Assembly (NCBI GenBank): GCA_918797485.1
Contig: CAKKNE010000004.1
Location: 3,162,001 to 3,226,000 of the forward strand
Reading direction: 5' to 3'
Origin: Pelagomonas calceolata
Taxonomy: Eukaryota; Sar; Pelagophyceae; Pelagomonadales; Pelagomonadaceae
DNA: 64,000 nt
The translations under genes and the position numbers were made by a program. Below the pieces are notes generated by a model, which searched no databases, was not told the origin of the DNA, and saw nothing but the letters and a program-made list of their open reading frames with translations. Numbering within the stretch: the first letter of the stretch is position 1; the number at the start of each line of letters is the position of its first letter. Positions 1 to 64,000 of the stretch are shown here, in pieces.

Positions 1-1062
1 GGTGGAGTTCTTCCAGTCAACCAGAGCGGGGCCCGAATAGATCAAGTGTGGACCTCGAGGCTTTATCACAAGCAGAGCAGAGGACCGAGGAATCGACCAA
101 TGCACAAAGAAGCGACGTGCGCGCGACCCTGGTCGCGCTCGGGGCGTTGCGAGGATTGACTGTTGTATTAGGCCTCGTCTCGTTAGCGCACGTCGCCGCG
201 TCGTTCACCGAAACCATTAAAGCCACCGCTCCCATATTTACCGTATGGACCGCTAGAGTAGTCCTGAGGCAGCGCACTTCTGGTCCTGTTGTTGCTTCAT
301 TGATCCCGGTCATGGTCGGTTTGGTTGTTTGTGCACATACAGAAGTGTCGTATGACGCGATTGGGTTTTGGGCAGCACTGGCCAACAACGCCGTCGACTG
401 CCTCCAGAACGTCCTCAGCAAGAAGATTGTGTCGACATTAGGGCCCGTGAAGCTCCAGTTCTACACATCGTTATTGGCTATTGCGTTCCAGTTGCCCATC
501 CTGGCAGCTAGAACGACGGCGAAAGCGGAAGCGCTCGTGCAGCCCTCGACGACGTTTATGTTAGATCCCCATGTGCAAGAATCAATGAAATACATCCTGG
601 TCAATGTGTGCTGCTACCACGCTCAATCGGTTTCCGCGTACCTAGACCAGCGTCTCTCATTAATATAGAGTCCGGTGACGACACCGACGAATCCGCGCTT
701 GGACCGAGCTTCACGGCCGTGAGATCACTCGTCAACCATACCTTCACTTTGACCCGAGGACTCCTTTCTTGAGATATGTGTACCCAACCATCTGTCCTCG
801 GCGCTCCTCACACGCTACGCATAGGTACTGCGTCGTCGACCGGCTCTCGCCTGTCTCCACGTCCGTCGCGAACACGCTGAAGCGCTCCTTGCTCATCTTC
901 CTGACGATTATTTATTTCGGGAACGAGATGACGGCCGAGTCGGCGGGCGGCGTCGTCGTCGTGGTCTGCGGCGTGGGGCTCTACAACTGGGCGCGCGTGC
1001 GCTACCCGGCGCCGGCGGCCGACGACGAGGTGCCGTCTGCGGGCGACAAGGACGACACGTAG
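1..1062 (+). CDS. Triose-phosphate/nucleotide-sugar transporter (TPT/SLC35 type), 3' part
   Basis: The frame is open to the left edge, so the 5' end is missing. Exon 1 runs to 637 and exon 2 is 825-1062. The protein has several hydrophobic helices and ends with the pattern typical of the TPT family: a late helix containing SPVSTSVANTLKRS, followed by a final helix ending GVGLYNWARV and a charged cytosolic tail. The S-x-V-A-N-T-x-K-R signature is diagnostic of plastid phosphate translocators and related Golgi nucleotide-sugar transporters. The substrate cannot be told from this fragment. The splice restores the codons S-A-Y-C-V-V-D-R across the junction, which supports the intron. A serine- and glutamate-rich stretch before the helices is probably a loop. 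Confidence 0.8.
638..824 (+). other. Spliceosomal intron in transporter gene
   Basis: Predicted GT-AG intron of 187 nt (GTACCTAG...GCATAG). Both flanking frames are kept and the TPT family motif becomes continuous. Without splicing the frame stops at 668. It does not show the introner inverted repeats. Confidence 0.7.
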
Positions 1063-1116
1063 TCGTGGTAGCTGTGAATAACGAGGTGTTGTTGTTGACT
1101 TCTCCTCGACGGCGTT

Positions 1117-1139
1117 CCTAGCGTCCGTAAGACACTAGC
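1117..1139 (-). promoter_or_regulatory. Palindromic intergenic motif, copy 1
   Basis: Reverse-orientation copy of the GCTAG-TGTCTTAC-CTAGC motif, 77 bp upstream of the ATAD3 ATG. Confidence 0.5.
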
Positions 1140-1216
1140 GGCCAGCAAAAAAGTGCCAGTGGCACAGTGGGGCAGCGCCTGTGCGGCACGGGGCAGCCTT
1201 GGCGACACTGCTCAAC

Positions 1217-4200
1217 ATGAAACGCCGAAAGCGGTGGCAGGGCCGGCTCCTGCTCGTCGTCGCGGCCTGCGCCGCGCCGGTCGTGGACGCCGGCGCCGCG
1301 CTCGACGCCGCGCGGGCCGCCGCCGCGGCCAAGAAAGGGTCCGCGAAGAAAGGCCCGTCCGCCGCCGACCGCGCGCGCGCGGCCCAGGCCCGCGCCACCG
1401 GCGCCAAGCCCGCCAAGGCCGACGCGCCGCGCGCCAAGAAAGACGCGCCGCGCACGGCGACGCCCATCCAGGGCAAGCGGTCGGCGGCGGGCGAGATCGC
1501 GGCGGCCAAGGCGGCGGCGGCCAAGGCGCGCGCGGCGGCGGCGGCCGCGCCGCCGCCGCCGCCGCCGCCTCCGCCGGTAGCGGCGAAGCCCCCACCTCCG
1601 CTCGAAGCCGAGGCCGAGCCGCCCAGGAAGGGCCTCTTCGGCTTCGGTTCCAAGGCCAAGAAGGAGGAACCGCCGCCCGCCGTCGTACCGGAGACGACCG
1701 CCACGACCACGGTAAAACCAGTGGAGCCCAACGAGACCCTAACAACGACGCCTCAAGCCAAGAAAACGGGCGTCGAGACGTCGGCGAGCGTCTACAAACG
1801 ATTAGAACAGGCGAACACGTCGCAATTACTAGACCTGGTGCTCAAGGTCCCGCTCCGGTCCTTCGAGTTGGCGCACGACTCGCGGACGGGCCGAAGGCAG
1901 CTCGGTGCTTTAGGAGAAGATCTGGAGTACTTCATGCCCGAGGCCGTCAATGTGGGCCGGCGGGCCTTCCCGGACCCCGACGACCCGCGCAAGGCCATTT
2001 ACGTCGAGAATTTCGCCCACGTCGATGCCACGGTGCTGTTCATGCACTCGTTGGGTGCGACGCAAGAGTTGGCGCGGAGGCAGGAAGTCGCGGAACAGGC
2101 GCTCGTGACGCTCACGGACGCCGCGCAACGCACGCAGCAGCGGCTCGAAGTCGTGCGCAGGGCGGCGGAGGCCGAACGGGTCGCGGCCGACGCCGAGCGC
2201 AATTATACGTTGACGGAGCGGGCCGAAGCGGCTCGATTGGAAGAGCGACGTCTACTAGCGGAAGACGAAGCGGAGAAAGATGCGGTAGAAAGGCGAGGAA
2301 GAAGAGAGAACGAGACGCTCGCGGGCATCGACGACGCTACAAGAAAGCGCATCGAAGACGCCGACGCGAAGATGCGACTAAGGCAGGTGCGATCCTTAGA
2401 ATTGGAGGAGGAGACGGTAGCCCACGCCGAAGAGCTGAGGAGGCTGACCGACGAAGCGTTGGCCCGCCGCAAGCTCGAGGACGAATTGGCCATCGAGGCG
2501 CTGCGGGCCAAGGCCGAGCAGGCGCGAGCCGTGGCGGCGGAACGAGCGAAAGCGGAGATGGAAAGATTAAATGAAGATGTTAGACTGAGGGCCATGCGTG
2601 CTAGAGCGGACGAAGCCAGAAGACGATTATTGGCGGCGATCGCGTTAGCGTTCGACTACATCGCACGCGGCGCCATGACGTTGTTGGGGGAGGACCCGCG
2701 CATGCTCGCTCAATTAGTAGGTGCCGTGATCGCGTGCGTGGCGGGGGCCTACTTTTCGCGCGAGTTCGCCATATTAGCGCGGAACCTCGCCGAGGCCTAC
2801 TTCGGGCGTCCTAGATTAGTGAGAGAGACGTCGCGCGTGCGGGCCGCGCGCCTGCGCGACCTGGCCTCTTTTGTGTTCGGCAAGGCCGTGCGGGCGCCGT
2901 TGGCCGTGGTGAAGGACCGCGCGCGCGTCGCCGGCGAGGAGGGTTTGCTATGTGTACGCATCGTCGTTGATAGAACGGGCAATGGGGCATCCATCATCGG
3001 TTCCTGGCTGCGCGACGAGGGCACGACGCTGCTCGACGTCTGCCGGGCGCTCGGGCGATTTGTGAAGAACGGGGCGCTGGCCCTCGTCGAACTGCTAGGT
3101 CTGATTGCGTTCGCGGTGGCGGCGCGCTTGAAAGTGCTCGCAAAACGCATCGCGCTTCCCAAAAACCAGGCGGCGGCGCGCTTGGCGGCTTTCGACCTCC
3201 GGGCGCAGCTCGCCGGCGTCGCTTCATTTAGACGCAAGGACGCCGCGCGCATGCGGGGAGAGCGGCGCGACGGAGCCCGCAAGGCACGCATTGATGCGGC
3301 CGAGCGGCGCCACGCGCGGCTAGCGAAGCGAATCAAAACGAAGGACCGGCGCGCGGCCCGCGCGGCGGCGGCGAGAGCTTCTCGAAGAGCGCGTGTCGCC
3401 GACGCGCGCCGGGCGAGAATTGAAGAGAAGGCCGAGGCGTTGGTAAAAAGGGAGACGGATTTTCTGGAAGGCGTCGTCCTGCCGCCGGGCCTGCGGGAGC
3501 GCCTCGTGCGCCTCGCGACGGCGACGCGCAACGCGAAGCAGAACCGGAGCCCCTTCCGCCACATGCTGCTGCACGGCCCGCCGGGCACGGGCAAGACGCT
3601 CTGTGCCAAGCGTTTAGCTAAAGCGACGGGCCTGGAGTACGCGCTGATGAGTGGCGGCGACGTCGGCCCGCTCGGGCCCGAGGGCGTCACGGCGCTCCAC
3701 GCCTTATTCCGGTGGGCGCGGACGTCGACGCGAGGCGTGCTGGTGTTTATCGACGAGGCCGAGGCGTTCCTCGCGTCGCGGGCCAACGGGAGATTAACGG
3801 AGCACATGAGGAACGCGCTGAACGCGTTTTTGTATCAGACGGGCACGCAGTCGCCCCATTTTGTCTTGGTGCTGGCGACGAATCGCGCGTCGGATTTAGA
3901 TGAAGCGGTGTTAGATCGGACGGACGAGGAGATCTACGTCGGGCTGCCGGACCTACCGGGGCGGCGGACTCTAGTTAGATTGTATTACGGCATTTACTTA
4001 AGAAGGCTGGCGGAGCTGTCGACGTCTCGCTTAGCTAGATTGTGGCGCGTCATACGACGGCTGCCGGCACCGTTGAAGGTCGAAGATGGAGTGGATGAGG
4101 AAAAAACCTTCGACGCGATTGCGGACGACACGCGCGGCTTCTCGGGTAGGGAAATAGAGAAGCTGTTCGTGGCCGTGCAGGCCGTGGCTTATGGTTCGGG

Positions 4201-4729
4201 CGGCGTGTTAGATTTAGATACCTTCCTCAGTGTAGTAAGACACAAGGTGGCCGAACATAGAAACAAGGCGCTGATGAACGACGCCGGCGACGCGCGGCCG
4301 CCGTCGGCGCTCAAGAAGCCGGCGCGGTCCTGGATCACGGACGCCCAGGCCGGCTTGGACCACGAGGACTCTCCAAGTAGAGCCGAGGTCGTCTCCGTGT
4401 TTCTGGACGACGACGAGGAGTCGCTCTACGGTGATGAATCAGTGATGGGCTTCGAGTCGCCCGAAGCTAGACTGAAGAGCCCGCCGGGCTCGGACCCGCG
4501 CTTCCGGTCGCCGCGCGCGCGCCGCGTGCGGTCGCCCGAGGCGTCGCCGGGGGGGCCGCCGAACTCGAACAATCCTTTGACGCCGCCTCCACCAAAAGGC
4601 GACAGCCCGGGGCCCATGCGCGACGCGCGGCATACGCCCCGCATGGCTCTGTCGTCGCCCTTCGAGGCGGCGATCGCTAAACGAAGGGGCGAGGTCGAAT
4701 TCGCGGTCGAGGAGGATAAAAGTGTGTGA
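1217..4729 (+). CDS. ATAD3: ATAD3-like mitochondrial AAA+ ATPase
   Basis: Membrane-anchored AAA+ ATPase of the ATAD3 family, which in other eukaryotes spans the inner mitochondrial membrane and organises nucleoids and contact sites. Residues 1-25 form a basic, hydrophobic leader. Next come an Ala/Lys/Pro-rich low-complexity region (about 25-170), a long coiled coil rich in A, E and R (about 300-470), and hydrophobic segments near 475-530. The AAA domain carries Walker A GPPGTGKT at about 787-794 and Walker B VFIDEAEA near 842. The surrounding LMSGGDVGPLGPEGVTALH and NAFLYQTG blocks are characteristic of ATAD3. A Pro/Ser-rich acidic tail of about 170 residues follows and is longer than in animal ATAD3. 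The longest open frame starts at a GTG (1181); I chose the first ATG at 1217. The protein is 1170 aa, roughly twice the animal length. Confidence 0.9.
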   Translation: MKRRKRWQGRLLLVVAACAAPVVDAGAALDAARAAAAAKKGSAKKGPSAADRARAAQARATGAKPAKADAPRAKKDAPRTATPIQGKRSAAGEIAAAKAAAAKARAAAAAAPPPPPPPPPVAAKPPPPLEAEAEPPRKGLFGFGSKAKKEEPPPAVVPETTATTTVKPVEPNETLTTTPQAKKTGVETSASVYKRLEQANTSQLLDLVLKVPLRSFELAHDSRTGRRQLGALGEDLEYFMPEAVNVGRRAFPDPDDPRKAIYVENFAHVDATVLFMHSLGATQELARRQEVAEQALVTLTDAAQRTQQRLEVVRRAAEAERVAADAERNYTLTERAEAARLEERRLLAEDEAEKDAVERRGRRENETLAGIDDATRKRIEDADAKMRLRQVRSLELEEETVAHAEELRRLTDEALARRKLEDELAIEALRAKAEQARAVAAERAKAEMERLNEDVRLRAMRARADEARRRLLAAIALAFDYIARGAMTLLGEDPRMLAQLVGAVIACVAGAYFSREFAILARNLAEAYFGRPRLVRETSRVRAARLRDLASFVFGKAVRAPLAVVKDRARVAGEEGLLCVRIVVDRTGNGASIIGSWLRDEGTTLLDVCRALGRFVKNGALALVELLGLIAFAVAARLKVLAKRIALPKNQAAARLAAFDLRAQLAGVASFRRKDAARMRGERRDGARKARIDAAERRHARLAKRIKTKDRRAARAAAARASRRARVADARRARIEEKAEALVKRETDFLEGVVLPPGLRERLVRLATATRNAKQNRSPFRHMLLHGPPGTGKTLCAKRLAKATGLEYALMSGGDVGPLGPEGVTALHALFRWARTSTRGVLVFIDEAEAFLASRANGRLTEHMRNALNAFLYQTGTQSPHFVLVLATNRASDLDEAVLDRTDEEIYVGLPDLPGRRTLVRLYYGIYLRRLAELSTSRLARLWRVIRRLPAPLKVEDGVDEEKTFDAIADDTRGFSGREIEKLFVAVQAVAYGSGGVLDLDTFLSVVRHKVAEHRNKALMNDAGDARPPSALKKPARSWITDAQAGLDHEDSPSRAEVVSVFLDDDEESLYGDESVMGFESPEARLKSPPGSDPRFRSPRARRVRSPEASPGGPPNSNNPLTPPPPKGDSPGPMRDARHTPRMALSSPFEAAIAKRRGEVEFAVEEDKSV

Positions 4730-4731
4730 TC

Positions 4732-5121
4732 TTATAGTTCCACTCCCGCCGGACAGGCCGCTCGTGTCGGCCTCAAGACGCCATCCGCCGCGCAGCGAGG
4801 GGGCTTAAAACAACCCCACAGCGCCCGCAGGAGCGGGTGGCCCGCGAGCGCACGATCGACGCGAACTCGTCCGCCGGCAACACCGCCGAGGAGCGTGTCA
4901 AGCGGGACCGACTCGTGGGTCCTGAAGAGTTGGATCGACCGCTCGGCGGGGCAGCCGGGCAGTGACGCGTTCCAGAAAAAATCGGACCACGGCACTTTTG
5001 GCAGATCGCGAAAACAACTTACTATTAGTTGTGTAGTTTTGCGTCTCTCGATTCTCAACTCGTCGTGAGTGATATTGATCATTTGACAGCCTCTGAGTTG
5101 CGCGCGGCCCTTTGTGTACAC
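4732..5121 (-). CDS. Possible small gene, unknown
   Basis: Open frame of up to 129 codons whose first true ATG may be MINITHDELRIERRKTTQ near 5082. It contains VPWSDFFWNASLPGCPAER and a Leu-rich C-terminus and matches no family I recognise. It is convergent with ATAD3, ending 2 bp from that stop. Indirect support comes from the palindromic motif at 5300-5323: if this is a gene, that copy also lies upstream of a start, as the others do. It could equally be a chance open frame in GC-rich DNA. Confidence 0.3.
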   Translation of the reverse strand: MYTKGRAQLRGCQMINITHDELRIERRKTTQLIVSCFRDLPKVPWSDFFWNASLPGCPAERSIQLFRTHESVPLDTLLGGVAGGRVRVDRALAGHPLLRALWGCFKPPRCAADGVLRPTRAACPAGVEL

Positions 5122-5188
5122 AGTGTAACTCCCACTGTCACTGAGTCTGTCAGCACTTGCTCAATGCTCAGTGCTCAAGGCCTTGGCC

Positions 5189-5206
5189 GGCTAGGGATCC
5201 CTAGCC
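5189..5206. repeat. Perfect 18-bp palindrome
   Basis: GGCTAGGGATCCCTAGCC is self-complementary. It shares the CTAG ends of the dispersed motif but lacks its TGTCTTAC core. Confidence 0.6.
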
Positions 5207-5299
5207 TCCGTGGGCTTGAGCGCGTGTTCTACGGACCTTACGAGGGAACGAGATCACGCGTTACGCGCAACGCAAAGTGCCGAGTCGGCAAAGTTGCTT

Positions 5300-5323
5300 G
5301 CTAGTGTCTTACAGGCCGCTAGC
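5300..5323 (+). promoter_or_regulatory. Palindromic intergenic motif, copy 2
   Basis: Best match to the consensus: GCTAGTGTCTTACAGG followed by CCGCTAGC. It is the only copy not upstream of a confidently called gene, unless the minus-strand frame at 4732-5121 is real. Confidence 0.5.
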
Positions 5324-5375
5324 CCACGCGTCGCTCAGAGCTCACACAAACACATCGTTACGCGAAAAGACCCCA

Positions 5376-6302
5376 TCACCACCGCCAGCCGTCGTCCTTG
5401 AGCAGCGACACCTTGTTCCCGCGCTGCCCGGTCATGCGCCGCGCCTGCCGCGCCTCCAAATCCTCGAAGGCCTTCCGTGTATTCGAATCGAGGGACTTCG
5501 CCGACGCCGTGCCGTCTTCGGAAGGCAGCCGCTTCCGGATCGTGCCGCGCTGGTGCGGCTTCTGCTCCGGGGACTTGATCAGCGTCAGCTTGCGGATGGC
5601 CTTGTTGTCGAAGGCCTCGACCTCCAACATAGCACCACCTTGTAGCGCAACAGTAGACGTCGTCACGAAGGCGCTTTTAGATTTGTGGCCGCCGTAGGCG
5701 CCGCCCGCGAGGTCAAACACGTCCTGGTACTTCCGCGTGTCGCCGGCGAGCCCCTCGGAATTGATCGAGGCCTGTGGTGTTGGCGCACGTTTCGTAGAAG
5801 GGTCGTGGCGCGTCGCGAAGAAGTCCGTCGGTTGGGCGTTCCGGGGAAACTCGGCCGTGAAGAGGGGTCTGATGGTTCTTTCGCCGCCCTTCCACGTCGC
5901 GGGCCGCCAGGCCGAGCGCTTCGCTATGTCCAGATCGCGGATGCGCCGCACGATTTGCGTCGGCTTGCCGCCGCGGTCGAACTCCTCGCGCGCGTGGCCG
6001 AGGAGCCGTCGAGCTTCCAGCGCGTAGGCGTCGATGGCTTTTCTAGCGTTATCTCGGTCTCGCGACGCGTCCGCCGCGTCCAGGGACCGCAATAACCGCT
6101 GCAGCCGCCCGGCGCACCGGTCGATTGCGGGTTTGGAGGGGAGGTTCATGCGGTCCGCGACCATGCTGAACCCCTTGGCCTCCCGCAGCAACAGTTCGAG
6201 CGTGTCGCGGCGGCGGCGCCGCTCCGCCGCGTCCGCTCTCTTGAATGCCGCGACGGTCGGGTCCCGGCGCGGCGCCCGCTGGAGGGGGGGCCCCATGGAC
6301 AT
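5376..6302 (-). CDS. Hypothetical basic helical protein
   Basis: A 308-aa protein starting at the ATG at 6302 (MSMGPP); the open frame continues further upstream to a TTG. It has an Arg-rich helical N-terminal half (AFKRADAAERRRRRDTLEL), then a conserved-looking middle with FFATRHDPSTKRAPTP, GEGGAYGG-like glycines and KKLTLIKSP-type basic patches, ending DDGWRW. There is no signal peptide or membrane helix. I recognise no family. GC-rich third positions and a long uninterrupted frame support coding. It lies on the same strand as the next gene upstream (6566-7287). Confidence 0.65.
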   Translation of the reverse strand: MSMGPPLQRAPRRDPTVAAFKRADAAERRRRRDTLELLLREAKGFSMVADRMNLPSKPAIDRCAGRLQRLLRSLDAADASRDRDNARKAIDAYALEARRLLGHAREEFDRGGKPTQIVRRIRDLDIAKRSAWRPATWKGGERTIRPLFTAEFPRNAQPTDFFATRHDPSTKRAPTPQASINSEGLAGDTRKYQDVFDLAGGAYGGHKSKSAFVTTSTVALQGGAMLEVEAFDNKAIRKLTLIKSPEQKPHQRGTIRKRLPSEDGTASAKSLDSNTRKAFEDLEARQARRMTGQRGNKVSLLKDDGWRW

Positions 6303-6565
6303 GGGTGCTCGCTGCCCCGCGCCGCAAGCGGTCGAAGGCGCGCTGCCCCCGAGCTGTTTTGTGCGTGCAGGCAGTGACGCCCGTCGGGAGGCGCCCCAGG
6401 GTTCGCGTGCAGGCGCTTGCAAGCCTGGAGAGCAAGCAGCGCTGATTTGGTTCGGGTTCCGCTCTTCTGGCCATGTCGGGCGATAGCTCGTGGGTTTTGC
6501 ACATGGTGGTGTACTGCAAACAAGGAGGACTTAACTATTCCGGCGCGGAGGAGGAGGAGGAGGGA

Positions 6566-7287
6566 TCACGTGGCCTTCGCCGAGCGCGTCCGCCGCGCGC
6601 GGCGGCGGCGCTGCTGCGAGGCGCGCTTCTCCGCGGCGGCCTTGAGCCGGGCGAGCTCCTCCGCCGCCGCGCGAGCCTTCGCCTCGGCCTTGGACGCGGT
6701 GCCGTCGGAGTCAGTCGACGTGCGCACCGGCACGGCGCCGAAGTTACCTGCGGGATCTATAGTCGCAACTCGATTCGCGGTATTTCGGACGCCGTGTCGA
6801 TGCCGCGCCACGCGGCCTCTTCCAAGGGATTGCGCGGCTCGAGCGTCCGGCGCGAAGCAGGCGACGGCGCGCCGGTCGACGTCCGCGGCGTCATGCCCTT
6901 GACGGTCGCGGCCTTGGCTGTCTCCACGTGTTCCCGCGCTTGCGCGATCTCGCCCTCGGCCAGGTCGAGCGCGCGGAGCGCCGCGTCCAGCGCGGAGGCG
7001 GCGCTCCGGCGGCGGACCGAGGCCTCGCGCCGGCAGCTCCGCGAGAAGTCGTCCAGCGCGTTCGCGGACGGCGGGGTCTCGGCGCGGCGCGACGACGAGC
7101 GCCCGCGCGAGTCATCACTCGGTCGCAGGGGGCTCGTCGCGCAGGGCGGCGTCGAGACCGAGAGCGCCTTGCGGCGGCGGCGCCGGCCGCCGCCGGAGCT
7201 CTTCCTTCGGGACGGCGTCGGACCAGGTGGTTGTGCGACAAAGGGCGGCGGCGTCGCGGACTCGCGTGTCGGCGGGATGACAACCAT
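6566..7287 (-). CDS. Hypothetical coiled-coil protein
   Basis: The ATG at 7287 begins MVVIPPTRESATPPPF, followed by a Ser/Arg-rich disordered region and helical segments (ALDAALRALDLAEGEIAQAR). That frame stops near 6757, but a second coding-like frame continues to 6566 with an Ala/Glu/Arg coiled coil (AAAEELARLKAAAEKRAS). A GC-AG intron at 6748-6803 (56 nt) would join the two in frame and give 221 aa. No GT donor fits the phase. I do not recognise the protein. The alternative is that the first frame simply ends at 6757 and the rest is not translated. Confidence 0.5.
6748..6803 (-). other. Putative 56-nt GC-AG intron
   Basis: Deduced only from phase: exon 1 ends in phase 1 before GCATCGAC and exon 2 begins after CCCGCAG. 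No introner repeats are visible. Confidence 0.3.
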
Positions 7288-7699
7288 CGCGTGTAGTCCG
7301 ATGTAGCGCGCGCAACGTCCGTTCAGGTGCTCACAGTTAACTCGATCTCACCGATTCTCACGCAACCGCGAGCGCTCCTCGCGCGGCGAACGTTCGAAAA
7401 CCGTCCAGAAGCGACACACCGCGACCCTCTCGTGGGCAACGCGTGACGGCCCTGGGAACCCGTTTTGATGCGAGCTTTTTTGTCGGGCGCTGAGTCGCCG
7501 CTGACGCCCCGACAAGCGTGTTAGATAGCGAGTTAAGGTCGTAGCAATACGGTAGAGACACCGCGTCAACTTGGGCGAGCGTTCAGTGCTCAAAATAGCG
7601 TATACAAGCTAACTTTGCTCCAGTGCTCCACGCTCTCTACACACTCTCTCTACACACCAGAGCCTGCTCGGCGCTCCGACCTCACCTGGACCCGTGAAG
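7288..7699. other. Divergent promoter region
   Basis: Between the minus-strand gene starting at 7287 and the plus-strand gene starting at 7700. Small open frames here look like noise; no motif copy or RNA gene was seen. Confidence 0.5.
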
Positions 7700-8329
7700 A
7701 TGCGAGTCCTACTATTACTGACGACTGCGTCGGCGTTGCGGCCTCTCGCCCTCGACATCCCGCGCGGCGGCATCAAAAAGCACGCCGAGAAGGCGAGCAG
7801 GCTGGCGACGGTCGGCGCGGCGTTCTTCGCCGCGACGGAGCTCTCGGAGGGCCTTCTCGCGATCGGCCACCACCACGGCCTCGCGCTCATCGCGGTCAGC
7901 AAGCTCGCACGCGGGTTGCAGCAGGCCGAGTCCGTCGCGGTGGAGTCGAGTAAGCGCCTCGGGAGACTGCTCCGAGCCCCCATCACGCTTCCGCTCGTGT
8001 GTCTCACGGCGATCGTGACCTCCGCCTGGGAGGTCTGGAAGGACGCGCGGCTCGACGCGAAGGTCGGCGGCCATCACGGCATGGTCATCCTGGCCCTCTA
8101 CGAGCTCCAGGAGGTCATCGAGGACGCCGCGGGCGAGGAATCGAGGGGCCGCTTCGGAAAAATCATCCATTTCCGTCCCCTTAAGCTCGCGCTGGCCCTC
8201 GGCGCGCTCGGCGCGGCCGGCTTGGAGCTTTCCGAGGACCTGAGGCCCGGGGCCCACCACGGCGTCGCGCTGCTCGCGGGCGTCCTCGTCGTCAAGACGT
8301 GCGTGTCCATCTGGGAGGCGCGAGAGTAA
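7700..8329 (+). CDS. Small secreted/plastid HHG-repeat protein, unknown
   Basis: A 209-aa protein from the ATG at 7700. It opens with a signal-like leader (MRVLLLLTTASALRPLAL). The mature part holds three copies of one unit, each a helix rich in A, E and L followed by a loop and a hydrophobic helix: GHHHGLALIAVSKLA, GGHHGMVILALYELQ and GAHHGVALLAGVLVV. The His-His-Gly core is kept in all three, suggesting metal, pigment or haem contact at a membrane face (inference). The spacing between copies is about 70-80 residues, consistent with internal triplication. I know no family with this pattern. Confidence 0.7.
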   Translation: MRVLLLLTTASALRPLALDIPRGGIKKHAEKASRLATVGAAFFAATELSEGLLAIGHHHGLALIAVSKLARGLQQAESVAVESSKRLGRLLRAPITLPLVCLTAIVTSAWEVWKDARLDAKVGGHHGMVILALYELQEVIEDAAGEESRGRFGKIIHFRPLKLALALGALGAAGLELSEDLRPGAHHGVALLAGVLVVKTCVSIWEARE

Positions 8330-8424
8330 TAAAATCTCATGTGCGGTTACTTCAGAGGGGCGCCGTGCCCGTCCGATAAGCGGAAGCGAGTCGAGTGTTG
8401 GTTTTGGGGGGGCGGGATATATAG

Positions 8425-9561
8425 CTAGCGTTTGCCCGGCGGCGGCATGGGCGTCGCGGGCCGTCGCGCGCCGCCGCCCATGAGCCCCGTCGGCCGGCGG
8501 TCCTGCGCCGGGCTCAGCGTGTCGATGGCTACCGCCGGCTTCAGGATGTGGAAGCTGCACATGAGCGTCTCGTCGATGGACATGATCGCGCCCGCGTTGT
8601 CGAACTCGCCGCAGTAGTTCGGCGCCGAAAACAACGTCACGAGCTGGCGCGACGCGAAGAACTCGTAGCCGTCCTCGACGACCTGGTGCGCTCTTACTAA
8701 TAAATCCAAGTCGTGCTGCTTCAGGAACTTCTCCACCACGTCGGGCCCGAACGTGTACGACACGCCCCGTTCGCTCTCCGCCCAGCCCTTCGTGTGGGGC
8801 TCGGGGTCCGCCCAGAGGAAGTCGCACATCATGCCCGCGTCGGGCACGTCCGTCGGTCTCCTTAGTGATGTTATTTGATCAAAGGTCCTCAATTCCGGAG
8901 ACAACCCGCCATGGACGCAGAAGATCTTGTCGTCCACAACCGCGGCCACGGGCATGCAGTTGAACACATCATTGAACTGCTTCCATATTTTCAAGCCGTA
9001 GGCCCGCTTGCACTCGTCGCAGAACCCGTAGATCCTATTGATCGCCGCGCACTCGTGGTTGCCCCGCAACATGAAAAACGTGTCCCGATGCTTGGCCTTA
9101 TAGCACAATAACAAGAGGACGGCCTCCAACCCCGACGGTCCTCTATCGACGTAATCACCCAAAAATAAATAATGGACATCCCGCGGCCAGCCGCACTCCT
9201 CGAAGAGCCTCAGCAGGTCTTTATACTGCCCATGGATGTCGCCCACGATCTTCAAGGGTGCTGTTAACTCAAGTAACATGGGCTGGGCCAGGAAGACCTC
9301 CTTCATCTTCCTTAATAAAGCCATGACGTCCTTCTGGGGCACGCAGGCGGCCTGCCTCCCGCTCAATCCCCCGAGCCCCATCGGCCCCGACCGCCGCGGG
9401 TGCACCGGGCCCTTCTGGTGGTCGAGCAACTTCTTGATCATCTCGTCGACCATGGCGTTGAACTCGGGCTCGTCGCCCATGGAGTCCGCGCGGCCGCGGC
9501 CGCGCGCCGGGCCGTCGGCGGCGCCGCGGCCCGGGCCGCCGCGGCGGCCCGTGGCGGCCAT
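8425..9561 (-). CDS. PP1: Ser/Thr protein phosphatase, PP1-type catalytic subunit
   Basis: Metallophosphatase that dephosphorylates Ser/Thr residues, normally targeted by regulatory subunits. All PPP signature motifs are present in order: [38 protein letters not shown] and [14 protein letters not shown]. These supply the metal ligands (D, H, D, N, H, H) and the catalytic His. LFEECGWP and [10 protein letters not shown] fit PP1 rather than PP2A. The ATG at 9561 gives 378 aa, with an N-terminal Gly/Arg-rich extension of about 30 residues before MGDEPEFN; canonical PP1 is about 330 aa. A downstream ATG at the MGDEPEFN position is an alternative start. It is divergent from the OTU gene. Confidence 0.95.
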
Positions 9562-10253
9562 GGACCGAATGGTGGACGCGTGCGCGCGGCGGCGCCTCCT
9601 CCCCAAGAACCCACTGTCCTTGGATCAGGCCTACGCGGCGCCTCGCGAAACGCGAGCGGCGGGCTGCCTGGGTTTGAGCGCGAGGCCTCAACAACGTGCG
9701 GCCGCGGGGCTGCCTCCGGCCGTCGCCGCCCTCGACAGAATGCTGCGGCGGTCGGTGCGCCTGTGCAGCCTGGCGTTTGCGTCGCGGGCGCTACTATTTA
9801 TCGAACGCGGCGGATGCTGGCTTTGCCCGCAGACCCCCCCCTTTTGGCCGCTATATGACGGGCGCGGCGCGGTTTCCAAGTGGGATGCGGCCCGACGCCT
9901 CGGGGGGACGCCTCGGGCGCCCGGCGTCGGCGGGGCAGCCATCGACCGGCGCGCGCGGGGTTGTCCCCCTGCCCTCTTCTCGACAGGCGCGGACGCCGTA
10001 TCCTTTTTTTAGGTCTTCCTTTCGGGAGGTGTTGCGCGGGACGGGTGTTTTATATATGCCTGGTTTTCGGCTTGCTAGTGTCTTACAGGTCACGCTAGCT
10101 AACCTGCATTTCCTAGAAGAGCGGCCTGGTACACACAGCCTGCCTGCTGCTTTTGCCATTTCGTACGTTCAGCACGGAGCCTTGCATCAATTACTCCGAA
10201 TTTCGGCTGCAGCCAGGTCGCAAGAGGTGCTCTCCAGCAGCTACAGACCAGCC
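9562..10253. other. Divergent promoter region, PP1/OTU
   Basis: 692 bp without a convincing gene, although several frames are open because of high GC. It holds motif copy 3 at 10074-10099. Confidence 0.5.
10074..10099 (+). promoter_or_regulatory. Palindromic intergenic motif, copy 3
   Basis: GCTAGTGTCTTACAGG then TCACGCTAGC, 154 bp upstream of the OTU ATG, in a divergent promoter. Confidence 0.5.
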
Positions 10254-11279
10254 ATGAGTAATTTTTTAACAGAACTGGCGGACATGTTCCCGAGCTGGGA
10301 CGCCGAGGCCCTGCGCGCGGTGCACGAGGCGAACCGCGGCGACCAGGAGAAGACGATCACGCAGCTCCTCGCCTGGACCGCGGAGGACGCGCCAGGACCG
10401 CAGCAGCCGGCCGCGGCGTTCCCCGTCGTCTGCCCGCCGGGCGCCGGGCCCGGCACGCAGCTCCTCGTGCACGCGCCGACGACGGGCCAGCAGATGACCG
10501 TCGTCGTGCCAAACGGCATCGGGCCCGGCCTCCAGTTCCTCGTCGCGCTGCCGCCGCAGTTCGCGCGCGCGACGCCCGCGCCGCAACCGCCGGCGCCGCC
10601 CCAGATCCACGACGCCGCGCCCGTCGTGCTCGAGCGCGCCTTCTACGACGACATCATGGCCAAGCGCATCACGGACAAGATGGCGCCCAAGGCCACGGGC
10701 GCCCTCCTCAAGGCCACGGCCAAGTTCAAGCAGCTCGCGCGCAAGGCCCGGGCCGAGGTCGCGCGGCGGCCGCACGTGCGCCGCCTGCCGAGCTCGCAGG
10801 ACGGTCAGGTCATCCGCGACGCGACGCGCGAGGACAAGATCGCCGCGGGCAAGGCGCTGCTCGGCCAGCGCCTCGCCTTCCTCGCGCTGCGCATGGTCGA
10901 GATGGAGGACGACGGCAACTGCCAGTTCCGCGCGCTGTCCCATGAATTGTACGGCAGCCAGGACCACCACCTCCGCGTGCGCGCGGGCGCCGTGGCCTAC
11001 CTGCGCGCCCACGAGGCCGACTTCGCGCCCTTCGTCGGCACGGCGGCCGACTGGGCGAACTACCTCGGGCGCATGGCCAAGTCGCGCGAGTGGGGCGACG
11101 AGCTCACGCTCCAGGCGGCCTGCGGCGCCTTCGCGGTCGACGTGCACGTCATCTCCACGGAGACGGAGCACTTCCACCTCGAGTACGCGTGCCCCGTGCC
11201 GTCGGCGGCGACGCCGCGCAAGCTGTTCCTGTCCTACATCTCGCCGATCCACTACAACGTCGTCGTGCCGAATAAGTAG
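10254..11279 (+). CDS. CUE-OTU deubiquitinase
   Basis: 341-aa cysteine protease predicted to remove ubiquitin. Residues about 1-42 form a CUE-like ubiquitin-binding three-helix unit (TELADMFPSWDAEALRAVHE, ITQLLAW). A Pro/Ala-rich linker with a PPGAGPGTQLLV-type repeat (two related units) follows. The C-terminal OTU domain carries the catalytic motif DDGNCQFRAL near 219-228 and the catalytic His in ISPIHYNVV near 334. The order and spacing of Asp, Cys and His are those of active OTU enzymes. The start is the ATG at 10254 (MSNFLTELADMF); the frame is open further upstream but lacks family content. Confidence 0.9.
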   Translation: MSNFLTELADMFPSWDAEALRAVHEANRGDQEKTITQLLAWTAEDAPGPQQPAAAFPVVCPPGAGPGTQLLVHAPTTGQQMTVVVPNGIGPGLQFLVALPPQFARATPAPQPPAPPQIHDAAPVVLERAFYDDIMAKRITDKMAPKATGALLKATAKFKQLARKARAEVARRPHVRRLPSSQDGQVIRDATREDKIAAGKALLGQRLAFLALRMVEMEDDGNCQFRALSHELYGSQDHHLRVRAGAVAYLRAHEADFAPFVGTAADWANYLGRMAKSREWGDELTLQAACGAFAVDVHVISTETEHFHLEYACPVPSAATPRKLFLSYISPIHYNVVVPNK

Positions 11280-11308
11280 TTCTCTCCTGTCTCACAGAAA
11301 TCACATAC

Positions 11309-12337
11309 TTAGTGGCTCACGAGGAACGGGTTGAACGGCTTCTTCGCCCCCGGCTCCGCCTCCTTCGGCGCCTCGCGCACGAGCTCCGCGCCGCGGAGGA
11401 GCGCCGCGAGCTCGGCCTCGGACACCGGCGGCGGCTCGGGCACGTCGAAGCCGTAGATGCCGCGGTTGATCTCGACTTCCGGAGGATGGAACTTTTTGGG
11501 GGGCGGCGGCGCCTTCACCTCGGAGAAGCCGGCCGACGTCGTGCCGACGTCGCCGGCCTTCCAGTGGCGCTTTAGCAGCTTCGACGCCGCGGCCTCGGCC
11601 TTCGCCGGCGCCTCCGCTTGTTCGCGCTCGGCGCGCTCGCGGGCCCGGACGCGGTCGCCGCCGAAGGCCCGGACGACGCGCGCCTGCTTCCCGATGAGGT
11701 CCGCGGCGCGCGTCACCTTGCCGAGGCCCCGCGCGGCCCACGTGTGCTTCGCGTGCTCCATGACGCAGACCTGGGCCACGGTCAGGTCGTCATAATCAAT
11801 CTCGAGGAGGTGCTTCGCCTTGCCCTCCTTATTTTTTTGCAGCTTTTTATAAGCCTTGACGAAGGCCCGCTCGATCTTATCCAGATCAATCACACTCTCG
11901 TCCAACCCCAACTTCCGGTAGTACTCCGGCAGCCTTAAAATGTGTTGGTGCTCCTCCCGGAGCCGGTCCGCCTCCTCGAGGCACGCCGTCTCGCCCCGCG
12001 GCCGCCCGTCGTCGCCCAGCGGCACCTCGAAGTCCTCGTCGTCGTCGGGCTGCTCCTCCGGGACCATCTGGGGCCGGGCCCGGCCCATTTTCTTTTTGGC
12101 GGCCGCGACCTTCTCGTGCAGCGGCACGGGCGGTTTCCAGTCAGATGGTATGGCGTCGAGGTGGGCCGTCGCGCGCGCCATCTTCTGGGGGTACTCATCG
12201 AAGCGCTTCCACGTGTCCGCCTCGCACGTGTCCTCGGGGTAGGCGCCGCGGTCGTCCTCGGGCAGCGCCTCGGGCGCGACGGGGATGATCACCTCGTCGC
12301 CGCGCTCGGGGTCCCCGAACTCGAGCTGGACGGGCAT
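11309..12337 (-). CDS. Hypothetical protein with J-like helical segment
   Basis: 342 aa from the ATG at 12337. The N-terminal third has Trp/Pro-rich motifs (YPEDTCEADTWKRFDEYP, IPSDWKPPVPLHEKV), then an acidic stretch. A segment LPEYYRKLGLDESVIDLDKI with AFVKAYKKLQKNKEGKA recalls helices of J domains, but no HPD tripeptide is visible, so co-chaperone function is not claimed. The C-terminus includes KFHPPEVEINRGIYGFDVPE and ends FNPFLVSH. No transmembrane segment is seen. The 23-bp tandem repeat starts at the base just before the start codon. Confidence 0.7.
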   Translation of the reverse strand: MPVQLEFGDPERGDEVIIPVAPEALPEDDRGAYPEDTCEADTWKRFDEYPQKMARATAHLDAIPSDWKPPVPLHEKVAAAKKKMGRARPQMVPEEQPDDDEDFEVPLGDDGRPRGETACLEEADRLREEHQHILRLPEYYRKLGLDESVIDLDKIERAFVKAYKKLQKNKEGKAKHLLEIDYDDLTVAQVCVMEHAKHTWAARGLGKVTRAADLIGKQARVVRAFGGDRVRARERAEREQAEAPAKAEAAASKLLKRHWKAGDVGTTSAGFSEVKAPPPPKKFHPPEVEINRGIYGFDVPEPPPVSEAELAALLRGAELVREAPKEAEPGAKKPFNPFLVSH

Positions 12338-12383
12338 CTTGGGCTGGCTTTGTTTTTATGCTTGGGCTGGCTTTGTTTTTATG
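12338..12383. repeat. Perfect 23-bp tandem duplication at a start codon
   Basis: Positions 12338-12360 and 12361-12383 are identical 23-bp units (CTTGGGCTGG...TTTTTATG), directly abutting the minus-strand start codon at 12335-12337. Confidence 0.9.
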
Positions 12384-12792
12384 GGCTGCTGTACTGCCAG
12401 CGTGCTGTGGGCAGCCGACCGCGCCCGGAAGCGATGCGACCGTGGAATGCCGGCGCGCACGGGTCGTTTGCGTGCCGCGTTCCAGGCCTGCAGGCGCTGC
12501 CATTTGAGTGCGGGCTCTCGCGCGGCCCACTAGCCTACACAGGGAAGCCGGCGGAGCCATCGCCGGGACCGGGACCTTCTCGAACGGGCTCAAGGAACCG
12601 TCTTCAAATCGCGATCATATCTAGCGCGGCTATCTAGCGCAAACCCAATAATGCAGAGCGTGCCGCTGCAAGATCACGCAGTGATTTGCGGACTTCTTGG
12701 GCAGCCTAGTCTGCAACACGCTGTGATCGGTTTTGGGCGCAAAGGGCAGTGCACCAGCAGATTAAGGGCTGCTCCTTCCCTGGGGCAACAAC
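12384..12792. other. Divergent promoter region
   Basis: Between two divergent starts. It contains a short direct repeat of TATCTAGCGC-like sequence near 12618-12642. No gene seen. Confidence 0.5.
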
Positions 12793-14970
12793 ATGGCTGT
12801 GGAGGTGGCGGCCACCTCCTTGGCGGTCGGTTTGGCCACCGCCCTCAACTCCGCCGTCCGCGGGGCCACGGGGAAAAGCATCGCGCAAAATTGCTCGTCC
12901 CTCCTGAACAAGGTGCGGTCCAAGGTGCTGGGGACGGTCGTCGACGTCAAGGCCAAGCAGCTCGCCGACGACGCCTGGAAGAAGGCCGAGGACAGGATCA
13001 CCGGCTTGGAGCGCAATGAGCGCTTGGCTTTCTCCCAGCGGCTCGCCGCGCTCGGCAAGACGCTGTGGAACCTGGAGGCCAACCCCATCGTGGAGGACGA
13101 GGGGGTGAAGGGCGCGCTGGACGGCCTGCGTGGCTCTCTCGAGCGCGCCGTCGAGGGCACCGACGACGCCGCCGCGCGCGGTCGCGCTTCTACAGATATC
13201 CAGGGGTACGCTCAGAATCTGAGCATAGCAATGACTGCGGCGTCCGCGAAACGCTCCGACGCCTCGGCCGCGGCGTCCGCGAACCGCTCCGCCTCGTTCC
13301 ACGCCGAGACTACGGACGGCATCAACGAGCTCAATGCCAAGATTGATGCCCTGCAAATGAATGAGGCGGCGATCCAGGACCAGTACGTGTACGACCCCTA
13401 CGACTCGGACGACGACCAAGAGGCGTCGCTATTGGGTTGGGGCTCCTTCGGTTCGACGCACAAGATGAGAAACGAGGAGGATGGCTGCGTATACGCCGTC
13501 AAGCTCATCAACATCAAAAGGGCGGGCACCGGCGTCGAAAAGCTGCGGGAAGAAGCCGCGCGCCTCTCGATGCTGAATCATCCGAACATCGTCCGCTACT
13601 TCACGGCCTTTCGCTTCAAGAAGAACAAGTTTTTCGCCATCGTCATGGAACTGTTGAAGGGTGGCTCGCTGCTAGAGCGCCTCCAACGGGTGTCCGGCCC
13701 GCTCACTTCCGGCCAGCGGCCGCGCGAGGCGCAGACCGAGCAGTGGGCACGGCAGGTCGCGTCGGCACTTGCGCACATGCACGCGCGACGGATGCAGCAT
13801 CGCGATCTGAAACCGGACAACGTTCTCTTCGACGAGCACCAAAACGCGCGAGTCATCGACGTCGGGCTCGCCGTGGTCGTCGTCGCCAAGAGCAAGGTCT
13901 CTTCGAGGGGCGGCGCCAACAAGGTCGGCGCCTTGATGTACCAGTCGCCGGAGAAGGCGCAAGGCCGCGCATACGACGGCAAGGACGACGTCTGGGCCCT
14001 GGGGTGCATGCTCGGCGGCGCGGTCACGGGGAAGTTGGTGGAGGCTCGCAGCACGGGCGTTTTCGCGCTCGACCCCGAGGCAGTGAAGGCGTTCGTCAAA
14101 GAGACCAACGCCGCGTCGGCCAGGTTCGGCTGCCTTGTCACCACGATGCTTGCGAAGAATCCGATGGTGCGGCCCGCGGCGCAGGGCGTCGAGTGGGCAC
14201 TCGCAACCGGCGCGTCGGTATTCGCGGGTGGCGCCGCGATCGTCGAGGAGGAGGAGGAGGAGGACGAGGAGGACGAGGCCGAGGCCGAGCAGCGGCGCCG
14301 CGCAGCCGAAGCCGAGGCCGCCAGGGAAAGGCGGCAACGCCTCGCCGCCGAAGCAGAGGCGAAGGCCGCTGAGGAGAGGCGGCAGCGTCTCGCTGCCGAA
14401 GCACAGGCCGCCGAGGCAGAGCGGAAGCTTCGCGCCGCTGAAGCGGCCGCCGAGGAGAAAAAGCGGCGCGAAGCCGCCAAGGCCGCCGAGGAGAAAAGGC
14501 AGCGCGAAGCCGCCGCGGCCGCCGCGGCGGAGCGGGCCCGCGCCGAGCTCCGCGCCGTGCGAGACGATGCGGCGCGCCGCGAGCGGGCCCGCGCAGCAGC
14601 CAAGGCCGCCGAGGCGGAGCGAAGACGCCGCGCCGAAGCCAAGGTCGCCGAGGAGAGGCGGCAGCGTCTCGCCGCCGAAGCACAGGCCGCGGAGGCAGAG
14701 TGGAAGCTTCGCGCGGCTGAACGTCGCGCCGCGGCCGCCGAGGCGGCTGCCGATGAGGAAGAAAGAGCCCGTAATTCTGCGCGACTCCGACGCGAAGCCG
14801 AGGCGCTCTGGGCTGAGGAGGATAGGCAGCGCCGCCAACGCGAAGCCGCGGAAGCGGCGGAAAATCAGAGAAAAGCGGAAATCAGAGAAAATCAGAGAAA
14901 AGCGATCACGAGGGGGGTCGCTGCCCTCGTGACGGGGGGTTTGTCGGAATTGTACTATCAAAATAAATAA
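12793..14970 (+). CDS. NEK-like protein kinase with long coiled-coil tail
   Basis: 725-aa predicted Ser/Thr kinase. The N-terminal 190 residues are helical and Ala-rich. The kinase domain (about 210-470) has a glycine loop GWGSFGS, the ATP lysine in YAVKLI, a catalytic loop HRDLKPDN near 336, and MYQSPEKAQG as the activation-segment end. The metal-binding DFG is replaced by DVG (VIDVGLA), while HRD and Lys are intact, so activity is probable but not certain. A run of Glu/Asp follows, then about 220 residues of charged Ala/Glu/Arg coiled coil built of near repeats (ERRQRLAAEAQAAEAE occurs twice). The C-terminus, ITRGVAALVTGGLSELYY, is amphipathic. The stop lies in an AATA microsatellite. Confidence 0.85.
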   Translation: MAVEVAATSLAVGLATALNSAVRGATGKSIAQNCSSLLNKVRSKVLGTVVDVKAKQLADDAWKKAEDRITGLERNERLAFSQRLAALGKTLWNLEANPIVEDEGVKGALDGLRGSLERAVEGTDDAAARGRASTDIQGYAQNLSIAMTAASAKRSDASAAASANRSASFHAETTDGINELNAKIDALQMNEAAIQDQYVYDPYDSDDDQEASLLGWGSFGSTHKMRNEEDGCVYAVKLINIKRAGTGVEKLREEAARLSMLNHPNIVRYFTAFRFKKNKFFAIVMELLKGGSLLERLQRVSGPLTSGQRPREAQTEQWARQVASALAHMHARRMQHRDLKPDNVLFDEHQNARVIDVGLAVVVVAKSKVSSRGGANKVGALMYQSPEKAQGRAYDGKDDVWALGCMLGGAVTGKLVEARSTGVFALDPEAVKAFVKETNAASARFGCLVTTMLAKNPMVRPAAQGVEWALATGASVFAGGAAIVEEEEEEDEEDEAEAEQRRRAAEAEAARERRQRLAAEAEAKAAEERRQRLAAEAQAAEAERKLRAAEAAAEEKKRREAAKAAEEKRQREAAAAAAAERARAELRAVRDDAARRERARAAAKAAEAERRRRAEAKVAEERRQRLAAEAQAAEAEWKLRAAERRAAAAEAAADEEERARNSARLRREAEALWAEEDRQRRQREAAEAAENQRKAEIRENQRKAITRGVAALVTGGLSELYYQNK

Positions 14971-14984
14971 ATAAATAAATAAAT
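14956..14984. repeat. (AATA)n microsatellite
   Basis: About six tandem AATA/AAAT units overlapping the kinase stop codon; slippage here could alter the last codons. Confidence 0.8.
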
Positions 14985-15199
14985 TAGGGAAGACCTAAAA
15001 AAGGAACAAGCTCCTAAGAACCTTGTCCTGCTCGGTCAGCATGCCCAACCGAATTTCATAGTTGGGTTAGACCTGCAAAGCACCGTACCGTTTAGGACGG
15101 GAGCAAATCGGCCGCCCATGGTCCAATAGCAAGCGAGGCTACCGGAACAACGGACTTATTTCTGGTTTCAACTGCTCCCGAGCAGTTCCACGGGCACAT

Positions 15200-15440
15200 G
15201 TGGCCAGACTCGTGGAACTGGCCGATAAAGGGGTTCGTCGGACGCGATGGGATAATGGAGCTTACGTTCGTGGATCCGGCGACGGGCGAGCACACTGCGT
15301 GGTTCGGAAAAATGTTGTAAAGAATGTGTCTCTGGACGGGCGGCGCGTCGTGCCTGCGTCGGGCGACGAGACGCTCAAGGTATCGTCGGGAAACCTTAAG
15401 CGCGGCCCGGGGCAGGTAGCAAATAAATACAAACTAGCAA
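15200..15440 (+). pseudogene. Decayed WD40-repeat relic
   Basis: One frame reads SLDGRRVVPASGDETLKV, the hallmark of a WD40 blade (normally DGRRVVSGSGDxTLKVWD). Just upstream a different frame reads DPATGEHTAWFGK, matching the WD-to-TGE link between blades. The two parts are out of frame and no complete repeat or full-length gene surrounds them, so this looks like a fragment of a WD40 gene left between the kinase and the PDZ-ferredoxin gene. Confidence 0.5.
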
Positions 15441-15442
15441 GC

Positions 15443-16363
15443 TTACCACGCGCTACCGGACGTCGCCGACCCGAAGAAGCCCCCGTCCCGGTCCGGCCGC
15501 ACGCGCACCTCGACGTCGCCGTAGACGAAGGTGACGCAGGATAATCTACAGGACGGCTCGCAGCCCTGGAGGTTCAGCGTGCCCTCCTCATCATTAGATT
15601 TGCGGTTCGTCGCGGCGGCGCCGCCGACGACGTCCACAATACACGTGCCGCACATCTGGTGGCCCGCGCAGTTCGTCCAGGCCGTCGTGCCGCGGTAGAC
15701 GTCGATGCCGTCCTTCACGAGCGCGTCCCTCAGATTCGCGCCCGCCTCGACGACGATCTCGCGCCGCTCGCCGCGGTCGTCGACGGTGATCGTCGCGGCG
15801 CCCGGCGCGGCCTGTGATCGGCCCACGGCCGCGAGCAGCTCCGTTCGATCGCCGCGGAAGAACTCGAGCCGCGCCTCCGCGTCAACGGCGGCGAGGCGCG
15901 CCATCGCCGCGTCGAACGTCGCGTCGAAGACGGCATCGCCGTCGATGGCCACGAGCTGGTCGCCCGGCGCCACGGCGCCGGACTGCTCCGCCGCGCCGCC
16001 GGGCAGCAGCGCGCGCACGTAGACGCCCACGAAGCTCAGGTCCGTGCCCCACTCGACGCCCGTCGCGCCGCGCGGCAGCGCGACGAGGGACGCCCGCGGG
16101 TCCGCGACGACGGCTCCTGCTTCTATTCCGGCGGCCTCGCGCGCCAGGTCCGCCGCGGCGTCGGCGACGGGCGGCGCGTCGCCCTTGTCCCCGCGCTTGC
16201 TCGGCGGCGTCCACCGCCGCTTCTTCTGCTTCGGCGGCTGCCAGCGCGCGCCGTCGCGGCCGGGCGGTGTCTCGGCGCAGCGGCGCGAGGGTGGTCGCGG
16301 CGCGTTCGTGGGGGCGACTAGCGCTGCTGCTGGCAGGGCTAGGGCCCACCACGGGACGCGCAT
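15443..16363 (-). CDS. PDZ-[2Fe-2S] ferredoxin fusion, plastid-targeted
   Basis: 306 aa. A hydrophobic leader with AAALVAPTNAPRPP resembles a stramenopile plastid presequence (signal peptide then transit peptide). After a basic linker comes a PDZ domain (about 90-170), recognisable from GVYVRALLPGGAAEQSGAVAPGDQLVAIDGDAV-type sequence. The C-terminal ferredoxin fold contains NCAGHQMCGTC and a later CEPSCRLSC, offering the four cysteines of a [2Fe-2S] cluster. It may carry electrons while bound to a partner through the PDZ groove (inference). It is divergent from the gene at 16700. Confidence 0.85.
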   Translation of the reverse strand: MRVPWWALALPAAALVAPTNAPRPPSRRCAETPPGRDGARWQPPKQKKRRWTPPSKRGDKGDAPPVADAAADLAREAAGIEAGAVVADPRASLVALPRGATGVEWGTDLSFVGVYVRALLPGGAAEQSGAVAPGDQLVAIDGDAVFDATFDAAMARLAAVDAEARLEFFRGDRTELLAAVGRSQAAPGAATITVDDRGERREIVVEAGANLRDALVKDGIDVYRGTTAWTNCAGHQMCGTCIVDVVGGAAATNRKSNDEEGTLNLQGCEPSCRLSCVTFVYGDVEVRVRPDRDGGFFGSATSGSAW

Positions 16364-16699
16364 TGTTCCTTTGTGATGATGGGTGTCTCAGCGTCGCATC
16401 CGTGTGATTATTTAAGAGATTTATAGCGAGCTCAGGCCACCGATGGGCCCCGCGTTACTGTGTAAGCTGGCTTTTGTCGAAGTGGTCTAGTACCTCTCTA
16501 GCTAGGTAAAGGCCCCTGATTTTTGTTTGGTTGGCTTGGGCCGGGCGCTTAGACGCTAGGATCGCCTTTAGGAGCCCTTCAGGACTTCCCAGAGAAGGTC
16601 CCTGCCAGCGGGAGTGCCAGCTCGCACCGCTACGCGTCGTACACCAAAGATTTCAGGAGGCCCAGCGCAGCAGCAGCGCAATACAGCTGCACGACCCAA
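16364..16699. other. Divergent promoter region
   Basis: 336 bp between divergent starts; contains CTCTCTAGCTAGG near 16494 but no clear motif copy. Confidence 0.4.
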
Positions 16700-17815
16700 A
16701 TGGTTGTGATCCTAGGCGACGGCACGGTCGTCGCGGACGACGATCCGCGCGCCCGCCTGCGCCGGGCTCGCCAACAGTTGCCCGACAGCCGCCTGAAATA
16801 TGCTCTGCTGGCGGTGGCGCTCGCAGCCGCGTACAGCTTCGTAAACGCGCCGGCGTCGGAGGCCGCCGGAGGAAAGGTCCCGGCCATGAATCGCGCGCCG
16901 AAAGACCACTGGCTCCACCTGTACTACTCGCCGTTCCTGGTGCGCGACCTCTCGACGTCCTCGGCGCACCAAGATCATAGCGTCCTCGGCCGCGTAAAGC
17001 ACCTGTTCCGCCCGGGGTTGGGCAAGGACACGACGCTGGATAGTAAGGGCCGCGAGGTCGATTACGGCGGCGCCGACGGCTCCGCCTTCGAAGAGATCGA
17101 CATCGAGGACCCGGACTCCGTCGTCGACAGTGCACAAATCAGACTTTGGCACCCGACTCACTGGTTGATTTGCGCACAGGTCGTCGGGACGCGCTGCGCG
17201 TCGACCAAGTTCGCGCTCTCCGTCTACTTCTGCGGCGCCGCCACCGCGAACGGCGACGAACTCAATACCTGGAACGGGTGGGCCGGCGGCCTCGCGGCTC
17301 TCCGGGAGACGCTCGAGTCGATGCACATGCTGTCGAGGAAGGGAGGCGTCCACCCCGCCTTCGTCTACGAGCTCTCCCTCGGCCAGAAGGAGCGGTCGGA
17401 CCCGGCGCTCGAGCACGTTTGGACAATTGTGGCCCAGCCCGACGGAACCTACATGTGGCTGCAGTCCTATATTCAGCAGTATACGCTCCAGAAGTGGATG
17501 AAGGAGACGCTACGCCGCGGTGAGCAGTATCTTACCTACGAGCAATTGGTGGCGAAGCTCGACAAGTACCAAGAATTACGCGCCGCCGCGGCGACGGGCT
17601 GGACCGCACGGGCGAACACGCTGTACAAGGAGCTCTTTTGGGTCGACGTCAGGGAGAATGGGGACGTCCGCTTCTCGGCCGCGAACGCCATCGAGGACCT
17701 CTGGTGGCAGATCCGCTGCAAGTATCCGACAGCCAAAACGCCCCCGCCGCGAGGCCCCGGTCCCCGCGCGGGCGAGTCGCGAGGGCCGGATACGAGTAGC
17801 GGGGACCGGTCCTAA
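16700..17815 (+). CDS. Hypothetical single-pass membrane protein
   Basis: Exons 16700-17119 and 17180-17815 give 351 aa. A helix YALLAVALAAAYSFVNAP near residues 33-51 anchors the protein; the rest is soluble with conserved-looking HLYYSPFLVRDLS, LSVYFCGAATANGDE, VYELSLGQKER and TYMWLQSYIQQYTLQKWM. A Pro/Arg-rich tail follows. I recognise no family. The intron is an introner element of 60 nt without stops, so an unspliced message would be translated with 20 extra residues. It is convergent with the PARP gene (34 bp between stops). Confidence 0.7.
   Translation: MVVILGDGTVVADDDPRARLRRARQQLPDSRLKYALLAVALAAAYSFVNAPASEAAGGKVPAMNRAPKDHWLHLYYSPFLVRDLSTSSAHQDHSVLGRVKHLFRPGLGKDTTLDSKGREVDYGGADGSAFEEIDIEDPDSVVDSAQIRLWHPTHWLICAQVVGTRCASTKFALSVYFCGAATANGDELNTWNGWAGGLAALRETLESMHMLSRKGGVHPAFVYELSLGQKERSDPALEHVWTIVAQPDGTYMWLQSYIQQYTLQKWMKETLRRGEQYLTYEQLVAKLDKYQELRAAAATGWTARANTLYKELFWVDVRENGDVRFSAANAIEDLWWQIRCKYPTAKTPPPRGPGPRAGESRGPDTSSGDRS
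17120..17179 (+). mobile_element. Introner element 1 (intron, in-frame)
   Basis: Element 17128-17179 (52 bp; ends CAGTGCACAAATCA / TGATTTGCGCACAG), flanked by 8-bp duplications GTCGTCGA/GTCGTCGG. Using the GT of the duplicated target as donor gives a 60-nt intron that keeps the frame; the GTGCAC donor inside the element would give 50 nt and break it. Confidence 0.8.
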
Positions 17816-17849
17816 CTCTGTCGTGTTGAATACACAAGTTGTTACCCTC

Positions 17850-19100
17850 TCAGGCGTCGTCACTCTTCTTCCTCGGACTCTTCCGCTTCGTCGTGGCACG
17901 CTTCTTGGCAGGCTTCTTCGCGGCCGGCTTGCGCGCGCGCGGCGGCTTGGGCGCCCGCCGCGGCACGGCGGCGGGCATCCCGGGGATGCCCGCGAGCAGC
18001 GACGGCGGCAGCCCCGCGAGCGCCGCCGCGAAGCGCCCGCCGCCGCCGCCGCCGTAGTCGCGCTTATATTCAATCACGTACTCGGGGTAGACTTGCGCGT
18101 TGTCGAAGACGCCGTACATGGACCCTTGCGACGCGCAGTCGTCGACCGTGTCGGGGTTGTTCGACACCGAGTCGTTCAGACGGCCCGATCCCCCAATAGC
18201 CGGCGGCCGCCGCAGGCCCGGCTGGCCGCGGCCGCACTCGCCGAGCAGCACGCGACACACCAACATCTTGAGCGCGTCCTGCGGCCGCGCGGCCGTGCCC
18301 GCGTGGCGGTGCCGCACCAGCGCGCTGTGGTCGGGCATGCGGCAGTACTGGTCCGAGTAGCTCGACTGGTCCGCGAAGTAGGCGCAGGCGCCCATGGCGC
18401 CCGTGATCTGCGACAGTCTAAAATCCACGTTCTCGTCCAGTATGCAGTCGATCGTCGACGGCGCCGCGCCGTGGAAGAGGTAGCGCTCTCTACAAGGATT
18501 CGCGTCGGGCAAACAGACGGGGTTCTCGGCCTCGTTGAGCACGCCGGGCAGCACGTCGGACCGCCAGACGCGGTCCTCGTCGCTCGACGACGCGCGGCGG
18601 GCCATGGCCTCGCGCCGCGCCGCGTAGGGCGCCCAGAGGTGGTCATTCACACAACGCTTGATGGACGAGATGTTCGCGTCGGGCAGGCCGCGTGATTGTA
18701 ATCTTGCAGCGACCGACTCGTACTCGTCCGAGCCCGGCGTCAGTTCCACCAATAACTTCTCGTCGACGCCGGCGTCGTCAGGTAAACGCTTGCCGTCGCC
18801 GTCGCGCCGCCAGTAGACGGGACGCTTCGCGCGCTTGGCGTCGCCCGTTTTCTTTTGTAAAGAGGCGACCTGCTGCGCGAGCTGCTGTTTCTCGGCCAGT
18901 AACGATTTGAGGAGCTTGGCCTGGGCGCCCTCGGACAGGTCCGCGGCGTCGTCGAGGATCTGGACCTCCGAGTCCTGGCTGTCCGGCAATGCGGGCGCGG
19001 GCGCGCCACCGACGATCTCGACCTCGTCGTCGCTCTCCGGCGGCGCTTGGGCGTTGTTGGCGGCCTCCTCGTCGCTGTCGAGGATCTCGATGCACTCCAT
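17850..19100 (-). CDS. PARP-domain protein, probable mono-ADP-ribosyltransferase
   Basis: 416 aa. The acidic N-terminus (MECIEILDSDEEAANN, SDDEVEIV) includes SUMO-interaction-like patches. A coiled coil (about 55-85) follows, then the PARP catalytic domain (about 190-350). The NAD-binding His is in YLFHGAA (about 210) and the Tyr in ACAYFADQSSYSDQY (about 241). The third catalytic position, Glu in poly-ADP-ribosylating enzymes, aligns with Met in GSMYGVFDNAQVYPEY, so I expect mono-ADP-ribosyl transfer or altered activity. The C-terminus is a Lys/Arg/Pro tail resembling a nuclear or histone-H1-like tail. Nuclear location is inferred. Confidence 0.85.
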   Translation of the reverse strand: MECIEILDSDEEAANNAQAPPESDDEVEIVGGAPAPALPDSQDSEVQILDDAADLSEGAQAKLLKSLLAEKQQLAQQVASLQKKTGDAKRAKRPVYWRRDGDGKRLPDDAGVDEKLLVELTPGSDEYESVAARLQSRGLPDANISSIKRCVNDHLWAPYAARREAMARRASSSDEDRVWRSDVLPGVLNEAENPVCLPDANPCRERYLFHGAAPSTIDCILDENVDFRLSQITGAMGACAYFADQSSYSDQYCRMPDHSALVRHRHAGTAARPQDALKMLVCRVLLGECGRGQPGLRRPPAIGGSGRLNDSVSNNPDTVDDCASQGSMYGVFDNAQVYPEYVIEYKRDYGGGGGGRFAAALAGLPPSLLAGIPGMPAAVPRRAPKPPRARKPAAKKPAKKRATTKRKSPRKKSDDA

Positions 19101-19561
19101 GTTTCCTTCTGCGCCGCGGCGGGTCGATGCGGTATCGGTCCGAGGTTGCTTTAGGAGCGGCTACGGCGTGCGCGCGCGCTTTTTTGTCTTGTCCGGTCTT
19201 AAGGCAATACGACAGGCTGCGCCACGTGCCGCCGGCGGGCCGCGTAGAGAGTTATGCGCTCCAAAACACCGGCAGCGGCCACAAATCGCGTGGCTAGCGT
19301 CCTGTAAAGACACTAGCAAGCGGCAGATCCGAAATAGGGTTGACTTGAAAAACACTCGGAGGCGTATAGAAAAGCAAAAGAAGACTCCTCAGCAAATACA
19401 AGCCGCTGTCGTCCTCATCATCTCACATCTTGCCAAGTGAGAGCCAGCTCCACACGCGGTAGCCGGCATCGGCGCGCTTGTGATCGTTTGCAACGCGTCG
19501 CAGCTTCAACTCATCCATCCGTGCGAGTTTGCAACAGGTGGCGCTGAACGAGCCCTCTAAA
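19101..19561. other. Divergent promoter region
   Basis: Between PARP and the small plastid membrane protein; holds motif copy 4. Confidence 0.5.
19293..19317 (-). promoter_or_regulatory. Palindromic intergenic motif, copy 4
   Basis: Reverse copy, GCTAGCGTCCTGTAAA then GACACTAGC, 192 bp from the PARP start and 244 bp from the 19562 start. Confidence 0.5.
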
Positions 19562-20008
19562 ATGAAGCTTGCTACCACAGTCCTCTGCTGCTTGGCCACC
19601 GTGCACGCCTTCACGCGACCAAACGTGCGCCGCGCGCCGACCGTGCGACGACAAGCTGTCGACGTGCGCGCTCTCCCTTTCTACACCGTGGCCGAGACGG
19701 GCGCCGGCGCCGACGACCCGTTCTTGCTGTCGCTGGCCGGCGCGTCGATCGGGCTCTTCATCTTCGTAGTCGGTGGCGCGGCGTACCTTACCTTTCAGGA
19801 GCAGCAGTCCAAGAAGAGCATCGAGGAGGAGGACACGAAGCCGCGGCTCCCGACGCTCGCCGAGCTCGAGGCCGAGGGCGTGCGTGACGAGGCGGCGCTC
19901 ATGAACGCGGCAGACATGCCGGCCGCGACGAACCGCAACGAGCGGCGCCAGAACAAGAAGCTCCTCAAGAAGCGCGTCGAGCCGCAGCAGGACCGGGCGC
20001 GGTTCTAG
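19562..20008 (+). CDS. Small plastid-targeted membrane protein, unknown
   Basis: 148 aa from the ATG at 19562. A signal peptide ends VHAFTRP, the Ala-Phe junction typical of bipartite plastid presequences in algae with secondary plastids, followed by a basic transit-like stretch. One transmembrane helix (SLAGASIGLFIFVVGGAAYL, about 58-77) leads to a charged soluble tail (PRLPTLAELEAEGVRDEAAL) ending with Lys/Arg-rich sequence. The layout fits a thylakoid or envelope accessory protein. No family recognised. Confidence 0.75.
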   Translation: MKLATTVLCCLATVHAFTRPNVRRAPTVRRQAVDVRALPFYTVAETGAGADDPFLLSLAGASIGLFIFVVGGAAYLTFQEQQSKKSIEEEDTKPRLPTLAELEAEGVRDEAALMNAADMPAATNRNERRQNKKLLKKRVEPQQDRARF

Positions 20009-20038
20009 CACTTGTAACAGAATTAGTCAGAACAACAA

Positions 20039-20662
20039 CTAGGTGAGCCCAAGCCCGGGGATCGACCGCGCCGGCGGCGGCACGCAGCGCTTGCAGCGCC
20101 GCGACGTCGTCTGCCAGCAGACCTTCGGCGAGCAGTCGCAACAGACGCAGCGCCCGCACGCCCGGCAGTGGTGGCGCCGGTAGTACGTCGTGAACTTGCG
20201 CCGACACAATTGACACGCGGGTGCGTCTTTGTCAGGCGTCCAGATCGGGGGTGCCTTGGCGGCCTCGTACCGCTTCACGAGTTCGGGGTCAGGGGGCTCG
20301 ACGGCGCGGAGCCGGGCCGTCGCGTCGCTGCGCCGCCGCCAGAGATCGGCGGCGGGCGTGTAATACCGCGACACGCGCCCCGCGGCGAGCCAGTCACGCC
20401 GCGGCACGCCGTGCGCCTCAAGATATGCGGCGAACGCTGCGTTGTCGGATGCCGTTTCGCACCCGTCGAGCCGCTCCGACCGCACGAAACTGATGCCCGC
20501 TCCTAGTGCGCGGTGCACTCCGGCACAGGAGATGCAGAGCGAGACGTTGTGCGTCGCGCAGAGCCAGCGGTCGTGGGCGCAGGCGGCGCCGCAGTCAAAG
20601 CAGCAGGCGTCGTCGAGCGCTGCCGCCGGCGCGGCTGACGGCTGGGCAGCATCTCTGGACAT
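20039..20662 (-). CDS. ArfGAP-FYVE zinc-finger protein
   Basis: 207 aa from the ATG at 20662. The N-terminal ArfGAP zinc finger reads CFDCGAACAHDRWLC then CISCAGVHRALGAGISFVRS; the C-x2-C-x(n)-C-x2-C pattern and the following VHR-LG block are those of Arf GTPase activators. The C-terminal FYVE finger has the signature RRHHCRACGRCVCCDCS, with earlier CQLCRRKF and a final CKRC; the RRHHCR motif binds PI3P in known FYVE domains. The combination predicts a GAP for small Arf GTPases on endosomes. The catalytic Arg of ArfGAPs aligns with VHRALG. It ends 30 bp from the previous plus-strand gene. Confidence 0.88.
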   Translation of the reverse strand: MSRDAAQPSAAPAAALDDACCFDCGAACAHDRWLCATHNVSLCISCAGVHRALGAGISFVRSERLDGCETASDNAAFAAYLEAHGVPRRDWLAAGRVSRYYTPAADLWRRRSDATARLRAVEPPDPELVKRYEAAKAPPIWTPDKDAPACQLCRRKFTTYYRRHHCRACGRCVCCDCSPKVCWQTTSRRCKRCVPPPARSIPGLGLT

Positions 20663-21069
20663 CGCGTCTGTTCTGGCTCGCTCGCGGCAAGCGCCGCGCC
20701 GCTCGCCTGATAGACACCCTGCCTCTGCACCTGTAGACACAGTGGCTCCGCTGGACCCTCAGGGCTCGCGCACGCTTATGAAACGCTGCTGGTCCTCACA
20801 AATGGTGGCAATCAGCGTGGTCACACGTGTTTTTTGGGCACTTTGCGCCAGCAAAAATCCCACAAAACCCGAGATCGCAGGGGCTTGAACGCAAACGTAG
20901 GTCTTGAGATCAGCTTTTTGTATAGCTGCAGCCATCAATCGTTGCGGCAAGCATCAATCGTATAGCTGCAAGCCATCAATCGTCGCATTGCTGCGCCGCT
21001 TGTGCTTGCTTCGCCTGCACTCACAGCTCGCCGCTGCATCAATCCATTGCACACAAGCGCAATCCTGCG
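20663..21069. other. Divergent promoter region with short repeats
   Basis: Between ArfGAP-FYVE and FabG. It contains the imperfect direct repeat at 20921-20986. Confidence 0.5.
20921..20986. repeat. Imperfect direct repeat, 40-bp offset
   Basis: TATAGCTGCAGCCATCAATC at 20921 recurs at 20961 with one inserted A; a third partial GCATCAATCG lies between. Confidence 0.8.
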
Positions 21070-21924
21070 ATGTCGCGATTCCTGCTCGCCCTCATGCTCT
21101 CCGCGACGACGGCGCTGCGCGTCGTCACGCGCCGCACGCTCACGCCGCGCCGTGCTGCAATGACCATGAAGGAGGGCGCGACGACGGTGGTCGTCACGGG
21201 CGCGTCCAGAGGCATCGGCGCGGCCATCGCCAAGGATTTAGGAGCGCAGGGCTGCAACGTCGTCGTCAACTACGCGGCGTCCGAGGGACCGGCCCTGGAA
21301 GTTGTGGAAGCCATCAAGGCTTCGGGCGGCGACGCCATTGCCATAAAAGCGAACATGGCGGAGTTGGACGACATCAAGGCCATGTTCAAACAAGTAGCGT
21401 CCGAGTTCGGGGGCTGTGATGTGCTGGTGAACAACGCGGGCATCACTAAAGATGGGTTGGCCATGCGCATGAAGCCGACGCAGTGGCAGGACGTGATTGA
21501 CGTCAATTTGAGCGGCGTCTTCTACTGCTCGCAGCAGGCCTTCAACCAGATGGCGAAGAAGCGCAAGGGCCGCATCATCAACATGTCGTCGGTCGTCGGG
21601 TTGTTCGGCAACCCGGGCCAGGCGAACTACGCGTCGGCCAAAGGTGGAGTGTGCGGCCTGACCATGTCGAACGCCAAGGAGTTCGCCGCTCGGGGCGTCA
21701 CCGTGAATGCGGTCTGCCCCGGATTTATTGGTACGGAGATGGCCAACGAGTTAGGAGAGGACATGCTCGAGAAGGTCAAGAGCGCGATCCCGCTGGGGCG
21801 CCTGGGCGCCGCCGAGGAGGTCGCTGGTTTAGTGAGATACCTCGCGCTCGACGAGTCGGCGGGCTACATCACGGGCCACTCGCTGACCATCGACGGCGGC
21901 ATCGCGATCGGCGCGGGCTTCTAG
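21070..21924 (+). CDS. fabG: 3-oxoacyl-[ACP] reductase FabG, plastid type
   Basis: 284-aa short-chain dehydrogenase that reduces 3-oxoacyl-ACP with NADPH in type II (plastid) fatty-acid synthesis. The nucleotide-binding TGASRGIG is at about 43-50, NNAG near 123, the catalytic Ser in INMSSVVG, and the Tyr/Lys pair in YASAKGG. IPLGRLGAAEEVA and YITGHSLTIDGG are typical FabG C-terminal blocks. The N-terminus (MSRFLLALMLSATTALRVVT) is a hydrophobic leader followed by an Arg-rich stretch, consistent with import into a secondary plastid. Confidence 0.95.
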   Translation: MSRFLLALMLSATTALRVVTRRTLTPRRAAMTMKEGATTVVVTGASRGIGAAIAKDLGAQGCNVVVNYAASEGPALEVVEAIKASGGDAIAIKANMAELDDIKAMFKQVASEFGGCDVLVNNAGITKDGLAMRMKPTQWQDVIDVNLSGVFYCSQQAFNQMAKKRKGRIINMSSVVGLFGNPGQANYASAKGGVCGLTMSNAKEFAARGVTVNAVCPGFIGTEMANELGEDMLEKVKSAIPLGRLGAAEEVAGLVRYLALDESAGYITGHSLTIDGGIAIGAGF

Positions 21925-22429
21925 GCTGGTTCTCGGGTAAGGGCGCGTTAAGATCCTCTTCGTCGGCGGCGTAGCGCTCCGGTGGGGCGGGGAGCGGTGG
22001 TGGTTTTTCTCGTGGCGGCCGCGCGCCCGCGGTTTTCTTCCTTTCGTGTCCTCCGTCGCAGGTATCGGACTTGCCGGCGTAGGTCTCCGGTGCGGCGGGA
22101 AGGAGCGTTACCGCGCCTCACGGATGGAGGCGAGCAGGGCTCGTAAAATCGACGCCACTCCGCGCGCACATTGGCGCGACCGCGGAGCTCTCTTGCCCGG
22201 GCAGAGTTGAGGAGACGCACATCGGAGACGAACCGAGGAGAGTGAGCCGGGTCAGCCGACGCGCGCTCGGTCCAAAAAAACAGAGCTAAAAACTCGGGCT
22301 TCCTCGTTCGTAAACGCGCGCGGCGGGCGAGAAAGGACGCCCTGAACGCGTATACAGCGACGCGAAGCCACCGGCAACGCGAGACAGCGCGAAACCGCCG
22401 AAGAAAAAAAGCGCCGCGACTCGGGCGCG
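21925..22429. other. Intergenic, nothing recognised
   Basis: 505 bp between two plus-strand genes; no motif copy, repeat or RNA gene seen. Confidence 0.5.
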
Positions 22430-23333
22430 ATGGCTGCCGACGAGAGCCACGACGGGCCGCCGGCGAAGCGCCCGAACCTGACCGTCGACTCGTCGAGCGA
22501 CGACGAGGCGCCCACGCCGACGGAGCTGGGCTTCGACGGCGACACGCACAAGTGCTCTTCGTGCCACGTCGTGAAGAAGGTTCCCGAGGACTTCGTGAAT
22601 CCCAAAACAAAACGCGTCGGCAAGACGTGCGCCGAGTGCATCACGCGCGCGCGCTGGAACGTGAGCCCCGCACTCCCCGCGGCGAAGACGTCGGGCCGGA
22701 CGCGTCGACGGCAAGCTGAGCCCGCAGAGAAACCCAAGTCCTCGTCGTCGAAGCTGCCGTGCCGCCGCGGGTGCGGCCGCTCCTTCAAGAACGCGGGTGC
22801 GCGCACGAAGCACGAGGCGGCGTGCGCGCACGGGCGCGACACGGAGGAGGCGGAAGATGCGAACGACGACTTGATTGGACAGAAGGTGATCAACGTCTTT
22901 CCCGGCGCGGGAGGCTTCCGCATGGGCTTCGTCCGCGAGCGGGTCCTCCCTGTGTGGAAATCAACCTGTGTATCGGCTGCGACCACGCCATCAAGCAGGC
23001 GTCGCGTCGATGGCATGGAGGTCGACGCCGACTCGACGGCGCCGTGAAATTTTGATTTCTACACAGGTTCCTCCGCCGGCCGGCTCGGTGCGGATCGGCA
23101 ACTACATGTGCGTCTGGCACGATCACACGTTCACGGAGCACCAGGCCGGGAAGATTCGAAACAAGCTGCTGCGGGAGTGGGAGTGGGCTGAGGTTCCTCC
23201 GGGCGAGATATCTCCGACTTTCCGAGAGCTCTACAAGGAACATGTCGGCGACCGATACGGCGACGCAGACGGCTCTTCGCGCGGACGCACCGTTGCAACG
23301 GCTCTGTTCGGGGATCCCAACGCCCTAGTGTAA
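22430..23333 (+). CDS. Zinc-finger-like protein, unknown
   Basis: Exons 22430-22942 and 23067-23333 give about 259 aa. A disordered acidic N-terminus precedes a four-Cys module (CSSCHVVKKVPEDF then TCAECITRAR) and a C2H2-like finger (CRRGCGRSFKNAGARTKHEA with CAH). The second exon encodes GNYMCVWHDHTFTEHQ and LLREWEWAEVPPGEISPTF. The zinc-ligand patterns are visible; function is unknown, nucleic-acid binding being one possibility. The intron is an introner element. Either donor (22943 or 22952) keeps the frame, so three residues at the junction are uncertain. Confidence 0.65.
22943..23066 (+). mobile_element. Introner element 2 (intron)
   Basis: Element 22950-23066 (117 bp), ends CTGTGTGGAAATCAA / TTGATTTCTACACAG, flanked by GGTCCTCC/GTTCCTCC (7 of 8). 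It contains the internal inverted pair CACGCCATC...GATGGCATGG shared with elements 4 and 6. In this gene it lies in orientation A. Confidence 0.85.
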
Positions 23334-23342
23334 ACATATATC

Positions 23343-25358
23343 TTACGCAACCACCACGTCCGTGTCGTCGGCCCCCTCGAACTTCGGATACACCCTCTTG
23401 TACAGCTTGAGGAGGACCGTGTCCGCCTGCGACATAGGCCTCGAAAGTGCCACTTTAAAGTGGCCGTGCGTGCCGATGGGGCAGGTCATGTGGCACGTGA
23501 GGCCGTGCTTCGTCACGAGCTGCGCGGGCTTGAAGTACGCGCAATCCTCGGGATTCTCGAACATCTTGTAGACCGTGGCCTTGCGTTTATGTGTTCGTAA
23601 CGGCACGCCCGACAAAATACATCTTTTCAGGATGATGCGGTCGGGGTCGCAGGTCAGCGCCGAGCCGATCGCGCAGGCCTCTCCACTAGCACGAAACAGG
23701 ACGACGGGCGCCGGCGCGTACGTCAGGGGTCCTAAGACAGAACAGACGACGTGGTCGCCGGGCCGCAGAAACCGGCTTGATAAAGCCCTTGCGCTCTTGG
23801 GCCCGTGCGACGAGTAGATCGGCCGGCCCCGCCACCGCCGGTGGCCGCAGACGACCTCGACGAGTTCTTTGGATGGTAAAGGCTGCGTATCACCAACGCC
23901 TAGCGTCGTGCGCTTCACGAGGAAGTGCAACACAGTGAGACGGTTCTCATGTTTTAATAACGACGACACACCGGCAGAATCGTTGATTAAGGAAGAAGCA
24001 TCACACGCACGCACGGTCTCCAACCTCATTTTGACGTAGGCGCCCACGCCGACCTCACCCTTCTCGGCCAAGGCTGCCTTGCGCTCCGCGTCGAACCTTC
24101 TGAGAGTGTGGACGTAGCCGTACTGGCGCGGCAGCGCCTCGTGCGCATCGAAGGGCGACGCCTGCACGTCCCTCAGAGCCCGGTACCGCGCGAACCGCGT
24201 TCGCGCCGCGCACCCGGCGGGCACTTCCACCTCGTCGGGAAACTCGCCGTCCTCGTCGTAGCGCTCCTGTAAAGTTAGTGGTTTCTTCACTTCTACCTCC
24301 TCTTCGCGCGTGGACGTGTTCAGGGCCTCCACATCAATGCCGTCATTATCGTCGTCGTCGTCATCAGAACCGTCCCACGCGGCTTGATAGTCGCTCCTCA
24401 GCTTCCTTGGTTGTTCTACTTCTTCCTCCTCCATGTTCTCGAGGTTCTGCTCGCCCATGAGCTCGTCCGGCGTCGCGGCCGACTTCAGGGGCTCGTCACA
24501 TGAACCTTGTAAGGTTTCTGATGGTGTTGTTGCGTCGGACGTCGCGTAGACCTCGCAAGTTGTGATGCGCGCGGCACCCACGCCGCGCACGTGCACCAGT
24601 CGATTCAACGCTAAAGGAGCGTCGCGGACCCAGCCTTCGACATCTAGTAGAGTGCCATCGGATGATGCGTTCTTGACGTGGATGCGACAACGCGTCTGCC
24701 GCCAGCGCGGCAATTTCGAAGGAGCCGCCCTAACGGCTTGCGGCGCGTTTGCCGCGCCGTCGCACCACGGCACCGCATCCCCAAACTCGTCCTTGAAGAA
24801 CCGTCGCGCTATATCCAGGCGATACGCGTCCGGGGCATTTCCCGAAGCGACGCCGACGATGGTGGGCAAGCCCTGGGACTTCAAAGCAGTCAAAACATCG
24901 TCGGCCTCGGGCGAGTAGGTCTCGGGCTCCTCCGTGTCCATGTCGCTTTTCTTCGTAGGAGCCAGCACGCAGACGACCACATCACACGCCGCGGCCGCGT
25001 GCAATGCACTTCGAACGTCGCCGTGCGCCGTCTCGATGACTTGTATGTTGTCCTCCCTTAAGGCGTTTGCTACATCTATAGCAGCGTTTTCCGCGAGGGG
25101 CACGACGGCGCAGGTCAAGGGCGCGTCGGTCGCCTGAGGCTTCCTCGACGACCGCTGGCGCTGGTCCTTCAGCTGCTGGGCCCGTCGTCGCCGTTGCTCC
25201 TTGGCGCCGGCGGCGGCGCCCGCGCGGCGGCCCGGGCCCGCGCGCTCGACGCGGCCCGCGCCGCTCGCGCGTTTCTGGGCGCGGTTCGACTTTGTGGTTT
25301 TGTGGGACTTGTTTTTTTGTTTCAGGCCGCTGCTGGCGCGGTGGTGGTGGCCGGCCAT
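23343..25358 (-). CDS. TSR1: Ribosome biogenesis factor TSR1
   Basis: 671 aa from the ATG at 25358 (MAGHHHRASSGLKQKNKSHK, the typical TSR1/BMS1 start). TSR1 is a GTPase-like factor of late cytoplasmic 40S maturation that lacks GTP hydrolysis. The N-terminal G-like domain (about 80-230) shows no Walker A lysine motif, as expected. An acidic middle (SDDDDDDNDGIDVEAL) leads to family blocks FPDEVEVPAGCAARTRFARY, CGHRRWRGRPIYSSH, DPDRIILKRCILSGVP, YFKPAQLVTKHGL, GTHGHFKV and VLLKLYKRVYPKFE, in the known order. The carboxy end is slightly shorter than the yeast protein. Confidence 0.93.
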   Translation of the reverse strand: MAGHHHRASSGLKQKNKSHKTTKSNRAQKRASGAGRVERAGPGRRAGAAAGAKEQRRRRAQQLKDQRQRSSRKPQATDAPLTCAVVPLAENAAIDVANALREDNIQVIETAHGDVRSALHAAAACDVVVCVLAPTKKSDMDTEEPETYSPEADDVLTALKSQGLPTIVGVASGNAPDAYRLDIARRFFKDEFGDAVPWCDGAANAPQAVRAAPSKLPRWRQTRCRIHVKNASSDGTLLDVEGWVRDAPLALNRLVHVRGVGAARITTCEVYATSDATTPSETLQGSCDEPLKSAATPDELMGEQNLENMEEEEVEQPRKLRSDYQAAWDGSDDDDDDNDGIDVEALNTSTREEEVEVKKPLTLQERYDEDGEFPDEVEVPAGCAARTRFARYRALRDVQASPFDAHEALPRQYGYVHTLRRFDAERKAALAEKGEVGVGAYVKMRLETVRACDASSLINDSAGVSSLLKHENRLTVLHFLVKRTTLGVGDTQPLPSKELVEVVCGHRRWRGRPIYSSHGPKSARALSSRFLRPGDHVVCSVLGPLTYAPAPVVLFRASGEACAIGSALTCDPDRIILKRCILSGVPLRTHKRKATVYKMFENPEDCAYFKPAQLVTKHGLTCHMTCPIGTHGHFKVALSRPMSQADTVLLKLYKRVYPKFEGADDTDVVVA

Positions 25359-25776
25359 GGCTGCTCTTTTTGTTTTGCGCTCTCTGGGTGCAGCGCTCTC
25401 TGGGTGCAAGCCTGTTTTTTGTCTTAGTGATGGACGCAACGGCCTTGAACTCCACGCAAGCAGTGCGCACGTGGGCTAGCTTTGCAAATCCGCCCGAATC
25501 ACACAGCACTGCCTGCAGGCCGATTTTATCGCTCGATGTGCCTCTCAGCCCCTGGATTAGCTAGCGGCGTAAGACACTAGCAGACCCTCTATTTGACCGG
25601 AAACGTTGAGAGACGCGTCGGATAGATCACCTGTTCGCGTACTGGGTGCAGAGACGGTCCTCAAGAGGACAGCTGATGACATGCATGCATGACAAGCGGC
25701 ACATGCAGCAGCCAATCCGTACGGATGAGTTGAAACAGCAGTATGCTTCAAAAGTGACGCCATCGATGCGATAATC
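25359..25776. other. Divergent promoter region, TSR1/NHA
   Basis: 418 bp; holds motif copy 5. Confidence 0.5.
25560..25581 (-). promoter_or_regulatory. Palindromic intergenic motif, copy 5
   Basis: GCTAGCGGCGTAAGACAC then TAGC, centred almost midway between the TSR1 start (201 bp) and the NHA start (195 bp). Confidence 0.5.
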
Positions 25777-27269
25777 ATGTGTAAAAGTTCAACAGATAAC
25801 GAGGACTCTGCAAAAAATGACAGCACACAGCTCCCTGCAGCCCTGTGGGAAGCCTTGTGCGTCGGACTCGTCGTCCTCACGCTCTGGCTCTCGATCGGCG
25901 CCGCCGCAGCCCCAAGAGGCCCGGTCTTCGCGCTCGAGTGCGTCTTCGTCGCCGGCGTGCTCGGCGGCCGGCTCGTGTCGCTTATCGCGAAGAAGACCGA
26001 GGTCCCGCTGCCGCCCCTGGTAGGGATGCTCGGCGCCGGTATTCTTTTGAGGAACGTGCCCTACCTGCGGACGTACGTGGGCGAGGCCGTCGACGCGGGC
26101 AGCTCGTCGGCGCTGCGGACGTGCGCCCTCGCGCTCATTTTAGCAAGAGCGGGCCTAGGCCTGGACGCCGCCGCGCTGAAGCGCCTGCGGTGGGCCGCGG
26201 CGCGCCTCGCGGCCGTGCCCTGCCTCGTCGAGGCCGGGGTCGTCGCTGTGATAGCGTCGCGGCCGTTTGTTTTTGACTTCCCGGCGGGGTGGGCGTGTCT
26301 CCTGGGCTTTGTGGTCGCCGCAGTGTCGCCGGCGGTCGTCGTGCCATCGCTCCTAGCATTGAGGGATGCGGGCTACGGCACAGCGACGGGCATCCCGACG
26401 CTGGTGGTCGCGGCCGCGGCGCTGGACGACGTGCTTTCTTTAGCAGGTTTCGGGATCTGCCTGCCCTTCGCGGTATCGTCGGCGGCGCGCCAGGGGGTCC
26501 TCCCGTCGACGGCCTGGGCCGCGGCGGTGCGCGCGCCGGTTGAAATTGTTGCTGGATTATTTGGCGCGTGGCTCGGGTCGCTCGTGCTGCGCCGGTTCGT
26601 CGTCGAACGGCGGCCGTCCGCGCTGCGGGCCGCCTCAGCTTTAATGCTCGTGGCGCTGGCACTGACCTTCTCGCTGAAGGCGCTCGGCTTTTCGGGCGCG
26701 GCGGCGCTCGCGGCTGTATGGAAATCAAATTTCAGGCGCCCGACGCCATCGACACTCCGCAACTCACTGGTTGATTGCCACACAGGCTCGCGGCGCTCGC
26801 GCTCGCGTTTCTGGCAGGATCTTCATATAAGGCCGCCGGGGGCGTCCTCGGCGAGCTGTGGTCGAGCGTGGCCCAGCCGCTCCTCTTCTCGCTGCTGGGG
26901 GCGGCCGTGGACCTGGATGTAATAAGGGGAAGGGACGCGGGCCTCGGCGTCGCTTTGATCGTGATCTCGGGCGCCTTCCGCTTCGCGGCGACGTCGAACG
27001 CCGTGCGCGGCTTTTCGTTGAAGCCGAAGGAGCGGTTGTTCGTGGCGCTCGCCTGGCTGCCCAAGGCGACGGTGCAGGCCGCCGTCGGGGCCGTCGCGCT
27101 CGACGCGGCGGACTCGTCCGGCGAGAAGGAAAGGGCGCGTGTCGTGCTGACCGTGGCCGTCCTGGCTATTATATTGACTGCACCGGTCGGCGCAATCGCT
27201 ATTTCTGTAGCGGGGCCGCGGCTGTTGACGAAGGATGAGGTCGCCGAGGAGGCGCCGTCGCGGGTTTGA
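25777..27269 (+). CDS. Na+/H+ antiporter, NHA/SLC9B-like (CPA family)
   Basis: Exons 25777-26705 and 26786-27269 give 470 aa. There are about twelve hydrophobic segments. The blocks AAVSPAVVVPSLLALRDAGYGTATGIPTL-type and AAALDDVLSLAGF are hallmarks of NHA antiporters, the Asp-Asp pair being the cation site; WLPKATVQAAVGAVAL near the C-terminus is the matching late helix. It should exchange Na+ or Li+ for protons across a membrane, perhaps a vacuole or plasma membrane. The intron lies in the middle of a helix; only the GC-AG boundary restores the frame. Confidence 0.88.
26706..26785 (+). mobile_element. Introner element 3 (GC-AG intron)
   Basis: Element 26714-26785 (72 bp), ends CTGTATGGAAATCAA / TTGATTGCCACACAG, flanked by perfect 8-bp duplications GCTCGCGG. 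Exon phases match only if the intron begins at the duplicated GC; the GTATGG donor inside the element fails. Confidence 0.88.
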
Positions 27270-27372
27270 TGTTTTGTTTCATAAGTCGTTGTTCATATAG
27301 TACTCGTCTTACTGTACCGACTACACACCACACGAAAACCTAAAGAACCGTATCGCGCGGTTTAAGCTGATG

Positions 27373-27395
27373 CCTAGTGTCTTACAGCAGCTAGC
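27373..27395 (+). promoter_or_regulatory. Palindromic intergenic motif, copy 6
   Basis: CCTAGTGTCTTACAG then CAGCTAGC, ending 17 bp before the predicted ATG at 27413. Confidence 0.5.
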
Positions 27396-27412
27396 TCCAG
27401 CCTCTCACAGCC

Positions 27413-29111
27413 ATGGACCACTCTGTTGACGAATGTCGCCGACGGAGCACTCGACGTCACGCCCAGCGACCGAACTTCCCGGCCGCGCGCCCCCTGAGCC
27501 TCTCTCACACAGGCCGCCGTTACCATCTTCAACAACATCTTTAACCGGGACCCCGCGGCGGTCGAGGAGCTGCGCCGGCGCCAGTCGCAGACGGCTAGGG
27601 CGCGGCTCGCCGCGCTGCCGCCGCTCGGACAGCTCTTGTTCCACGTGCAGCTGGGGAACTGCACGTTCCTGGGCGCGATCGACGCGTGGATCGCGCTCGG
27701 CGCGTCCGATGACGCGACCGCGCGCGCCGCCGCGCGCGCCCTCGACGCGCTCGCGTGGCGCGTCGTGCACGCCGCGTCCCGCTCGTCATCTTTAGCAGCC
27801 GGCGCCGTCGTCGCCGCCGTCGCGCGCGGCGCGGCCTCCGCGCCGGGGCTCCGGCTCGCCGTCGCCGACACGGGCGCCGCGCTCGCGCTCGCGCCGGCCG
27901 ACGCCGTCGAGGCCCCTTCGTCCACGTTCGGTTTGGAGGCCGCGTCGCCGACGCCCGAGGTCGTGATGACCGACGACTCCGCTTCGACGTCTGCCGGCGC
28001 CGCTTTAGAGGACGTCGCGCCCGCGCCGGCCGCCGCCGACAATTCTGAGAGCGATGACGAAGAGACCCTCGAAGTCATGAGAGCGCGCGTGCAGCTGCGC
28101 CAGGACGAGGCGTCGTCGGACGACGACTCCGACGACGAGGACCAGGACTCCTTCCAGGCCATCGCGCCGGACGCCGAGGCCGAGGACGTAGAGGAGGCAT
28201 TACAGAACGCCGAGTCGGAGGAGCTCGCGGTGTCGGCGTCCGAGCTAGCTGTTCTAGAGCGGTACCTCGCCGAGGCCGTCCGCGAGGACATCTTTATCCC
28301 AGGCCTCAGGGACGCGTGCAACACGAACATGAGCAGCTTCGAGCACATGCTGCTCGCCCTCCGACGACATCATCCAGACAAGGACCTCTCCACATTAACG
28401 CTCCTCGCCATCTTCGACACGGAAGACCCGTCCATCATCAACGCGATCCCGCGGGACACCTACCTCGGCCGAGTCAACGACAGGAAGAGGGCGCTCGACC
28501 TGCCGCTCACGCCCATCACTCCCAAGCCCAGCAAATCGGAACTAGCAGAGCTCCGCGCCGCAGAGGACGCGACGCGTTCCGCGGAAGCAGAACGCCTTCA
28601 GGCTCTCGAGTCGAGGACGTTCAAAGAGCAGAATCGCTTAAGCAGCATCAGAACGTTGCAGAAGTATCAAGCAGAACGAGAGGCCAACGACGGCAAGGTG
28701 CTGACGTTCCAGCTGCACGCCGGTTGTCCAGTAGCCTTCCCAAAACAAAACTGGTACCTATACCTCTTCCGCCACTTAACAGCACACAATCCAGGAACGA
28801 CCCGGCAAGGGCCGACACCATTGTCCCGGAAATCAGTCTATTTCCCCTCGCTGACGGCGTGCACGGCCTGCGAGGACTGGGTCCAGGAACTCGCCGAGGG
28901 AACCGCGTCCGTGGGGGTGCCAGGCGCCGGCTGGGCCCATCCGCGCGACGGCGTTCTGAAAGTCGCGCGGGAGGTCCGGGCGGCGTTCCCGGACATCACG
29001 TTCGGCGACGTCGACTTACATGTGGCCGGCCCGTCGAAACGGGGGCCGTCCGCGGCGCCGGTGCGAAGCAGCAAGAGGGCGCGGCAGCCTCCCAAATCGA
29101 GGGACGTCTAG
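27413..29111 (+). CDS. Hypothetical acidic nuclear-type protein
   Basis: The large open frame from about 27513 reads TIFNNIFNRDPAAVEELRRR, then Ala-rich helices, a Ser/Asp/Glu-rich disordered region (about 100-190), a helical ELAVLERYLAEAVREDIF, PSIINAIPRDTYLGRVNDRK, a charged coiled coil, and a folded C-terminal part (HAGCPVAFPKQNWYLYLFRH, ACTACEDWVQELAEG) ending in a basic tail. No ATG begins this frame early enough, so a tiny first exon (27413-27424, MDHS) joined over an 88-nt GT-AG intron is proposed; this part is weak. The family is unknown. The 324-codon frame on the other strand is a shadow. Confidence 0.6.
27425..27512 (+). other. Putative 88-nt intron
   Basis: GTTGACGA...CTCACACAG. 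Phase 0 to phase 0. The acceptor resembles introner ends but no partner repeat is clear. Confidence 0.35.
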
Positions 29112-29493
29112 GTTGTGGCCAGGGGCGCGCGCGCGGAACGCGGCGCCGGCGGTAAAAAATGAAAAAAAAAATTCGCGTCCATCCGCCCGCCACCCTTCCC
29201 ATCGGTCCCGCCAGAGCTCTGGGACGCCACAAAAGGAAGTTCAGGTCGGCGCGTGGAGCAATTCCCTCAACCAGCTCTGAAAGTCCGTCTCGCGCCGTAG
29301 CGCTACCTCTTTTCCGTTGAAGTGGTCCGCGGCGACTCGGCTAATGTCCGCGGTCTCCGAGCAGCGCCAATTCCAGCGTTCAGGGCGCACTCGGTCGCGT
29401 CGGAGAAGGCGTCGCGTCTCGAGCAGTAGTGAATTCACTCTATGAGGAGTGACTTCTCGTGCGTCTCGCGAGGCCATTCATTTTTATTTTTGC

Positions 29494-29523
29494 GGCCGCA
29501 CGTACGTGCACGTACGTGCGGCC
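29494..29523. repeat. Perfect 30-bp palindrome
   Basis: GGCCGCACGTACGTG followed by its exact reverse complement, with no loop; it is built from ACGTACGTG units. It could extrude as a cruciform, act as a transcription-factor site (CACGTG-like cores) or be a terminator hairpin. Confidence 0.85.
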
Positions 29524-29694
29524 TGTAGCGCTATCGGCGCGTCATGTTTTTTTTATTGTCGGCCATCCTGTGGCCGCGGCAGCAATTTGCGGACTTCGCT
29601 GCGTTAGAGCGCATGTATGCGAACACACGCAGTGATGAGACCGTACCAAAACTCTCTGCCCTGAACACACGCCGCGGCTAAGCCTCTGCGATTA

Positions 29695-29717
29695 GCTAGC
29701 GGTTTAAGATACTAAGC
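29695..29717 (-). promoter_or_regulatory. Palindromic intergenic motif, copy 7 (degenerate)
   Basis: GCTAGCGGTTTAAGATAC then TAAGC; 110 bp upstream of the QueA-QueH ATG. Confidence 0.4.
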
Positions 29718-29827
29718 TCGCGAAGCAGCGCTGAAATTGAGAGCTCGCTGTGTGCTAAGGATCAGTTACTGAAGAGTCTTCAGACAGAGTTACACTACAC
29801 GGCTGCAGCGAGAGCGCCGTCGAAGCA

Positions 29828-31975
29828 ATGCGACTCCTCATGCGCCGACTAGCCCTGCGGCCAGGCACTGCTGCAACAAGAGCGACGCTGCGGAGGGCCC
29901 TCTTCACCTACGACCTGCCAGCGGAGCGCATCGCGTCGCATCCGGCGGACCCGCGCGGCAGCTCGAAGCTGCTCGTCTACCGCAACACGCATCTAGAAGA
30001 CGCCACCTTCTCTGATTTAGATGGATATCTGCCCGAGGGCGCCTTGGTGGTCGCGAACGACAGCCGCGTCGTCCGCGCGCGGCTGGCGTGCTCCACTGAT
30101 GGTGCGCCGTTCGAGGTGCTGTTGTTGGCGCCGGCCGACGCGACCGCGGATCCCGCGGCGCTCGTCGCAGCCGGCGCGGACGGCCAAGCCTGGGCCGCGA
30201 TGGCGCGAACGACAAATATAGGAGAGGGCTCGATCCTGAAGGTTGAGGGCTCCGAAGCACATTTACGAGTGTCCCGCGTCGTCAGTCCCTGGGTCGAGCA
30301 TGGCGAGGACGACGGCACAGAGGTAGAAATAGTGGTAGAGGCCGCGGGAACGCTGGCCGACCTCCTCGACGTGTGTGGCGAGGTGCCCGTGCCGCCCTAC
30401 CTCGGGAGAAGCGTAGAGGCGTCGGACGACGAGGACTACCAGACGACCTACGCTTCTGAACAGGGTTCCGTCGCGGCGCCGACGGCGGGCCTCCATTTTA
30501 CCGGAGAGCACTGGGCGCGCGTCCAGAATAATTTTGAGACGGCGCGCGTGACATTACATGTCGGCGCCGGGACGTTCCGGCCCGTGACCGGTTCGATTGA
30601 TGAGCATGACATGCACGCGGAGCGCTTTTCGGTGACCCGAGCGACGGTCGAGGCCTTAATTGCGGCCAAGCGGGACGGGCGGTCTATTGTCGCTGTGGGC
30701 ACGACGTCGTGTCGAGCCCTGGAGTCGCTGTACCTCCTGGCCGTTAAAATTGCTTCCATTACTCCCTGCGCGATGAAGGGGCAGGAGTTACGCAAGCGAG
30801 CGGTTCTCGGAGACCTCGGTGCGCTGCCGCAGTGGAGCGGCCGCGGCGACCGCCCCGACGTCGTACAAACGTTTGAATCTCTCTTGCAAACGAGCCCGGC
30901 CGACACTTTCGCGGCGTCCACGTCCCTATGCATCACGAACGACGGGCGGTGGCGGTTCTCCGTCGTCGACGCCCTCGTGACGAACTTCCACCACCCCGAC
31001 TCGACTTTGTTACATCTGGTAGACGCTTTTTTAGCGGGCAAAGCCCGGGACTTATATAGGAGGGCCCTCGCCGGCGACTACCGGTTCCTGTCGTACGGCG
31101 ACGCGTGCTACCTCACACGTTCGATGGATGAGCACGCGGCCGCCGCCGTCGAACCGCGGACGGAGCGCGTCGCCGGCCTCGGCGCGGAGGAGCAGTGCGC
31201 CGCCGCGGCCCCGAACGAAACGGAACGACCGAAGGTCCTCCTCCACAGCTGCTGCGCGCCCTGCTCGGGGGCGATGATCGAGGAGATGGTCGAGAAGCAG
31301 GACGCCGACGTGACGATCTTTTTCTACAACCCGAACATCCACCCGCGCGCGGAGTACGAGTTACGTAAAAGAGAAAATGAAGAATACGCGCGACGGCTCG
31401 GCGTGCCGTTCGTGGACGGCGATTACGACCCCGACGAGTGGTACAAGCGCGCGCGGGGCATGGAGTTCTCCCCTGAAAGGGGTTCTAGATGTACGATGTG
31501 CTTCGACATGCGCATGGACCGGACGGCGCTGTACGCGCACGAGTGGGGCTTCTCTCACATTGCCACCACCAACAGTACTTCTCGGTGGAAAGATGAGCAG
31601 CAAGTCGACGATTCGGGGAGGCGGGCGGCGGCGAAGTATGACCTGACGTATATGGATGATGACTGGAAGACGGATGTCATGACGGCTCGAAAATACGAGA
31701 TCAATGCGCAACAGTCGTTCTACAAGCAGGAGTACTGCGGCTGTTCCTTCTCTTTGAGAGATAACAATTTTCATCGGGCGAAGGAAGGCTTGGATCCGAT
31801 AAAACCGGCGCAGGGCGACGTGTATAGTGATCCGCTGGCGGACGCGGCCGAGGAGTCCCCTGAAGTGGTGGATGCGTTCTTTCGGGACGCGCCGGCCTTC
31901 TCCGAGGAGTTGCGGGGCGTTTATAAAACAAGGCGGCGAGCGCGCGACGCGTCCGTTTCGGGGAATAATTGGTAA
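29828..31975 (+). CDS. QueA-QueH fusion, queuosine biosynthesis
   Basis: 715 aa joining two consecutive enzymes of queuosine synthesis. Residues about 25-435 are QueA (SAM:tRNA ribosyltransferase-isomerase): FTYDLPAERIASHPADPRGS, VVANDSRVVRARL, APTAGLHFT, HVGAGTFRPV, VGTTSCRALESL and VTNFHHPDSTLLHLVDAF are all present. Residues about 470-650 are QueH (epoxyqueuosine reductase): LLHSCCAPCSGAMIEEM near 470, FYNPNIHP, SRCTMCFDMRMDRTA and EYCGCSFSLRD give the paired cysteines for the Fe-S cluster and redox pair. QueA makes epoxyqueuosine on tRNA and QueH reduces it. The first 20 residues are Arg/Ala-rich without acids, suggesting mitochondrial or plastid import. Most eukaryotes only salvage queuine. 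Confidence 0.9.
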   Translation: MRLLMRRLALRPGTAATRATLRRALFTYDLPAERIASHPADPRGSSKLLVYRNTHLEDATFSDLDGYLPEGALVVANDSRVVRARLACSTDGAPFEVLLLAPADATADPAALVAAGADGQAWAAMARTTNIGEGSILKVEGSEAHLRVSRVVSPWVEHGEDDGTEVEIVVEAAGTLADLLDVCGEVPVPPYLGRSVEASDDEDYQTTYASEQGSVAAPTAGLHFTGEHWARVQNNFETARVTLHVGAGTFRPVTGSIDEHDMHAERFSVTRATVEALIAAKRDGRSIVAVGTTSCRALESLYLLAVKIASITPCAMKGQELRKRAVLGDLGALPQWSGRGDRPDVVQTFESLLQTSPADTFAASTSLCITNDGRWRFSVVDALVTNFHHPDSTLLHLVDAFLAGKARDLYRRALAGDYRFLSYGDACYLTRSMDEHAAAAVEPRTERVAGLGAEEQCAAAAPNETERPKVLLHSCCAPCSGAMIEEMVEKQDADVTIFFYNPNIHPRAEYELRKRENEEYARRLGVPFVDGDYDPDEWYKRARGMEFSPERGSRCTMCFDMRMDRTALYAHEWGFSHIATTNSTSRWKDEQQVDDSGRRAAAKYDLTYMDDDWKTDVMTARKYEINAQQSFYKQEYCGCSFSLRDNNFHRAKEGLDPIKPAQGDVYSDPLADAAEESPEVVDAFFRDAPAFSEELRGVYKTRRRARDASVSGNNW

Positions 31976-32064
31976 TGTTTGTAACTCAGCCAACAGGGGC
32001 GACGGCGGACGCGATCGCGAGCGCGAAGAGGAGTAGTAGTATAATTCTAGACTTAACACAGACC

Positions 32065-34086
32065 TCAGGGCTCCACGACGACGACCTCGAGCGCCGTCGC
32101 GGCGACACAGCTCGACAGCGAGAGCTGGTCCCGCCCCACAACGCACGCGCCCGAGCTGTGCACGAGCCGGCCCGCGTCGAGGACGAACGCCGTCGCGCGC
32201 GCCGCATTTCCACTTTCGAGCGCGTCGCAGCGGCCGACCGTCAGCCCCGCGGCGCCCCCCGGTCTCAAACATCTAAAGTCAGAAGAAAACCGCGGGTCGA
32301 GGCTCAAGATTTCAACACCTTTCGCCGTGTTCGCGAGTAGCGCGAAGAGCTGGTCCGGCGCATGGCGCACGGGCTTGGAGAAGACGAGGCGGTTTTGGGT
32401 ACCGCTCGCCGCGAGGGCGTCCTGCTCCGACTCCTGGACGCACTCCCTCAGCACGACCCGTTCACCGTCGATCGTGGCGCAGCGCCCGTCTCCGCTAACT
32501 AATTGAGCTGGTTGTGGAGGTTCCGAAGAAGGGAACCAGGCCGGCCAGGCGCAGCGGCCCGGTGGATCGATCTTGAGGTCGCCCAGCGGCTTGCCGCCGA
32601 AGGGGCCCAGGCTAGGCATGCGCCGGTCGCGGAACCGGCAGTCGTGGAACAGCAACACGCAGATGAGGTAGTTGCCGACCGAAGGACGTGAAGAACGCAC
32701 GCTCGGGTTGCCCTGATATGACGCCAGTCGCCCGCAGTCGGCGCCGAAGTGCGACCGCACGACCGTCTGAGCTAACCTAACCTGCGCCAGATCCGCGAAG
32801 CCCCGGTGCTGGTCGCCGCAGTCCTCCTTATCGCCGCAGATCTTCTTCGCCAGTAAGTGCTCCGTGTGGCCCGCGTGCGTCTTGAAGCGCTTGCCTCTAC
32901 TACCGGAACAGCAGTACTCTTCGACTATATCTCTTGCTATCAGATCGGCCTCTTCTGGTAAACATCGTAGCTTCTCGACGACCGCTCCCCGGATAGCCTC
33001 ATAGTCGCAGGGCGCCTCGGGCCGCTTCTTCTCCTCGTTCGACCGGCCGTGGAACGGCGACAGGCCGTACGGGTTGCCGAAGCACCAGGTCCTCCCGGTA
33101 TTGTCCATATCTATGAGTCGTTCGACGAGGTCACCGGACGGTGCGACCATGACGTGGTCGTTCGCCGTGAGCATCCAGACGTCATTGACGGATACTTTAT
33201 CTCTTGAAAAGGATTGGATGGGCGGCACGGGCCGGAGCCAGGCCGAGTCGCTCCGCGCGAAGCAGAAGTATGCATACTCGAAGTTGCGCAATGCAGAATA
33301 CCGTAAAGCACCCCGATAGGCCTGGTAGCGGTTCCACCACTGGGACCTGTGTGGAAATCAATCAGTGAGTAAGGTTATCCTGAGAAGAATTGCGTGGACC
33401 TTCGTGAACCTCCACGCCATCGAGCCGACGCGGTCACGGGCGCAACGTCGCGTCGATGGCGTGGGGCGCCCGACATTTGATTTCCACACAGACTGGGACC
33501 AGAGCGGCCGGTCGAAGGCTCGCAGTAGCGCGAGGGAGCGCTCCTCGATGGACAGCGAGCGCCACGGCAGCAGGGTGCCGTTTCTCAGGCCCGCGTCGCT
33601 CTCGGTATCGCCCTCGTCTTTACCTGCTACGAACCACGAGACTTGTACTGGCTTTAAGGTTTGTAACATCGGTCTCAGAATAGAATCCGGCAGGTGTCCG
33701 ATTATCGACGGCACGCCGCGCGCGCCCGAGATCTTCCGGTGGCCCTCGCTGCCCTCGGACGCCTTGACGCTTCTGTCTAATCTCAAAAACACGTCGACGG
33801 CGGCCCCCTGCTTCGCGAGGCCCCCGATCAAATTCCTTCTGCATAATTCGTAGACGCGCGGCAGGAACAGCGACCGCGTCTCTCCCACAATCAGCACGGC
33901 CGCGCGCGGCGGGATTGGTTTTTGGATTGGCGTTGACGCCGGTGCTTCGAAGCGTGCGATGGCCATCGAGCACAGTTGCGTCACGCCGCCTAACAGTGCA
34001 AGGATGCAGACCAGCTGGCAATTGCTCTTGACGAAGCGCGCCGGCGGCGAGCGCTTGCGCGTGCTTTTGGGGAGGCAGGGCGCCAT
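32065..34086 (-). CDS. Type II membrane protein, glycosyltransferase-like with lectin-like C-terminus
   Basis: Exons 34086-33500 and 33346-32065 give 622 aa. A short basic cytosolic start precedes one helix (LVCILALLGGVTQLCSMAIA), a Golgi type II layout. The lumenal part starts AAVLIVGETRSLFLPRVYELC and contains DVFLRLD, SQWWNRYQAYRG and NDVWMLTANDHVMVAP, a pattern reminiscent of algal transferases with a Rossmann-like core; no family is assigned. The C-terminal 180 residues have DGRCATIDGERVVLREC and SGACVVGRDQLSLSSC, recalling ricin-type lectin repeats. The intron is an introner element. Confidence 0.65.
33347..33499 (-). mobile_element. Introner element 4 (intron)
   Basis: Element 33347-33491 (145 bp) with perfect ends CTGTGTGGAAATCAA / TTGATTTCCACACAG and perfect 8-bp duplications (ACTGGGAC on the plus strand). 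In the gene sense the intron starts at the duplicated GTCCCAGT and removes 153 nt; the internal GTGTGG donor would shift the frame. Confidence 0.92.
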
Positions 34087-34494
34087 TTTACGTGCGGTTG
34101 CAACCGCGTGGAGGTGGCGTGGTGATGGTCAGCGTCCGGACTCGGACTCGTCTTCGCGCACGCGCTGGCGCTTCAGGCAATAGCTGCTATTCAGGAAATT
34201 ATAGTGTTACTATTTGCTTGCGATGTTTAGGCAGAAATTGTCATGGCATCGCTGTCCTGAGGCAATATAGCTACGCGTGCGTCGTTTCTATTGCACTCTC
34301 AGCAGCCTGCACCCAATTTTTCTCGCTGGCCCAAGCCCTGGCCTGCTTCTAGTGTCTTTACAAGCCGCTAGGGAGAACGCCGTGTTAGGAATTTACGGCA
34401 ATCCTACAAGAGCGTAGAGGGCAGCTACAATAAGCGACGCACACGAACCGGCGACGCGCGGGACTACATGCATATAACTTAGCGAGAACATAAC
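34087..34494. other. Gap between two minus-strand genes
   Basis: Promoter side of the 34086 gene; holds motif copy 8. Confidence 0.5.
34349..34371 (+). promoter_or_regulatory. Palindromic intergenic motif, copy 8
   Basis: CTAGTGTCTTTACAAG then CCGCTAG, 262 bp upstream of the minus-strand start at 34086. Confidence 0.5.
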
Positions 34495-35361
34495 CTACCG
34501 CGCGTGCCGCTTGACGGCCTCGTTGAGCGACGCCGTGAAGGCCGCGCCCTGCGAGGGCCCCGTTTGTGGAGAACGGATGTTGTTCACGACCTCCCGCGTC
34601 TTCTGGATGTAGAGCGCGTCCATGTTCACTCTAATATCGGTCTCCGTGTCCTCGATCAAGGTGCCCATGTTGTGCATGTGCGTGTGCTCGGCATCTATCA
34701 CAGATCTTTTTTCAGCCGTCCTAGTAAGAGTACCGGACAGGTTCGTGTCGCCGACGCTTTCCTTCTGCACGTCCATCGTTAATATGACGGTTGTCGTCAG
34801 TTTGTAGTTGGCCGCCTTGCCGTTGTCCTCCAAATTAACTTCCACGACATGTATGGAGTCCCAGCAGCCCTCCGTGACGAACTCGTGGCCCGATACTTTC
34901 TTCTTGATGAGGAAGCAGCCGGCGAAGTCGTCGCCGTCCAGCTCCCAGAGGTATACACTTGAAGTGCCTCCCTCGAAATACAACTCCCTATAACAATCAA
35001 ATAACGTGTTGGCCTCGACCTCTAGGCGTCGTAGTTTCTCTGACGGTACAAAACCATCATCAATAGGCGGATCGTACTTGTTCGACCACGGGCTTCTATG
35101 AGAGTCGCCGTCGCGGTTATAATCGCATAGGAGGTACGCGCGGCCCGTGTCCTTGCATTTGGCCTCCTCGAGCGGCTGGTCGACGCGCTGCAGGAGCTCG
35201 TCGGCGTGTTCTGGTATGAGATTGCATATGGCGTTGAGGTTGTGGGCGATTTTATTGGGGGGCATGCGTCTCATGATCGACAAAGCCGCTTCTATCGGGT
35301 CGCGCTTCGGCGGCGCCGCTGCGGCGGCGGCGTCGTCTCCCTGGGAGACCATCTCGGCCAT
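34495..35361 (-). CDS. CAPZB: F-actin capping protein subunit beta
   Basis: 288 aa from the ATG at 35361. CapZ alpha/beta caps actin filament barbed ends. The sequence follows the beta subunit closely: EAALSIMRRMPPNKIAHNL, ADELLQRVDQPLEEAKCKD, YLLCDYNRDGDSHRSPWSNK, YDPPIDDGFVPSEKLRRLEV, YFEGGTSSVYLWELDGDDFA, GCWDSIHVVEV and the C-terminal actin-binding helix. The length fits the family (about 275). The frame stays open upstream of the ATG and encodes HCNFCNRSEYHQIWACVEH without another ATG, so a longer product from an upstream exon cannot be excluded. Confidence 0.93.
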   Translation of the reverse strand: MAEMVSQGDDAAAAAAPPKRDPIEAALSIMRRMPPNKIAHNLNAICNLIPEHADELLQRVDQPLEEAKCKDTGRAYLLCDYNRDGDSHRSPWSNKYDPPIDDGFVPSEKLRRLEVEANTLFDCYRELYFEGGTSSVYLWELDGDDFAGCFLIKKKVSGHEFVTEGCWDSIHVVEVNLEDNGKAANYKLTTTVILTMDVQKESVGDTNLSGTLTRTAEKRSVIDAEHTHMHNMGTLIEDTETDIRVNMDALYIQKTREVVNNIRSPQTGPSQGAAFTASLNEAVKRHAR

Positions 35362-35609
35362 CCTGCCCACTAATGCCAAGCGGTGCTCAACGCAAGCCCA
35401 GATTTGGTGGTATTCGCTGCGGTTGCAAAAATTACAGTGCTCCTCGCTAGAAACTGCCGCCAACTTATCGCGCGCCGCGAGGATGCGGCGCGAGCTCGAG
35501 CTGGTTTTTTGGACTAGTATGTTATTACTAGCTAAAACTGCTGGGATCTCCCCCTAGCGAGTCTCTCAGCGAGTGCACCCGGGAGGGATAAAGTACCACT
35601 ACAAAAATC

Positions 35610-38600
35610 TTAATCCCCACCACCCTCGCGCACAACCGCCCGAGAAAAACAAACCAGCGTCACCAACGCGACCGGCGCCAGTAACACTGAAAACCGCACC
35701 AGCGCCCCGTCGGCCGTCGCGTTATAACCCACAAAGGCCCGCGCATTGCCCTCATAATCGGACCGCCGCGGCGCCTCCACGCCTCGGAGTTGCGGCGCCG
35801 CGACGGCCTCCAACAACCACCGCAACGGGTCGGCATCAGAAACGCCGCGCCAGCCTCCACAAAAGTCGCGCGGGAAGCGGAAGAGCCCCGCCCAAGCCAG
35901 TAACGACGCCGCGACGAAGGCGCCGACGTCGTCGGCGTGTTTCGTTGCACACGCGGCCGCGGTAATAATACAGCGCGATAGTATTGAGGCGCCGACGCAG
36001 CCTAACACAGCTGTGGAGAAGGGTCTTGGTTTTAAAGATAATCTCGCACATGAAAAGGCGACGGCCACGGAGACTATGGCTGAGGCCAGGACCAGCACGG
36101 ATCGCACCAAAATTCGCGAGACCACAGCCAAGTACACGGAAACGACGTCGCGCTCGTGCCGGACACGCTTCAAAAAAGCTTTTTCGTCAGCACAGGACCC
36201 GGGAATAGGATAAGTGAAGGCCGCCAGTAACCCGTAGCACAGATACAAAGTCGCGCGCGGGTCGTCACGACCTTGCCCCGCGAACGCGACCCCCAACCAA
36301 ACAGCGTGGAACACCGGTGAAGCGTAGAGCGCGCCAACTCGTTCGCGATCCTGCATCAGGCAGGCCCAGTCCCTTTTTACTAAGGAGGAGAAGGACCCTC
36401 GCGACGGCGGAAGCAGGTCGTCTTCTTCCAAATCTCCCCAGGCCGCCTCCCGCGCGGGCTTCCTCTTCATTGTAGTACATGGAAATGCTTCACCTAATAA
36501 CGCTTTCGGCGGCGCATCATACGCAATGTCGCAGCCGCCCTCGGTCCTCCGACACAATACCACACAACGGGAAAAGTGGAGCCCCTGGTCGGCGTTGATG
36601 CCCGGCGCCGCCGCGACCACACAAAAACCCTTCTTCGCGAGATTGGCGCAGCACTTTGCAATTGATGCGCCGCTCACCGAAGAGAGCGCGTCCCGTCCTG
36701 TCGAGGTTAAACCGCACGCGTCGTCGATAAAAAGGACGGGGGCTTTGGTGGCTGCGGCGCAGGCCAGCGAAATGCGTCTTCTTCTCAATGATACCGGTTC
36801 ATCACACTCGGAGTAGTTCACGGGCCGATCCCTCGATGTGACGCCGCACAAGTGCAAACAGGCTTCTACATGAGACTCGTCGTGGCCACTTAGTTTAGCG
36901 GCGTAGGCTACTAAGCTACGCGCGTCGAGCATGACGCATCCATCAAGATGGTCCGTGGACGCGGGCACCCACGCCACACGCGCGCCGCCGCCGCTCACGT
37001 CGTTGATGTGCACGGCGCCCGCGACGCGTTTTGTCGTTCCTGCTCTTTGGGCCAGGGCTCTTAATAAAGCTCGCGTCGCCTCCACGTCGTCGCCGATGAT
37101 CGATACGCACTCGCCGCTCTTTATATGTAATGATGCGCCCGATACGACCGGAGCGAAATCCTCATCCGTAATCGTGAGGTCGCGCGCTTGTATCGTGGAC
37201 GGTGGGATCGTGATGATACCTTCTTCATGATCTTCGTCGTCCTCCTCCTCGGGTACAAAGCACCTCCCCCGCAGCTTCCTCGGATCGACTGAAATGGGTT
37301 CTTCCGGCGCGCGCGCGAGAAAACAATACGAAATCAGTCGGAAACAAACAATAAGGACCAATAAAGATCGCACACACATCTCAGATGAAGACCTCGAAAA
37401 CCCGCCTCGGGCCGGCGACGGCGCCCGATGTCTCTTGAACCTCGGTCTTCGGGAAGAACGTAAAACCACGCCCTCGACGAACCACCTTAATGGATTCACG
37501 CGAGCGACCCAGGCCAACGGATGATACGGGGACATGTGGGCCAGATCCAAGCCGAAACCAGCACATAGCGAGAAGATCAAAGCGAGCGCTCCGAACTGCC
37601 CCGACACTTTCGCTGATGAGATGCGATCCGTTCTTATCGATGATTGTAAACGTACGGAATCACCGTCGTCGTATTGGTATGATGCTAACGCCTCGACCAG
37701 ACACGCTGCAGATAAAGCTAACAAAACGCCGAGCACGTACACGATCCATAGATTATTGACACCTCTTGGATAACCAGCAGCTCCACTCACTATCAAAGGG
37801 GCCGTGCCCCTTGCGAGTGAATCCACTACTAACAGAAACGTCCTCACAAGTAAGTGAACAAACCAGGAGCACTCTCGGCTGCGCTGGAACGCGCCGTGCC
37901 TCCGCACCAACGCCGGCGCATCATGGAGTGTCGCCCACAGGACGAGCTGCCCCCCGCAAAAGGCTGAGGAGGTGGCGTCCCAGGCTTCTAGTCCATGAGC
38001 CCCCTGCGCGTCGCTGTCCCAAAAGAGACACGCCCACAGCACGGCGATTGCTTTTAATATGGAGTGCTTCCTCACATAGTCGGTTCCATCAAAATCCCTC
38101 CTGCACATCCAGAAGATACGTTTGTATAGAGCTACATCTGGCCCTTGAAATGCGTTTGGCGCGTGGTCTTGACACGTGGTTTGCGACACGTCGAGCTCCA
38201 TGGCCTTGTATTCTACTGAACGCTCGTATTGTTCTTTGCATTTTTCGTCGGTTCCCATTCTTTCTAAGGCGTCCAGCGTTTGATTCCTAGCGCCGCCATA
38301 TAAGATAGCACCGTGTCTCATCAGTAGGACGTGATCAAAAATTGAGAAGGTAGCATCGTCTAAGACCGAGTCAATCGATACAATAACGACGCGCCTCCGC
38401 GACACTTGTTTGAGAGCCGTCGCGACGAACTTCCGCGAAGGCATATCTAAGTTGCGAAAGGCGTCTTCGATACATAGTATAGGAGGCGCATGGACACAAG
38501 CCTTCGCTATGGCAACGACGACGGCCTCCGCTCGATGGGACGGGATGGCCAGGCCGTCCAAACCCAAAGCGCGCAGTAACGGACAGGGCTTCACAACGCC

Positions 38601-38990
38601 AAAGCGCACTGCAGAACTCGCCTCGACTCGACTTAACGCTGTCAGAGACGACCGCATTTCGTCGTCGACCATCGCACCGTCCACGTAAGCGGCGCACTGT
38701 TCACAAGCGTCTCTACCACCGTAGGCGACTCTTCCTCCGAGCAACCCGCCGCGCGCGCGGCAACTCAGCAGTTTCAGCAGACTACGTTTGTCTACTGATG
38801 ACGGCCCTACGACGGCGCAGCAGCTTCCTTGTGGAATGAAACCCGTGGCGCCGTCGATGATCAGGCGCCCCCGCCGCGTCGCGTAGGTCAAGCAGTGGAA
38901 CGAGAGGCTCCAGTCCCTGCGCAGTGCCGCCTCGGGCGCCATGGGCGGCGGCGCCTCGTCGTAGCCGCCGAAGAGGCAGTCGTGGATCAT
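35610..38990 (-). CDS. Degenerate full-size ABCG/PDR-type transporter
   Basis: 1126 aa in the order NBD1-TMD1-NBD2-TMD2, the reverse topology of the ABCG/PDR group. Both nucleotide sites are abnormal: Walker A of NBD1 is GPSSVDKRS (about 62-70, Asp in place of Gly and Arg for Ser/Thr) and that of NBD2 is GDDVEATRA with no lysine. Walker B-like stretches PPILCIEDAFRNLD and PVLFIDDACGLTSTG survive; the LSGGQ signatures are replaced (for example SLRRRRISLACAA). TMDs are hydrophobic with motifs such as HPLAWVARVNPLRWFVEG. The frame is uninterrupted, so the gene seems maintained, but ATP hydrolysis is doubtful. ATG at 38990. Confidence 0.8.
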   Translation of the reverse strand: MIHDCLFGGYDEAPPPMAPEAALRRDWSLSFHCLTYATRRGRLIIDGATGFIPQGSCCAVVGPSSVDKRSLLKLLSCRARGGLLGGRVAYGGRDACEQCAAYVDGAMVDDEMRSSLTALSRVEASSAVRFGVVKPCPLLRALGLDGLAIPSHRAEAVVVAIAKACVHAPPILCIEDAFRNLDMPSRKFVATALKQVSRRRVVIVSIDSVLDDATFSIFDHVLLMRHGAILYGGARNQTLDALERMGTDEKCKEQYERSVEYKAMELDVSQTTCQDHAPNAFQGPDVALYKRIFWMCRRDFDGTDYVRKHSILKAIAVLWACLFWDSDAQGAHGLEAWDATSSAFCGGQLVLWATLHDAPALVRRHGAFQRSRECSWFVHLLVRTFLLVVDSLARGTAPLIVSGAAGYPRGVNNLWIVYVLGVLLALSAACLVEALASYQYDDGDSVRLQSSIRTDRISSAKVSGQFGALALIFSLCAGFGLDLAHMSPYHPLAWVARVNPLRWFVEGVVLRSSRRPRFKRHRAPSPARGGFSRSSSEMCVRSLLVLIVCFRLISYCFLARAPEEPISVDPRKLRGRCFVPEEEDDEDHEEGIITIPPSTIQARDLTITDEDFAPVVSGASLHIKSGECVSIIGDDVEATRALLRALAQRAGTTKRVAGAVHINDVSGGGARVAWVPASTDHLDGCVMLDARSLVAYAAKLSGHDESHVEACLHLCGVTSRDRPVNYSECDEPVSLRRRRISLACAAATKAPVLFIDDACGLTSTGRDALSSVSGASIAKCCANLAKKGFCVVAAAPGINADQGLHFSRCVVLCRRTEGGCDIAYDAPPKALLGEAFPCTTMKRKPAREAAWGDLEEDDLLPPSRGSFSSLVKRDWACLMQDRERVGALYASPVFHAVWLGVAFAGQGRDDPRATLYLCYGLLAAFTYPIPGSCADEKAFLKRVRHERDVVSVYLAVVSRILVRSVLVLASAIVSVAVAFSCARLSLKPRPFSTAVLGCVGASILSRCIITAAACATKHADDVGAFVAASLLAWAGLFRFPRDFCGGWRGVSDADPLRWLLEAVAAPQLRGVEAPRRSDYEGNARAFVGYNATADGALVRFSVLLAPVALVTLVCFSRAVVREGGGD

Positions 38991-39480
38991 CGTCGTGGCT
39001 GCCCCATGTTTGTTGTTTGTTTACTGCCTTTGCGGCAGCGGGCAGCCTAGGAAATTGGAGTCGATTTTGCTAGTGGACCGTGCCCCATAATATCTGTATG
39101 CAGGCCTGGGTGCGTCCTGTAGTGATGCGTCCGGCCGCCAAGACGCTGTGCGAACGAGCTAGCGTTGTAAGAGCACTAGCAGCAAGCAAGCAAAAGTTGA
39201 TTGGCAATTTGCTGGGCGCAAAATCTGCAATCGGTTTCGGCCAGCGTTGTTGCCTTGCAGCTACAGTTGACCGCAGCCTTGTCGCCACCAATGCGTAGAG
39301 CACGCCGGCTGCCGATGCTGCTTGCAAGAGAGATGCTCTCCTTGCATTGAGCACAATCTAGTGCGCGCGGACGCCACCGGACGCTGTGAACACGTTTCAG
39401 TGGCATAAGAAGCGCCGACGCCGCGCTGCGCACCATCATTGCGCCGACGGCTTAAGTGCACAAATAAGCCGCAGCCGACG
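38991..39480. other. Divergent promoter region
   Basis: 490 bp between the ABCG-like and IQ-motif genes; holds motif copy 9. Confidence 0.5.
39158..39180 (-). promoter_or_regulatory. Palindromic intergenic motif, copy 9
   Basis: GCTAGCGTTGTAAGAGC then ACTAGC, 167 bp from the ABCG-like start and 300 bp from the 39481 start. Confidence 0.5.
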
Positions 39481-40530
39481 ATGGACCTCGCCCGCCGCCT
39501 CAGCAGCGCGTTGTATGGCGACACCGAAAAGGGCACGGGACTAGAAACGGCCGACGTCAACGACCAGGAGACGCTCGACAGGTTAAGGGACGACGCCAAG
39601 GCGCAAGCTAGGGCTCAGATCGCGAATGACCTCAAGAAGTTCCTCAGGAAGAAGAACAACAAGCACTCGCCGCCGCCCCGACGCCGCAACACCTACGAGG
39701 CGTGGATCGCGCAATTACATCCTGAGAACGCGACCGTCGTCGACGGTATTGTTACCGATGTGGACCCTAGGTTCTTTAGTGAAGGTAGCGACCACCGGGC
39801 CATCTGGAACTCTCAGAACCCGGAGAAACGTGTGGACGCCATTGTGAGTTTAGATGACAAGTACGCGCGCTTGGATCGCGCGGCGACGTTAGTCCAACGA
39901 ATTTATCGCGGGGCGCACCTGCGACGAAAACTGAGGGAGTCGATCTTCGCTCGTAAACGAGCGGCGCAGGACGCGTGCCTCCAGGCGTGGCAGGTCGCGT
40001 GCGCGCCTCTACAACACCGAGGCGAGGCCTGGGACCGGCTCTTCTGCGACGCGTTGCCTCGGGGAAGGCGGCCGTCGGGCGTCGTGAAAGCGGCCGAGGC
40101 CGAGGCCGAGGCCTGGCGTCATGTGGATGCGACGCCCGAAAGTAAAGCTCGGTTCAGGGCCGAGAGCAAGCGCATGTACAAGTTCCTGCAGTCGTTGGAT
40201 AAGCGCGACGTCGGGACGATCGCTTCCGCGTTTGGGTTTGGGCCGAAGTCAAGGAGGCGCAAGCGCAAGGTCGTCGCGGCGTTGTTCGACAGCGCGCGCA
40301 CGGCGCCGCCGTCGGCCGCCTTGCTGCGGCGCGCGCTGCGGCCGGAGAAGCCGCCAGTACCAGCGCGGCGCAAGACCATCATCGGGTCGAACGGCTCGGG
40401 CAGCGGCGACGCCTGCGACGCGCTCGCGCCGCCGGACCCAGGCCAGGCGTCCGCGTCGGACGCGGCCCCATTCCGGTACCCGCGGAAGCTCGGCGAGGGC
40501 CGCGGCAAGAAGCTCTGGGAGTCGTGTTGA
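39481..40530 (+). CDS. IQ-motif protein, unknown
   Basis: 349 aa from the ATG at 39481 (MDLARRLSSALYGD). A charged helical N-terminus (AKAQARAQIANDLKKFLRKK) is followed by NTYEAWIAQLHPENATVVDG and then an IQ motif, ATLVQRIYRGAHLRRKLRES, which predicts calmodulin or myosin-light-chain binding. Beyond it are two Arg/Lys-rich helical regions and a Pro/Ala-rich basic tail (PFRYPRKLGEGRGKKLWES). No catalytic domain is visible. It could be a cytoskeletal or flagellar accessory protein; this is a guess from the IQ motif only. Confidence 0.7.
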   Translation: MDLARRLSSALYGDTEKGTGLETADVNDQETLDRLRDDAKAQARAQIANDLKKFLRKKNNKHSPPPRRRNTYEAWIAQLHPENATVVDGIVTDVDPRFFSEGSDHRAIWNSQNPEKRVDAIVSLDDKYARLDRAATLVQRIYRGAHLRRKLRESIFARKRAAQDACLQAWQVACAPLQHRGEAWDRLFCDALPRGRRPSGVVKAAEAEAEAWRHVDATPESKARFRAESKRMYKFLQSLDKRDVGTIASAFGFGPKSRRRKRKVVAALFDSARTAPPSAALLRRALRPEKPPVPARRKTIIGSNGSGSGDACDALAPPDPGQASASDAAPFRYPRKLGEGRGKKLWESC

Positions 40531-41065
40531 CTCTTCTCTTCACTCGTGGATAACTATGTGTTCTGATGGTGTAGCTGCCAGGTCCTCAGCGCGGTCACCC
40601 GCGCCCGCGTCCGACGTTTGGCCAGGGAACTTTCCAGCGGGGAGACTCGACGGCCATCCTCACGGGGCGCCGCCCGAAGCCCAGATCCGCCGAGTCTCCC
40701 CTGCAGTTCCACTCAGGCGTCGACGGGCGTCGGCCGCGGCCGCGAAAGAAAAATTTTCGCCGGAACTCCCCTCCGAGCCGGCGCACGCCGTCGGCGGGAC
40801 GAGCCTAGGCGATCCAGCGCCCGCCGGAGACGTCCTCCGCGGCGGCGTAAGCTACTAGCCAGAGCGCCGGTGGCAAAAGCTCGAGCGGAGCCGAAGCAGA
40901 GCGTGCCAGCCCGATACGGCGACCGCGTGTCCGGGCGACCGCAGCCGTCCGCAAGAGCCCGCCGGTCGGCCCGCGGCGAACTCTGGCCGGCAAGCTAAGG
41001 GGCAGCCCCAGCGCCGTCGAGCAGCAGGTCCACCACCGGCGACAAAGAAACGGCGGCGCGGGACG
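40531..41065. other. Intergenic between two plus-strand genes
   Basis: 535 bp. GCGGCGTAAGCTACTAGCC at 40841-40859 is a possible eroded motif copy; otherwise nothing recognised. Confidence 0.4.
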
Positions 41066-43336
41066 ATGCCCCCCCTCCAGACGCCCGTACGACAGGAGAG
41101 CAAGGAGGACATCGAGAGGGAATCAGATAAAAAACTGAGTCGCGAGCAGACGGAGCGGATGCTCGTCGACGTGAGAAAGCGCGTCCGGAAGCAAAAGGCC
41201 AAGACCTGGACCATCGATCCCGTGAGATGTAGGGAGGCGCAGTGGTGGGACGCCGTCATTTGTTTAGCGTTAGTTTATACCGCTCTGGTACCCCCAGCAG
41301 AAGTCGCGTTCACGCCACCGCAGAAGAAAGTCAAAGTCAATGCCCTGTTCTGCATCAACCAGGTGGTCAACTTCGTGTTTTTTGCGGACATGATCTTGCA
41401 GTTCTTCCTGCATGTCCAACTCCCGAAGCACAAAGGCGGCGTCTGGATAAGGAACCACAAGAAAATAATAAAAAGGTACCTGAAAGGGGCATTTTTTGTG
41501 GACTTTGTGTCGATCATACCTTTTTCTGCTCTGACCTTTACGGGCATCAAGATTTTCAACAACCTCCAGATGGCTCGACTGTTACGTTTATTGAGGCTCA
41601 TGAAACTACTGAGGATGTTCCGCGGGAGTCGCTTGATCATGCGCTATAGAGCAAGCATGACTCTCAGCATAACGGGAGCGAATTTGATAGGGTTTATCAT
41701 ATTTACGGTGTTAGCTTCCCATTGGTTGGCGTGCACGTGGGGGTTCTTGGGCAATCAAATAGGACGCGATAGAAACTCGTGGATGGCTCCGTTCTTAGAA
41801 CCGGACTACTTGAAGGGAAAAGCGGAGGACGAGGAGTGGTTCTCGCCGAGTGGCTTACCGGTACCGTGGGACGTGCAAAACCCGCAGATCCAGTACCTGA
41901 TGTGCTTGTACTTTACATTGACCACATTGACGACTGTTGGTTATGGCGATGTCCACGCTCGGAATGTGGCTGAAAGGGCCGTTGTTTCCGTAATGATGCT
42001 CTGTGGGGGATTGATGTGGGCCTGGATCATCGGTGCCGTGACCCAAGCCGTCACGACGCTGGATGTCAAAAAAATACAGTACAACCAGATCTATGACCAG
42101 ATCAACTGGATGCTCTTGGATCTCGGGGTCGATGCGCGACTGTGTAGAGATTCTAGGGAGTTTTTGCTGAATAGCGTCGAAATTCAGCGAAGACTGGAGT
42201 ATTCGCGTCTCATACAACATCTCAGTCCAGATTTGAGATGCAAGGTCTGCGAGAACGTGTTCAGTCATAAATTGAACGTCGTACCTTACTTCCGACATAC
42301 GTCGCAGCTGTTAAGGCTGGGTATTTTTGAAAGATTGACCCATTTGTTGTTTGCACCCGACGAAGTCATTCTGAGGAGAAAGACCTTGATGATCATCGAG
42401 AATCATGGCTACATCGGCTGCCAGGGTCGGTTGTACATGCGGGGCCAGCCCGTGTTCCTCGACTTCCTGACGGCGGACGAGGATCCGCCGCCGCGCGCGT
42501 TAGCGTTGAAATTCACGGAGGTCTCGGCACTCACTAGATCCGCCTTAGACGCGGCCTGTGCGGACAACCCGAACGATACGTATCGGATCACCAAAGCTCG
42601 GGTCTACTACGGCTTATTGAAACTAGCGAGAGAAATAATAGCCTACTGCTCGGAGTTGGAAGGCTTATCCGCGAAGACGCACTGCGGGCGGAACTCGCGC
42701 AAGAGCATGGCGAAAAATGTGGCGCAACAGTTGGTGGCCCATGGGCACTCGCCGACGCAATTGCGGCGACTAGCCTCGCACAACAACCCGCGCAAGCGCT
42801 TCGGCAAGGCATGGGCCGTCAGTCTGCATCCCAGCGCTCAAGTGTCGGAGGCTGAGAGAGTTGACGCAGAGGAGTTCTCGCTCAGCGCGCCCTCTTCGGA
42901 TTTCGCGTCGGCGCTCGACGCGTTACGGAAGACGTCGTTGACCGAGGAGCAGGCGCGACTCGTGTCGCGATTAGCGGAAACTCTGGAACCGCCGAGGCCC
43001 GCGGGCCCCGACGCGGCGCAGATCTACATGGTCCCCGCGCGCGTTGCGGGTGGGGCTATTGTCCGGGAAGGTGTGGAACTCGACTCGCCGATCGTGGCGA
43101 CCTGCCCTCCCGGTACTGCTCTTACAATTACTGGAGAGGGCACCGCGGCCAACGGTACAGCTCGTTTGAGGGTGTCGCAACCAGTATCAGGCTGGGTCTC
43201 CACGAAGTCCGTGGACTTCGTCGCGCCGCCTCCCACACCGACTCTGAAAGCGGCGCCGTCGACGCCGCGGCGCCACTCGACGCCGCGGCGCGCGCGCGAG
43301 TCCGAGGGCCGGCCGTTCTCGCGCTGGCGCGCGTGA
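41066..43336 (+). CDS. Voltage-gated K+ channel (KCNH/CNG-like) with SH3b-like tail
   Basis: 756 aa. Six transmembrane segments: S1 in VICLALVYTALVPPAEV, S4 with spaced arginines (ARLLRLLRLMKLLRMF), a pore helix LTTLTTVGYGDVHA whose TVGYGD filter (about 289-294) specifies K+, and S6 MLCGGLMWAWIIGAV. A C-linker (QINWMLLDLGVDARL, LRCKVCENVF) and a region in the position of a cyclic-nucleotide-binding domain follow, but ligand-binding residues are not clear, as in KCNH channels. The C-terminal 100 residues contain PARVAGGAIVREGVELDSPI and GWVSTKSVDF, the pattern of a bacterial-type SH3 (SH3b) domain, an unusual addition. The tail is Arg/Ser/Pro-rich. Confidence 0.88.
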   Translation: MPPLQTPVRQESKEDIERESDKKLSREQTERMLVDVRKRVRKQKAKTWTIDPVRCREAQWWDAVICLALVYTALVPPAEVAFTPPQKKVKVNALFCINQVVNFVFFADMILQFFLHVQLPKHKGGVWIRNHKKIIKRYLKGAFFVDFVSIIPFSALTFTGIKIFNNLQMARLLRLLRLMKLLRMFRGSRLIMRYRASMTLSITGANLIGFIIFTVLASHWLACTWGFLGNQIGRDRNSWMAPFLEPDYLKGKAEDEEWFSPSGLPVPWDVQNPQIQYLMCLYFTLTTLTTVGYGDVHARNVAERAVVSVMMLCGGLMWAWIIGAVTQAVTTLDVKKIQYNQIYDQINWMLLDLGVDARLCRDSREFLLNSVEIQRRLEYSRLIQHLSPDLRCKVCENVFSHKLNVVPYFRHTSQLLRLGIFERLTHLLFAPDEVILRRKTLMIIENHGYIGCQGRLYMRGQPVFLDFLTADEDPPPRALALKFTEVSALTRSALDAACADNPNDTYRITKARVYYGLLKLAREIIAYCSELEGLSAKTHCGRNSRKSMAKNVAQQLVAHGHSPTQLRRLASHNNPRKRFGKAWAVSLHPSAQVSEAERVDAEEFSLSAPSSDFASALDALRKTSLTEEQARLVSRLAETLEPPRPAGPDAAQIYMVPARVAGGAIVREGVELDSPIVATCPPGTALTITGEGTAANGTARLRVSQPVSGWVSTKSVDFVAPPPTPTLKAAPSTPRRHSTPRRARESEGRPFSRWRA

Positions 43337-43588
43337 GGTAAGCTTCTTTTGTGACCCTACTGGTCTGCTTTTTGCGCGGAGGCGGCCTTGTTTCATCGAG
43401 TCACTGCGCCATCAAAACGGGTTTTACAGCCTGCGCAATTTGCTCAGTACGCGCGTAGTGCTTGACCACGCACGTACACAGAGAAGGCGGCGGCGTCTCG
43501 TCACACTTATTACCCTATAAGGATACTGTAGCGTTGCCAATATATATGATCAGCCCAATTGGCAACTTTGCATATTGATTGATTTGCA

Positions 43589-44458
43589 ATGCCCCCCACA
43601 GTCGCGCGGTACGAACCGAGAGGGCTGTCCAAGCCCGCGATTTATACTTTTCTCGGCCTGGCATCGCTCCCACGTTTCCGAGGTCGCAGCGTTGATGGGC
43701 CTCGGGCGGCAAACCCGCTACGCCTACTCCCGCGGGAGATGGTGCTACATGTCGCGCGCTTTGCGTACCGCGCCGGGTATCACGCCCACTGGGTTCAGTT
43801 CGGCAGTGACGAGGAAATCGCGGTCGCGCTCGACGTCACGGATACCTCGCACGTTACAAGACTATCTTGTATGGTCTCGAGCAAAACCTACTACGTCGAA
43901 GTACGCTTCTCCTACGCCTGGTGGGGCATGGGCTTGGATATTCTTGCCCTGGCCGGGCTGGCCCAGCAGCCTGAGGGGCAGAGAAAATTTCGATTCATGC
44001 TCGAGCACAATGATGGAGTTGGCGGCCACGACAATGGCCATATCGCTGTCCTCGAGCGGAACGTTGATGATGATATGCTAGAAATGCCGTCGCTAGGCGT
44101 TGACTCCTGGTCGTACTGTCAGGATCCCGTCACGATGTCTGTTCTCGTTGACATGGTCCGAGGGTGCGTGACATTTGGTCTCAATGGTCTCGCCGGTCCC
44201 TGCGTTCGCTTTCCGGCGGACGACACGTGGCGGAGCGGTGTCCAGCTCGTTGCCCGAAACTTTCCCCTGCTTGCGCCAATGGACGGAGGTCGATCTCAGG
44301 GTCGATGCATTGTCTCGTGCGCAACTCCGCCGACCCCGCCTTCGATGCTGGCGGCGGCGAGCCATCCTAGGACTGTGGCGGAACATCTCGCCGCTGGTTC
44401 TTTGCGCACGCCCACCCCCCCGGTCGGCGGCGGAATTGATTGGGGCGGGGTAGACTAG
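43589..44458 (+). CDS. SPRY-like domain protein
   Basis: 289 aa. An F-box-like helix LLPREMVLHVARFAYRAG sits at about 45-62. The remainder has the beta-sandwich pattern of a SPRY/B30.2 domain: EEIAVALDVTDTSHVTRL, YYVEVRFSYAWWGMGLDILA, SWSYCQDPVTMSVLVDMVRG and CVTFGLNGLAGPCVRF, where the SVLVDMxxGxVxFxxNG block is the most diagnostic part. F-box plus SPRY would suggest a ubiquitin-ligase substrate adaptor, but the F-box call is weak. A Pro-rich C-terminus follows. ATG at 43589. Confidence 0.65.
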   Translation: MPPTVARYEPRGLSKPAIYTFLGLASLPRFRGRSVDGPRAANPLRLLPREMVLHVARFAYRAGYHAHWVQFGSDEEIAVALDVTDTSHVTRLSCMVSSKTYYVEVRFSYAWWGMGLDILALAGLAQQPEGQRKFRFMLEHNDGVGGHDNGHIAVLERNVDDDMLEMPSLGVDSWSYCQDPVTMSVLVDMVRGCVTFGLNGLAGPCVRFPADDTWRSGVQLVARNFPLLAPMDGGRSQGRCIVSCATPPTPPSMLAAASHPRTVAEHLAAGSLRTPTPPVGGGIDWGGVD

Positions 44459-44556
44459 CGCCGGCCGGGTGGCTAGGCGGCCTAGCTCTATCTAAGCTAT
44501 CTAAACAAAGCAGACTAGAACTCCAAGTAAACAGCAACTCGTAGTCTTGTAAGTTC

Positions 44557-46266
44557 TTAGACGAGCTGCCGCGCGGGCACGCCCGGCGCGCCGACGTCGA
44601 AGCCCAGGTCCTCGGTCAACCTATCCCTCTTGGCTTTGACCTCGTCGCCCGTCTTCTTTAAAGCTTTCTTGGCGTTGCGTCTCGACATTTCCCGCGTCTT
44701 CCGGATTGACTCGCGGTACTCCCGTCGCTTCGCGTCGACCTGCTCCTGCAGCGTCAGCGCGGCCGCGGGCGCGGGCGCCGGCGCCGGCGCGCAGCCCGGT
44801 CCCGGTGCCACACCTTCACTTAAATAGATAGAGTCTTCGTCGAAGTTAGACGGCGCCGTACTCTCCACGGTAGACTGCAGACTCCCACAATCAGCTTTGG
44901 GCATGAAGCGTTTTCTATGAGCAATACTATCAGCGAGGACCTTGCGCTCCATCTCCTCGACGTAGGACTTCTCCCTCAGTAGATAGGTCAGGTGATCGGG
45001 CACCTTCGAGGGGTCCAGACCATTCACGATCGAGTCCGGTATCGTCACCTCGAGCTCGGCTCCGGCGCCGACGCCAGTAGTCTCCCACTTATCTGAAGGA
45101 CCTTTGGCATCAAACACCTTCCGGGGCCACCGATGGCCCGGTAGGGGCTTGCCCCCCGTCCGCAGCGCGTGGCAGAACACCGTGTCCGGGAATCGCAGGT
45201 CGGCATCTTGGCGGTCCATGGGCAAGGGCGGCCTCCTCACGACCACTTTCCCGGGGTTCGGCGGGGCATTACGACGCATGAACGCCACAAATTCGTCGAC
45301 GGTAACATCACCACTTCTGTCAACATCAATCGCCTTCCACAGCCCTTGGACCCAACAAGTAGAAAACATTTTTTTCGTCAAATTCAAACAGGGATACCCT
45401 CCGCGAATACAGCCCAACAACTCCTCGTAGCCTAGTCTACCACTCCCATCGAGATCCAACATCACAAAAATCTTGTACCAGTTGAAGCGTTCCTCTTGTA
45501 AGGGGCCCTGCTGCGTCTGGAAGAACGTCTTTCGTTCGTGCCTTGTCTCTACCGCTAAATTCAAGCGATTCACCAACGCTTTCAACTGCTTATCGTCGTA
45601 GTCGTCCCAGCCTGCCAACACCAATAGGTACGTGGCGTTCTGGAACTCGGCAATAGTCACTTCTCCCGAATCGTCTTCGTCGACGAACGCCCAAAAATCT
45701 CTGAGCAATTGAGGATCCTCCTCGAGGCCCATCGCATAGACCGCGCCGTTAAATTCCCCGTAGTCGATGCGACCGCTCCCGTCGTCGTCGATCTCATTAA
45801 ACATGCGCTCCCAGTTGCCCCTTAATGTTGATACCGTACCCTCAGCTTTGCATCGCTCCTTGAACCGGTCGTTCATCCGGATCAGGAACTCCCTCAATTC
45901 CTTCAAGGGAGCCTTCTCGATCTTCTTGCGGCGTAGTTCTTCTCGACGCTTCTCTGCCGCTCGTAACTTACGGTTCAAGGCTCGCCGAATCGCGTGCTCC
46001 CACTCCATCAGACCAACTTGCCCGTCGCCGTCCTCATCTATCGCCTTGAGTGCCGGTTCTAAGCGTTCCGGATCCATCAGGTACTGCAGGTCCTCGTGGC
46101 CGCAGTTCTTCAGGAAGTGCTTCACCTTTTTGTTGTTCTTAATACCTTCGAGGATCTCGTCGCGATCCAAGCTTCCATTGAGGTCCGTGTCCATCATGTC
46201 AAAAACTTGTCTCGCTATATTTAAGAATGAGCCAGCATTCACGTAGCGGGGCTGGACCGGCGCCAT
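44557..46266 (-). CDS. Six-EF-hand calcium-binding protein
   Basis: 569 aa with six canonical 12-residue EF loops in order: DTDLNGSLDRDE, DEDGDGQVGLME, DDDGSGRIDYGE, DEDDSGEVTIAE, DLDGSGRLGYEE and DVDRSGDVTVDE. Each has the acidic first position and Glu at 12, so all may bind Ca2+. They come as three pairs, the first two joined by a basic helix. The C-terminal third is a linker with PGHRWPRKVFDAKGPSDKWE, an Ala/Pro repeat and a coiled coil, without a known enzyme domain. A soluble Ca2+ sensor or cytoskeletal protein is likely. The start at 46266 is divergent from ABC1K. Confidence 0.88.
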   Translation of the reverse strand: MAPVQPRYVNAGSFLNIARQVFDMMDTDLNGSLDRDEILEGIKNNKKVKHFLKNCGHEDLQYLMDPERLEPALKAIDEDGDGQVGLMEWEHAIRRALNRKLRAAEKRREELRRKKIEKAPLKELREFLIRMNDRFKERCKAEGTVSTLRGNWERMFNEIDDDGSGRIDYGEFNGAVYAMGLEEDPQLLRDFWAFVDEDDSGEVTIAEFQNATYLLVLAGWDDYDDKQLKALVNRLNLAVETRHERKTFFQTQQGPLQEERFNWYKIFVMLDLDGSGRLGYEELLGCIRGGYPCLNLTKKMFSTCWVQGLWKAIDVDRSGDVTVDEFVAFMRRNAPPNPGKVVVRRPPLPMDRQDADLRFPDTVFCHALRTGGKPLPGHRWPRKVFDAKGPSDKWETTGVGAGAELEVTIPDSIVNGLDPSKVPDHLTYLLREKSYVEEMERKVLADSIAHRKRFMPKADCGSLQSTVESTAPSNFDEDSIYLSEGVAPGPGCAPAPAPAPAAALTLQEQVDAKRREYRESIRKTREMSRRNAKKALKKTGDEVKAKRDRLTEDLGFDVGAPGVPARQLV

Positions 46267-46793
46267 GGTGCTGCGCGTTTCTGGCTCCGTGCGTTATGGC
46301 GTCGCGCCCGGCGGAGTGGCGGCGCGCGCTCGGCGGCGGCTTAGGGCGTGTTAGTGGTGCTTGTTTGTGTGGCCGCGGCGCGTGCCGCTTTTTTGCTGCC
46401 CGACCCGCTTCTACGCAACTAGGGTGGTGTCTCGAGGCTGCCGGTGGCGCCGAACGTGGCTTTTGGCCGGCTTTCCCGCGCCAATTTGACAGCGCTGCTC
46501 TCCCTTGGGCAGCAGTTACGTGCGATCGATTTTGCGCCGTTTCGCCGCAGCGTATTGTCCAAGAGGTCTGTTCAGGCCTGGCTAGAGTCGTAGACCCATC
46601 ATCCCGGCATCTTCCAAACTCGACCTTGAGAGGGCTTGGCTATCGACGTGTGCGGCTTTGCGAGCTGCGTACGCCACTGCTGAAGCGCACCAGCTTTCGG
46701 TATCGCGTGCACACGTTCAGAGGGACCAACACTCTCAGTCTGCAAAGCAGCGCCGCGCGACGTTGTGTAGATAAAACAAGAAAGCTACCAGTC
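46267..46793. other. Divergent promoter region, EF-hand/ABC1K
   Basis: 527 bp. One plus frame is open through it to the ABC1K ATG but lacks family content; it is treated as 5' leader. Confidence 0.5.
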
Positions 46794-49025
46794 ATGGCCA
46801 AGCTCCTCATCGCGCTGCTGGCGGTAGCCACTGCCTACAACCCCATCCGCCCCGGCCGGACCGCGACGAAGCTCCACGCCGCGACGCTCGAGCGCGAAGC
46901 CAAAGTCGCGGAAGCTGTGGATGCCGAAGTCGACAAGTTAGTTGTTACTCCCGCGATCGAGAAAGCCGTCACCGAATTAGTAGACGAGGAGTGCGACGTC
47001 ATTGAGCCCGAGCCGGAATGCTTGGACGAGGAGAAGAAGGAGGAGACCAAAGGACTACTGAGGCGGCTCATGAGGTCGTCCGTAAGTGGCCCAACCGGCA
47101 AGTCGGCCACCGCCGCCGACATTATTGATGGGGAGATGCTCGAGAAGGGCTGGGAGAAGCGCGGTGGGCGCGGTTCTCTCAGAAGAAATTTGGAAGTGTG
47201 GAAGGCACTCGCGCGATGCGCGTTCAAGGTACTGAAGGCAAGAAAGGGGTCTTCGGAGGACAAGACGGCGGCGGCGACCTTCGCGCGCGATCGGTTGTTG
47301 ACGTTAGGCCCTACGTTCGTCAAACTAGGGCAAGTTTTGTCTACCAGAACGGACGTCCTGCCCGCGGAGTACATTGATGTGCTCAAGTCGCTGCAGGACG
47401 ACGTGCCCGCCTTTTCCGGGGAGCGCGCCGCGTCCATCGTCGCGAAGGAGCTCGGGGTGTCCTCTGTTGATGAGGTCTTCAGCGACTTCAGCAAAGAGCC
47501 GATCGCGGCCGCGTCGCTCGGCCAAGTCCATCTAGGAACCCTAAAGAAGAACGGCCAGAAGGTCGCCGTCAAGGTCCAGAGAGCTGGACTCAGGGAGCTC
47601 TTCGCGACCGATCTCAAAAACTTGAGAAAGTTGTGTGAGTTACTCGACTCCGTCGACCCTAAATCCGACGGCGCCGACCGGTCGTACATCGACGTGTTCG
47701 ACGAGTCCGAAAAACTGCTCTACGAAGAAATTGATTACTTAAATGAGGCGAAGAACGCCGACAGATTTAGGGAGCAGTTCAAGGACGACCCCCAGGTCCG
47801 CGTGCCGGAGATGATCTACGAGTATGTTATCTGTGTCCCCATTGCGACGCCGTCGACGCCTGCCGCGCCGCGGCGACGGCGTGGAGGTGGTGCGGATCTC
47901 CTACCGGCACGCCATCGCCGAGACATCCCGCGACCGAGAGCTCATTCTGTCACAACGCACAGGTACTCGACGCCCAAGGTCCTGACCATGGAATTTATTG
48001 AAAGTTTCAAGCTCACGGACATCGCAAGAGTGGAAAAGGAAGGCCTGGATAGGAAGGACCTGGCGAAGCGCGTCGCTGACACGTTTCTGTACCAGATTGT
48101 AGATACCGCCTACTTCCACTGCGACCCGCACCCGGGCAATTTGGCGGTCGACACGTCCGGCAACTTGGTGTATTATGATTTTGGGATGATGGACGAACTC
48201 TCACCGAACGTCAAGGCGGGGTTCAAGGAGTTCTGCTTCGCGCTGTTTGAAGGGGGGCCCATGATCGATGATATTCAATTAGGAGTGAAGGCGAAGCAGT
48301 TGGTGGATGCGGTCGAGACGGCGGGCGTGTTGGCGAAGGGCGCGGACCGATTGTCGTCCGAGCAATTGGCTCGGTATTTTATCAGAGCGTTCAAGGACAA
48401 GCAACTCGGCAAAGACAGAAGCGACGGGCCCGGCATCAAGTCGACGCTGGGCACGGAGTTGCAATCCTTGACCGAAAGCCAGGTGTTTAGATTCCCCTCA
48501 ACCTTCACATTTATCTTCCGAGCTATTGCGTCGATCGACGGCATCGGCAAGGGCCTGGACGAGGACTATGATCTCGGTGAATTCGCGCAGCCCTTCGTGA
48601 CGAAACTTATTGATAAAGTCAAGTACGGCGGCGACAATTCGAAGAAGTCCCTTGCGGTCTTCGGGAAAGCGACTGGGCTCAATGCGGAAGATGTCAATAC
48701 GGCACTCACCCAACCTAGGAAGATCGCTTACTTGGAGGAAACTATGAGAAGTATAGAGCAGGGCCAGCTGAAGATAAGGGTGCGTTCGCTGGAAAACGAG
48801 ATGGCGTTGACTCGTTTGGGTACGCAGTCGTCGGGCATGACGAATCTCCTGCTGTCGTCGTTGGTGCTGAACGTGGCTTCTGTGGCGAAATTGGCGCGCA
48901 TTCCTCAGCTTGGGCTCTTTGGTGTTGCTGGGTTGTTAGGCTTCTCCGGGCTTTCCAGTCTTCTGAAGCTGTCGGCGCTGGACAAGAAGGCGGCGAAGTA
49001 CACGTCGAAGGAGTTCAATTCCTAA
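46794..49025 (+). CDS. ABC1/ADCK/UbiB-family atypical kinase, plastid-type
   Basis: Exons 46794-47821 and 47963-49025 give 696 aa. A hydrophobic leader then RPGRTATKLHAA suggests plastid import. The ABC1 core has the KxGQ motif (TFVKLGQVLSTRTDVLP), Ala-rich loop AAASLGQVHLG, VAVKVQRAG (ATP Lys), YEEIDYLNEAKNA, FHCDPHPGNLAV (catalytic loop) and YYDFGMMDEL (metal site). This family regulates prenyl-lipid quinone metabolism in plastids and mitochondria. The C-terminus carries a hydrophobic hairpin (LGLFGVAGLLGFSGLSSLL). Splicing the intron makes the family stretch EYSTPKVLTMEFIES continuous. Confidence 0.92.
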   Translation: MAKLLIALLAVATAYNPIRPGRTATKLHAATLEREAKVAEAVDAEVDKLVVTPAIEKAVTELVDEECDVIEPEPECLDEEKKEETKGLLRRLMRSSVSGPTGKSATAADIIDGEMLEKGWEKRGGRGSLRRNLEVWKALARCAFKVLKARKGSSEDKTAAATFARDRLLTLGPTFVKLGQVLSTRTDVLPAEYIDVLKSLQDDVPAFSGERAASIVAKELGVSSVDEVFSDFSKEPIAAASLGQVHLGTLKKNGQKVAVKVQRAGLRELFATDLKNLRKLCELLDSVDPKSDGADRSYIDVFDESEKLLYEEIDYLNEAKNADRFREQFKDDPQVRVPEMIYEYVICVPIATPSTPAAPRRRRGGGADLLPARHRRDIPRPRAHSVTTHRYSTPKVLTMEFIESFKLTDIARVEKEGLDRKDLAKRVADTFLYQIVDTAYFHCDPHPGNLAVDTSGNLVYYDFGMMDELSPNVKAGFKEFCFALFEGGPMIDDIQLGVKAKQLVDAVETAGVLAKGADRLSSEQLARYFIRAFKDKQLGKDRSDGPGIKSTLGTELQSLTESQVFRFPSTFTFIFRAIASIDGIGKGLDEDYDLGEFAQPFVTKLIDKVKYGGDNSKKSLAVFGKATGLNAEDVNTALTQPRKIAYLEETMRSIEQGQLKIRVRSLENEMALTRLGTQSSGMTNLLLSSLVLNVASVAKLARIPQLGLFGVAGLLGFSGLSSLLKLSALDKKAAKYTSKEFNS
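47822..47962 (+). other. 141-nt intron, possible old introner
   Basis: GTATGTTAT...CGCACAG interrupts EY|STPK of the ABC1 core, so it is certainly not coding although it has no in-frame stop. It contains CTGTGT near the start, ACGGCGTGGAGG and CACGCCATCG inside and ends CGCACAG, echoes of the introner family, but no duplication is clear. Confidence 0.75.
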
Positions 49026-49499
49026 GTTGATTGAAATTCGTTTTCCGGGGGGGGCGCGGCGGCGGCGGCGGCGTCTGGTGGTCGTGCTTGTGTGGCGCTA
49101 GGACTAGTGGGGGACACCGCGCTGCCGGTTCATGAGATCCGGCGCGAGCAGCGGCTTTCATAACGGCATACTTTCCGTGCCTGGACAATTGATTGTTACG
49201 GTGCTAGAACTAGTGGCGGAGCCCCGGGGGGAGACCGCTACCTGAAAATACTAGTATCTCATTGTTGCGCTAGCAGCCAAAAAGTTTCGTGACGATTTTG
49301 TGCCTGGTAACTGGGGTAGGGTATAGACTGGGCCGAACAACGCTTTGTACCGCTCGCCGCTGTCGCCGTGGCCCGCTCGCCGTTGTTCTTGCGGCGCCGG
49401 ATTGTATTCCGCGGCTCCACGGCAGCAGCCCAGGCAGGAGAAATCTACGCGTGTCGGGAACGCCAGCCGGCGCGGCGGCTCCAAAACAGTCATTAAACC
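49026..49499. other. Intergenic with CTAG-containing repeats
   Basis: Contains GCGCTAGGACTAGTGG (49095) and GTGCTAGAACTAGTGGCG (49201), similar to one another, plus motif copy 12. Confidence 0.45.
49251..49274 (+). promoter_or_regulatory. Palindromic intergenic motif, copy 12 (degenerate)
   Basis: CTAGTATCTCATTGTTG then CGCTAGC, 225 bp upstream of the TM9SF ATG. Confidence 0.35.
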
Positions 49500-51407
49500 A
49501 TGCTGCGCTGGACACTCATCCTCCAAACGGCACAAGCGGCCACGTACCTCCCCGGCGTCGCGCCTAGGAGCTACAGCCCCGAGGACAGTCTCAAACTCTA
49601 CGTGAACAAGCTCACGAGCACGCACACGCAGATTCCCTACGACTACTACTCGCTCCCCTTCTGCCATCCTAGAATCAAGCAGGTGTCAGAAAATATTGGA
49701 GAGAAGCTCGCGGGGGATAAGATCGAGAACTCGCTCTACAAGTTATCCGTACTGAAGAACCAGCCCTGCAAGATCGTGTGTCGGAAGAAGGTGACGAAGA
49801 TCGGGGCGAAGCGGTTCGCGCGAGCGATCGATGACGACTATAGGGTCCATTGGATCGTCGACAATTTACCGGCGTCGACGTTGTTGACGAATAAGGTGGA
49901 TCCCACGCGGCCGTATCATGTCAGGGGCTTTCCCGTCGGTTTCCGGCAGGAGGACGAGTCGGGAAAAACTCAACATTTCCTGTTCAATCACGTTAAAATT
50001 GTAGTGTCAGTACACAGGGCGGTCGAGCGATCTACGGAGGAAGATGAGCGAGTACGTGTAGTAGGATTCAGAGTGGAACCCTACTCCATCAAGCACGTCT
50101 ATGATGAGAACATACCGTTCAGTACCAAAGAAACGCAACTCAATACGTGCTCCGCGCAACGACCGGCGCGGAACGACCCTACCAATTACCAACGGATTGA
50201 TGGCTCAACAGAGGTAGTATTCACGTACGACGTGGAGTGGGAGGACAGCGCGACGCCCTGGGCCCACCGGTGGGACGTATTTTTACAGGGCAATCCGGAC
50301 GACAAGATCCACTGGTTCTCGATCACGAACAGCACGATGATCGTCGTCTTCCTGACGGTCATGGTCGCCATGATTTTGGTGCGGACTCTATCGCAGGACA
50401 TCGCCCACTATAATGATGCTGCTTTGCTCGATGAGGCGAAGGAAGAATCGGGCTGGAAATTGGTTCATGCTGACGTGTTCAGACCGCCTTCATTTAGCCC
50501 CATGTTATTTTCGGTCTGCATTGGATCTGGGGTGCAATTAGGATGCATGGTCTTGCTTACGTTGACCTTCGCGCTGTTCGGGTTTCTGTCACCGGCCAAC
50601 CGAGGGTCACTCATCACCGCGTTATTGATGCTCTACGTCTTCGCGGGCGGCGCGGGCGGCCACGCGGCAGCCAGACTCTACAAGTCATTTAGGGGCACGG
50701 ACTGGATGCTCAACACACTGTTGACAGCAACTCTGGTGCCGGGCTTCACGTTCGCATGCTTCCTCGTCATAGACATCTCGCTCCTCAGTGTCGGAAGTTC
50801 GGGAGCCGTGCCCGTCTCGACACTACTGACACTAGTGGTCCTGTGGTTCGGCGTGTCTGTACCTCTTGTCTTTTTGGGTGCATATGTTGGATTTAAGAAG
50901 GATGTAGCACCAAACCCCGTGCGGACGAACCAGATCCCGCGCCTCGTGCCGCCGCAGCCCTGGTACATGCACCCCGCCCTTACTACCATTTTTGGAGGTA
51001 TCCTACCATTTGGGGCTGTCTCGGTCGAATTATTTTTCGTGATGAGCGCGATCTGGCTCCACCAGATCTACTACATCTTTGGATTTTTATTCTTAGTAAG
51101 CATGATCCTCGTGGCGACGTGTGCGGAAATTACGATACTCCTTTGCTACTTCCAGTTGTGTAACGAGGACTACGCGTGGTGGTGGCGTAGCGTCATGAGT
51201 TCGGGCGCGTGTGCCGGCTACGTCTTCTTGTATGCGGTCTGGTACTTCATCTCTGAATTGGAGATCACTGGAGGGGTCCCGTCGACGCTCTACTTCGGGT
51301 ACATGACGCTCGTCAGCGGCATCTTCTTTTTAGTGACCGGCACGATCGGCTTCTACGCTTGTTTATGGTTCGTGAACAAGATCTATGGAAGCATCAAGGT
51401 GGACTAG
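49500..51407 (+). CDS. TM9SF: Transmembrane 9 superfamily (nonaspanin/EMP70)
   Basis: 635 aa. A signal peptide (MLRWTLILQTAQAATYLPG) is followed by a large lumenal domain with VNKLTSTHTQIPYDYYSLPF and RCEIDNLP-type blocks typical of TM9SF, here DYRVHWIVDNLPAS and HYDVEWEDS-like FTYDVEWEDSATPWAHRWD, then nine hydrophobic segments starting NSTMIVVFLTVMVAMILVRT. Family marks GGAGGHAAARLYKSF, WYMHPALTTIFGGILPFGAV and SVELFFVMSAIW are present. The terminus SIKVD is the conserved Golgi-retention and COPI-binding signal. It sorts membrane cargo in the Golgi or endosome. Confidence 0.95.
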   Translation: MLRWTLILQTAQAATYLPGVAPRSYSPEDSLKLYVNKLTSTHTQIPYDYYSLPFCHPRIKQVSENIGEKLAGDKIENSLYKLSVLKNQPCKIVCRKKVTKIGAKRFARAIDDDYRVHWIVDNLPASTLLTNKVDPTRPYHVRGFPVGFRQEDESGKTQHFLFNHVKIVVSVHRAVERSTEEDERVRVVGFRVEPYSIKHVYDENIPFSTKETQLNTCSAQRPARNDPTNYQRIDGSTEVVFTYDVEWEDSATPWAHRWDVFLQGNPDDKIHWFSITNSTMIVVFLTVMVAMILVRTLSQDIAHYNDAALLDEAKEESGWKLVHADVFRPPSFSPMLFSVCIGSGVQLGCMVLLTLTFALFGFLSPANRGSLITALLMLYVFAGGAGGHAAARLYKSFRGTDWMLNTLLTATLVPGFTFACFLVIDISLLSVGSSGAVPVSTLLTLVVLWFGVSVPLVFLGAYVGFKKDVAPNPVRTNQIPRLVPPQPWYMHPALTTIFGGILPFGAVSVELFFVMSAIWLHQIYYIFGFLFLVSMILVATCAEITILLCYFQLCNEDYAWWWRSVMSSGACAGYVFLYAVWYFISELEITGGVPSTLYFGYMTLVSGIFFLVTGTIGFYACLWFVNKIYGSIKVD

Positions 51408-51528
51408 GTCCCCTTCCCTTTTTTGCCCCGGGTAAGCTTGGGTACACAGTCACTAGTAGTTAGGGGCGCGGCGCGTCGAAGGCGCGTAGGCCCGTCGCGT
51501 CGATGGCGTAGAAGACGCGGCACTGATG

Positions 51529-52108
51529 CTACCGAAACACCGGCGGCCCACCGATCGTGAAGCCGTCGTAGCCCTGAAACCGAGCGCCGACGCCTTGATC
51601 GTCTTCCCCGATTTCGGGGTCAATGCACGGCACCATTTGGTCCGCTTCACGCTTCTTGAGTCGATCTGCGCAGCCCGCGTCGTCTCGTTTGTACCGCTCG
51701 GAGTCCGTCATCGAAATTTGTGAGGTTTGTGCCTCGACTTTCCGCTTCTTCACGACGGGCGCGTCGCACAACGGGATCTCGCCGTCACTGCTGTCGGAAT
51801 CGGAACCGTCGTCGGCCGGCGCTGGCGCAGGCGCCGGCGCCGCAGCGTCTTCGTCGACGGGTTGGGCATCGCTACCCGTCGTCGAAGGACCGGTGTGCGC
51901 CGCTGACGCAGCCTTCGGCGTCCGGGTCATCGCTCCCGCAGCAGTCCCAGGCGTAGACAATCAGCGGTAGGTGCGCCACCGCCGGGTCGGATGAAGAGGT
52001 GCCGTGCAGTTTGCCGCGCTCGGAGCCTTGCCAGGAGCCGGGGTGCGTCTTGCAGGGCGTCGGCGCGGCTACGTCGAACGATTTCAGGCAGTGGACGCAG
52101 ACTGGCAT
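51529..52108 (-). CDS. Small Cys/His zinc-type protein, two exons proposed
   Basis: The ATG at 52108 starts MPVCVHCLKSFDVAAPTPCK, then THPGSW, YAWDCCGSDDPDAEGCVSGA and H. The C-x2-C, C-x-H and CC...C...H ligands suggest two zinc sites and recall small Cys/His domains of the C-H-P-G type. That frame stops at 51872, while another coding-like frame with an Asp/Ser-rich stretch, KKRKVEAQ and FQGYDGFTIGGPPVF runs to 51529. A GT-AG intron at 51788-51890 (103 nt) would join them in phase and give 158 aa. A frameshift or sequence error in the overlap is the alternative. Confidence 0.55.
51788..51890 (-). other. Putative 103-nt intron
   Basis: GTCCTTCG...GACAGCAG, phase 2 to phase 2; inferred from frame only. 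Confidence 0.35.
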
Positions 52109-52459
52109 TTACAGCCTCCAGGCTCTACAGCTCCAGGCTCCCCGTTTTGGCGCAAAAACGTGCGAACCTTCAAGGAGAGGTGTCGAGTGCAGCTCTCAAC
52201 GCCCACTGAGCAACCTTACGTGCCCCGGCGCCTCCGCTTGTGCTGGCTTGGTTGATTATGTTCGCATGCTAGCGGCCTGTAAGGCACTAGCAAGCGCGGG
52301 TTTTGCTGCGAAAAGGACAGATTCACGCTTCCGGAGCGTAGATGGACACGTTGGACAAGATAACTGACCATCCATTGTCACGCCACCGCGGAGTGCAAGA
52401 CCTGGTTGCCCCCTGTCTTTCACCTCCTCTCAACTTTGTACAAACTGCACATTAACACA
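52109..52459. other. Divergent promoter region
   Basis: 351 bp between the zinc protein and NAR1; holds motif copy 10. Confidence 0.5.
52268..52291 (-). promoter_or_regulatory. Palindromic intergenic motif, copy 10
   Basis: GCTAGCGGCCTGTAAG then GCACTAGC, centred between two divergent starts (159 and 168 bp away). Confidence 0.5.
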
Positions 52460-53438
52460 ATGAAGGCTGCCGTTTTAGCCCTCGCCCTCTCCCTGACGCC
52501 GGTCGCCGCCGAAGCATGGGCTCCTAGACCGATGCCGTCCCTGCACAAGAGTGCACCGATGCGTGCTGAGGCTGCCGTCGCGGTTACGGGCGGCTCAGAC
52601 GCGCGCGCCGGCCCGGCGGGTGTCTACGACGCCGCCGTGACGCTCGGAGCTGGCAAGGCCGCCACGCCGATCTCCAAGCTCATCCCGCTCAGCTTCCTGA
52701 GCGGTCCGCACCAGTGAATGAACCAAATTGTCGCGGCGCGAATCACTGCACCCGACTCACTGTTCGATAAACGCAGGCGCGCACATCGCCTTGGGTGCGA
52801 TGCTGGCGGTGTCGGTGGGCGGCAGCGTCCCCGGCATCAAGGCCGCGAACCCGGGCGTGCAAAGGGCTTTGCTCGGCGTCATGGGTTTACCTATGGGTTT
52901 ACTGATGGTCCTCGGCGCGGGCGGCGAACTCGTGACGGGCAACATGGCCGTCTGCACCGCGGCTTATAAAGCGGGCAAGGCTTCTCTGTCTGATTTATGC
53001 AGAAACCTCGGCACGGTCTACCTCGGCAATTTTGTTGGATCGTTAGCCGTGGCAGCTCTAGGAGCCTGGGCCTCGACGGGCGTGACGGGCGGCGCCATCG
53101 CCGTCGCCACGGGCAAGGTGAGCGGCACCTTCGGCGCGGCCTTCGCCAGAGGTGTATTGTGCAACTGGCTCGTGTGCATGGCCGTCTGGATGGCCACGTC
53201 GCAGAAGGATTTGATCAGCAAGGCCGCGGCCGTCTTCTTCCCGATCTCGGGCTTCGTCGCCATGGGTCTCGATCACTCGGTCGCGAACATGTTCCTCATC
53301 CCGTTCGGCATCTTCTGCGGCGCGGAGATCACGTGGGCGGACATGGTCATGAAGAACCTGGTGCCCGTCACGCTGGGCAACTTGGTCGGCGGCGCGGTCT
53401 TCGTGGCCGCGGCGTACCACTCGGCCTACGGCAAGTAG
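52460..53438 (+). CDS. NAR1: Formate/nitrite transporter, plastid NAR1-like
   Basis: Exons 52460-52703 and 52777-53438 give 301 aa. A signal peptide (MKAAVLALALSLTPVAAEAW) ending before APRPMPSL fits plastid targeting. The FNT channel fold follows with six hydrophobic helices and family motifs SGAHIALGAMLAVSVGG, GAGGELVTGNMAV, LGNFVGSLAVA, RGVLCNWLVCMAVWMA, GLDHSVANMFLIPFGI and VTLGNLVGGAVFVAAAYHS. In algae NAR1 moves nitrite into the plastid for nitrite reductase. Splicing rebuilds S-F-L-S-G-A-H-I-A-L-G exactly as in the family, which fixes the intron borders. Alternative: formate transport. Confidence 0.93.
52704..52776 (+). mobile_element. Introner element 5 (intron, eroded)
   Basis: Element 52712-52776 (65 bp) with decayed ends CAGTGAATGAACCAA / TTCGATAAACGCAG and internal CCCGACTCACTG shared with elements 1 and 6. 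Duplications are GTCCGCAC/GCGCGCAC (6 of 8). The donor is the duplicated GT; this alone restores the FNT motif. Confidence 0.82.
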
Positions 53439-53672
53439 ATCTCGCGCGGCACTGTACATACTCCTGATCATACGCCCGCTGAGGGGGTTCCCTCCTTCTA
53501 AGTCACATATAAGTAACCGAGGATAGATGAAGTGGACTCACATATTAATCGAGACAGAGCGGGGGCGAGGCGCGGCCCATCGACCGCGCGTGGCCCATCA
53601 GCTATTGGGGCAGGAAAACTTGGTGGCGGGGCGCGTCCATGGCAGACGCGGCCGGGCCGTCTCCGTACGCGC

Positions 53673-54515
53673 TTAGAAGAGCGTGGCGCCCGTCTGGAGC
53701 TCCTGGACGATCATGCCGGCGGCCGCGAGCATGGCGAGGCGGCCGTGCTGGAGCTCCTTGGTCTGCATCTCCTTGAGCGCCTCGGGGTCCTCGGGCTTGA
53801 GGCCGAGGGGATCGAAGTCCTGCGCGCGAAACCGCCCGGGTGAGTCGCGAGACGAGTTCTCTCTCTCTTCGAGCCACGACAAACAAGCGCGACACACGAA
53901 CAACGTCACAACACACAAACAACGCGCGACACACGCCATCGATGCGACACATCACATGTCGACAGGTCGACGTTGACGACAACATCACAACAAACAAACA
54001 CCGCACAGTAGGTAGGTTTCGGCACTGCGCGGGACGAGGTCGCCGGGGGTGTAGCCCGGGCGGAGCTGGAAGTAGTTCTCCGGCACCGTCGGCTCCATCC
54101 AGCCGCGGAGCGCGCGGAACGTCTCCGGCACGGCGATGAAGAGGAGGATGACCGGCCAGAAGCCCGTCGGCACCTGCCAAAACTGGTTGATGCCAATCCC
54201 AGAAATCTTGCCCTCGAAGAGGGGCGTGAAGCCCGACTCGCCGACGAGGAAGCCGAGCGACGCGAGCATGGCGACGCGGCCGTGCGTGAGCTCGGCCTCG
54301 CGGTAGCGCTTGAGCTCCGAGGCGGAGACGTCGTTCGAGAGGCCCGCCGGGTCGAAGAAGCCCGTCGGGTTCAGGATGCCCGGGAGCGACTGCACGTCGT
54401 CGAACGACGAAGGGTTGTACATCGCCTGGAGCGACGACGTGGCCTTGGAGGCGGCCGGGGCCTGGAAGGCCGCGGCGGCGCCGAAGGTCGAGGCGAGGAG
54501 GAGCTTGGAGTGCAT
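53673..54515 (-). CDS. Light-harvesting chlorophyll a/c-binding protein (FCP/LHC)
   Basis: Exons 54515-54036 and 53819-53673 give 208 aa. The N-terminus ([20 protein letters not shown]) has the Ala-Phe junction of bipartite plastid presequences. The three LHC helices are clear: helix 1 [20 protein letters not shown], helix 2 [17 protein letters not shown] and helix 3 [20 protein letters not shown]. The Glu and Arg of the E-x-x-H-G-R motifs tie chlorophyll and lock helices 1 and 3. The splice joins GYTPGDL to DFDPLGL as in other FCPs. It binds chlorophyll a/c and fucoxanthin-type carotenoids at the thylakoid. Confidence 0.95.
53820..54035 (-). other. 216-nt intron in LHC gene
   Basis: GTCCCGCG...CGCGCAG; joins GDL to DFDPLG in phase 0. 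Richer in GT/TG repeats than exons; not of the introner family. Confidence 0.8.
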
Positions 54516-55302
54516 TGTGTTGTTTGTGTCTGCGGGCGGCGGTGGCGTTGTTGAATGTGGATGTCGGGCGCGTCGAGCGTGCAGTGTGTGCGTAATGCTC
54601 GGCACAGCCACCGTGATGGCCGCGGCGGCGCCGCGTCGCGTGCCGGTGGCGCGTGGCGTTGTTGACATTAGTATGTCGGTCGCCTCGGCCGCGCGCGCGG
54701 CCGCGAATGCGCGGTGTCGCTTGCAAAACAAGCGCGTTGCTTCGCGAGGGCAGCGCGGCGACCGCGGCAAGTGCCGTGGGCGCGCGCGCACGGTGTGAAA
54801 TGCATCGCTGCGCTCATATGCAGCGCCACACGTGCTGGTGTCCGCGCGCGCGGCCGATTTTCACCGCGTCTTCGCACTGTCGTGCTTTGTTAAGGTCGGC
54901 AGGCGTTTTGCATTGGTCGCTGGGTCCTTTCGGTGCAATGGCGACGCTGGGAACGCACGACTCAACTGCGAGGTGTTCGTGCTCGATGGTGCTGAATCAG
55001 CCCGAATTCGCGTGCGGGAGTTGAGGTCAAGTTCGCAGGCATGGAAACAAAGCTCGCACCAAGTACAATAGGCGTCGGCGAGGACACATTGCAGCGCCCA
55101 ATGGCCGCGGAAAATGGAATTTGGCGCGAGCGCACGCACGCGGGCGGTCGGATGCACGGCAGCACATGCCACTGGTGTGCATCGCGACCCGTCCCGTCCG
55201 TATAGGTGGCCCGAAGATCGGTCACCGCACCCAGTGTTCCCCATGCACACAAAATACTACTAGTAGCACAAGAATTAAGACCCGGGCGCGCGACACCAAC
55301 CA
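54516..55302. other. LHC promoter side, no gene recognised
   Basis: 787 bp upstream of LHC and downstream of Naa20. Open frames look like GC noise; no motif copy found. Confidence 0.5.
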
Positions 55303-55824
55303 TCACCACTCCAAATCCTCCGGCAAAACAGGATGCTGCAGCGGCACCACCGACTTCTTCTCCTTATCTCGTGGCAACGCTTTCCGCATGTCGAAGGCGT
55401 CCTCCGTGCCGCTATAATAACCTAAAACCCGCCGATAGACCGAGTAGCCGAACGCCTCGTACATGCCTATGGCCAGCGAGTTCGAGACGCGCACGAACAA
55501 GTCGACGAAGTAGGCGTCGAACACGTGCTCCGACGTCGCCTCGAGCGAGTTCATCAGTTTTCTTCCTAAACCTCTCCTCCGAAACTCGGGCGCCACCGTC
55601 ACGGCCGTGACGTGGCCGTGCCAGAGCTCGCCCTCACCTTCCGCCTTACCCATGACGTAGCCCATCAGGTTGCCCGACGGGTGCGCCTCGGCCTGGAAGA
55701 AGTCCGGCCATGTGCTTAGGTATTGCAGGTAGAACGACATCTGGTACGTCTCGGTCAGCGGGTCGAGATTGACGTTGTTGAACCGAAATAGGTCCTCGCA
55801 GCGGAACTGGCGCGTCGTCGTCAT
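55303..55824 (-). CDS. NAA20: N-terminal acetyltransferase B catalytic subunit
   Basis: 173-aa GNAT enzyme that acetylates nascent proteins starting Met-Asp, Met-Glu, Met-Asn or Met-Gln, together with Naa25. It matches Naa20 along its length: FRCEDLFRFNNVNLDPLTET, FYLQYLSTWPDFF, GYVMGKAEG, HGHVTAVTVAPEFRRRGLG (acetyl-CoA loop RRxGLG), FVDLFVRVSNSLAIGMYEAF, GYSVYRRVLGYYSG and DAFDMRKALPRD. The length is normal and the ATG at 55824 gives the expected MTTTRQF start. Cytosolic and ribosome-associated. Confidence 0.96.
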   Translation of the reverse strand: MTTTRQFRCEDLFRFNNVNLDPLTETYQMSFYLQYLSTWPDFFQAEAHPSGNLMGYVMGKAEGEGELWHGHVTAVTVAPEFRRRGLGRKLMNSLEATSEHVFDAYFVDLFVRVSNSLAIGMYEAFGYSVYRRVLGYYSGTEDAFDMRKALPRDKEKKSVVPLQHPVLPEDLEW

Positions 55825-56195
55825 TTTCGTTTGTTCGGCTGGCCGCCTCGTTCGCCCGCGGAAGCAATTGGTGCGCCACAGGCTGCAAAGGCAAAGCTGC
55901 AAACCTGCCGCGGCGGCTGGCGTTACGCGTCGTTTCGTTCGCCCGCACCGATCAACGGCGTGTCGAGAGCTTCTCTACGAGCCGCGGTATCAAGCGGCGC
56001 GCTCGAACGCTGCGTGCTGCCAAACCAAAAGCTGGGGCTCAGCTCTGGCAGCGAGTTTTTGGCACCAGCTTGCGCGCGCGAGAACGCGTAAAGGGGAGCA
56101 GGCTAGCCATATAGCTGCCGCGACGCGGCTGTAACGGCAGAAGTTGAACCGCGGAGGCACCTCGCAGCGTTTGCAGTGATTGCAGAGAGAGCATC
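55825..56195. other. Divergent promoter region
   Basis: 371 bp between NAA20 and OXA1; nothing recognised. Confidence 0.5.
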
Positions 56196-57422
56196 ATGCT
56201 GCTCCTGAGGCACGCCGCGCGCGGTGCGATACGACGGCCGCGCATCGCTGCGCGGGGCGAGCTGCGGCGACCGCGCGCCGCCGCGCATCGCTGCCTCGCA
56301 ACGACGCCCGGCGACGACGACGCAACCACGACACCAACACAAACGCCGACGGAGGGCTGGACCGCGAACCCGCCCGAGGCCTGGATGGAGGTCATGAACC
56401 GGCCCCAGCACTTGAGTGACGCCGTCGACGCCATCACGCCCCTCGGCTACTACCCGTCTGATCTTGCTTTGAGGTATGTCGACTTTCTGTCGAGCACGTT
56501 CGACCTCCCGTTCTGCGCCGGCATTATTGGAGGCACGTTTTTGCTGCGAGCGGCCATGTTTCCTCTCTCAATAATAACGATGAAACATACCGCGAGAATG
56601 CAAAAGGCAAAACCCGAACTTGAGGTCTTGCAAGAGCGGATCAACAGCGATCCGAGCGTGAAGACCGATAGGCGGAAGATGGACGCGTATCAGAGACAGA
56701 TGGGCGCCTTACTTGCGAAACATAACGTCAAACCTTATCTCATATTCATGTTCCCGCTTGCGCAGCTGCCCGTTTTCATGTCCATGTTCTTCGGGCTGCG
56801 ACGGGCGGCGGAGTCGTTCCCGGCGGAATGCGCATCCGGAGGCATGCTCTGGTTCCCGGACCTGAGCGTGGCGGACCCGACGTACGCCTTACCTTTGATA
56901 ACTTCGGGACTGTTCTTAGTGATGATCGAGGTCGGCGCCGACGGCATGAACGCGTCGGCGAACAAGGACCAGGCCAAGACCATGAAGAACGTGATGCGCG
57001 GCATGGGTGTCTTGATGGTCCCCTTTACGTACCACTTTCCGGCGTCGGTCTTTTGTTATTGGGTCTCCGCGAATGCGTTCTCCCTGGGCCAGACCGTCTT
57101 GCTGAACAAGGTGCCGGGCGTGCGCGAGGCCTTAGGTGTCCCCATCGTGCAGACGCAGTCGAAGGTCCGTAAGCCGACGGCGCCGCCCGTCGAGACGGTC
57201 TTCGGTCGCCTGGAAAAGGCCATCGACACGGCGAAGAAGCAAGCGGCCAAGGACGACGCGCCTCTGGTGGCCGCCGACGTCTTCGAGAAGAAAGCCGAGG
57301 ACGACGCCTTCCTCAAGTCGCGGCCGGCCCAGCAGGTGGTGACGCACGCGCAGCCGCCCAAACAGACCGCGACGCCGCCCAAGCAGCGGCGGAAGAAGAA
57401 AGGGAAGAAAGGAAAACGGTAG
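56196..57422 (+). CDS. OXA1: OXA1/YidC/Alb3-family membrane insertase, mitochondrial
   Basis: 408 aa. The Arg/Ala-rich, acid-free first 35 residues look like a mitochondrial presequence. The insertase core has five helices: FCAGIIGGTFLLRAAMFPLS, then the charged hairpin (KPELEVLQERINSDPSVKTD), YLIFMFPLAQLPVFMSMFFG, LPLITSGLFLVMIEV and FPASVFCYWVSANAFSLGQT. The last block is the family signature in helix 5. The C-terminal Lys-rich tail (QRRKKKGKKGKR) is typical of OXA1, which binds mitoribosomes. It inserts respiratory subunits into the inner membrane; a plastid Alb3 is less likely given the presequence. Confidence 0.93.
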   Translation: MLLLRHAARGAIRRPRIAARGELRRPRAAAHRCLATTPGDDDATTTPTQTPTEGWTANPPEAWMEVMNRPQHLSDAVDAITPLGYYPSDLALRYVDFLSSTFDLPFCAGIIGGTFLLRAAMFPLSIITMKHTARMQKAKPELEVLQERINSDPSVKTDRRKMDAYQRQMGALLAKHNVKPYLIFMFPLAQLPVFMSMFFGLRRAAESFPAECASGGMLWFPDLSVADPTYALPLITSGLFLVMIEVGADGMNASANKDQAKTMKNVMRGMGVLMVPFTYHFPASVFCYWVSANAFSLGQTVLLNKVPGVREALGVPIVQTQSKVRKPTAPPVETVFGRLEKAIDTAKKQAAKDDAPLVAADVFEKKAEDDAFLKSRPAQQVVTHAQPPKQTATPPKQRRKKKGKKGKR

Positions 57423-57562
57423 CACGGGTCTGGGAGCACGCGGCGGCGGCGTGCTTCCTCTCTCCGACGGCGTCGCCACGGTCGCGCCCAACGTAGTAGT
57501 ATATTTAACGATAGCATGTCTTACTTGTTCGAGCGATGGAGCTGTGCACCTGAACAGGCAGG

Positions 57563-59143
57563 TCACAGGCTCTTGAAGCGTATCCGCGCTTTCGACTCAA
57601 ACTCGAAAAGCCCTTCCTGACAGAGCGCGTGAATAGCATCGATGTCTCCGCGCAATTGTCGCGCGTCCTGACTACGCAGCATGACGCTCCCGGGCGTCGT
57701 CAGGAAGTCGACGGTCGGCGTGAGCTCATCCCCTATTTTCGTCTTGATCTCCTCGCCGACGTACGACTTCAATGCCCTAATTTTCTCGAGATGAATCGAC
57801 CGGACGACGCCCGACGCGTGGGCGATGAGCATGACCTCGACGGCGCCGCCCTCGAAGTGCGCCGGTCGAGCCGGTAACCGATGGACGCGATACGGCCGCT
57901 CGACCAGGTCGAGCATCACGGACAGTTGGTCGTAGCCGATGGTCGGAGCCGACAGCTCGACGAAGGTCCCCTCGCCGCCGTGGGGCCGGCAGCCCACCTC
58001 GACCAGGCACGGCTCATCACATGAATCGAGCCACATGACCTCGGCGTGGCTGGGGCCGTGCCGACATCCCAACGCGTCGAGGACCCCTCGGACGTATTCC
58101 GTGAGTTTCGATTCTCGGACACCGTCCTCCGATTGATACAGCTCCATGCAATAATAAACGAACTGCGCCCCATTACAAGGCCGCTTGTCGTACCGCCAGA
58201 TGGCCACGCACTTGTGGACGCCCTCGACGGACACGTGGTCGACGACGTACTCCGTGCCCTTCATGAACTCCTGCACGAGTACGTTGTCGTTGCTCTCGCC
58301 GAAGACCGTCTCCGTACCCAAGATCTCAGAGAAGCGCCGTTGGCACTCCTCCAGACTCTTGGCAATATAAACACCGTCCGTGCCCGCGCTCTTGCAGGGC
58401 TTGAGGACGCACCACGCCGAGGTCTCCGTATCATTGACGCCTAGGGCTTCGCAGAAGACGCGCGCAGAATCCCAGTTCGAACAGAGCTCCTGGCGCACGG
58501 CCCGTAGACCCGCATTTCTCACGCACTCGCCCATGGGGTGCTTGTCCCTCCTCGCTAAAGAACGCTCGGGCCCGTTCGACGGGTGGCCTCGTAATGCGGA
58601 CGTTAGCGCGTCGTGGCACTCGACACCGCTCTCGCAGCCGACCAGGACGCCGAGCACGTGGGCGTCTAATGAGCGTAAAGCCTCCACCGTTTTTGATGGA
58701 TTTTCGGCGTCATACTCAAGCGACGCGTGCCAATTAAGTGTCAGACCGTCCGGCAGGCAGGACGCGATCTCGTCGGGGAAGGCCTGCGACAGCACTCTAA
58801 CGATCAGGAAGCCGCGGTCCGCCGCCATCGCGGCCAGCGTCGCGCCCGTGGACAAGGGGTCGACGACGACGACGCAGTCCGGTCTGCCGTCTTTCGCGGT
58901 GCTTCTATGCTTCGCGAGGGGCTTGAAGCGCGCGTCGTCGTCCGGCGGGGCCGGCGGGGCGTCGATGCTTCGGAGGGCGTCGTCGATGGCGTGCTGGACC
59001 GTTTTTGAGGAGAGGCAGGCTCTTTCGACGACTTTCCTCAGCGACGCGGCGTCGAGTCTTTCGAGCTTCATGGCGATGGACTCGGCGGGCGTCGTCACGT
59101 CCCAGGTCGCGCGCCGCGGGCGGGTCGTGGTGTCGCCGCCCAT
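57563..59143 (-). CDS. ATP-grasp family ligase
   Basis: 526 aa. The N-terminal part (VVVVDPLSTGATLAAMAADR, VRVLSQAF) is a Rossmann-like substrate domain. The ATP-grasp fold follows with LKPCKSAGTDGVYIAKS (ATP lysine and Gly loop), VLVQEFMKGTEYVVDHVS (hinge) and AEVMWLDSCDEPCLVEVGCR with PHGGEG, providing the acidic Mg2+ ligands. This resembles carboxylate-amine ligases of the BacD type that join amino acids. The substrate is not predictable. No targeting peptide is seen; ATG at 59143. Confidence 0.85.
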   Translation of the reverse strand: MGGDTTTRPRRATWDVTTPAESIAMKLERLDAASLRKVVERACLSSKTVQHAIDDALRSIDAPPAPPDDDARFKPLAKHRSTAKDGRPDCVVVVDPLSTGATLAAMAADRGFLIVRVLSQAFPDEIASCLPDGLTLNWHASLEYDAENPSKTVEALRSLDAHVLGVLVGCESGVECHDALTSALRGHPSNGPERSLARRDKHPMGECVRNAGLRAVRQELCSNWDSARVFCEALGVNDTETSAWCVLKPCKSAGTDGVYIAKSLEECQRRFSEILGTETVFGESNDNVLVQEFMKGTEYVVDHVSVEGVHKCVAIWRYDKRPCNGAQFVYYCMELYQSEDGVRESKLTEYVRGVLDALGCRHGPSHAEVMWLDSCDEPCLVEVGCRPHGGEGTFVELSAPTIGYDQLSVMLDLVERPYRVHRLPARPAHFEGGAVEVMLIAHASGVVRSIHLEKIRALKSYVGEEIKTKIGDELTPTVDFLTTPGSVMLRSQDARQLRGDIDAIHALCQEGLFEFESKARIRFKSL

Positions 59144-59549
59144 CTTTTTTCTTTTCCGCGCCGGCGACGCCTGCTTTCTCGCTGGCTGGCTGCGCTAGGC
59201 AGCTGTTGCCTTGGTTGCTTGCAACAGATGCCTCTCGCTGCAAAGGCTCGTAGTCGCGCGGTTTAGTGCGTCGTGGAGCAGCCAGAAATGAGTCGAGGAC
59301 GCGTGTAACCGTGTGTCCCGTGCTGGAACGCGCCCGCCAAAGTTGGATCGAGCTGACCAGTCACATCCCGCACGTTTTAGTGATGAGGCGTCAATACCCC
59401 CTATTGACAATGACGGAGGGCGAGGAGAGCTGCCTGGGGGTGGTGGATTTTTGCGCTGAGAGCATCGCCCGCCGCGCGGAGAGCAGAAAGTGGGCGGGCA
59501 GCTTTAATGGAGGCAGCCGACGAGGCGCAAGGACCGGGAACCAGCACTA
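59144..59549. other. Divergent promoter region
   Basis: 406 bp between the ATP-grasp gene and the glycosidase-like gene; nothing recognised. Confidence 0.5.
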
Positions 59550-61760
59550 ATGCGCCATCTCCTGCTCGCATGCATCGCCGGGGCAGCCCGCGGCAGCAGG
59601 CTAGCCATCGATTTCAGCACCGACGAGGCGTTTAGCATCACAATCGATGGCACACAGTGGCTCCACGGCGGCGGCGCGAGCCTAAGACAACAACGGCTCC
59701 GACCCAGCGGTCCGTGGCGACCGATCAAAGGCGCCGACGCGCGAGGAAAGTACAAGGGCCGCGCGCGGCGCTACGGCGCGCTCGAGGCGAGCTACGCTCT
59801 ATATGACAACGCCGTCGTCTTCACGCAGCGGTTCCCCGACGGCGCCACCGTGTCGCCGCGCGGCGTCGAGGGGTTGGCCAGCGAGTGGCCCGTGCTCGGG
59901 CCGAGCGCGCAACGGCTCGGCGTCTTGACCTTTGGCGGCCGGTTCATGGAGACGAGCCGTGCGACGAAGTGGACCGGCGCGGGCTCGGTCGAGAGCGGCG
60001 CCTACGGCGGGCCTTTCGTGCTCTTCGACGGGAAAGGCGACGCGCTGGTCGTCTCGGCTGCCACGGAGTTTGCAGCACACTCGCACGCAGCCTCAACGCA
60101 AAACGCTTCGGCCGTCGCCTTCGGCGTGCTCGGGTCCGTGACCAAAATCCCCAGAGGCTTCGCCGTGGCGACGGTGCTCACGCTGGGTCAGGAAGGTATT
60201 ACATCAGCCGTGCGAACCCACGGCCGGGCCCTCCTGGCCGGCACGGTCCGCCCGCCCGACTACGCGACGCGTTATTTAGGCTACTCGACGGACAACGGCG
60301 CCTACTATTACTACAATCCAAGCAAGGACTACGGGACGACGCTGCGGGCGGTCCGCGCCTACGCCCAACGCGAGCGGATCCCCTACCGCTACGCTCTCCT
60401 GGATAGCTGGTGGTATGAAAAAGGCTCGGGCGACGGAGTCCGCAACTGGTCCTGCACCGCGCAAGCGTTCCCGCAAGGGTGTCAGGGTCTCTCGGAAGAG
60501 CTCGATTGGAGGTTCATGCTACATAATCGCCAATGGAGCTCCGACAACGTCTACCGGGGCGCCTATGACTTTGCGGTGGAGCCGCCGCTGGCGCTGCCCC
60601 TCGAGCAGCGGTTCTGGGACGACCTCATGCGCAACGCGTCCGACTGGGGTATGATTGTCTACGAGCAGGACTGGCTCTACACGGAGTTCCTCGGTTTGAA
60701 TGCCACTCTTCTGCAGTCGGCGACGGGCGCGAGAAAGTGGCTCACGCAAATGTCGACCGCGGCGTCCCGCGTGGGCGTGACGGTCCAGTACTGCATGGAG
60801 ATGGCCCGTCTCGTTCTCCAGAGCGCGACCCTGCCAGCCGTGACGCAGATCCGCGCCTCCGACGACTACAACCCCGCGGGCGATTCTGGAAATTGCACGC
60901 CGCCAGCGTGCAACCCGCCCGTACAAGTAGATACCTACTACATCGGCACGACGTCTTTATTAGCTTGGGCGCTGGACCTAGCGCCGTCGAAGGACAGCTT
61001 CTGGTCGACGTCGGCCCAACCGGGCAATCCTTACGGTGATGTGGCCGAGCGCTACCCCGCGATGCAGGCCGCCGTCGCCGCGCTGTCGCGGGGACCGGTC
61101 CAGGTCTCGGACGGCGTCGGGTACTCCGATCGCGAGCTGATTATGCGGACCTGCGACGAGGCGGGGCGTCTTCTTCAGCCGTCGCGGCCCGCGACGGCGT
61201 TAGACGCTGCCTTCCACCGCTCTGCGGGAGTCGGCGACGGTCCACTCGCCAGATTTCCAAACGTTTTGCCCATCACGGCCACGCATACGCGCATCGACGG
61301 CTGGAAATGGGCCCATATTCTTGTGATCAACCTCGAGGAGCCGTTTATGCTCCTGCCGGCGCATCTCAGACCAACCGACCTGGGCGCCGGCGAGCACGTC
61401 GCCTACTCTCTCGCGGCCGCGTCGACGGCGTCGCAGCGACGTGGTGATGCCTTGTCCGTGCTCGGAGATTTTCGGGACGGCATAGCCATCCCGGCCTGCG
61501 GCGCGGGCGACTTCCGCCTCTACCACGTCGCGCCGCGGCTCGCGAACGGCTGGGCCTACCTCGGCGAGCTCTCAAAGTTCGTCCCCGTCGCCGAGGCCCG
61601 CACGCGGTCTTTGCGGTTCGACGTCAATAGCGTGTCTGTCTCGCTCTCTGGCGCAGCGAGCGAGGAAGTTGTTGTCACGTTCCTCGCGCCGAACGGGACC
61701 GTGGTCTCCGCGGAGTGTGTGTTGTCGGCCGCAGGGCTCGGGGAGGTGATTGTGGGTTAA
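59550..61760 (+). CDS. Secreted glycoside-hydrolase-like protein
   Basis: 736 aa with a signal peptide (MRHLLLACIAGAARGSRLAI). A beta-rich N-terminal domain (about 20-220) precedes a probable TIM barrel with RYLGYSTDNGAYYYYNPSKD, YRYALLDSWWYEKG, WGMIVYEQDWLYTEF, VTVQYCMEMARLVLQS and IRASDDYNPAGDSG; Asp residues at strand ends (LLDSWW, YEQDW, SDDY) could be catalytic. The C-terminal part is again beta-rich, the three-part plan of alpha-galactosidase and GH31/36-type enzymes. I cannot assign a family or substrate. Six-plus potential glycosylation sites (N-x-S/T) suit a secreted protein. Confidence 0.7.
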   Translation: MRHLLLACIAGAARGSRLAIDFSTDEAFSITIDGTQWLHGGGASLRQQRLRPSGPWRPIKGADARGKYKGRARRYGALEASYALYDNAVVFTQRFPDGATVSPRGVEGLASEWPVLGPSAQRLGVLTFGGRFMETSRATKWTGAGSVESGAYGGPFVLFDGKGDALVVSAATEFAAHSHAASTQNASAVAFGVLGSVTKIPRGFAVATVLTLGQEGITSAVRTHGRALLAGTVRPPDYATRYLGYSTDNGAYYYYNPSKDYGTTLRAVRAYAQRERIPYRYALLDSWWYEKGSGDGVRNWSCTAQAFPQGCQGLSEELDWRFMLHNRQWSSDNVYRGAYDFAVEPPLALPLEQRFWDDLMRNASDWGMIVYEQDWLYTEFLGLNATLLQSATGARKWLTQMSTAASRVGVTVQYCMEMARLVLQSATLPAVTQIRASDDYNPAGDSGNCTPPACNPPVQVDTYYIGTTSLLAWALDLAPSKDSFWSTSAQPGNPYGDVAERYPAMQAAVAALSRGPVQVSDGVGYSDRELIMRTCDEAGRLLQPSRPATALDAAFHRSAGVGDGPLARFPNVLPITATHTRIDGWKWAHILVINLEEPFMLLPAHLRPTDLGAGEHVAYSLAAASTASQRRGDALSVLGDFRDGIAIPACGAGDFRLYHVAPRLANGWAYLGELSKFVPVAEARTRSLRFDVNSVSVSLSGAASEEVVVTFLAPNGTVVSAECVLSAAGLGEVIVG

Positions 61761-61789
61761 GTATGTCATGTGCGAGTACAACAGAGACA

Positions 61790-62749
61790 TTACAATTCAT
61801 CAGAGTAGTGATTGTGCCAGAACGCCGGCCGCCACGCGGTGTCGAATTCGTGGTGGAAGAATACAACGTCGGCGCTGGCGAGGTGCGGGCAGCCGCGGCT
61901 CCGGAAGTAACAATAGGGCAGGACCGTGACGTCCTTCACCGTCGTTGCCCTCGCCCAGGTCGTCGCGTCGTCGGCTCGCTCGCCCGCCGCCTCGCGCAGC
62001 GCGCGGTTCGACGAAGCGCCCGCGTACGCTTGTAATGCGTCGCCGAGCATGGCCGGGCCGGTCAGGTCGAGCACCGGGATATGGCCGCCCGCGCAGTACG
62101 CGCTACGCTCGCCCGCGCATGCCTCGGCGTCCCCAGAAAACGCCGCGATGCGATCCGCGGCGAGCAAGGCGGCGTGCAACGGGAAACCGTGGCCCTTCTC
62201 GCAGGCGAACGCCCAATTCAGCGGCGCCGAGGGGTCGTCGGCGACCGAGCCCTCCCACGCGAAGACGCAGCCGTCGATCTCGAGTTCGGAGAGAGGATCG
62301 TCGATGCAGACCGCATCCGCGTCGAGCCACCAACCTCCGTAAGTGTGGACAAGCAGCAGCCGCGCGAGGTCCGTGCGCAGGACGAAATGTTTCGAGAACG
62401 GTGGTCTCCGAAGAGCATCAATGGCGGTCGCGATTCTCGCGTCGAGCGCCGCCGCCTCGTCGAGAAACGCGTCTAGCGCCGCGTCGTCGTACCAGATCGT
62501 CGCGTAGCCGGGGTTCTGTACCGCGCAGGAGACGACGTTGCGCCGCGTGCGACCGAGTCGCGCGCCGCCGCCGGCCGCCGTCAGCGCCGCGGCGGAGAAG
62601 TTGTGGGACCGGTGTAGTACTCGCAGGTCGTCAATGATGCGCGGCGGCGCGTCGTGCCAGTGCGGCACGCCCGTCGCAGCGGTCTTGCGGTGGTCTAGGT
62701 ACTGCTGCCCATGAATGACAGTGATTGTGCACATCAATTGCCATATCAT
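61790..62749 (-). CDS. GT32-like glycosyltransferase (DXD)
   Basis: 319 aa. The sugar-nucleotide site is FVLRTDLARLLLVHTYGGWW followed by LDADAVCIDDP, the arrangement RxDxxRxxxLxxYGGxYxDxD that defines OCH1-like and other GT32 enzymes; the DAD is the DXD metal-binding motif. Additional family-like parts are NPGYATIWYDDAALDAFLDE, LNWAFACEKGHGFPLHAAL and FFHHEFDTAWRP near the end. A weak hydrophobic start (MIWQLMCTITVIHG) may be a signal anchor. Golgi lumenal mannosyl- or galactosyl-transfer is likely. Confidence 0.85.
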   Translation of the reverse strand: MIWQLMCTITVIHGQQYLDHRKTAATGVPHWHDAPPRIIDDLRVLHRSHNFSAAALTAAGGGARLGRTRRNVVSCAVQNPGYATIWYDDAALDAFLDEAAALDARIATAIDALRRPPFSKHFVLRTDLARLLLVHTYGGWWLDADAVCIDDPLSELEIDGCVFAWEGSVADDPSAPLNWAFACEKGHGFPLHAALLAADRIAAFSGDAEACAGERSAYCAGGHIPVLDLTGPAMLGDALQAYAGASSNRALREAAGERADDATTWARATTVKDVTVLPYCYFRSRGCPHLASADVVFFHHEFDTAWRPAFWHNHYSDEL

Positions 62750-62855
62750 CCTGGAGTCATCGAACCCTTACGCATGGATCGCAGACGAAGGATTTGGGCT
62801 GCCCGATGCAGTGACGGCGTGTTTAGGCCACCAAAAAAGCAGGCTTGTCGGAATT

Positions 62856-62879
62856 CCTAGTGTCTTACCGGCCGCTAGC
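62856..62879 (+). promoter_or_regulatory. Palindromic intergenic motif, copy 11
   Basis: CCTAGTGTCTTACCGG then CCGCTAGC, 106 bp upstream of the GT32-like start at 62749. Confidence 0.5.
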
Positions 62880-62974
62880 AAAGCCGTGCACAAACTATAT
62901 TCGCGCCAAACTTCAGGCAATTTTAACTGGCCCTAGCCGAATGAGAAAATTGTGCGCGGACATAACAAATCACA

Positions 62975-64000
62975 TCAATAAAGGTCGACGCTCCGCCCCG
63001 CGAAAGCCGCGTCGACGGCCTCGACGAGCTCGCCGAGGATCGCCTCGACCAGCCCGGGCGAAAAGCAGAAGTGCGTGCAGTCGCGGCCGCCCGGGTGCAA
63101 GTCCCAGAGCGGCTGCGTGAGCTCGTGGAGCCGGAGCATGCGCAGCCGCGGCGTCGGTCCGCCGGTGCGGTTCCCCTGGGCCGCGCGGAAGGCGTCCCAG
63201 GCGACGGCGTTGCGCCAGCCCGTGTCGAGCTCCGCCTCGGGGTGCTGCCGTCCCGCGCCGTGGCAGGACGCGTTGTGGAACGACGCCGGCACGCAGTTGT
63301 AGTGCGCGATGGGGCGCGCGCTGGATTTCATCCCAGATGCGAAGTAGCCGCCCGTCGTCGTCGCCTGTGTGGAAATCAAAATTTTACGGCGCGTTCCTCC
63401 ACGCCATCGACGCGACGCCTGCTCGATGGCGTGGCGATGCCGGTTCCGCTCGACCGAGCCACGACGGCCGCGTCATGCACCCGACGCACTGGTTGATTTC
63501 CACACAGATCGTCGCGAAGTGCTGGGCCGTCGTTTCCGCGTACAGGGCGACCGCGCCCGCGTCGACGGCCTCCATGAGGACGGAAAAGATGACCTTGAGG
63601 TGCGCCGCCAGCTCCGCGTGGTCGTGGTGGTGCAGCCCCATGTTCGCCACGAAGACAGTTTGGGAAGAGGCCGCGCCCACCACGCCCCGCTGCCACGCCT
63701 CGTTTTCGGTGGACGGTATTATAGGAGCCCCCGCTGGAAGCAGGCTTCGACGAGCGACGCCCAACTCATCGAAGGGACTGAAGCCGCAGTACTCTTGGCT
63801 CGTCTCGACGATCTGCCGCGCCACGGAGTCGCCCATCCACCGGACCAGAGTAATGTCGCGGCGCGCCCGCATCTCACGATACGCTCCGCAACGATTGGTC
63901 GCGTTGGGCCCGGGGAGCCAGCTCGGCCACGCGTAGGTCGACTTACGCGCCCGCAGCGCGGGCCAGCCCTCGTGCGGCCGGTTCGGTACCGCGTTCACGA
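62975..64000 (-). CDS. TBL/PC-esterase-like (GDS...DxxH) acyl esterase, 5' partial
   Basis: The 5' end is beyond the right edge. Exons 64000-63516 and 63364-62975. VRWMGDSVARQIVE is the GDS block with the nucleophilic Ser, and RDCTHFCFSPGLVEAI near the C-terminus is the DxxH block (Asp and His of the triad) of trichome-birefringence-like and Cas1p-type polysaccharide O-acetyltransferases/esterases. NMGLHHHDH and RLRMLRLHELTQPLWDLHPG lie between. It probably acetylates or deacetylates a secreted polysaccharide in the Golgi. Splicing the introner element fuses QHF to ATTTGGYF in frame. Confidence 0.82.
63365..63515 (-). mobile_element. Introner element 6 (GC-AG intron)
   Basis: Element 63365-63507 (143 bp), ends CTGTGTGGAAATCAA / TTGATTTCCACACAG, flanked by GTCGTCGC/ATCGTCGC (7 of 8). 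In the gene sense the intron begins GCGACGAT (duplicated target) and ends CACACAG; only this border joins the exons in phase. It is nearly the same sequence as element 2 along most of its length and lies in the same orientation relative to its gene. Confidence 0.88.

Follow-up and report, generated by a model that had tools for sequence, protein, structure and literature searches.

The window, the whole 64,000-nucleotide stretch of contig CAKKNE010000004.1 analysed here, comes from the genome of Pelagomonas calceolata (32.4 Mb in 8 contigs, 63% GC) and contains six predicted introns, each composed of a copy of a short element and the target duplication on its upstream side.

17120..17179, plus strand: intron; donor duplication 17120-17127 (GTCGTCGA) and element 17128-17179; exon-side duplication 17180-17187 (GTCGTCGG)
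22943..23066, plus strand: intron; 7-bp donor duplication 22943-22949 (GTCCTCC) and element 22950-23066; exon-side duplication 23067-23074 (GTTCCTCC)
26706..26785, plus strand: intron in a Na+/H+ exchanger-like gene; donor duplication 26706-26713 (GCTCGCGG, GC donor) and element 26714-26785; exon-side duplication 26786-26793
33347..33499, minus strand: intron; donor duplication 33492-33499 (read GTCCCAGT) and element 33347-33491; exon-side duplication 33339-33346
52704..52776, plus strand: intron in a formate/nitrite transporter (FNT) gene; donor duplication 52704-52711 (GTCCGCAC) and strongly diverged element 52712-52776; exon-side duplication 52777-52784 (GCGCGCAC)
63365..63515, minus strand: intron; donor duplication 63508-63515 (read GCGACGAT, GC donor) and element 63365-63507; exon-side duplication 63357-63364

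The genes at 33347 and 63365 are encoded on the minus strand, which places their donors at 33499 and 63515. The gene at 52704 matches PF01226 with an E value of 6.7e-70; the homologues identified for three other window genes are mutually different, and the FNT gene is a fourth.

In terms of element ends, a sequence-only reading of this DNA had described six introns with shared ends. All six are present, and in four copies (22950-23066, 26714-26785, 33347-33491, and 63365-63507) neither end departs from the 15-bp consensus at more than one position, with 0 and 1 mismatches in the first of these and exact ends in the last two; copy 17128-17179 has 5 and 2. Copy 52712-52776 is an old copy too diverged to be detected by the pair scans, and its right part, GCACCCGACTCACTG...GCAG, is family-like by eye, so that the description of shared ends applies to it loosely. 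The accompanying count of two perfect duplications and three with 7 of 8 matches was borne out (8/8 at 26714 and 33347; 7/8 at 17128, 22950, and 63365), with 6/8 at the sixth, 52712. When the window was scanned for ends of this kind with an 8-bp repeat, five matches were obtained, compared with means of 0, 0, and 0.05 at three thresholds for 20 shuffled end patterns; the scan returned no further degenerate members at its threshold, which also misses 52712.

Splicing from the upstream duplication keeps the frame at 26714-26785, 33347-33491, and 63365-63507. At 17120 it joins open frames of 189 codons before and 211 codons after the junction, whereas a donor adding 10 nt cuts the downstream frame to 117 codons; a GC donor adding 12 nt leaves 215 codons and is frame-compatible. 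The intron at 22943, previously left open, fits the same rule given a one-base loss in its intronic duplication, the left copy of which has probably lost one T: the donor at 22943 gives the protein sequence RERVPPPAGS, which is the same in homologues P0002 and P0005 and reads RERVDPPAGS in P0001.

Copies and duplications across the genome

The exact 15-bp end occurs in 1,562 copies genome-wide, and a reversed control pattern in none. Elements are 60 to 213 bp in length, and a 203-bp form recurs. As is characteristic of introners, many near-identical introns lie in unrelated genes (1,562 exact ends and 75 collected copies, a set outside which window copies 17128 and 52712 fall), and they combine terminal inverted repeats, here with 15-bp ends, with a target duplication of fixed length, here 8 bp. 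Both orientations are present among the 45 copies with clear coding flanks (18 and 16, with 11 unclear).

By its own criterion, the sequence-only reading would have been refuted by flanking 8-mers that resemble each other only to the degree expected by chance; the resemblance is far greater. The flanking 8-mers differ by at most one base in 54 of the 75 collected copies (33 perfect, 21 with one mismatch), whereas 8-mers taken from different copies reach this likeness in 0.64% of comparisons; this result concerns the 75 copies and is not genome-wide. Four to six mismatches in 10 of the 75 make the duplication unrecognisable. Across the set, the flanks match at rates of 0.75–0.89 at positions 1–8, 0.31 and 0.40 beside them, and lower beyond, with 0.41 at position 13. 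Eleven further near-exact ends lie outside the 75 copies; for three (window 17128, L071, and L077) a diverged partner with a matching 8-mer lies within 92 bp, and for the other eight none was found within the reach of the locus lengths, mostly 1.5 kb. Viral contigs contain 43 stretches, each with one exact 15-mer, but spread of the family in them was rejected, as the looser end pairs there, inspected by eye, lack flanking 8-mers that match.

A partner transposase with the same ends did not emerge from searches for three families and a single protein search. The PF05699 search returned one match, a hAT-like element rejected as the autonomous partner because its ends (CAGGGCAGCAGAAGGGCAAG, CAGGG) differ from those of the family. 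The MULE family search gave no match, nor did the P-element-like search, for which the control was likewise silent. An 8-bp target duplication, as in this family, is a property of hAT elements; other superfamilies likewise make duplications of this length, and hAT ends are of the C/TA-N-N-G type. The consensus end of the element, CTGTG, is not of this type, and the element is not assigned to hAT.

Predicted origin of the two splice sites

The reading of splicing from the first bases of the upstream duplication to the CAG of the element is backed by frame, by strand, and by homologues. Splicing from duplication base 1 to the element CAG leaves 44 of the 45 copies with clear coding flanks in frame, the exception being window copy 22950, and the donors of these 44 on the coding strand are GT in 31 and GC in 13. 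Genome-wide, GT or GC (GY) occupies duplication bases 1–2 at 987 of the 1,562 ends, compared with 150 one base further out. With either strand counted, it begins on the first base at 1,495; the remaining 67 have it on neither strand, where 206 would be expected if the strands were independent. At the other side of the intron, CACAG is altered at none of the 45 acceptor ends and at 10 of the 45 upstream ends. Of the other 30 collected copies, which fall outside this clear set, 22 have best frames that run on across the junction and eight do not. Two of those eight, 317333 and 549074 on C1, neither of which has a recognisable duplication, are also without GY on the strand inferred to be coding, and 317333 narrowly missed inclusion in the clear set.

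That these copies are ordinary unspliced insertions that break or lengthen genes is vanishingly improbable. Three of the 44 in-frame copies do have a stop-free intron with a length that is a multiple of three, but retention in the other 41 would shift the frame or meet a stop, yet the flanks remain coding in register, and homologues are without the insert. An excess of GT and GC might also reflect the target preference of the transposase alone and say nothing of splicing, and with strands pooled GY is indeed common at both ends of the duplication. The excess, however, tracks the coding strand: among the 45 copies, GY occurs on the coding strand only in 33, on the antisense strand only in none, on both in 11, and on neither in one, and the antisense count of 11/45 does not differ from the coding background of 17.1% (p = 0.23), which makes this explanation extremely improbable.

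A donor inside the element had been said to fail. This holds for the first GT, CT^GTGTGG, which adds 10 nt and is out of frame, but not for the second, CTGT^GTGG, which adds 12 nt (8 duplicated and 4 of the element) and is in frame; the contention that frames alone settle the splice logic was accordingly overstated. An element that carries both sites, the donor CTGT^GTGG and the acceptor CAG, would keep the frame at a cost of 12 nt per insertion, the same arithmetic as the 4 + 8 bp arrangement reported for an Aureococcus sp. family (PMC9860276). Of 45 copies, 42 retain an intact second GT/GC at the upstream end, and a stop arises in the lengthened product of just one. It is the homologues and the coding-strand statistic that exclude this donor and make such an element very improbable. 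A donor of that kind would leave unexplained why 44 of 45 copies have GY at duplication base 1 when read on the coding strand, compared with 11 of 45 for the antisense strand and a rate of 17.1% at coding sites, and the four extra residues are missing from homologues in four genes. In the comparison, which covered the window genes at 22950, 26714, 33347, and 52712, alignments were gap-free at the junction, with no four-residue insert: eight of the ten homologues compared for the 26706 gene span the junction and none has a gap there; all four for the 33347 gene are gap-free; and LCIA and FocA-type chains are gap-free for the 52704 gene, LCIA having a one-residue gap four residues upstream. At the protein level there is also a hint that in P0002 and P0005, homologues of the 22950 gene, GNYM is followed by an unspliced family element, at a site without interruption in the window gene.

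The supported reading, as judged from sequence, is that the donor would lie at the very start of the duplicated target, and that the acceptor CAG would belong to the element. Frame, strand, and homologues all point to the introner arrangement in which element and duplication contribute one splice site each and the mRNA is restored. Insertion creates an 8-bp target duplication. Read outward, each terminal repeat finishes with CACACAG, so that the downstream end, whichever it is, could act as 3′ splice site. If GT or GC opens the duplicated 8-mer on the strand that is transcribed, the upstream one of its two copies would supply the 5′ splice site, and excision of that copy together with the element would yield the exact pre-insertion mRNA. 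We infer that the introns are spliced in RNA, that the elements move by a transposase supplied elsewhere, and that selection purges insertions lacking GT or GC at the right place. As a whole, the best explanation, to which we assign a probability of about 0.94, is that the copies form one family of miniature inverted-repeat DNA elements of the introner type, with an 8-bp target duplication, a borrowed 5′ splice site, and restoration of the mRNA.

Donor sequence and relation to known introners

A puzzle is that coding GT or GC sites taken at random match U1 as well as the donors do. The match of the donors to the U1 5′ end, of 7 positions, is 1.48 for GT donors versus 1.45 for random coding GT, and 1.54 versus 1.58 for GC; donor positions 3–5 hold almost no information, and a U1 gene of the same genome has an ordinary 5′ end, AUACUUACCUG. 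One possibility, which we consider unlikely, is that the 5′ splice site is set by position, at a GT or GC lying precisely 8 nt before the element end, and not by U1 pairing; the 8 nt would be the fixed stagger of the transposase, and the inverted ends or inner element sequence would direct the spliceosome there. The likelier reading is that selection acts for exact mRNA restoration and that the spliceosome is lax in general, which would produce the same pattern. The fold of one full-length copy with short flanks has a z score of −4.10 relative to shuffles, 1 of 200 of which was as good. A maintained RNA hairpin was rejected: the paired ends of the 75 copies show 74 one-sided changes and one two-sided change, and thus no sign of pairing being kept. 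Among the copies of a 73-copy set that have at most two differences, a donor T facing an exon C was seen three times and the reverse never, too few to claim a change from GC to GT after insertion.

Huff, Zilberman and Roy (Nature, 2016) reportedly described introners of Aureococcus anophagefferens in which one splice site comes from the element and the other from the duplicated target. The claim that DNA-transposon-like introners are published for Aureococcus stands, with the same mechanism; the elements are described in PMC7789003, and the 2016 study is cited in PMC9481584. The present family resembles them in its class, Pelagophyceae, and in its short non-autonomous elements with terminal inverted and direct repeats, a likeness of description, not of element sequence. 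PMC7789003 gives the Aureococcus elements canonical splicing motifs, whereas 13 of the 44 donors here are GC; it also counts Aureococcus as one of the species rich in non-canonical introns. The accessible text of the P. calceolata genome paper (PMC9481584), the genome of which is very probably identical to the present one, gives a characteristic length near 210 bp for A. anophagefferens introners and takes an intron-length peak of about 210 bp as an introner mark; that text has no ends, duplications, or splice logic, all three of which are described here.

In the study by Gozashti et al. 2022 (PMC9860276), the Fig. 2F legend gives Aureococcus sp. family 4 an element-internal donor and four added residues. 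That family shares 8-bp duplications with the present one, and its 8 + 4 bp arithmetic fits CTGT^GTGG, but such a donor is unsupported here. The Fig. 2B legend of the same paper gives Symbiodinium microadriaticum introners 4-bp duplications, in contrast to 8 bp here. In the available parts of the respective papers, inverted repeats can join the intron ends in Amoebophrya introners (PMC7789003) and euglenid nonconventional introns (PMC4770533, PMC6221363), as they can here, and Amoebophrya likewise has direct repeats at its borders (PMC7789003); those direct repeats are 3–5 nt with largely non-canonical borders, whereas here they are 8 bp with GT/GC...AG, and the compensatory pairing of that comparison is without sign here (74 one-sided changes, one two-sided).

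The mechanism is already published for Aureococcus, and introners in P. calceolata were already indicated by the available text of its genome paper (PMC9481584). Transposon-made introns that borrow a target splice site are now confirmed and measured in an apparent second species, P. calceolata, an alga abundant in the open ocean whose genome is assembled at chromosome scale. Because GT or GC is demanded on the coding strand only, selection can be separated from targeting. The new donors share little beyond GT or GC, next to a U1 with an ordinary 5′ end, and the minimum sequence for a new 5′ splice site is therefore directly testable.

Element copies and their duplications

Six introns with common ends had been proposed in the sequence-only reading. 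Direct reading shows no more than one mismatch per 15-bp end in four window copies, whereas copy 17128 has 5 and 2 mismatches at its two ends and copy 52712 is strongly diverged, its right part still family-like by eye. The proposed duplications, two perfect and three matching at 7 of 8 positions, stand as described: the flanking 8-mers agree at 8/8 beside 26714 and 33347 and at 7/8 beside 17128, 22950, and 63365; the sixth pair, beside 52712, agrees at 6/8 (by eye). A window scan for ends plus repeat gave 5 pairs with the real pattern versus a mean of 0 to 0.05 comparable pairs with 20 shuffled end patterns.

The host assembly (G000) comprises 32,445,274 bases in 8 contigs, and window GC is 62.7%; for P. 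calceolata RCC100, the genome paper gives a GC content of 63% and 32.4 Mb of nuclear sequence in six contigs, with plastid and mitochondrion on one contig each (PMC9481584). Exact matches to the 15-bp end number 1,562 in the assembly (790 forward, 772 reverse), against 0 for its reversed control. The preceding 8-mer opens with GT or GC (GY) at 987 of these ends (645 GT, hence 342 GC) and closes with RC, which is GY on the opposite strand, at 1,002. GY is found on both strands at 494 ends, on at least one at 1,495 (95.7%), and on neither at 67 versus 206 expected under independence (p = 6e-52, a value that is too small, as copies with two exact ends enter the count twice). With GY shifted one base outward, the count is down to 150/1,562. 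The 67 GY-less ends may be old, intergenic, or differently spliced copies.

Allowing at most 6 mismatches over both ends combined, we collected 75 copies from the window, twenty 10-kb stretches, and forty stretches of 1.5–3.1 kb. The set holds 4 window copies and 71 from contig C1, whose stretches were picked for containing an exact end; 17128, 52712, and the remaining unpaired ends fall outside the rule. The likeness of the flanking 8-mers extends to this set: 33 duplications are perfect and 21 have one mismatch, followed by 5 with two, 6 with three, and 10 with four to six. Element length, the 8-bp duplication being extra, is 200–206 bp in 14/75 copies; the genome paper takes a peak of intron length at about 210 bp as a sign of introners (PMC9481584). 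Many of the shorter copies resemble a 203-bp form with internal sequence deleted. Behind the common 15 bp the ends diverge (e.g., assembly stretch L067:5321-5523): one often carries CCAGTG and its counterpart AATTT, and the orientation of a copy can be read from this difference. Adjacent copies lie 143 bp apart (L067:4992-5177 and 5321-5523) and 70 bp apart (L058:7628-7718 and 7789-7991); these gaps are possibly very small exons from two insertions.

Frame, strand, and the choice of donor

Both flanks and both strands of each copy were scored with a codon model, for which 80 long ORFs (83 chosen, 3 dropped) of the window and of the 10-kb stretches served as training set. In 45/75 copies the two flanks both show coding signal and the strand is clear. 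If the intron starts on duplication base 1 and closes with the last base of the element, the frame is continuous in 44 of these 45 (p = 3e-20 vs 1/3), all 44 opening with GT (31) or GC (13). For the remaining 30 copies, the best frames are continuous in 22 and broken in 8; seven of the 8 have one flank scoring <2, and the eighth, 317333 (flanks 4.9 and 18.0), has neither GY nor a recognisable duplication. GY is present on the inferred coding strand in 72/75 copies, and intron phases fit the positions of GT and GC within codons (p = 0.52 and 0.57).

By strand, GY in the 45 clear copies is coding only in 33, antisense only in 0, on both in 11, and on neither in 1. The antisense frequency, 11/45, does not differ from the 17.1% background at coding sites (p = 0.23). 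Since the excess is confined to the coding strand, the GY requirement is tied to the transcribed strand and is best read as selection for splicing.

At the acceptor end, CACAG is altered in 0/45 copies versus 10/45 at the upstream end (p = 0.001), both ends being the same repeat. Element orientation relative to the gene is 18 versus 16, with 11 unclear; the inverted repeat and its use in both orientations thus put an acceptor on offer either way round.

A donor inside the element had been said to fail, with frames alone resolving the splice logic. For a donor 12 nt further in, that argument does not hold: the +12 donor is not separable by frame, and the element's own GT is intact in 42/45 copies, hence no argument against it. 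Its exclusion, in genes 22950, 26714, 33347, and 52712, comes from homologues without a gap at the junction. The junction is gap-free in 5/5 homologues compared (of nine) for gene 22950 and in P0010–P0013 (4/4) for gene 33347. For gene 26714, Na+/H+ exchanger-like, ten of 120 listed homologues were compared; all 8 that span the junction are gap-free there, P0016 and P0017 not covering it. In gene 52712, a formate/nitrite transporter, the alignments with LCIA (9v2a) and with the formate transporter 3kly are likewise gap-free at the junction. Gaps occur nearby: ten residues in P0004, seven residues past the 22950 junction, and one in LCIA, four residues upstream of the 52712 junction. The predicted 26714 protein has 3–5 residues fewer than all eight spanning homologues ~12 residues downstream of its junction. 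For genes 17128 and 63365, the splice assignment rests on frame and family statistics. Splicing from the first bases of the upstream duplication to the element's CAG, as proposed, thus agrees with frame in 44/45 clear copies and with homologues in four genes.

Window copy 22950 is the sole misfit among the 45. Across its site the homologues P0002 and P0005 read R(E/S)RVPPPAGS and P0001 reads RERVDPPAGS. On the right the duplication reads GTTCCTCC; its left, intronic counterpart is GTCCTCC after GAGCGG, shorter by one T, so that donor 22943 falls on duplication base 1. One T missing from the intronic duplication would be the most economical reading. Elsewhere in P0002, GNYM, which in the window gene runs straight on to CVWHD, is followed by RVICVERH...KFDFHIG, after which that exon resumes in a different frame. 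The translation expected from AAATTTGATTTCCAC of the family's end is KFDFH, and P0002 and P0005 look like cases of a family element left unspliced at a site empty in the window.

Relation to known introners and transposons

Huff et al. 2016 reportedly described Aureococcus introners as short DNA transposons taking one splice site from the target duplication; the P. calceolata elements are alike in this respect. PMC7789003 gives a secondary description of the Aureococcus mechanism, and other introner families are also described as borrowing a splice site from their duplicated target (PMC9860276). As the mechanism is already published, the P. calceolata family is a further case of it, not a new mechanism. 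For introners in Pelagomonas, a literature search covering the main text of openly readable papers found the genome paper alone (PMC9481584).

A hAT-like element was found in the same assembly:

L113:3350-7000 (= G000 C4, about 4499549-4503199): complete-looking hAT-like transposon with inverted ends, duplication, and ORF

Its 20-nt inverted ends, CAGGGCAGCAGAAGGGCAAG, and 8-bp duplication, TTGCTCGC, are perfect, and its ORF encodes 714 aa with PF05699 at E 1.1e-4. Its ends are unlike those of the introner, and a genome search with its protein gave no match besides L113 itself.

Donor sequence and U1

Past GY, the donors carry next to no information at positions 3–5; position 6 is rich in G (26/45, p = 0.003, uncorrected for the eight tests made). 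GT is used over GC 5.4-fold relative to supply. Two U1 snRNA gene candidates score slightly below the Rfam cut-off of 69.5:

L066:3442-3613 (= G000 C1:553941-554112): candidate U1 snRNA gene, 5' end AUACUUACCUG, score 64.3, the better of the two
C1:5464782-5464959: second U1 candidate, score 58

Complementarity of the donors to U1 is at the level of coding GT or GC generally, and donor recognition is the part of the finding worth following.
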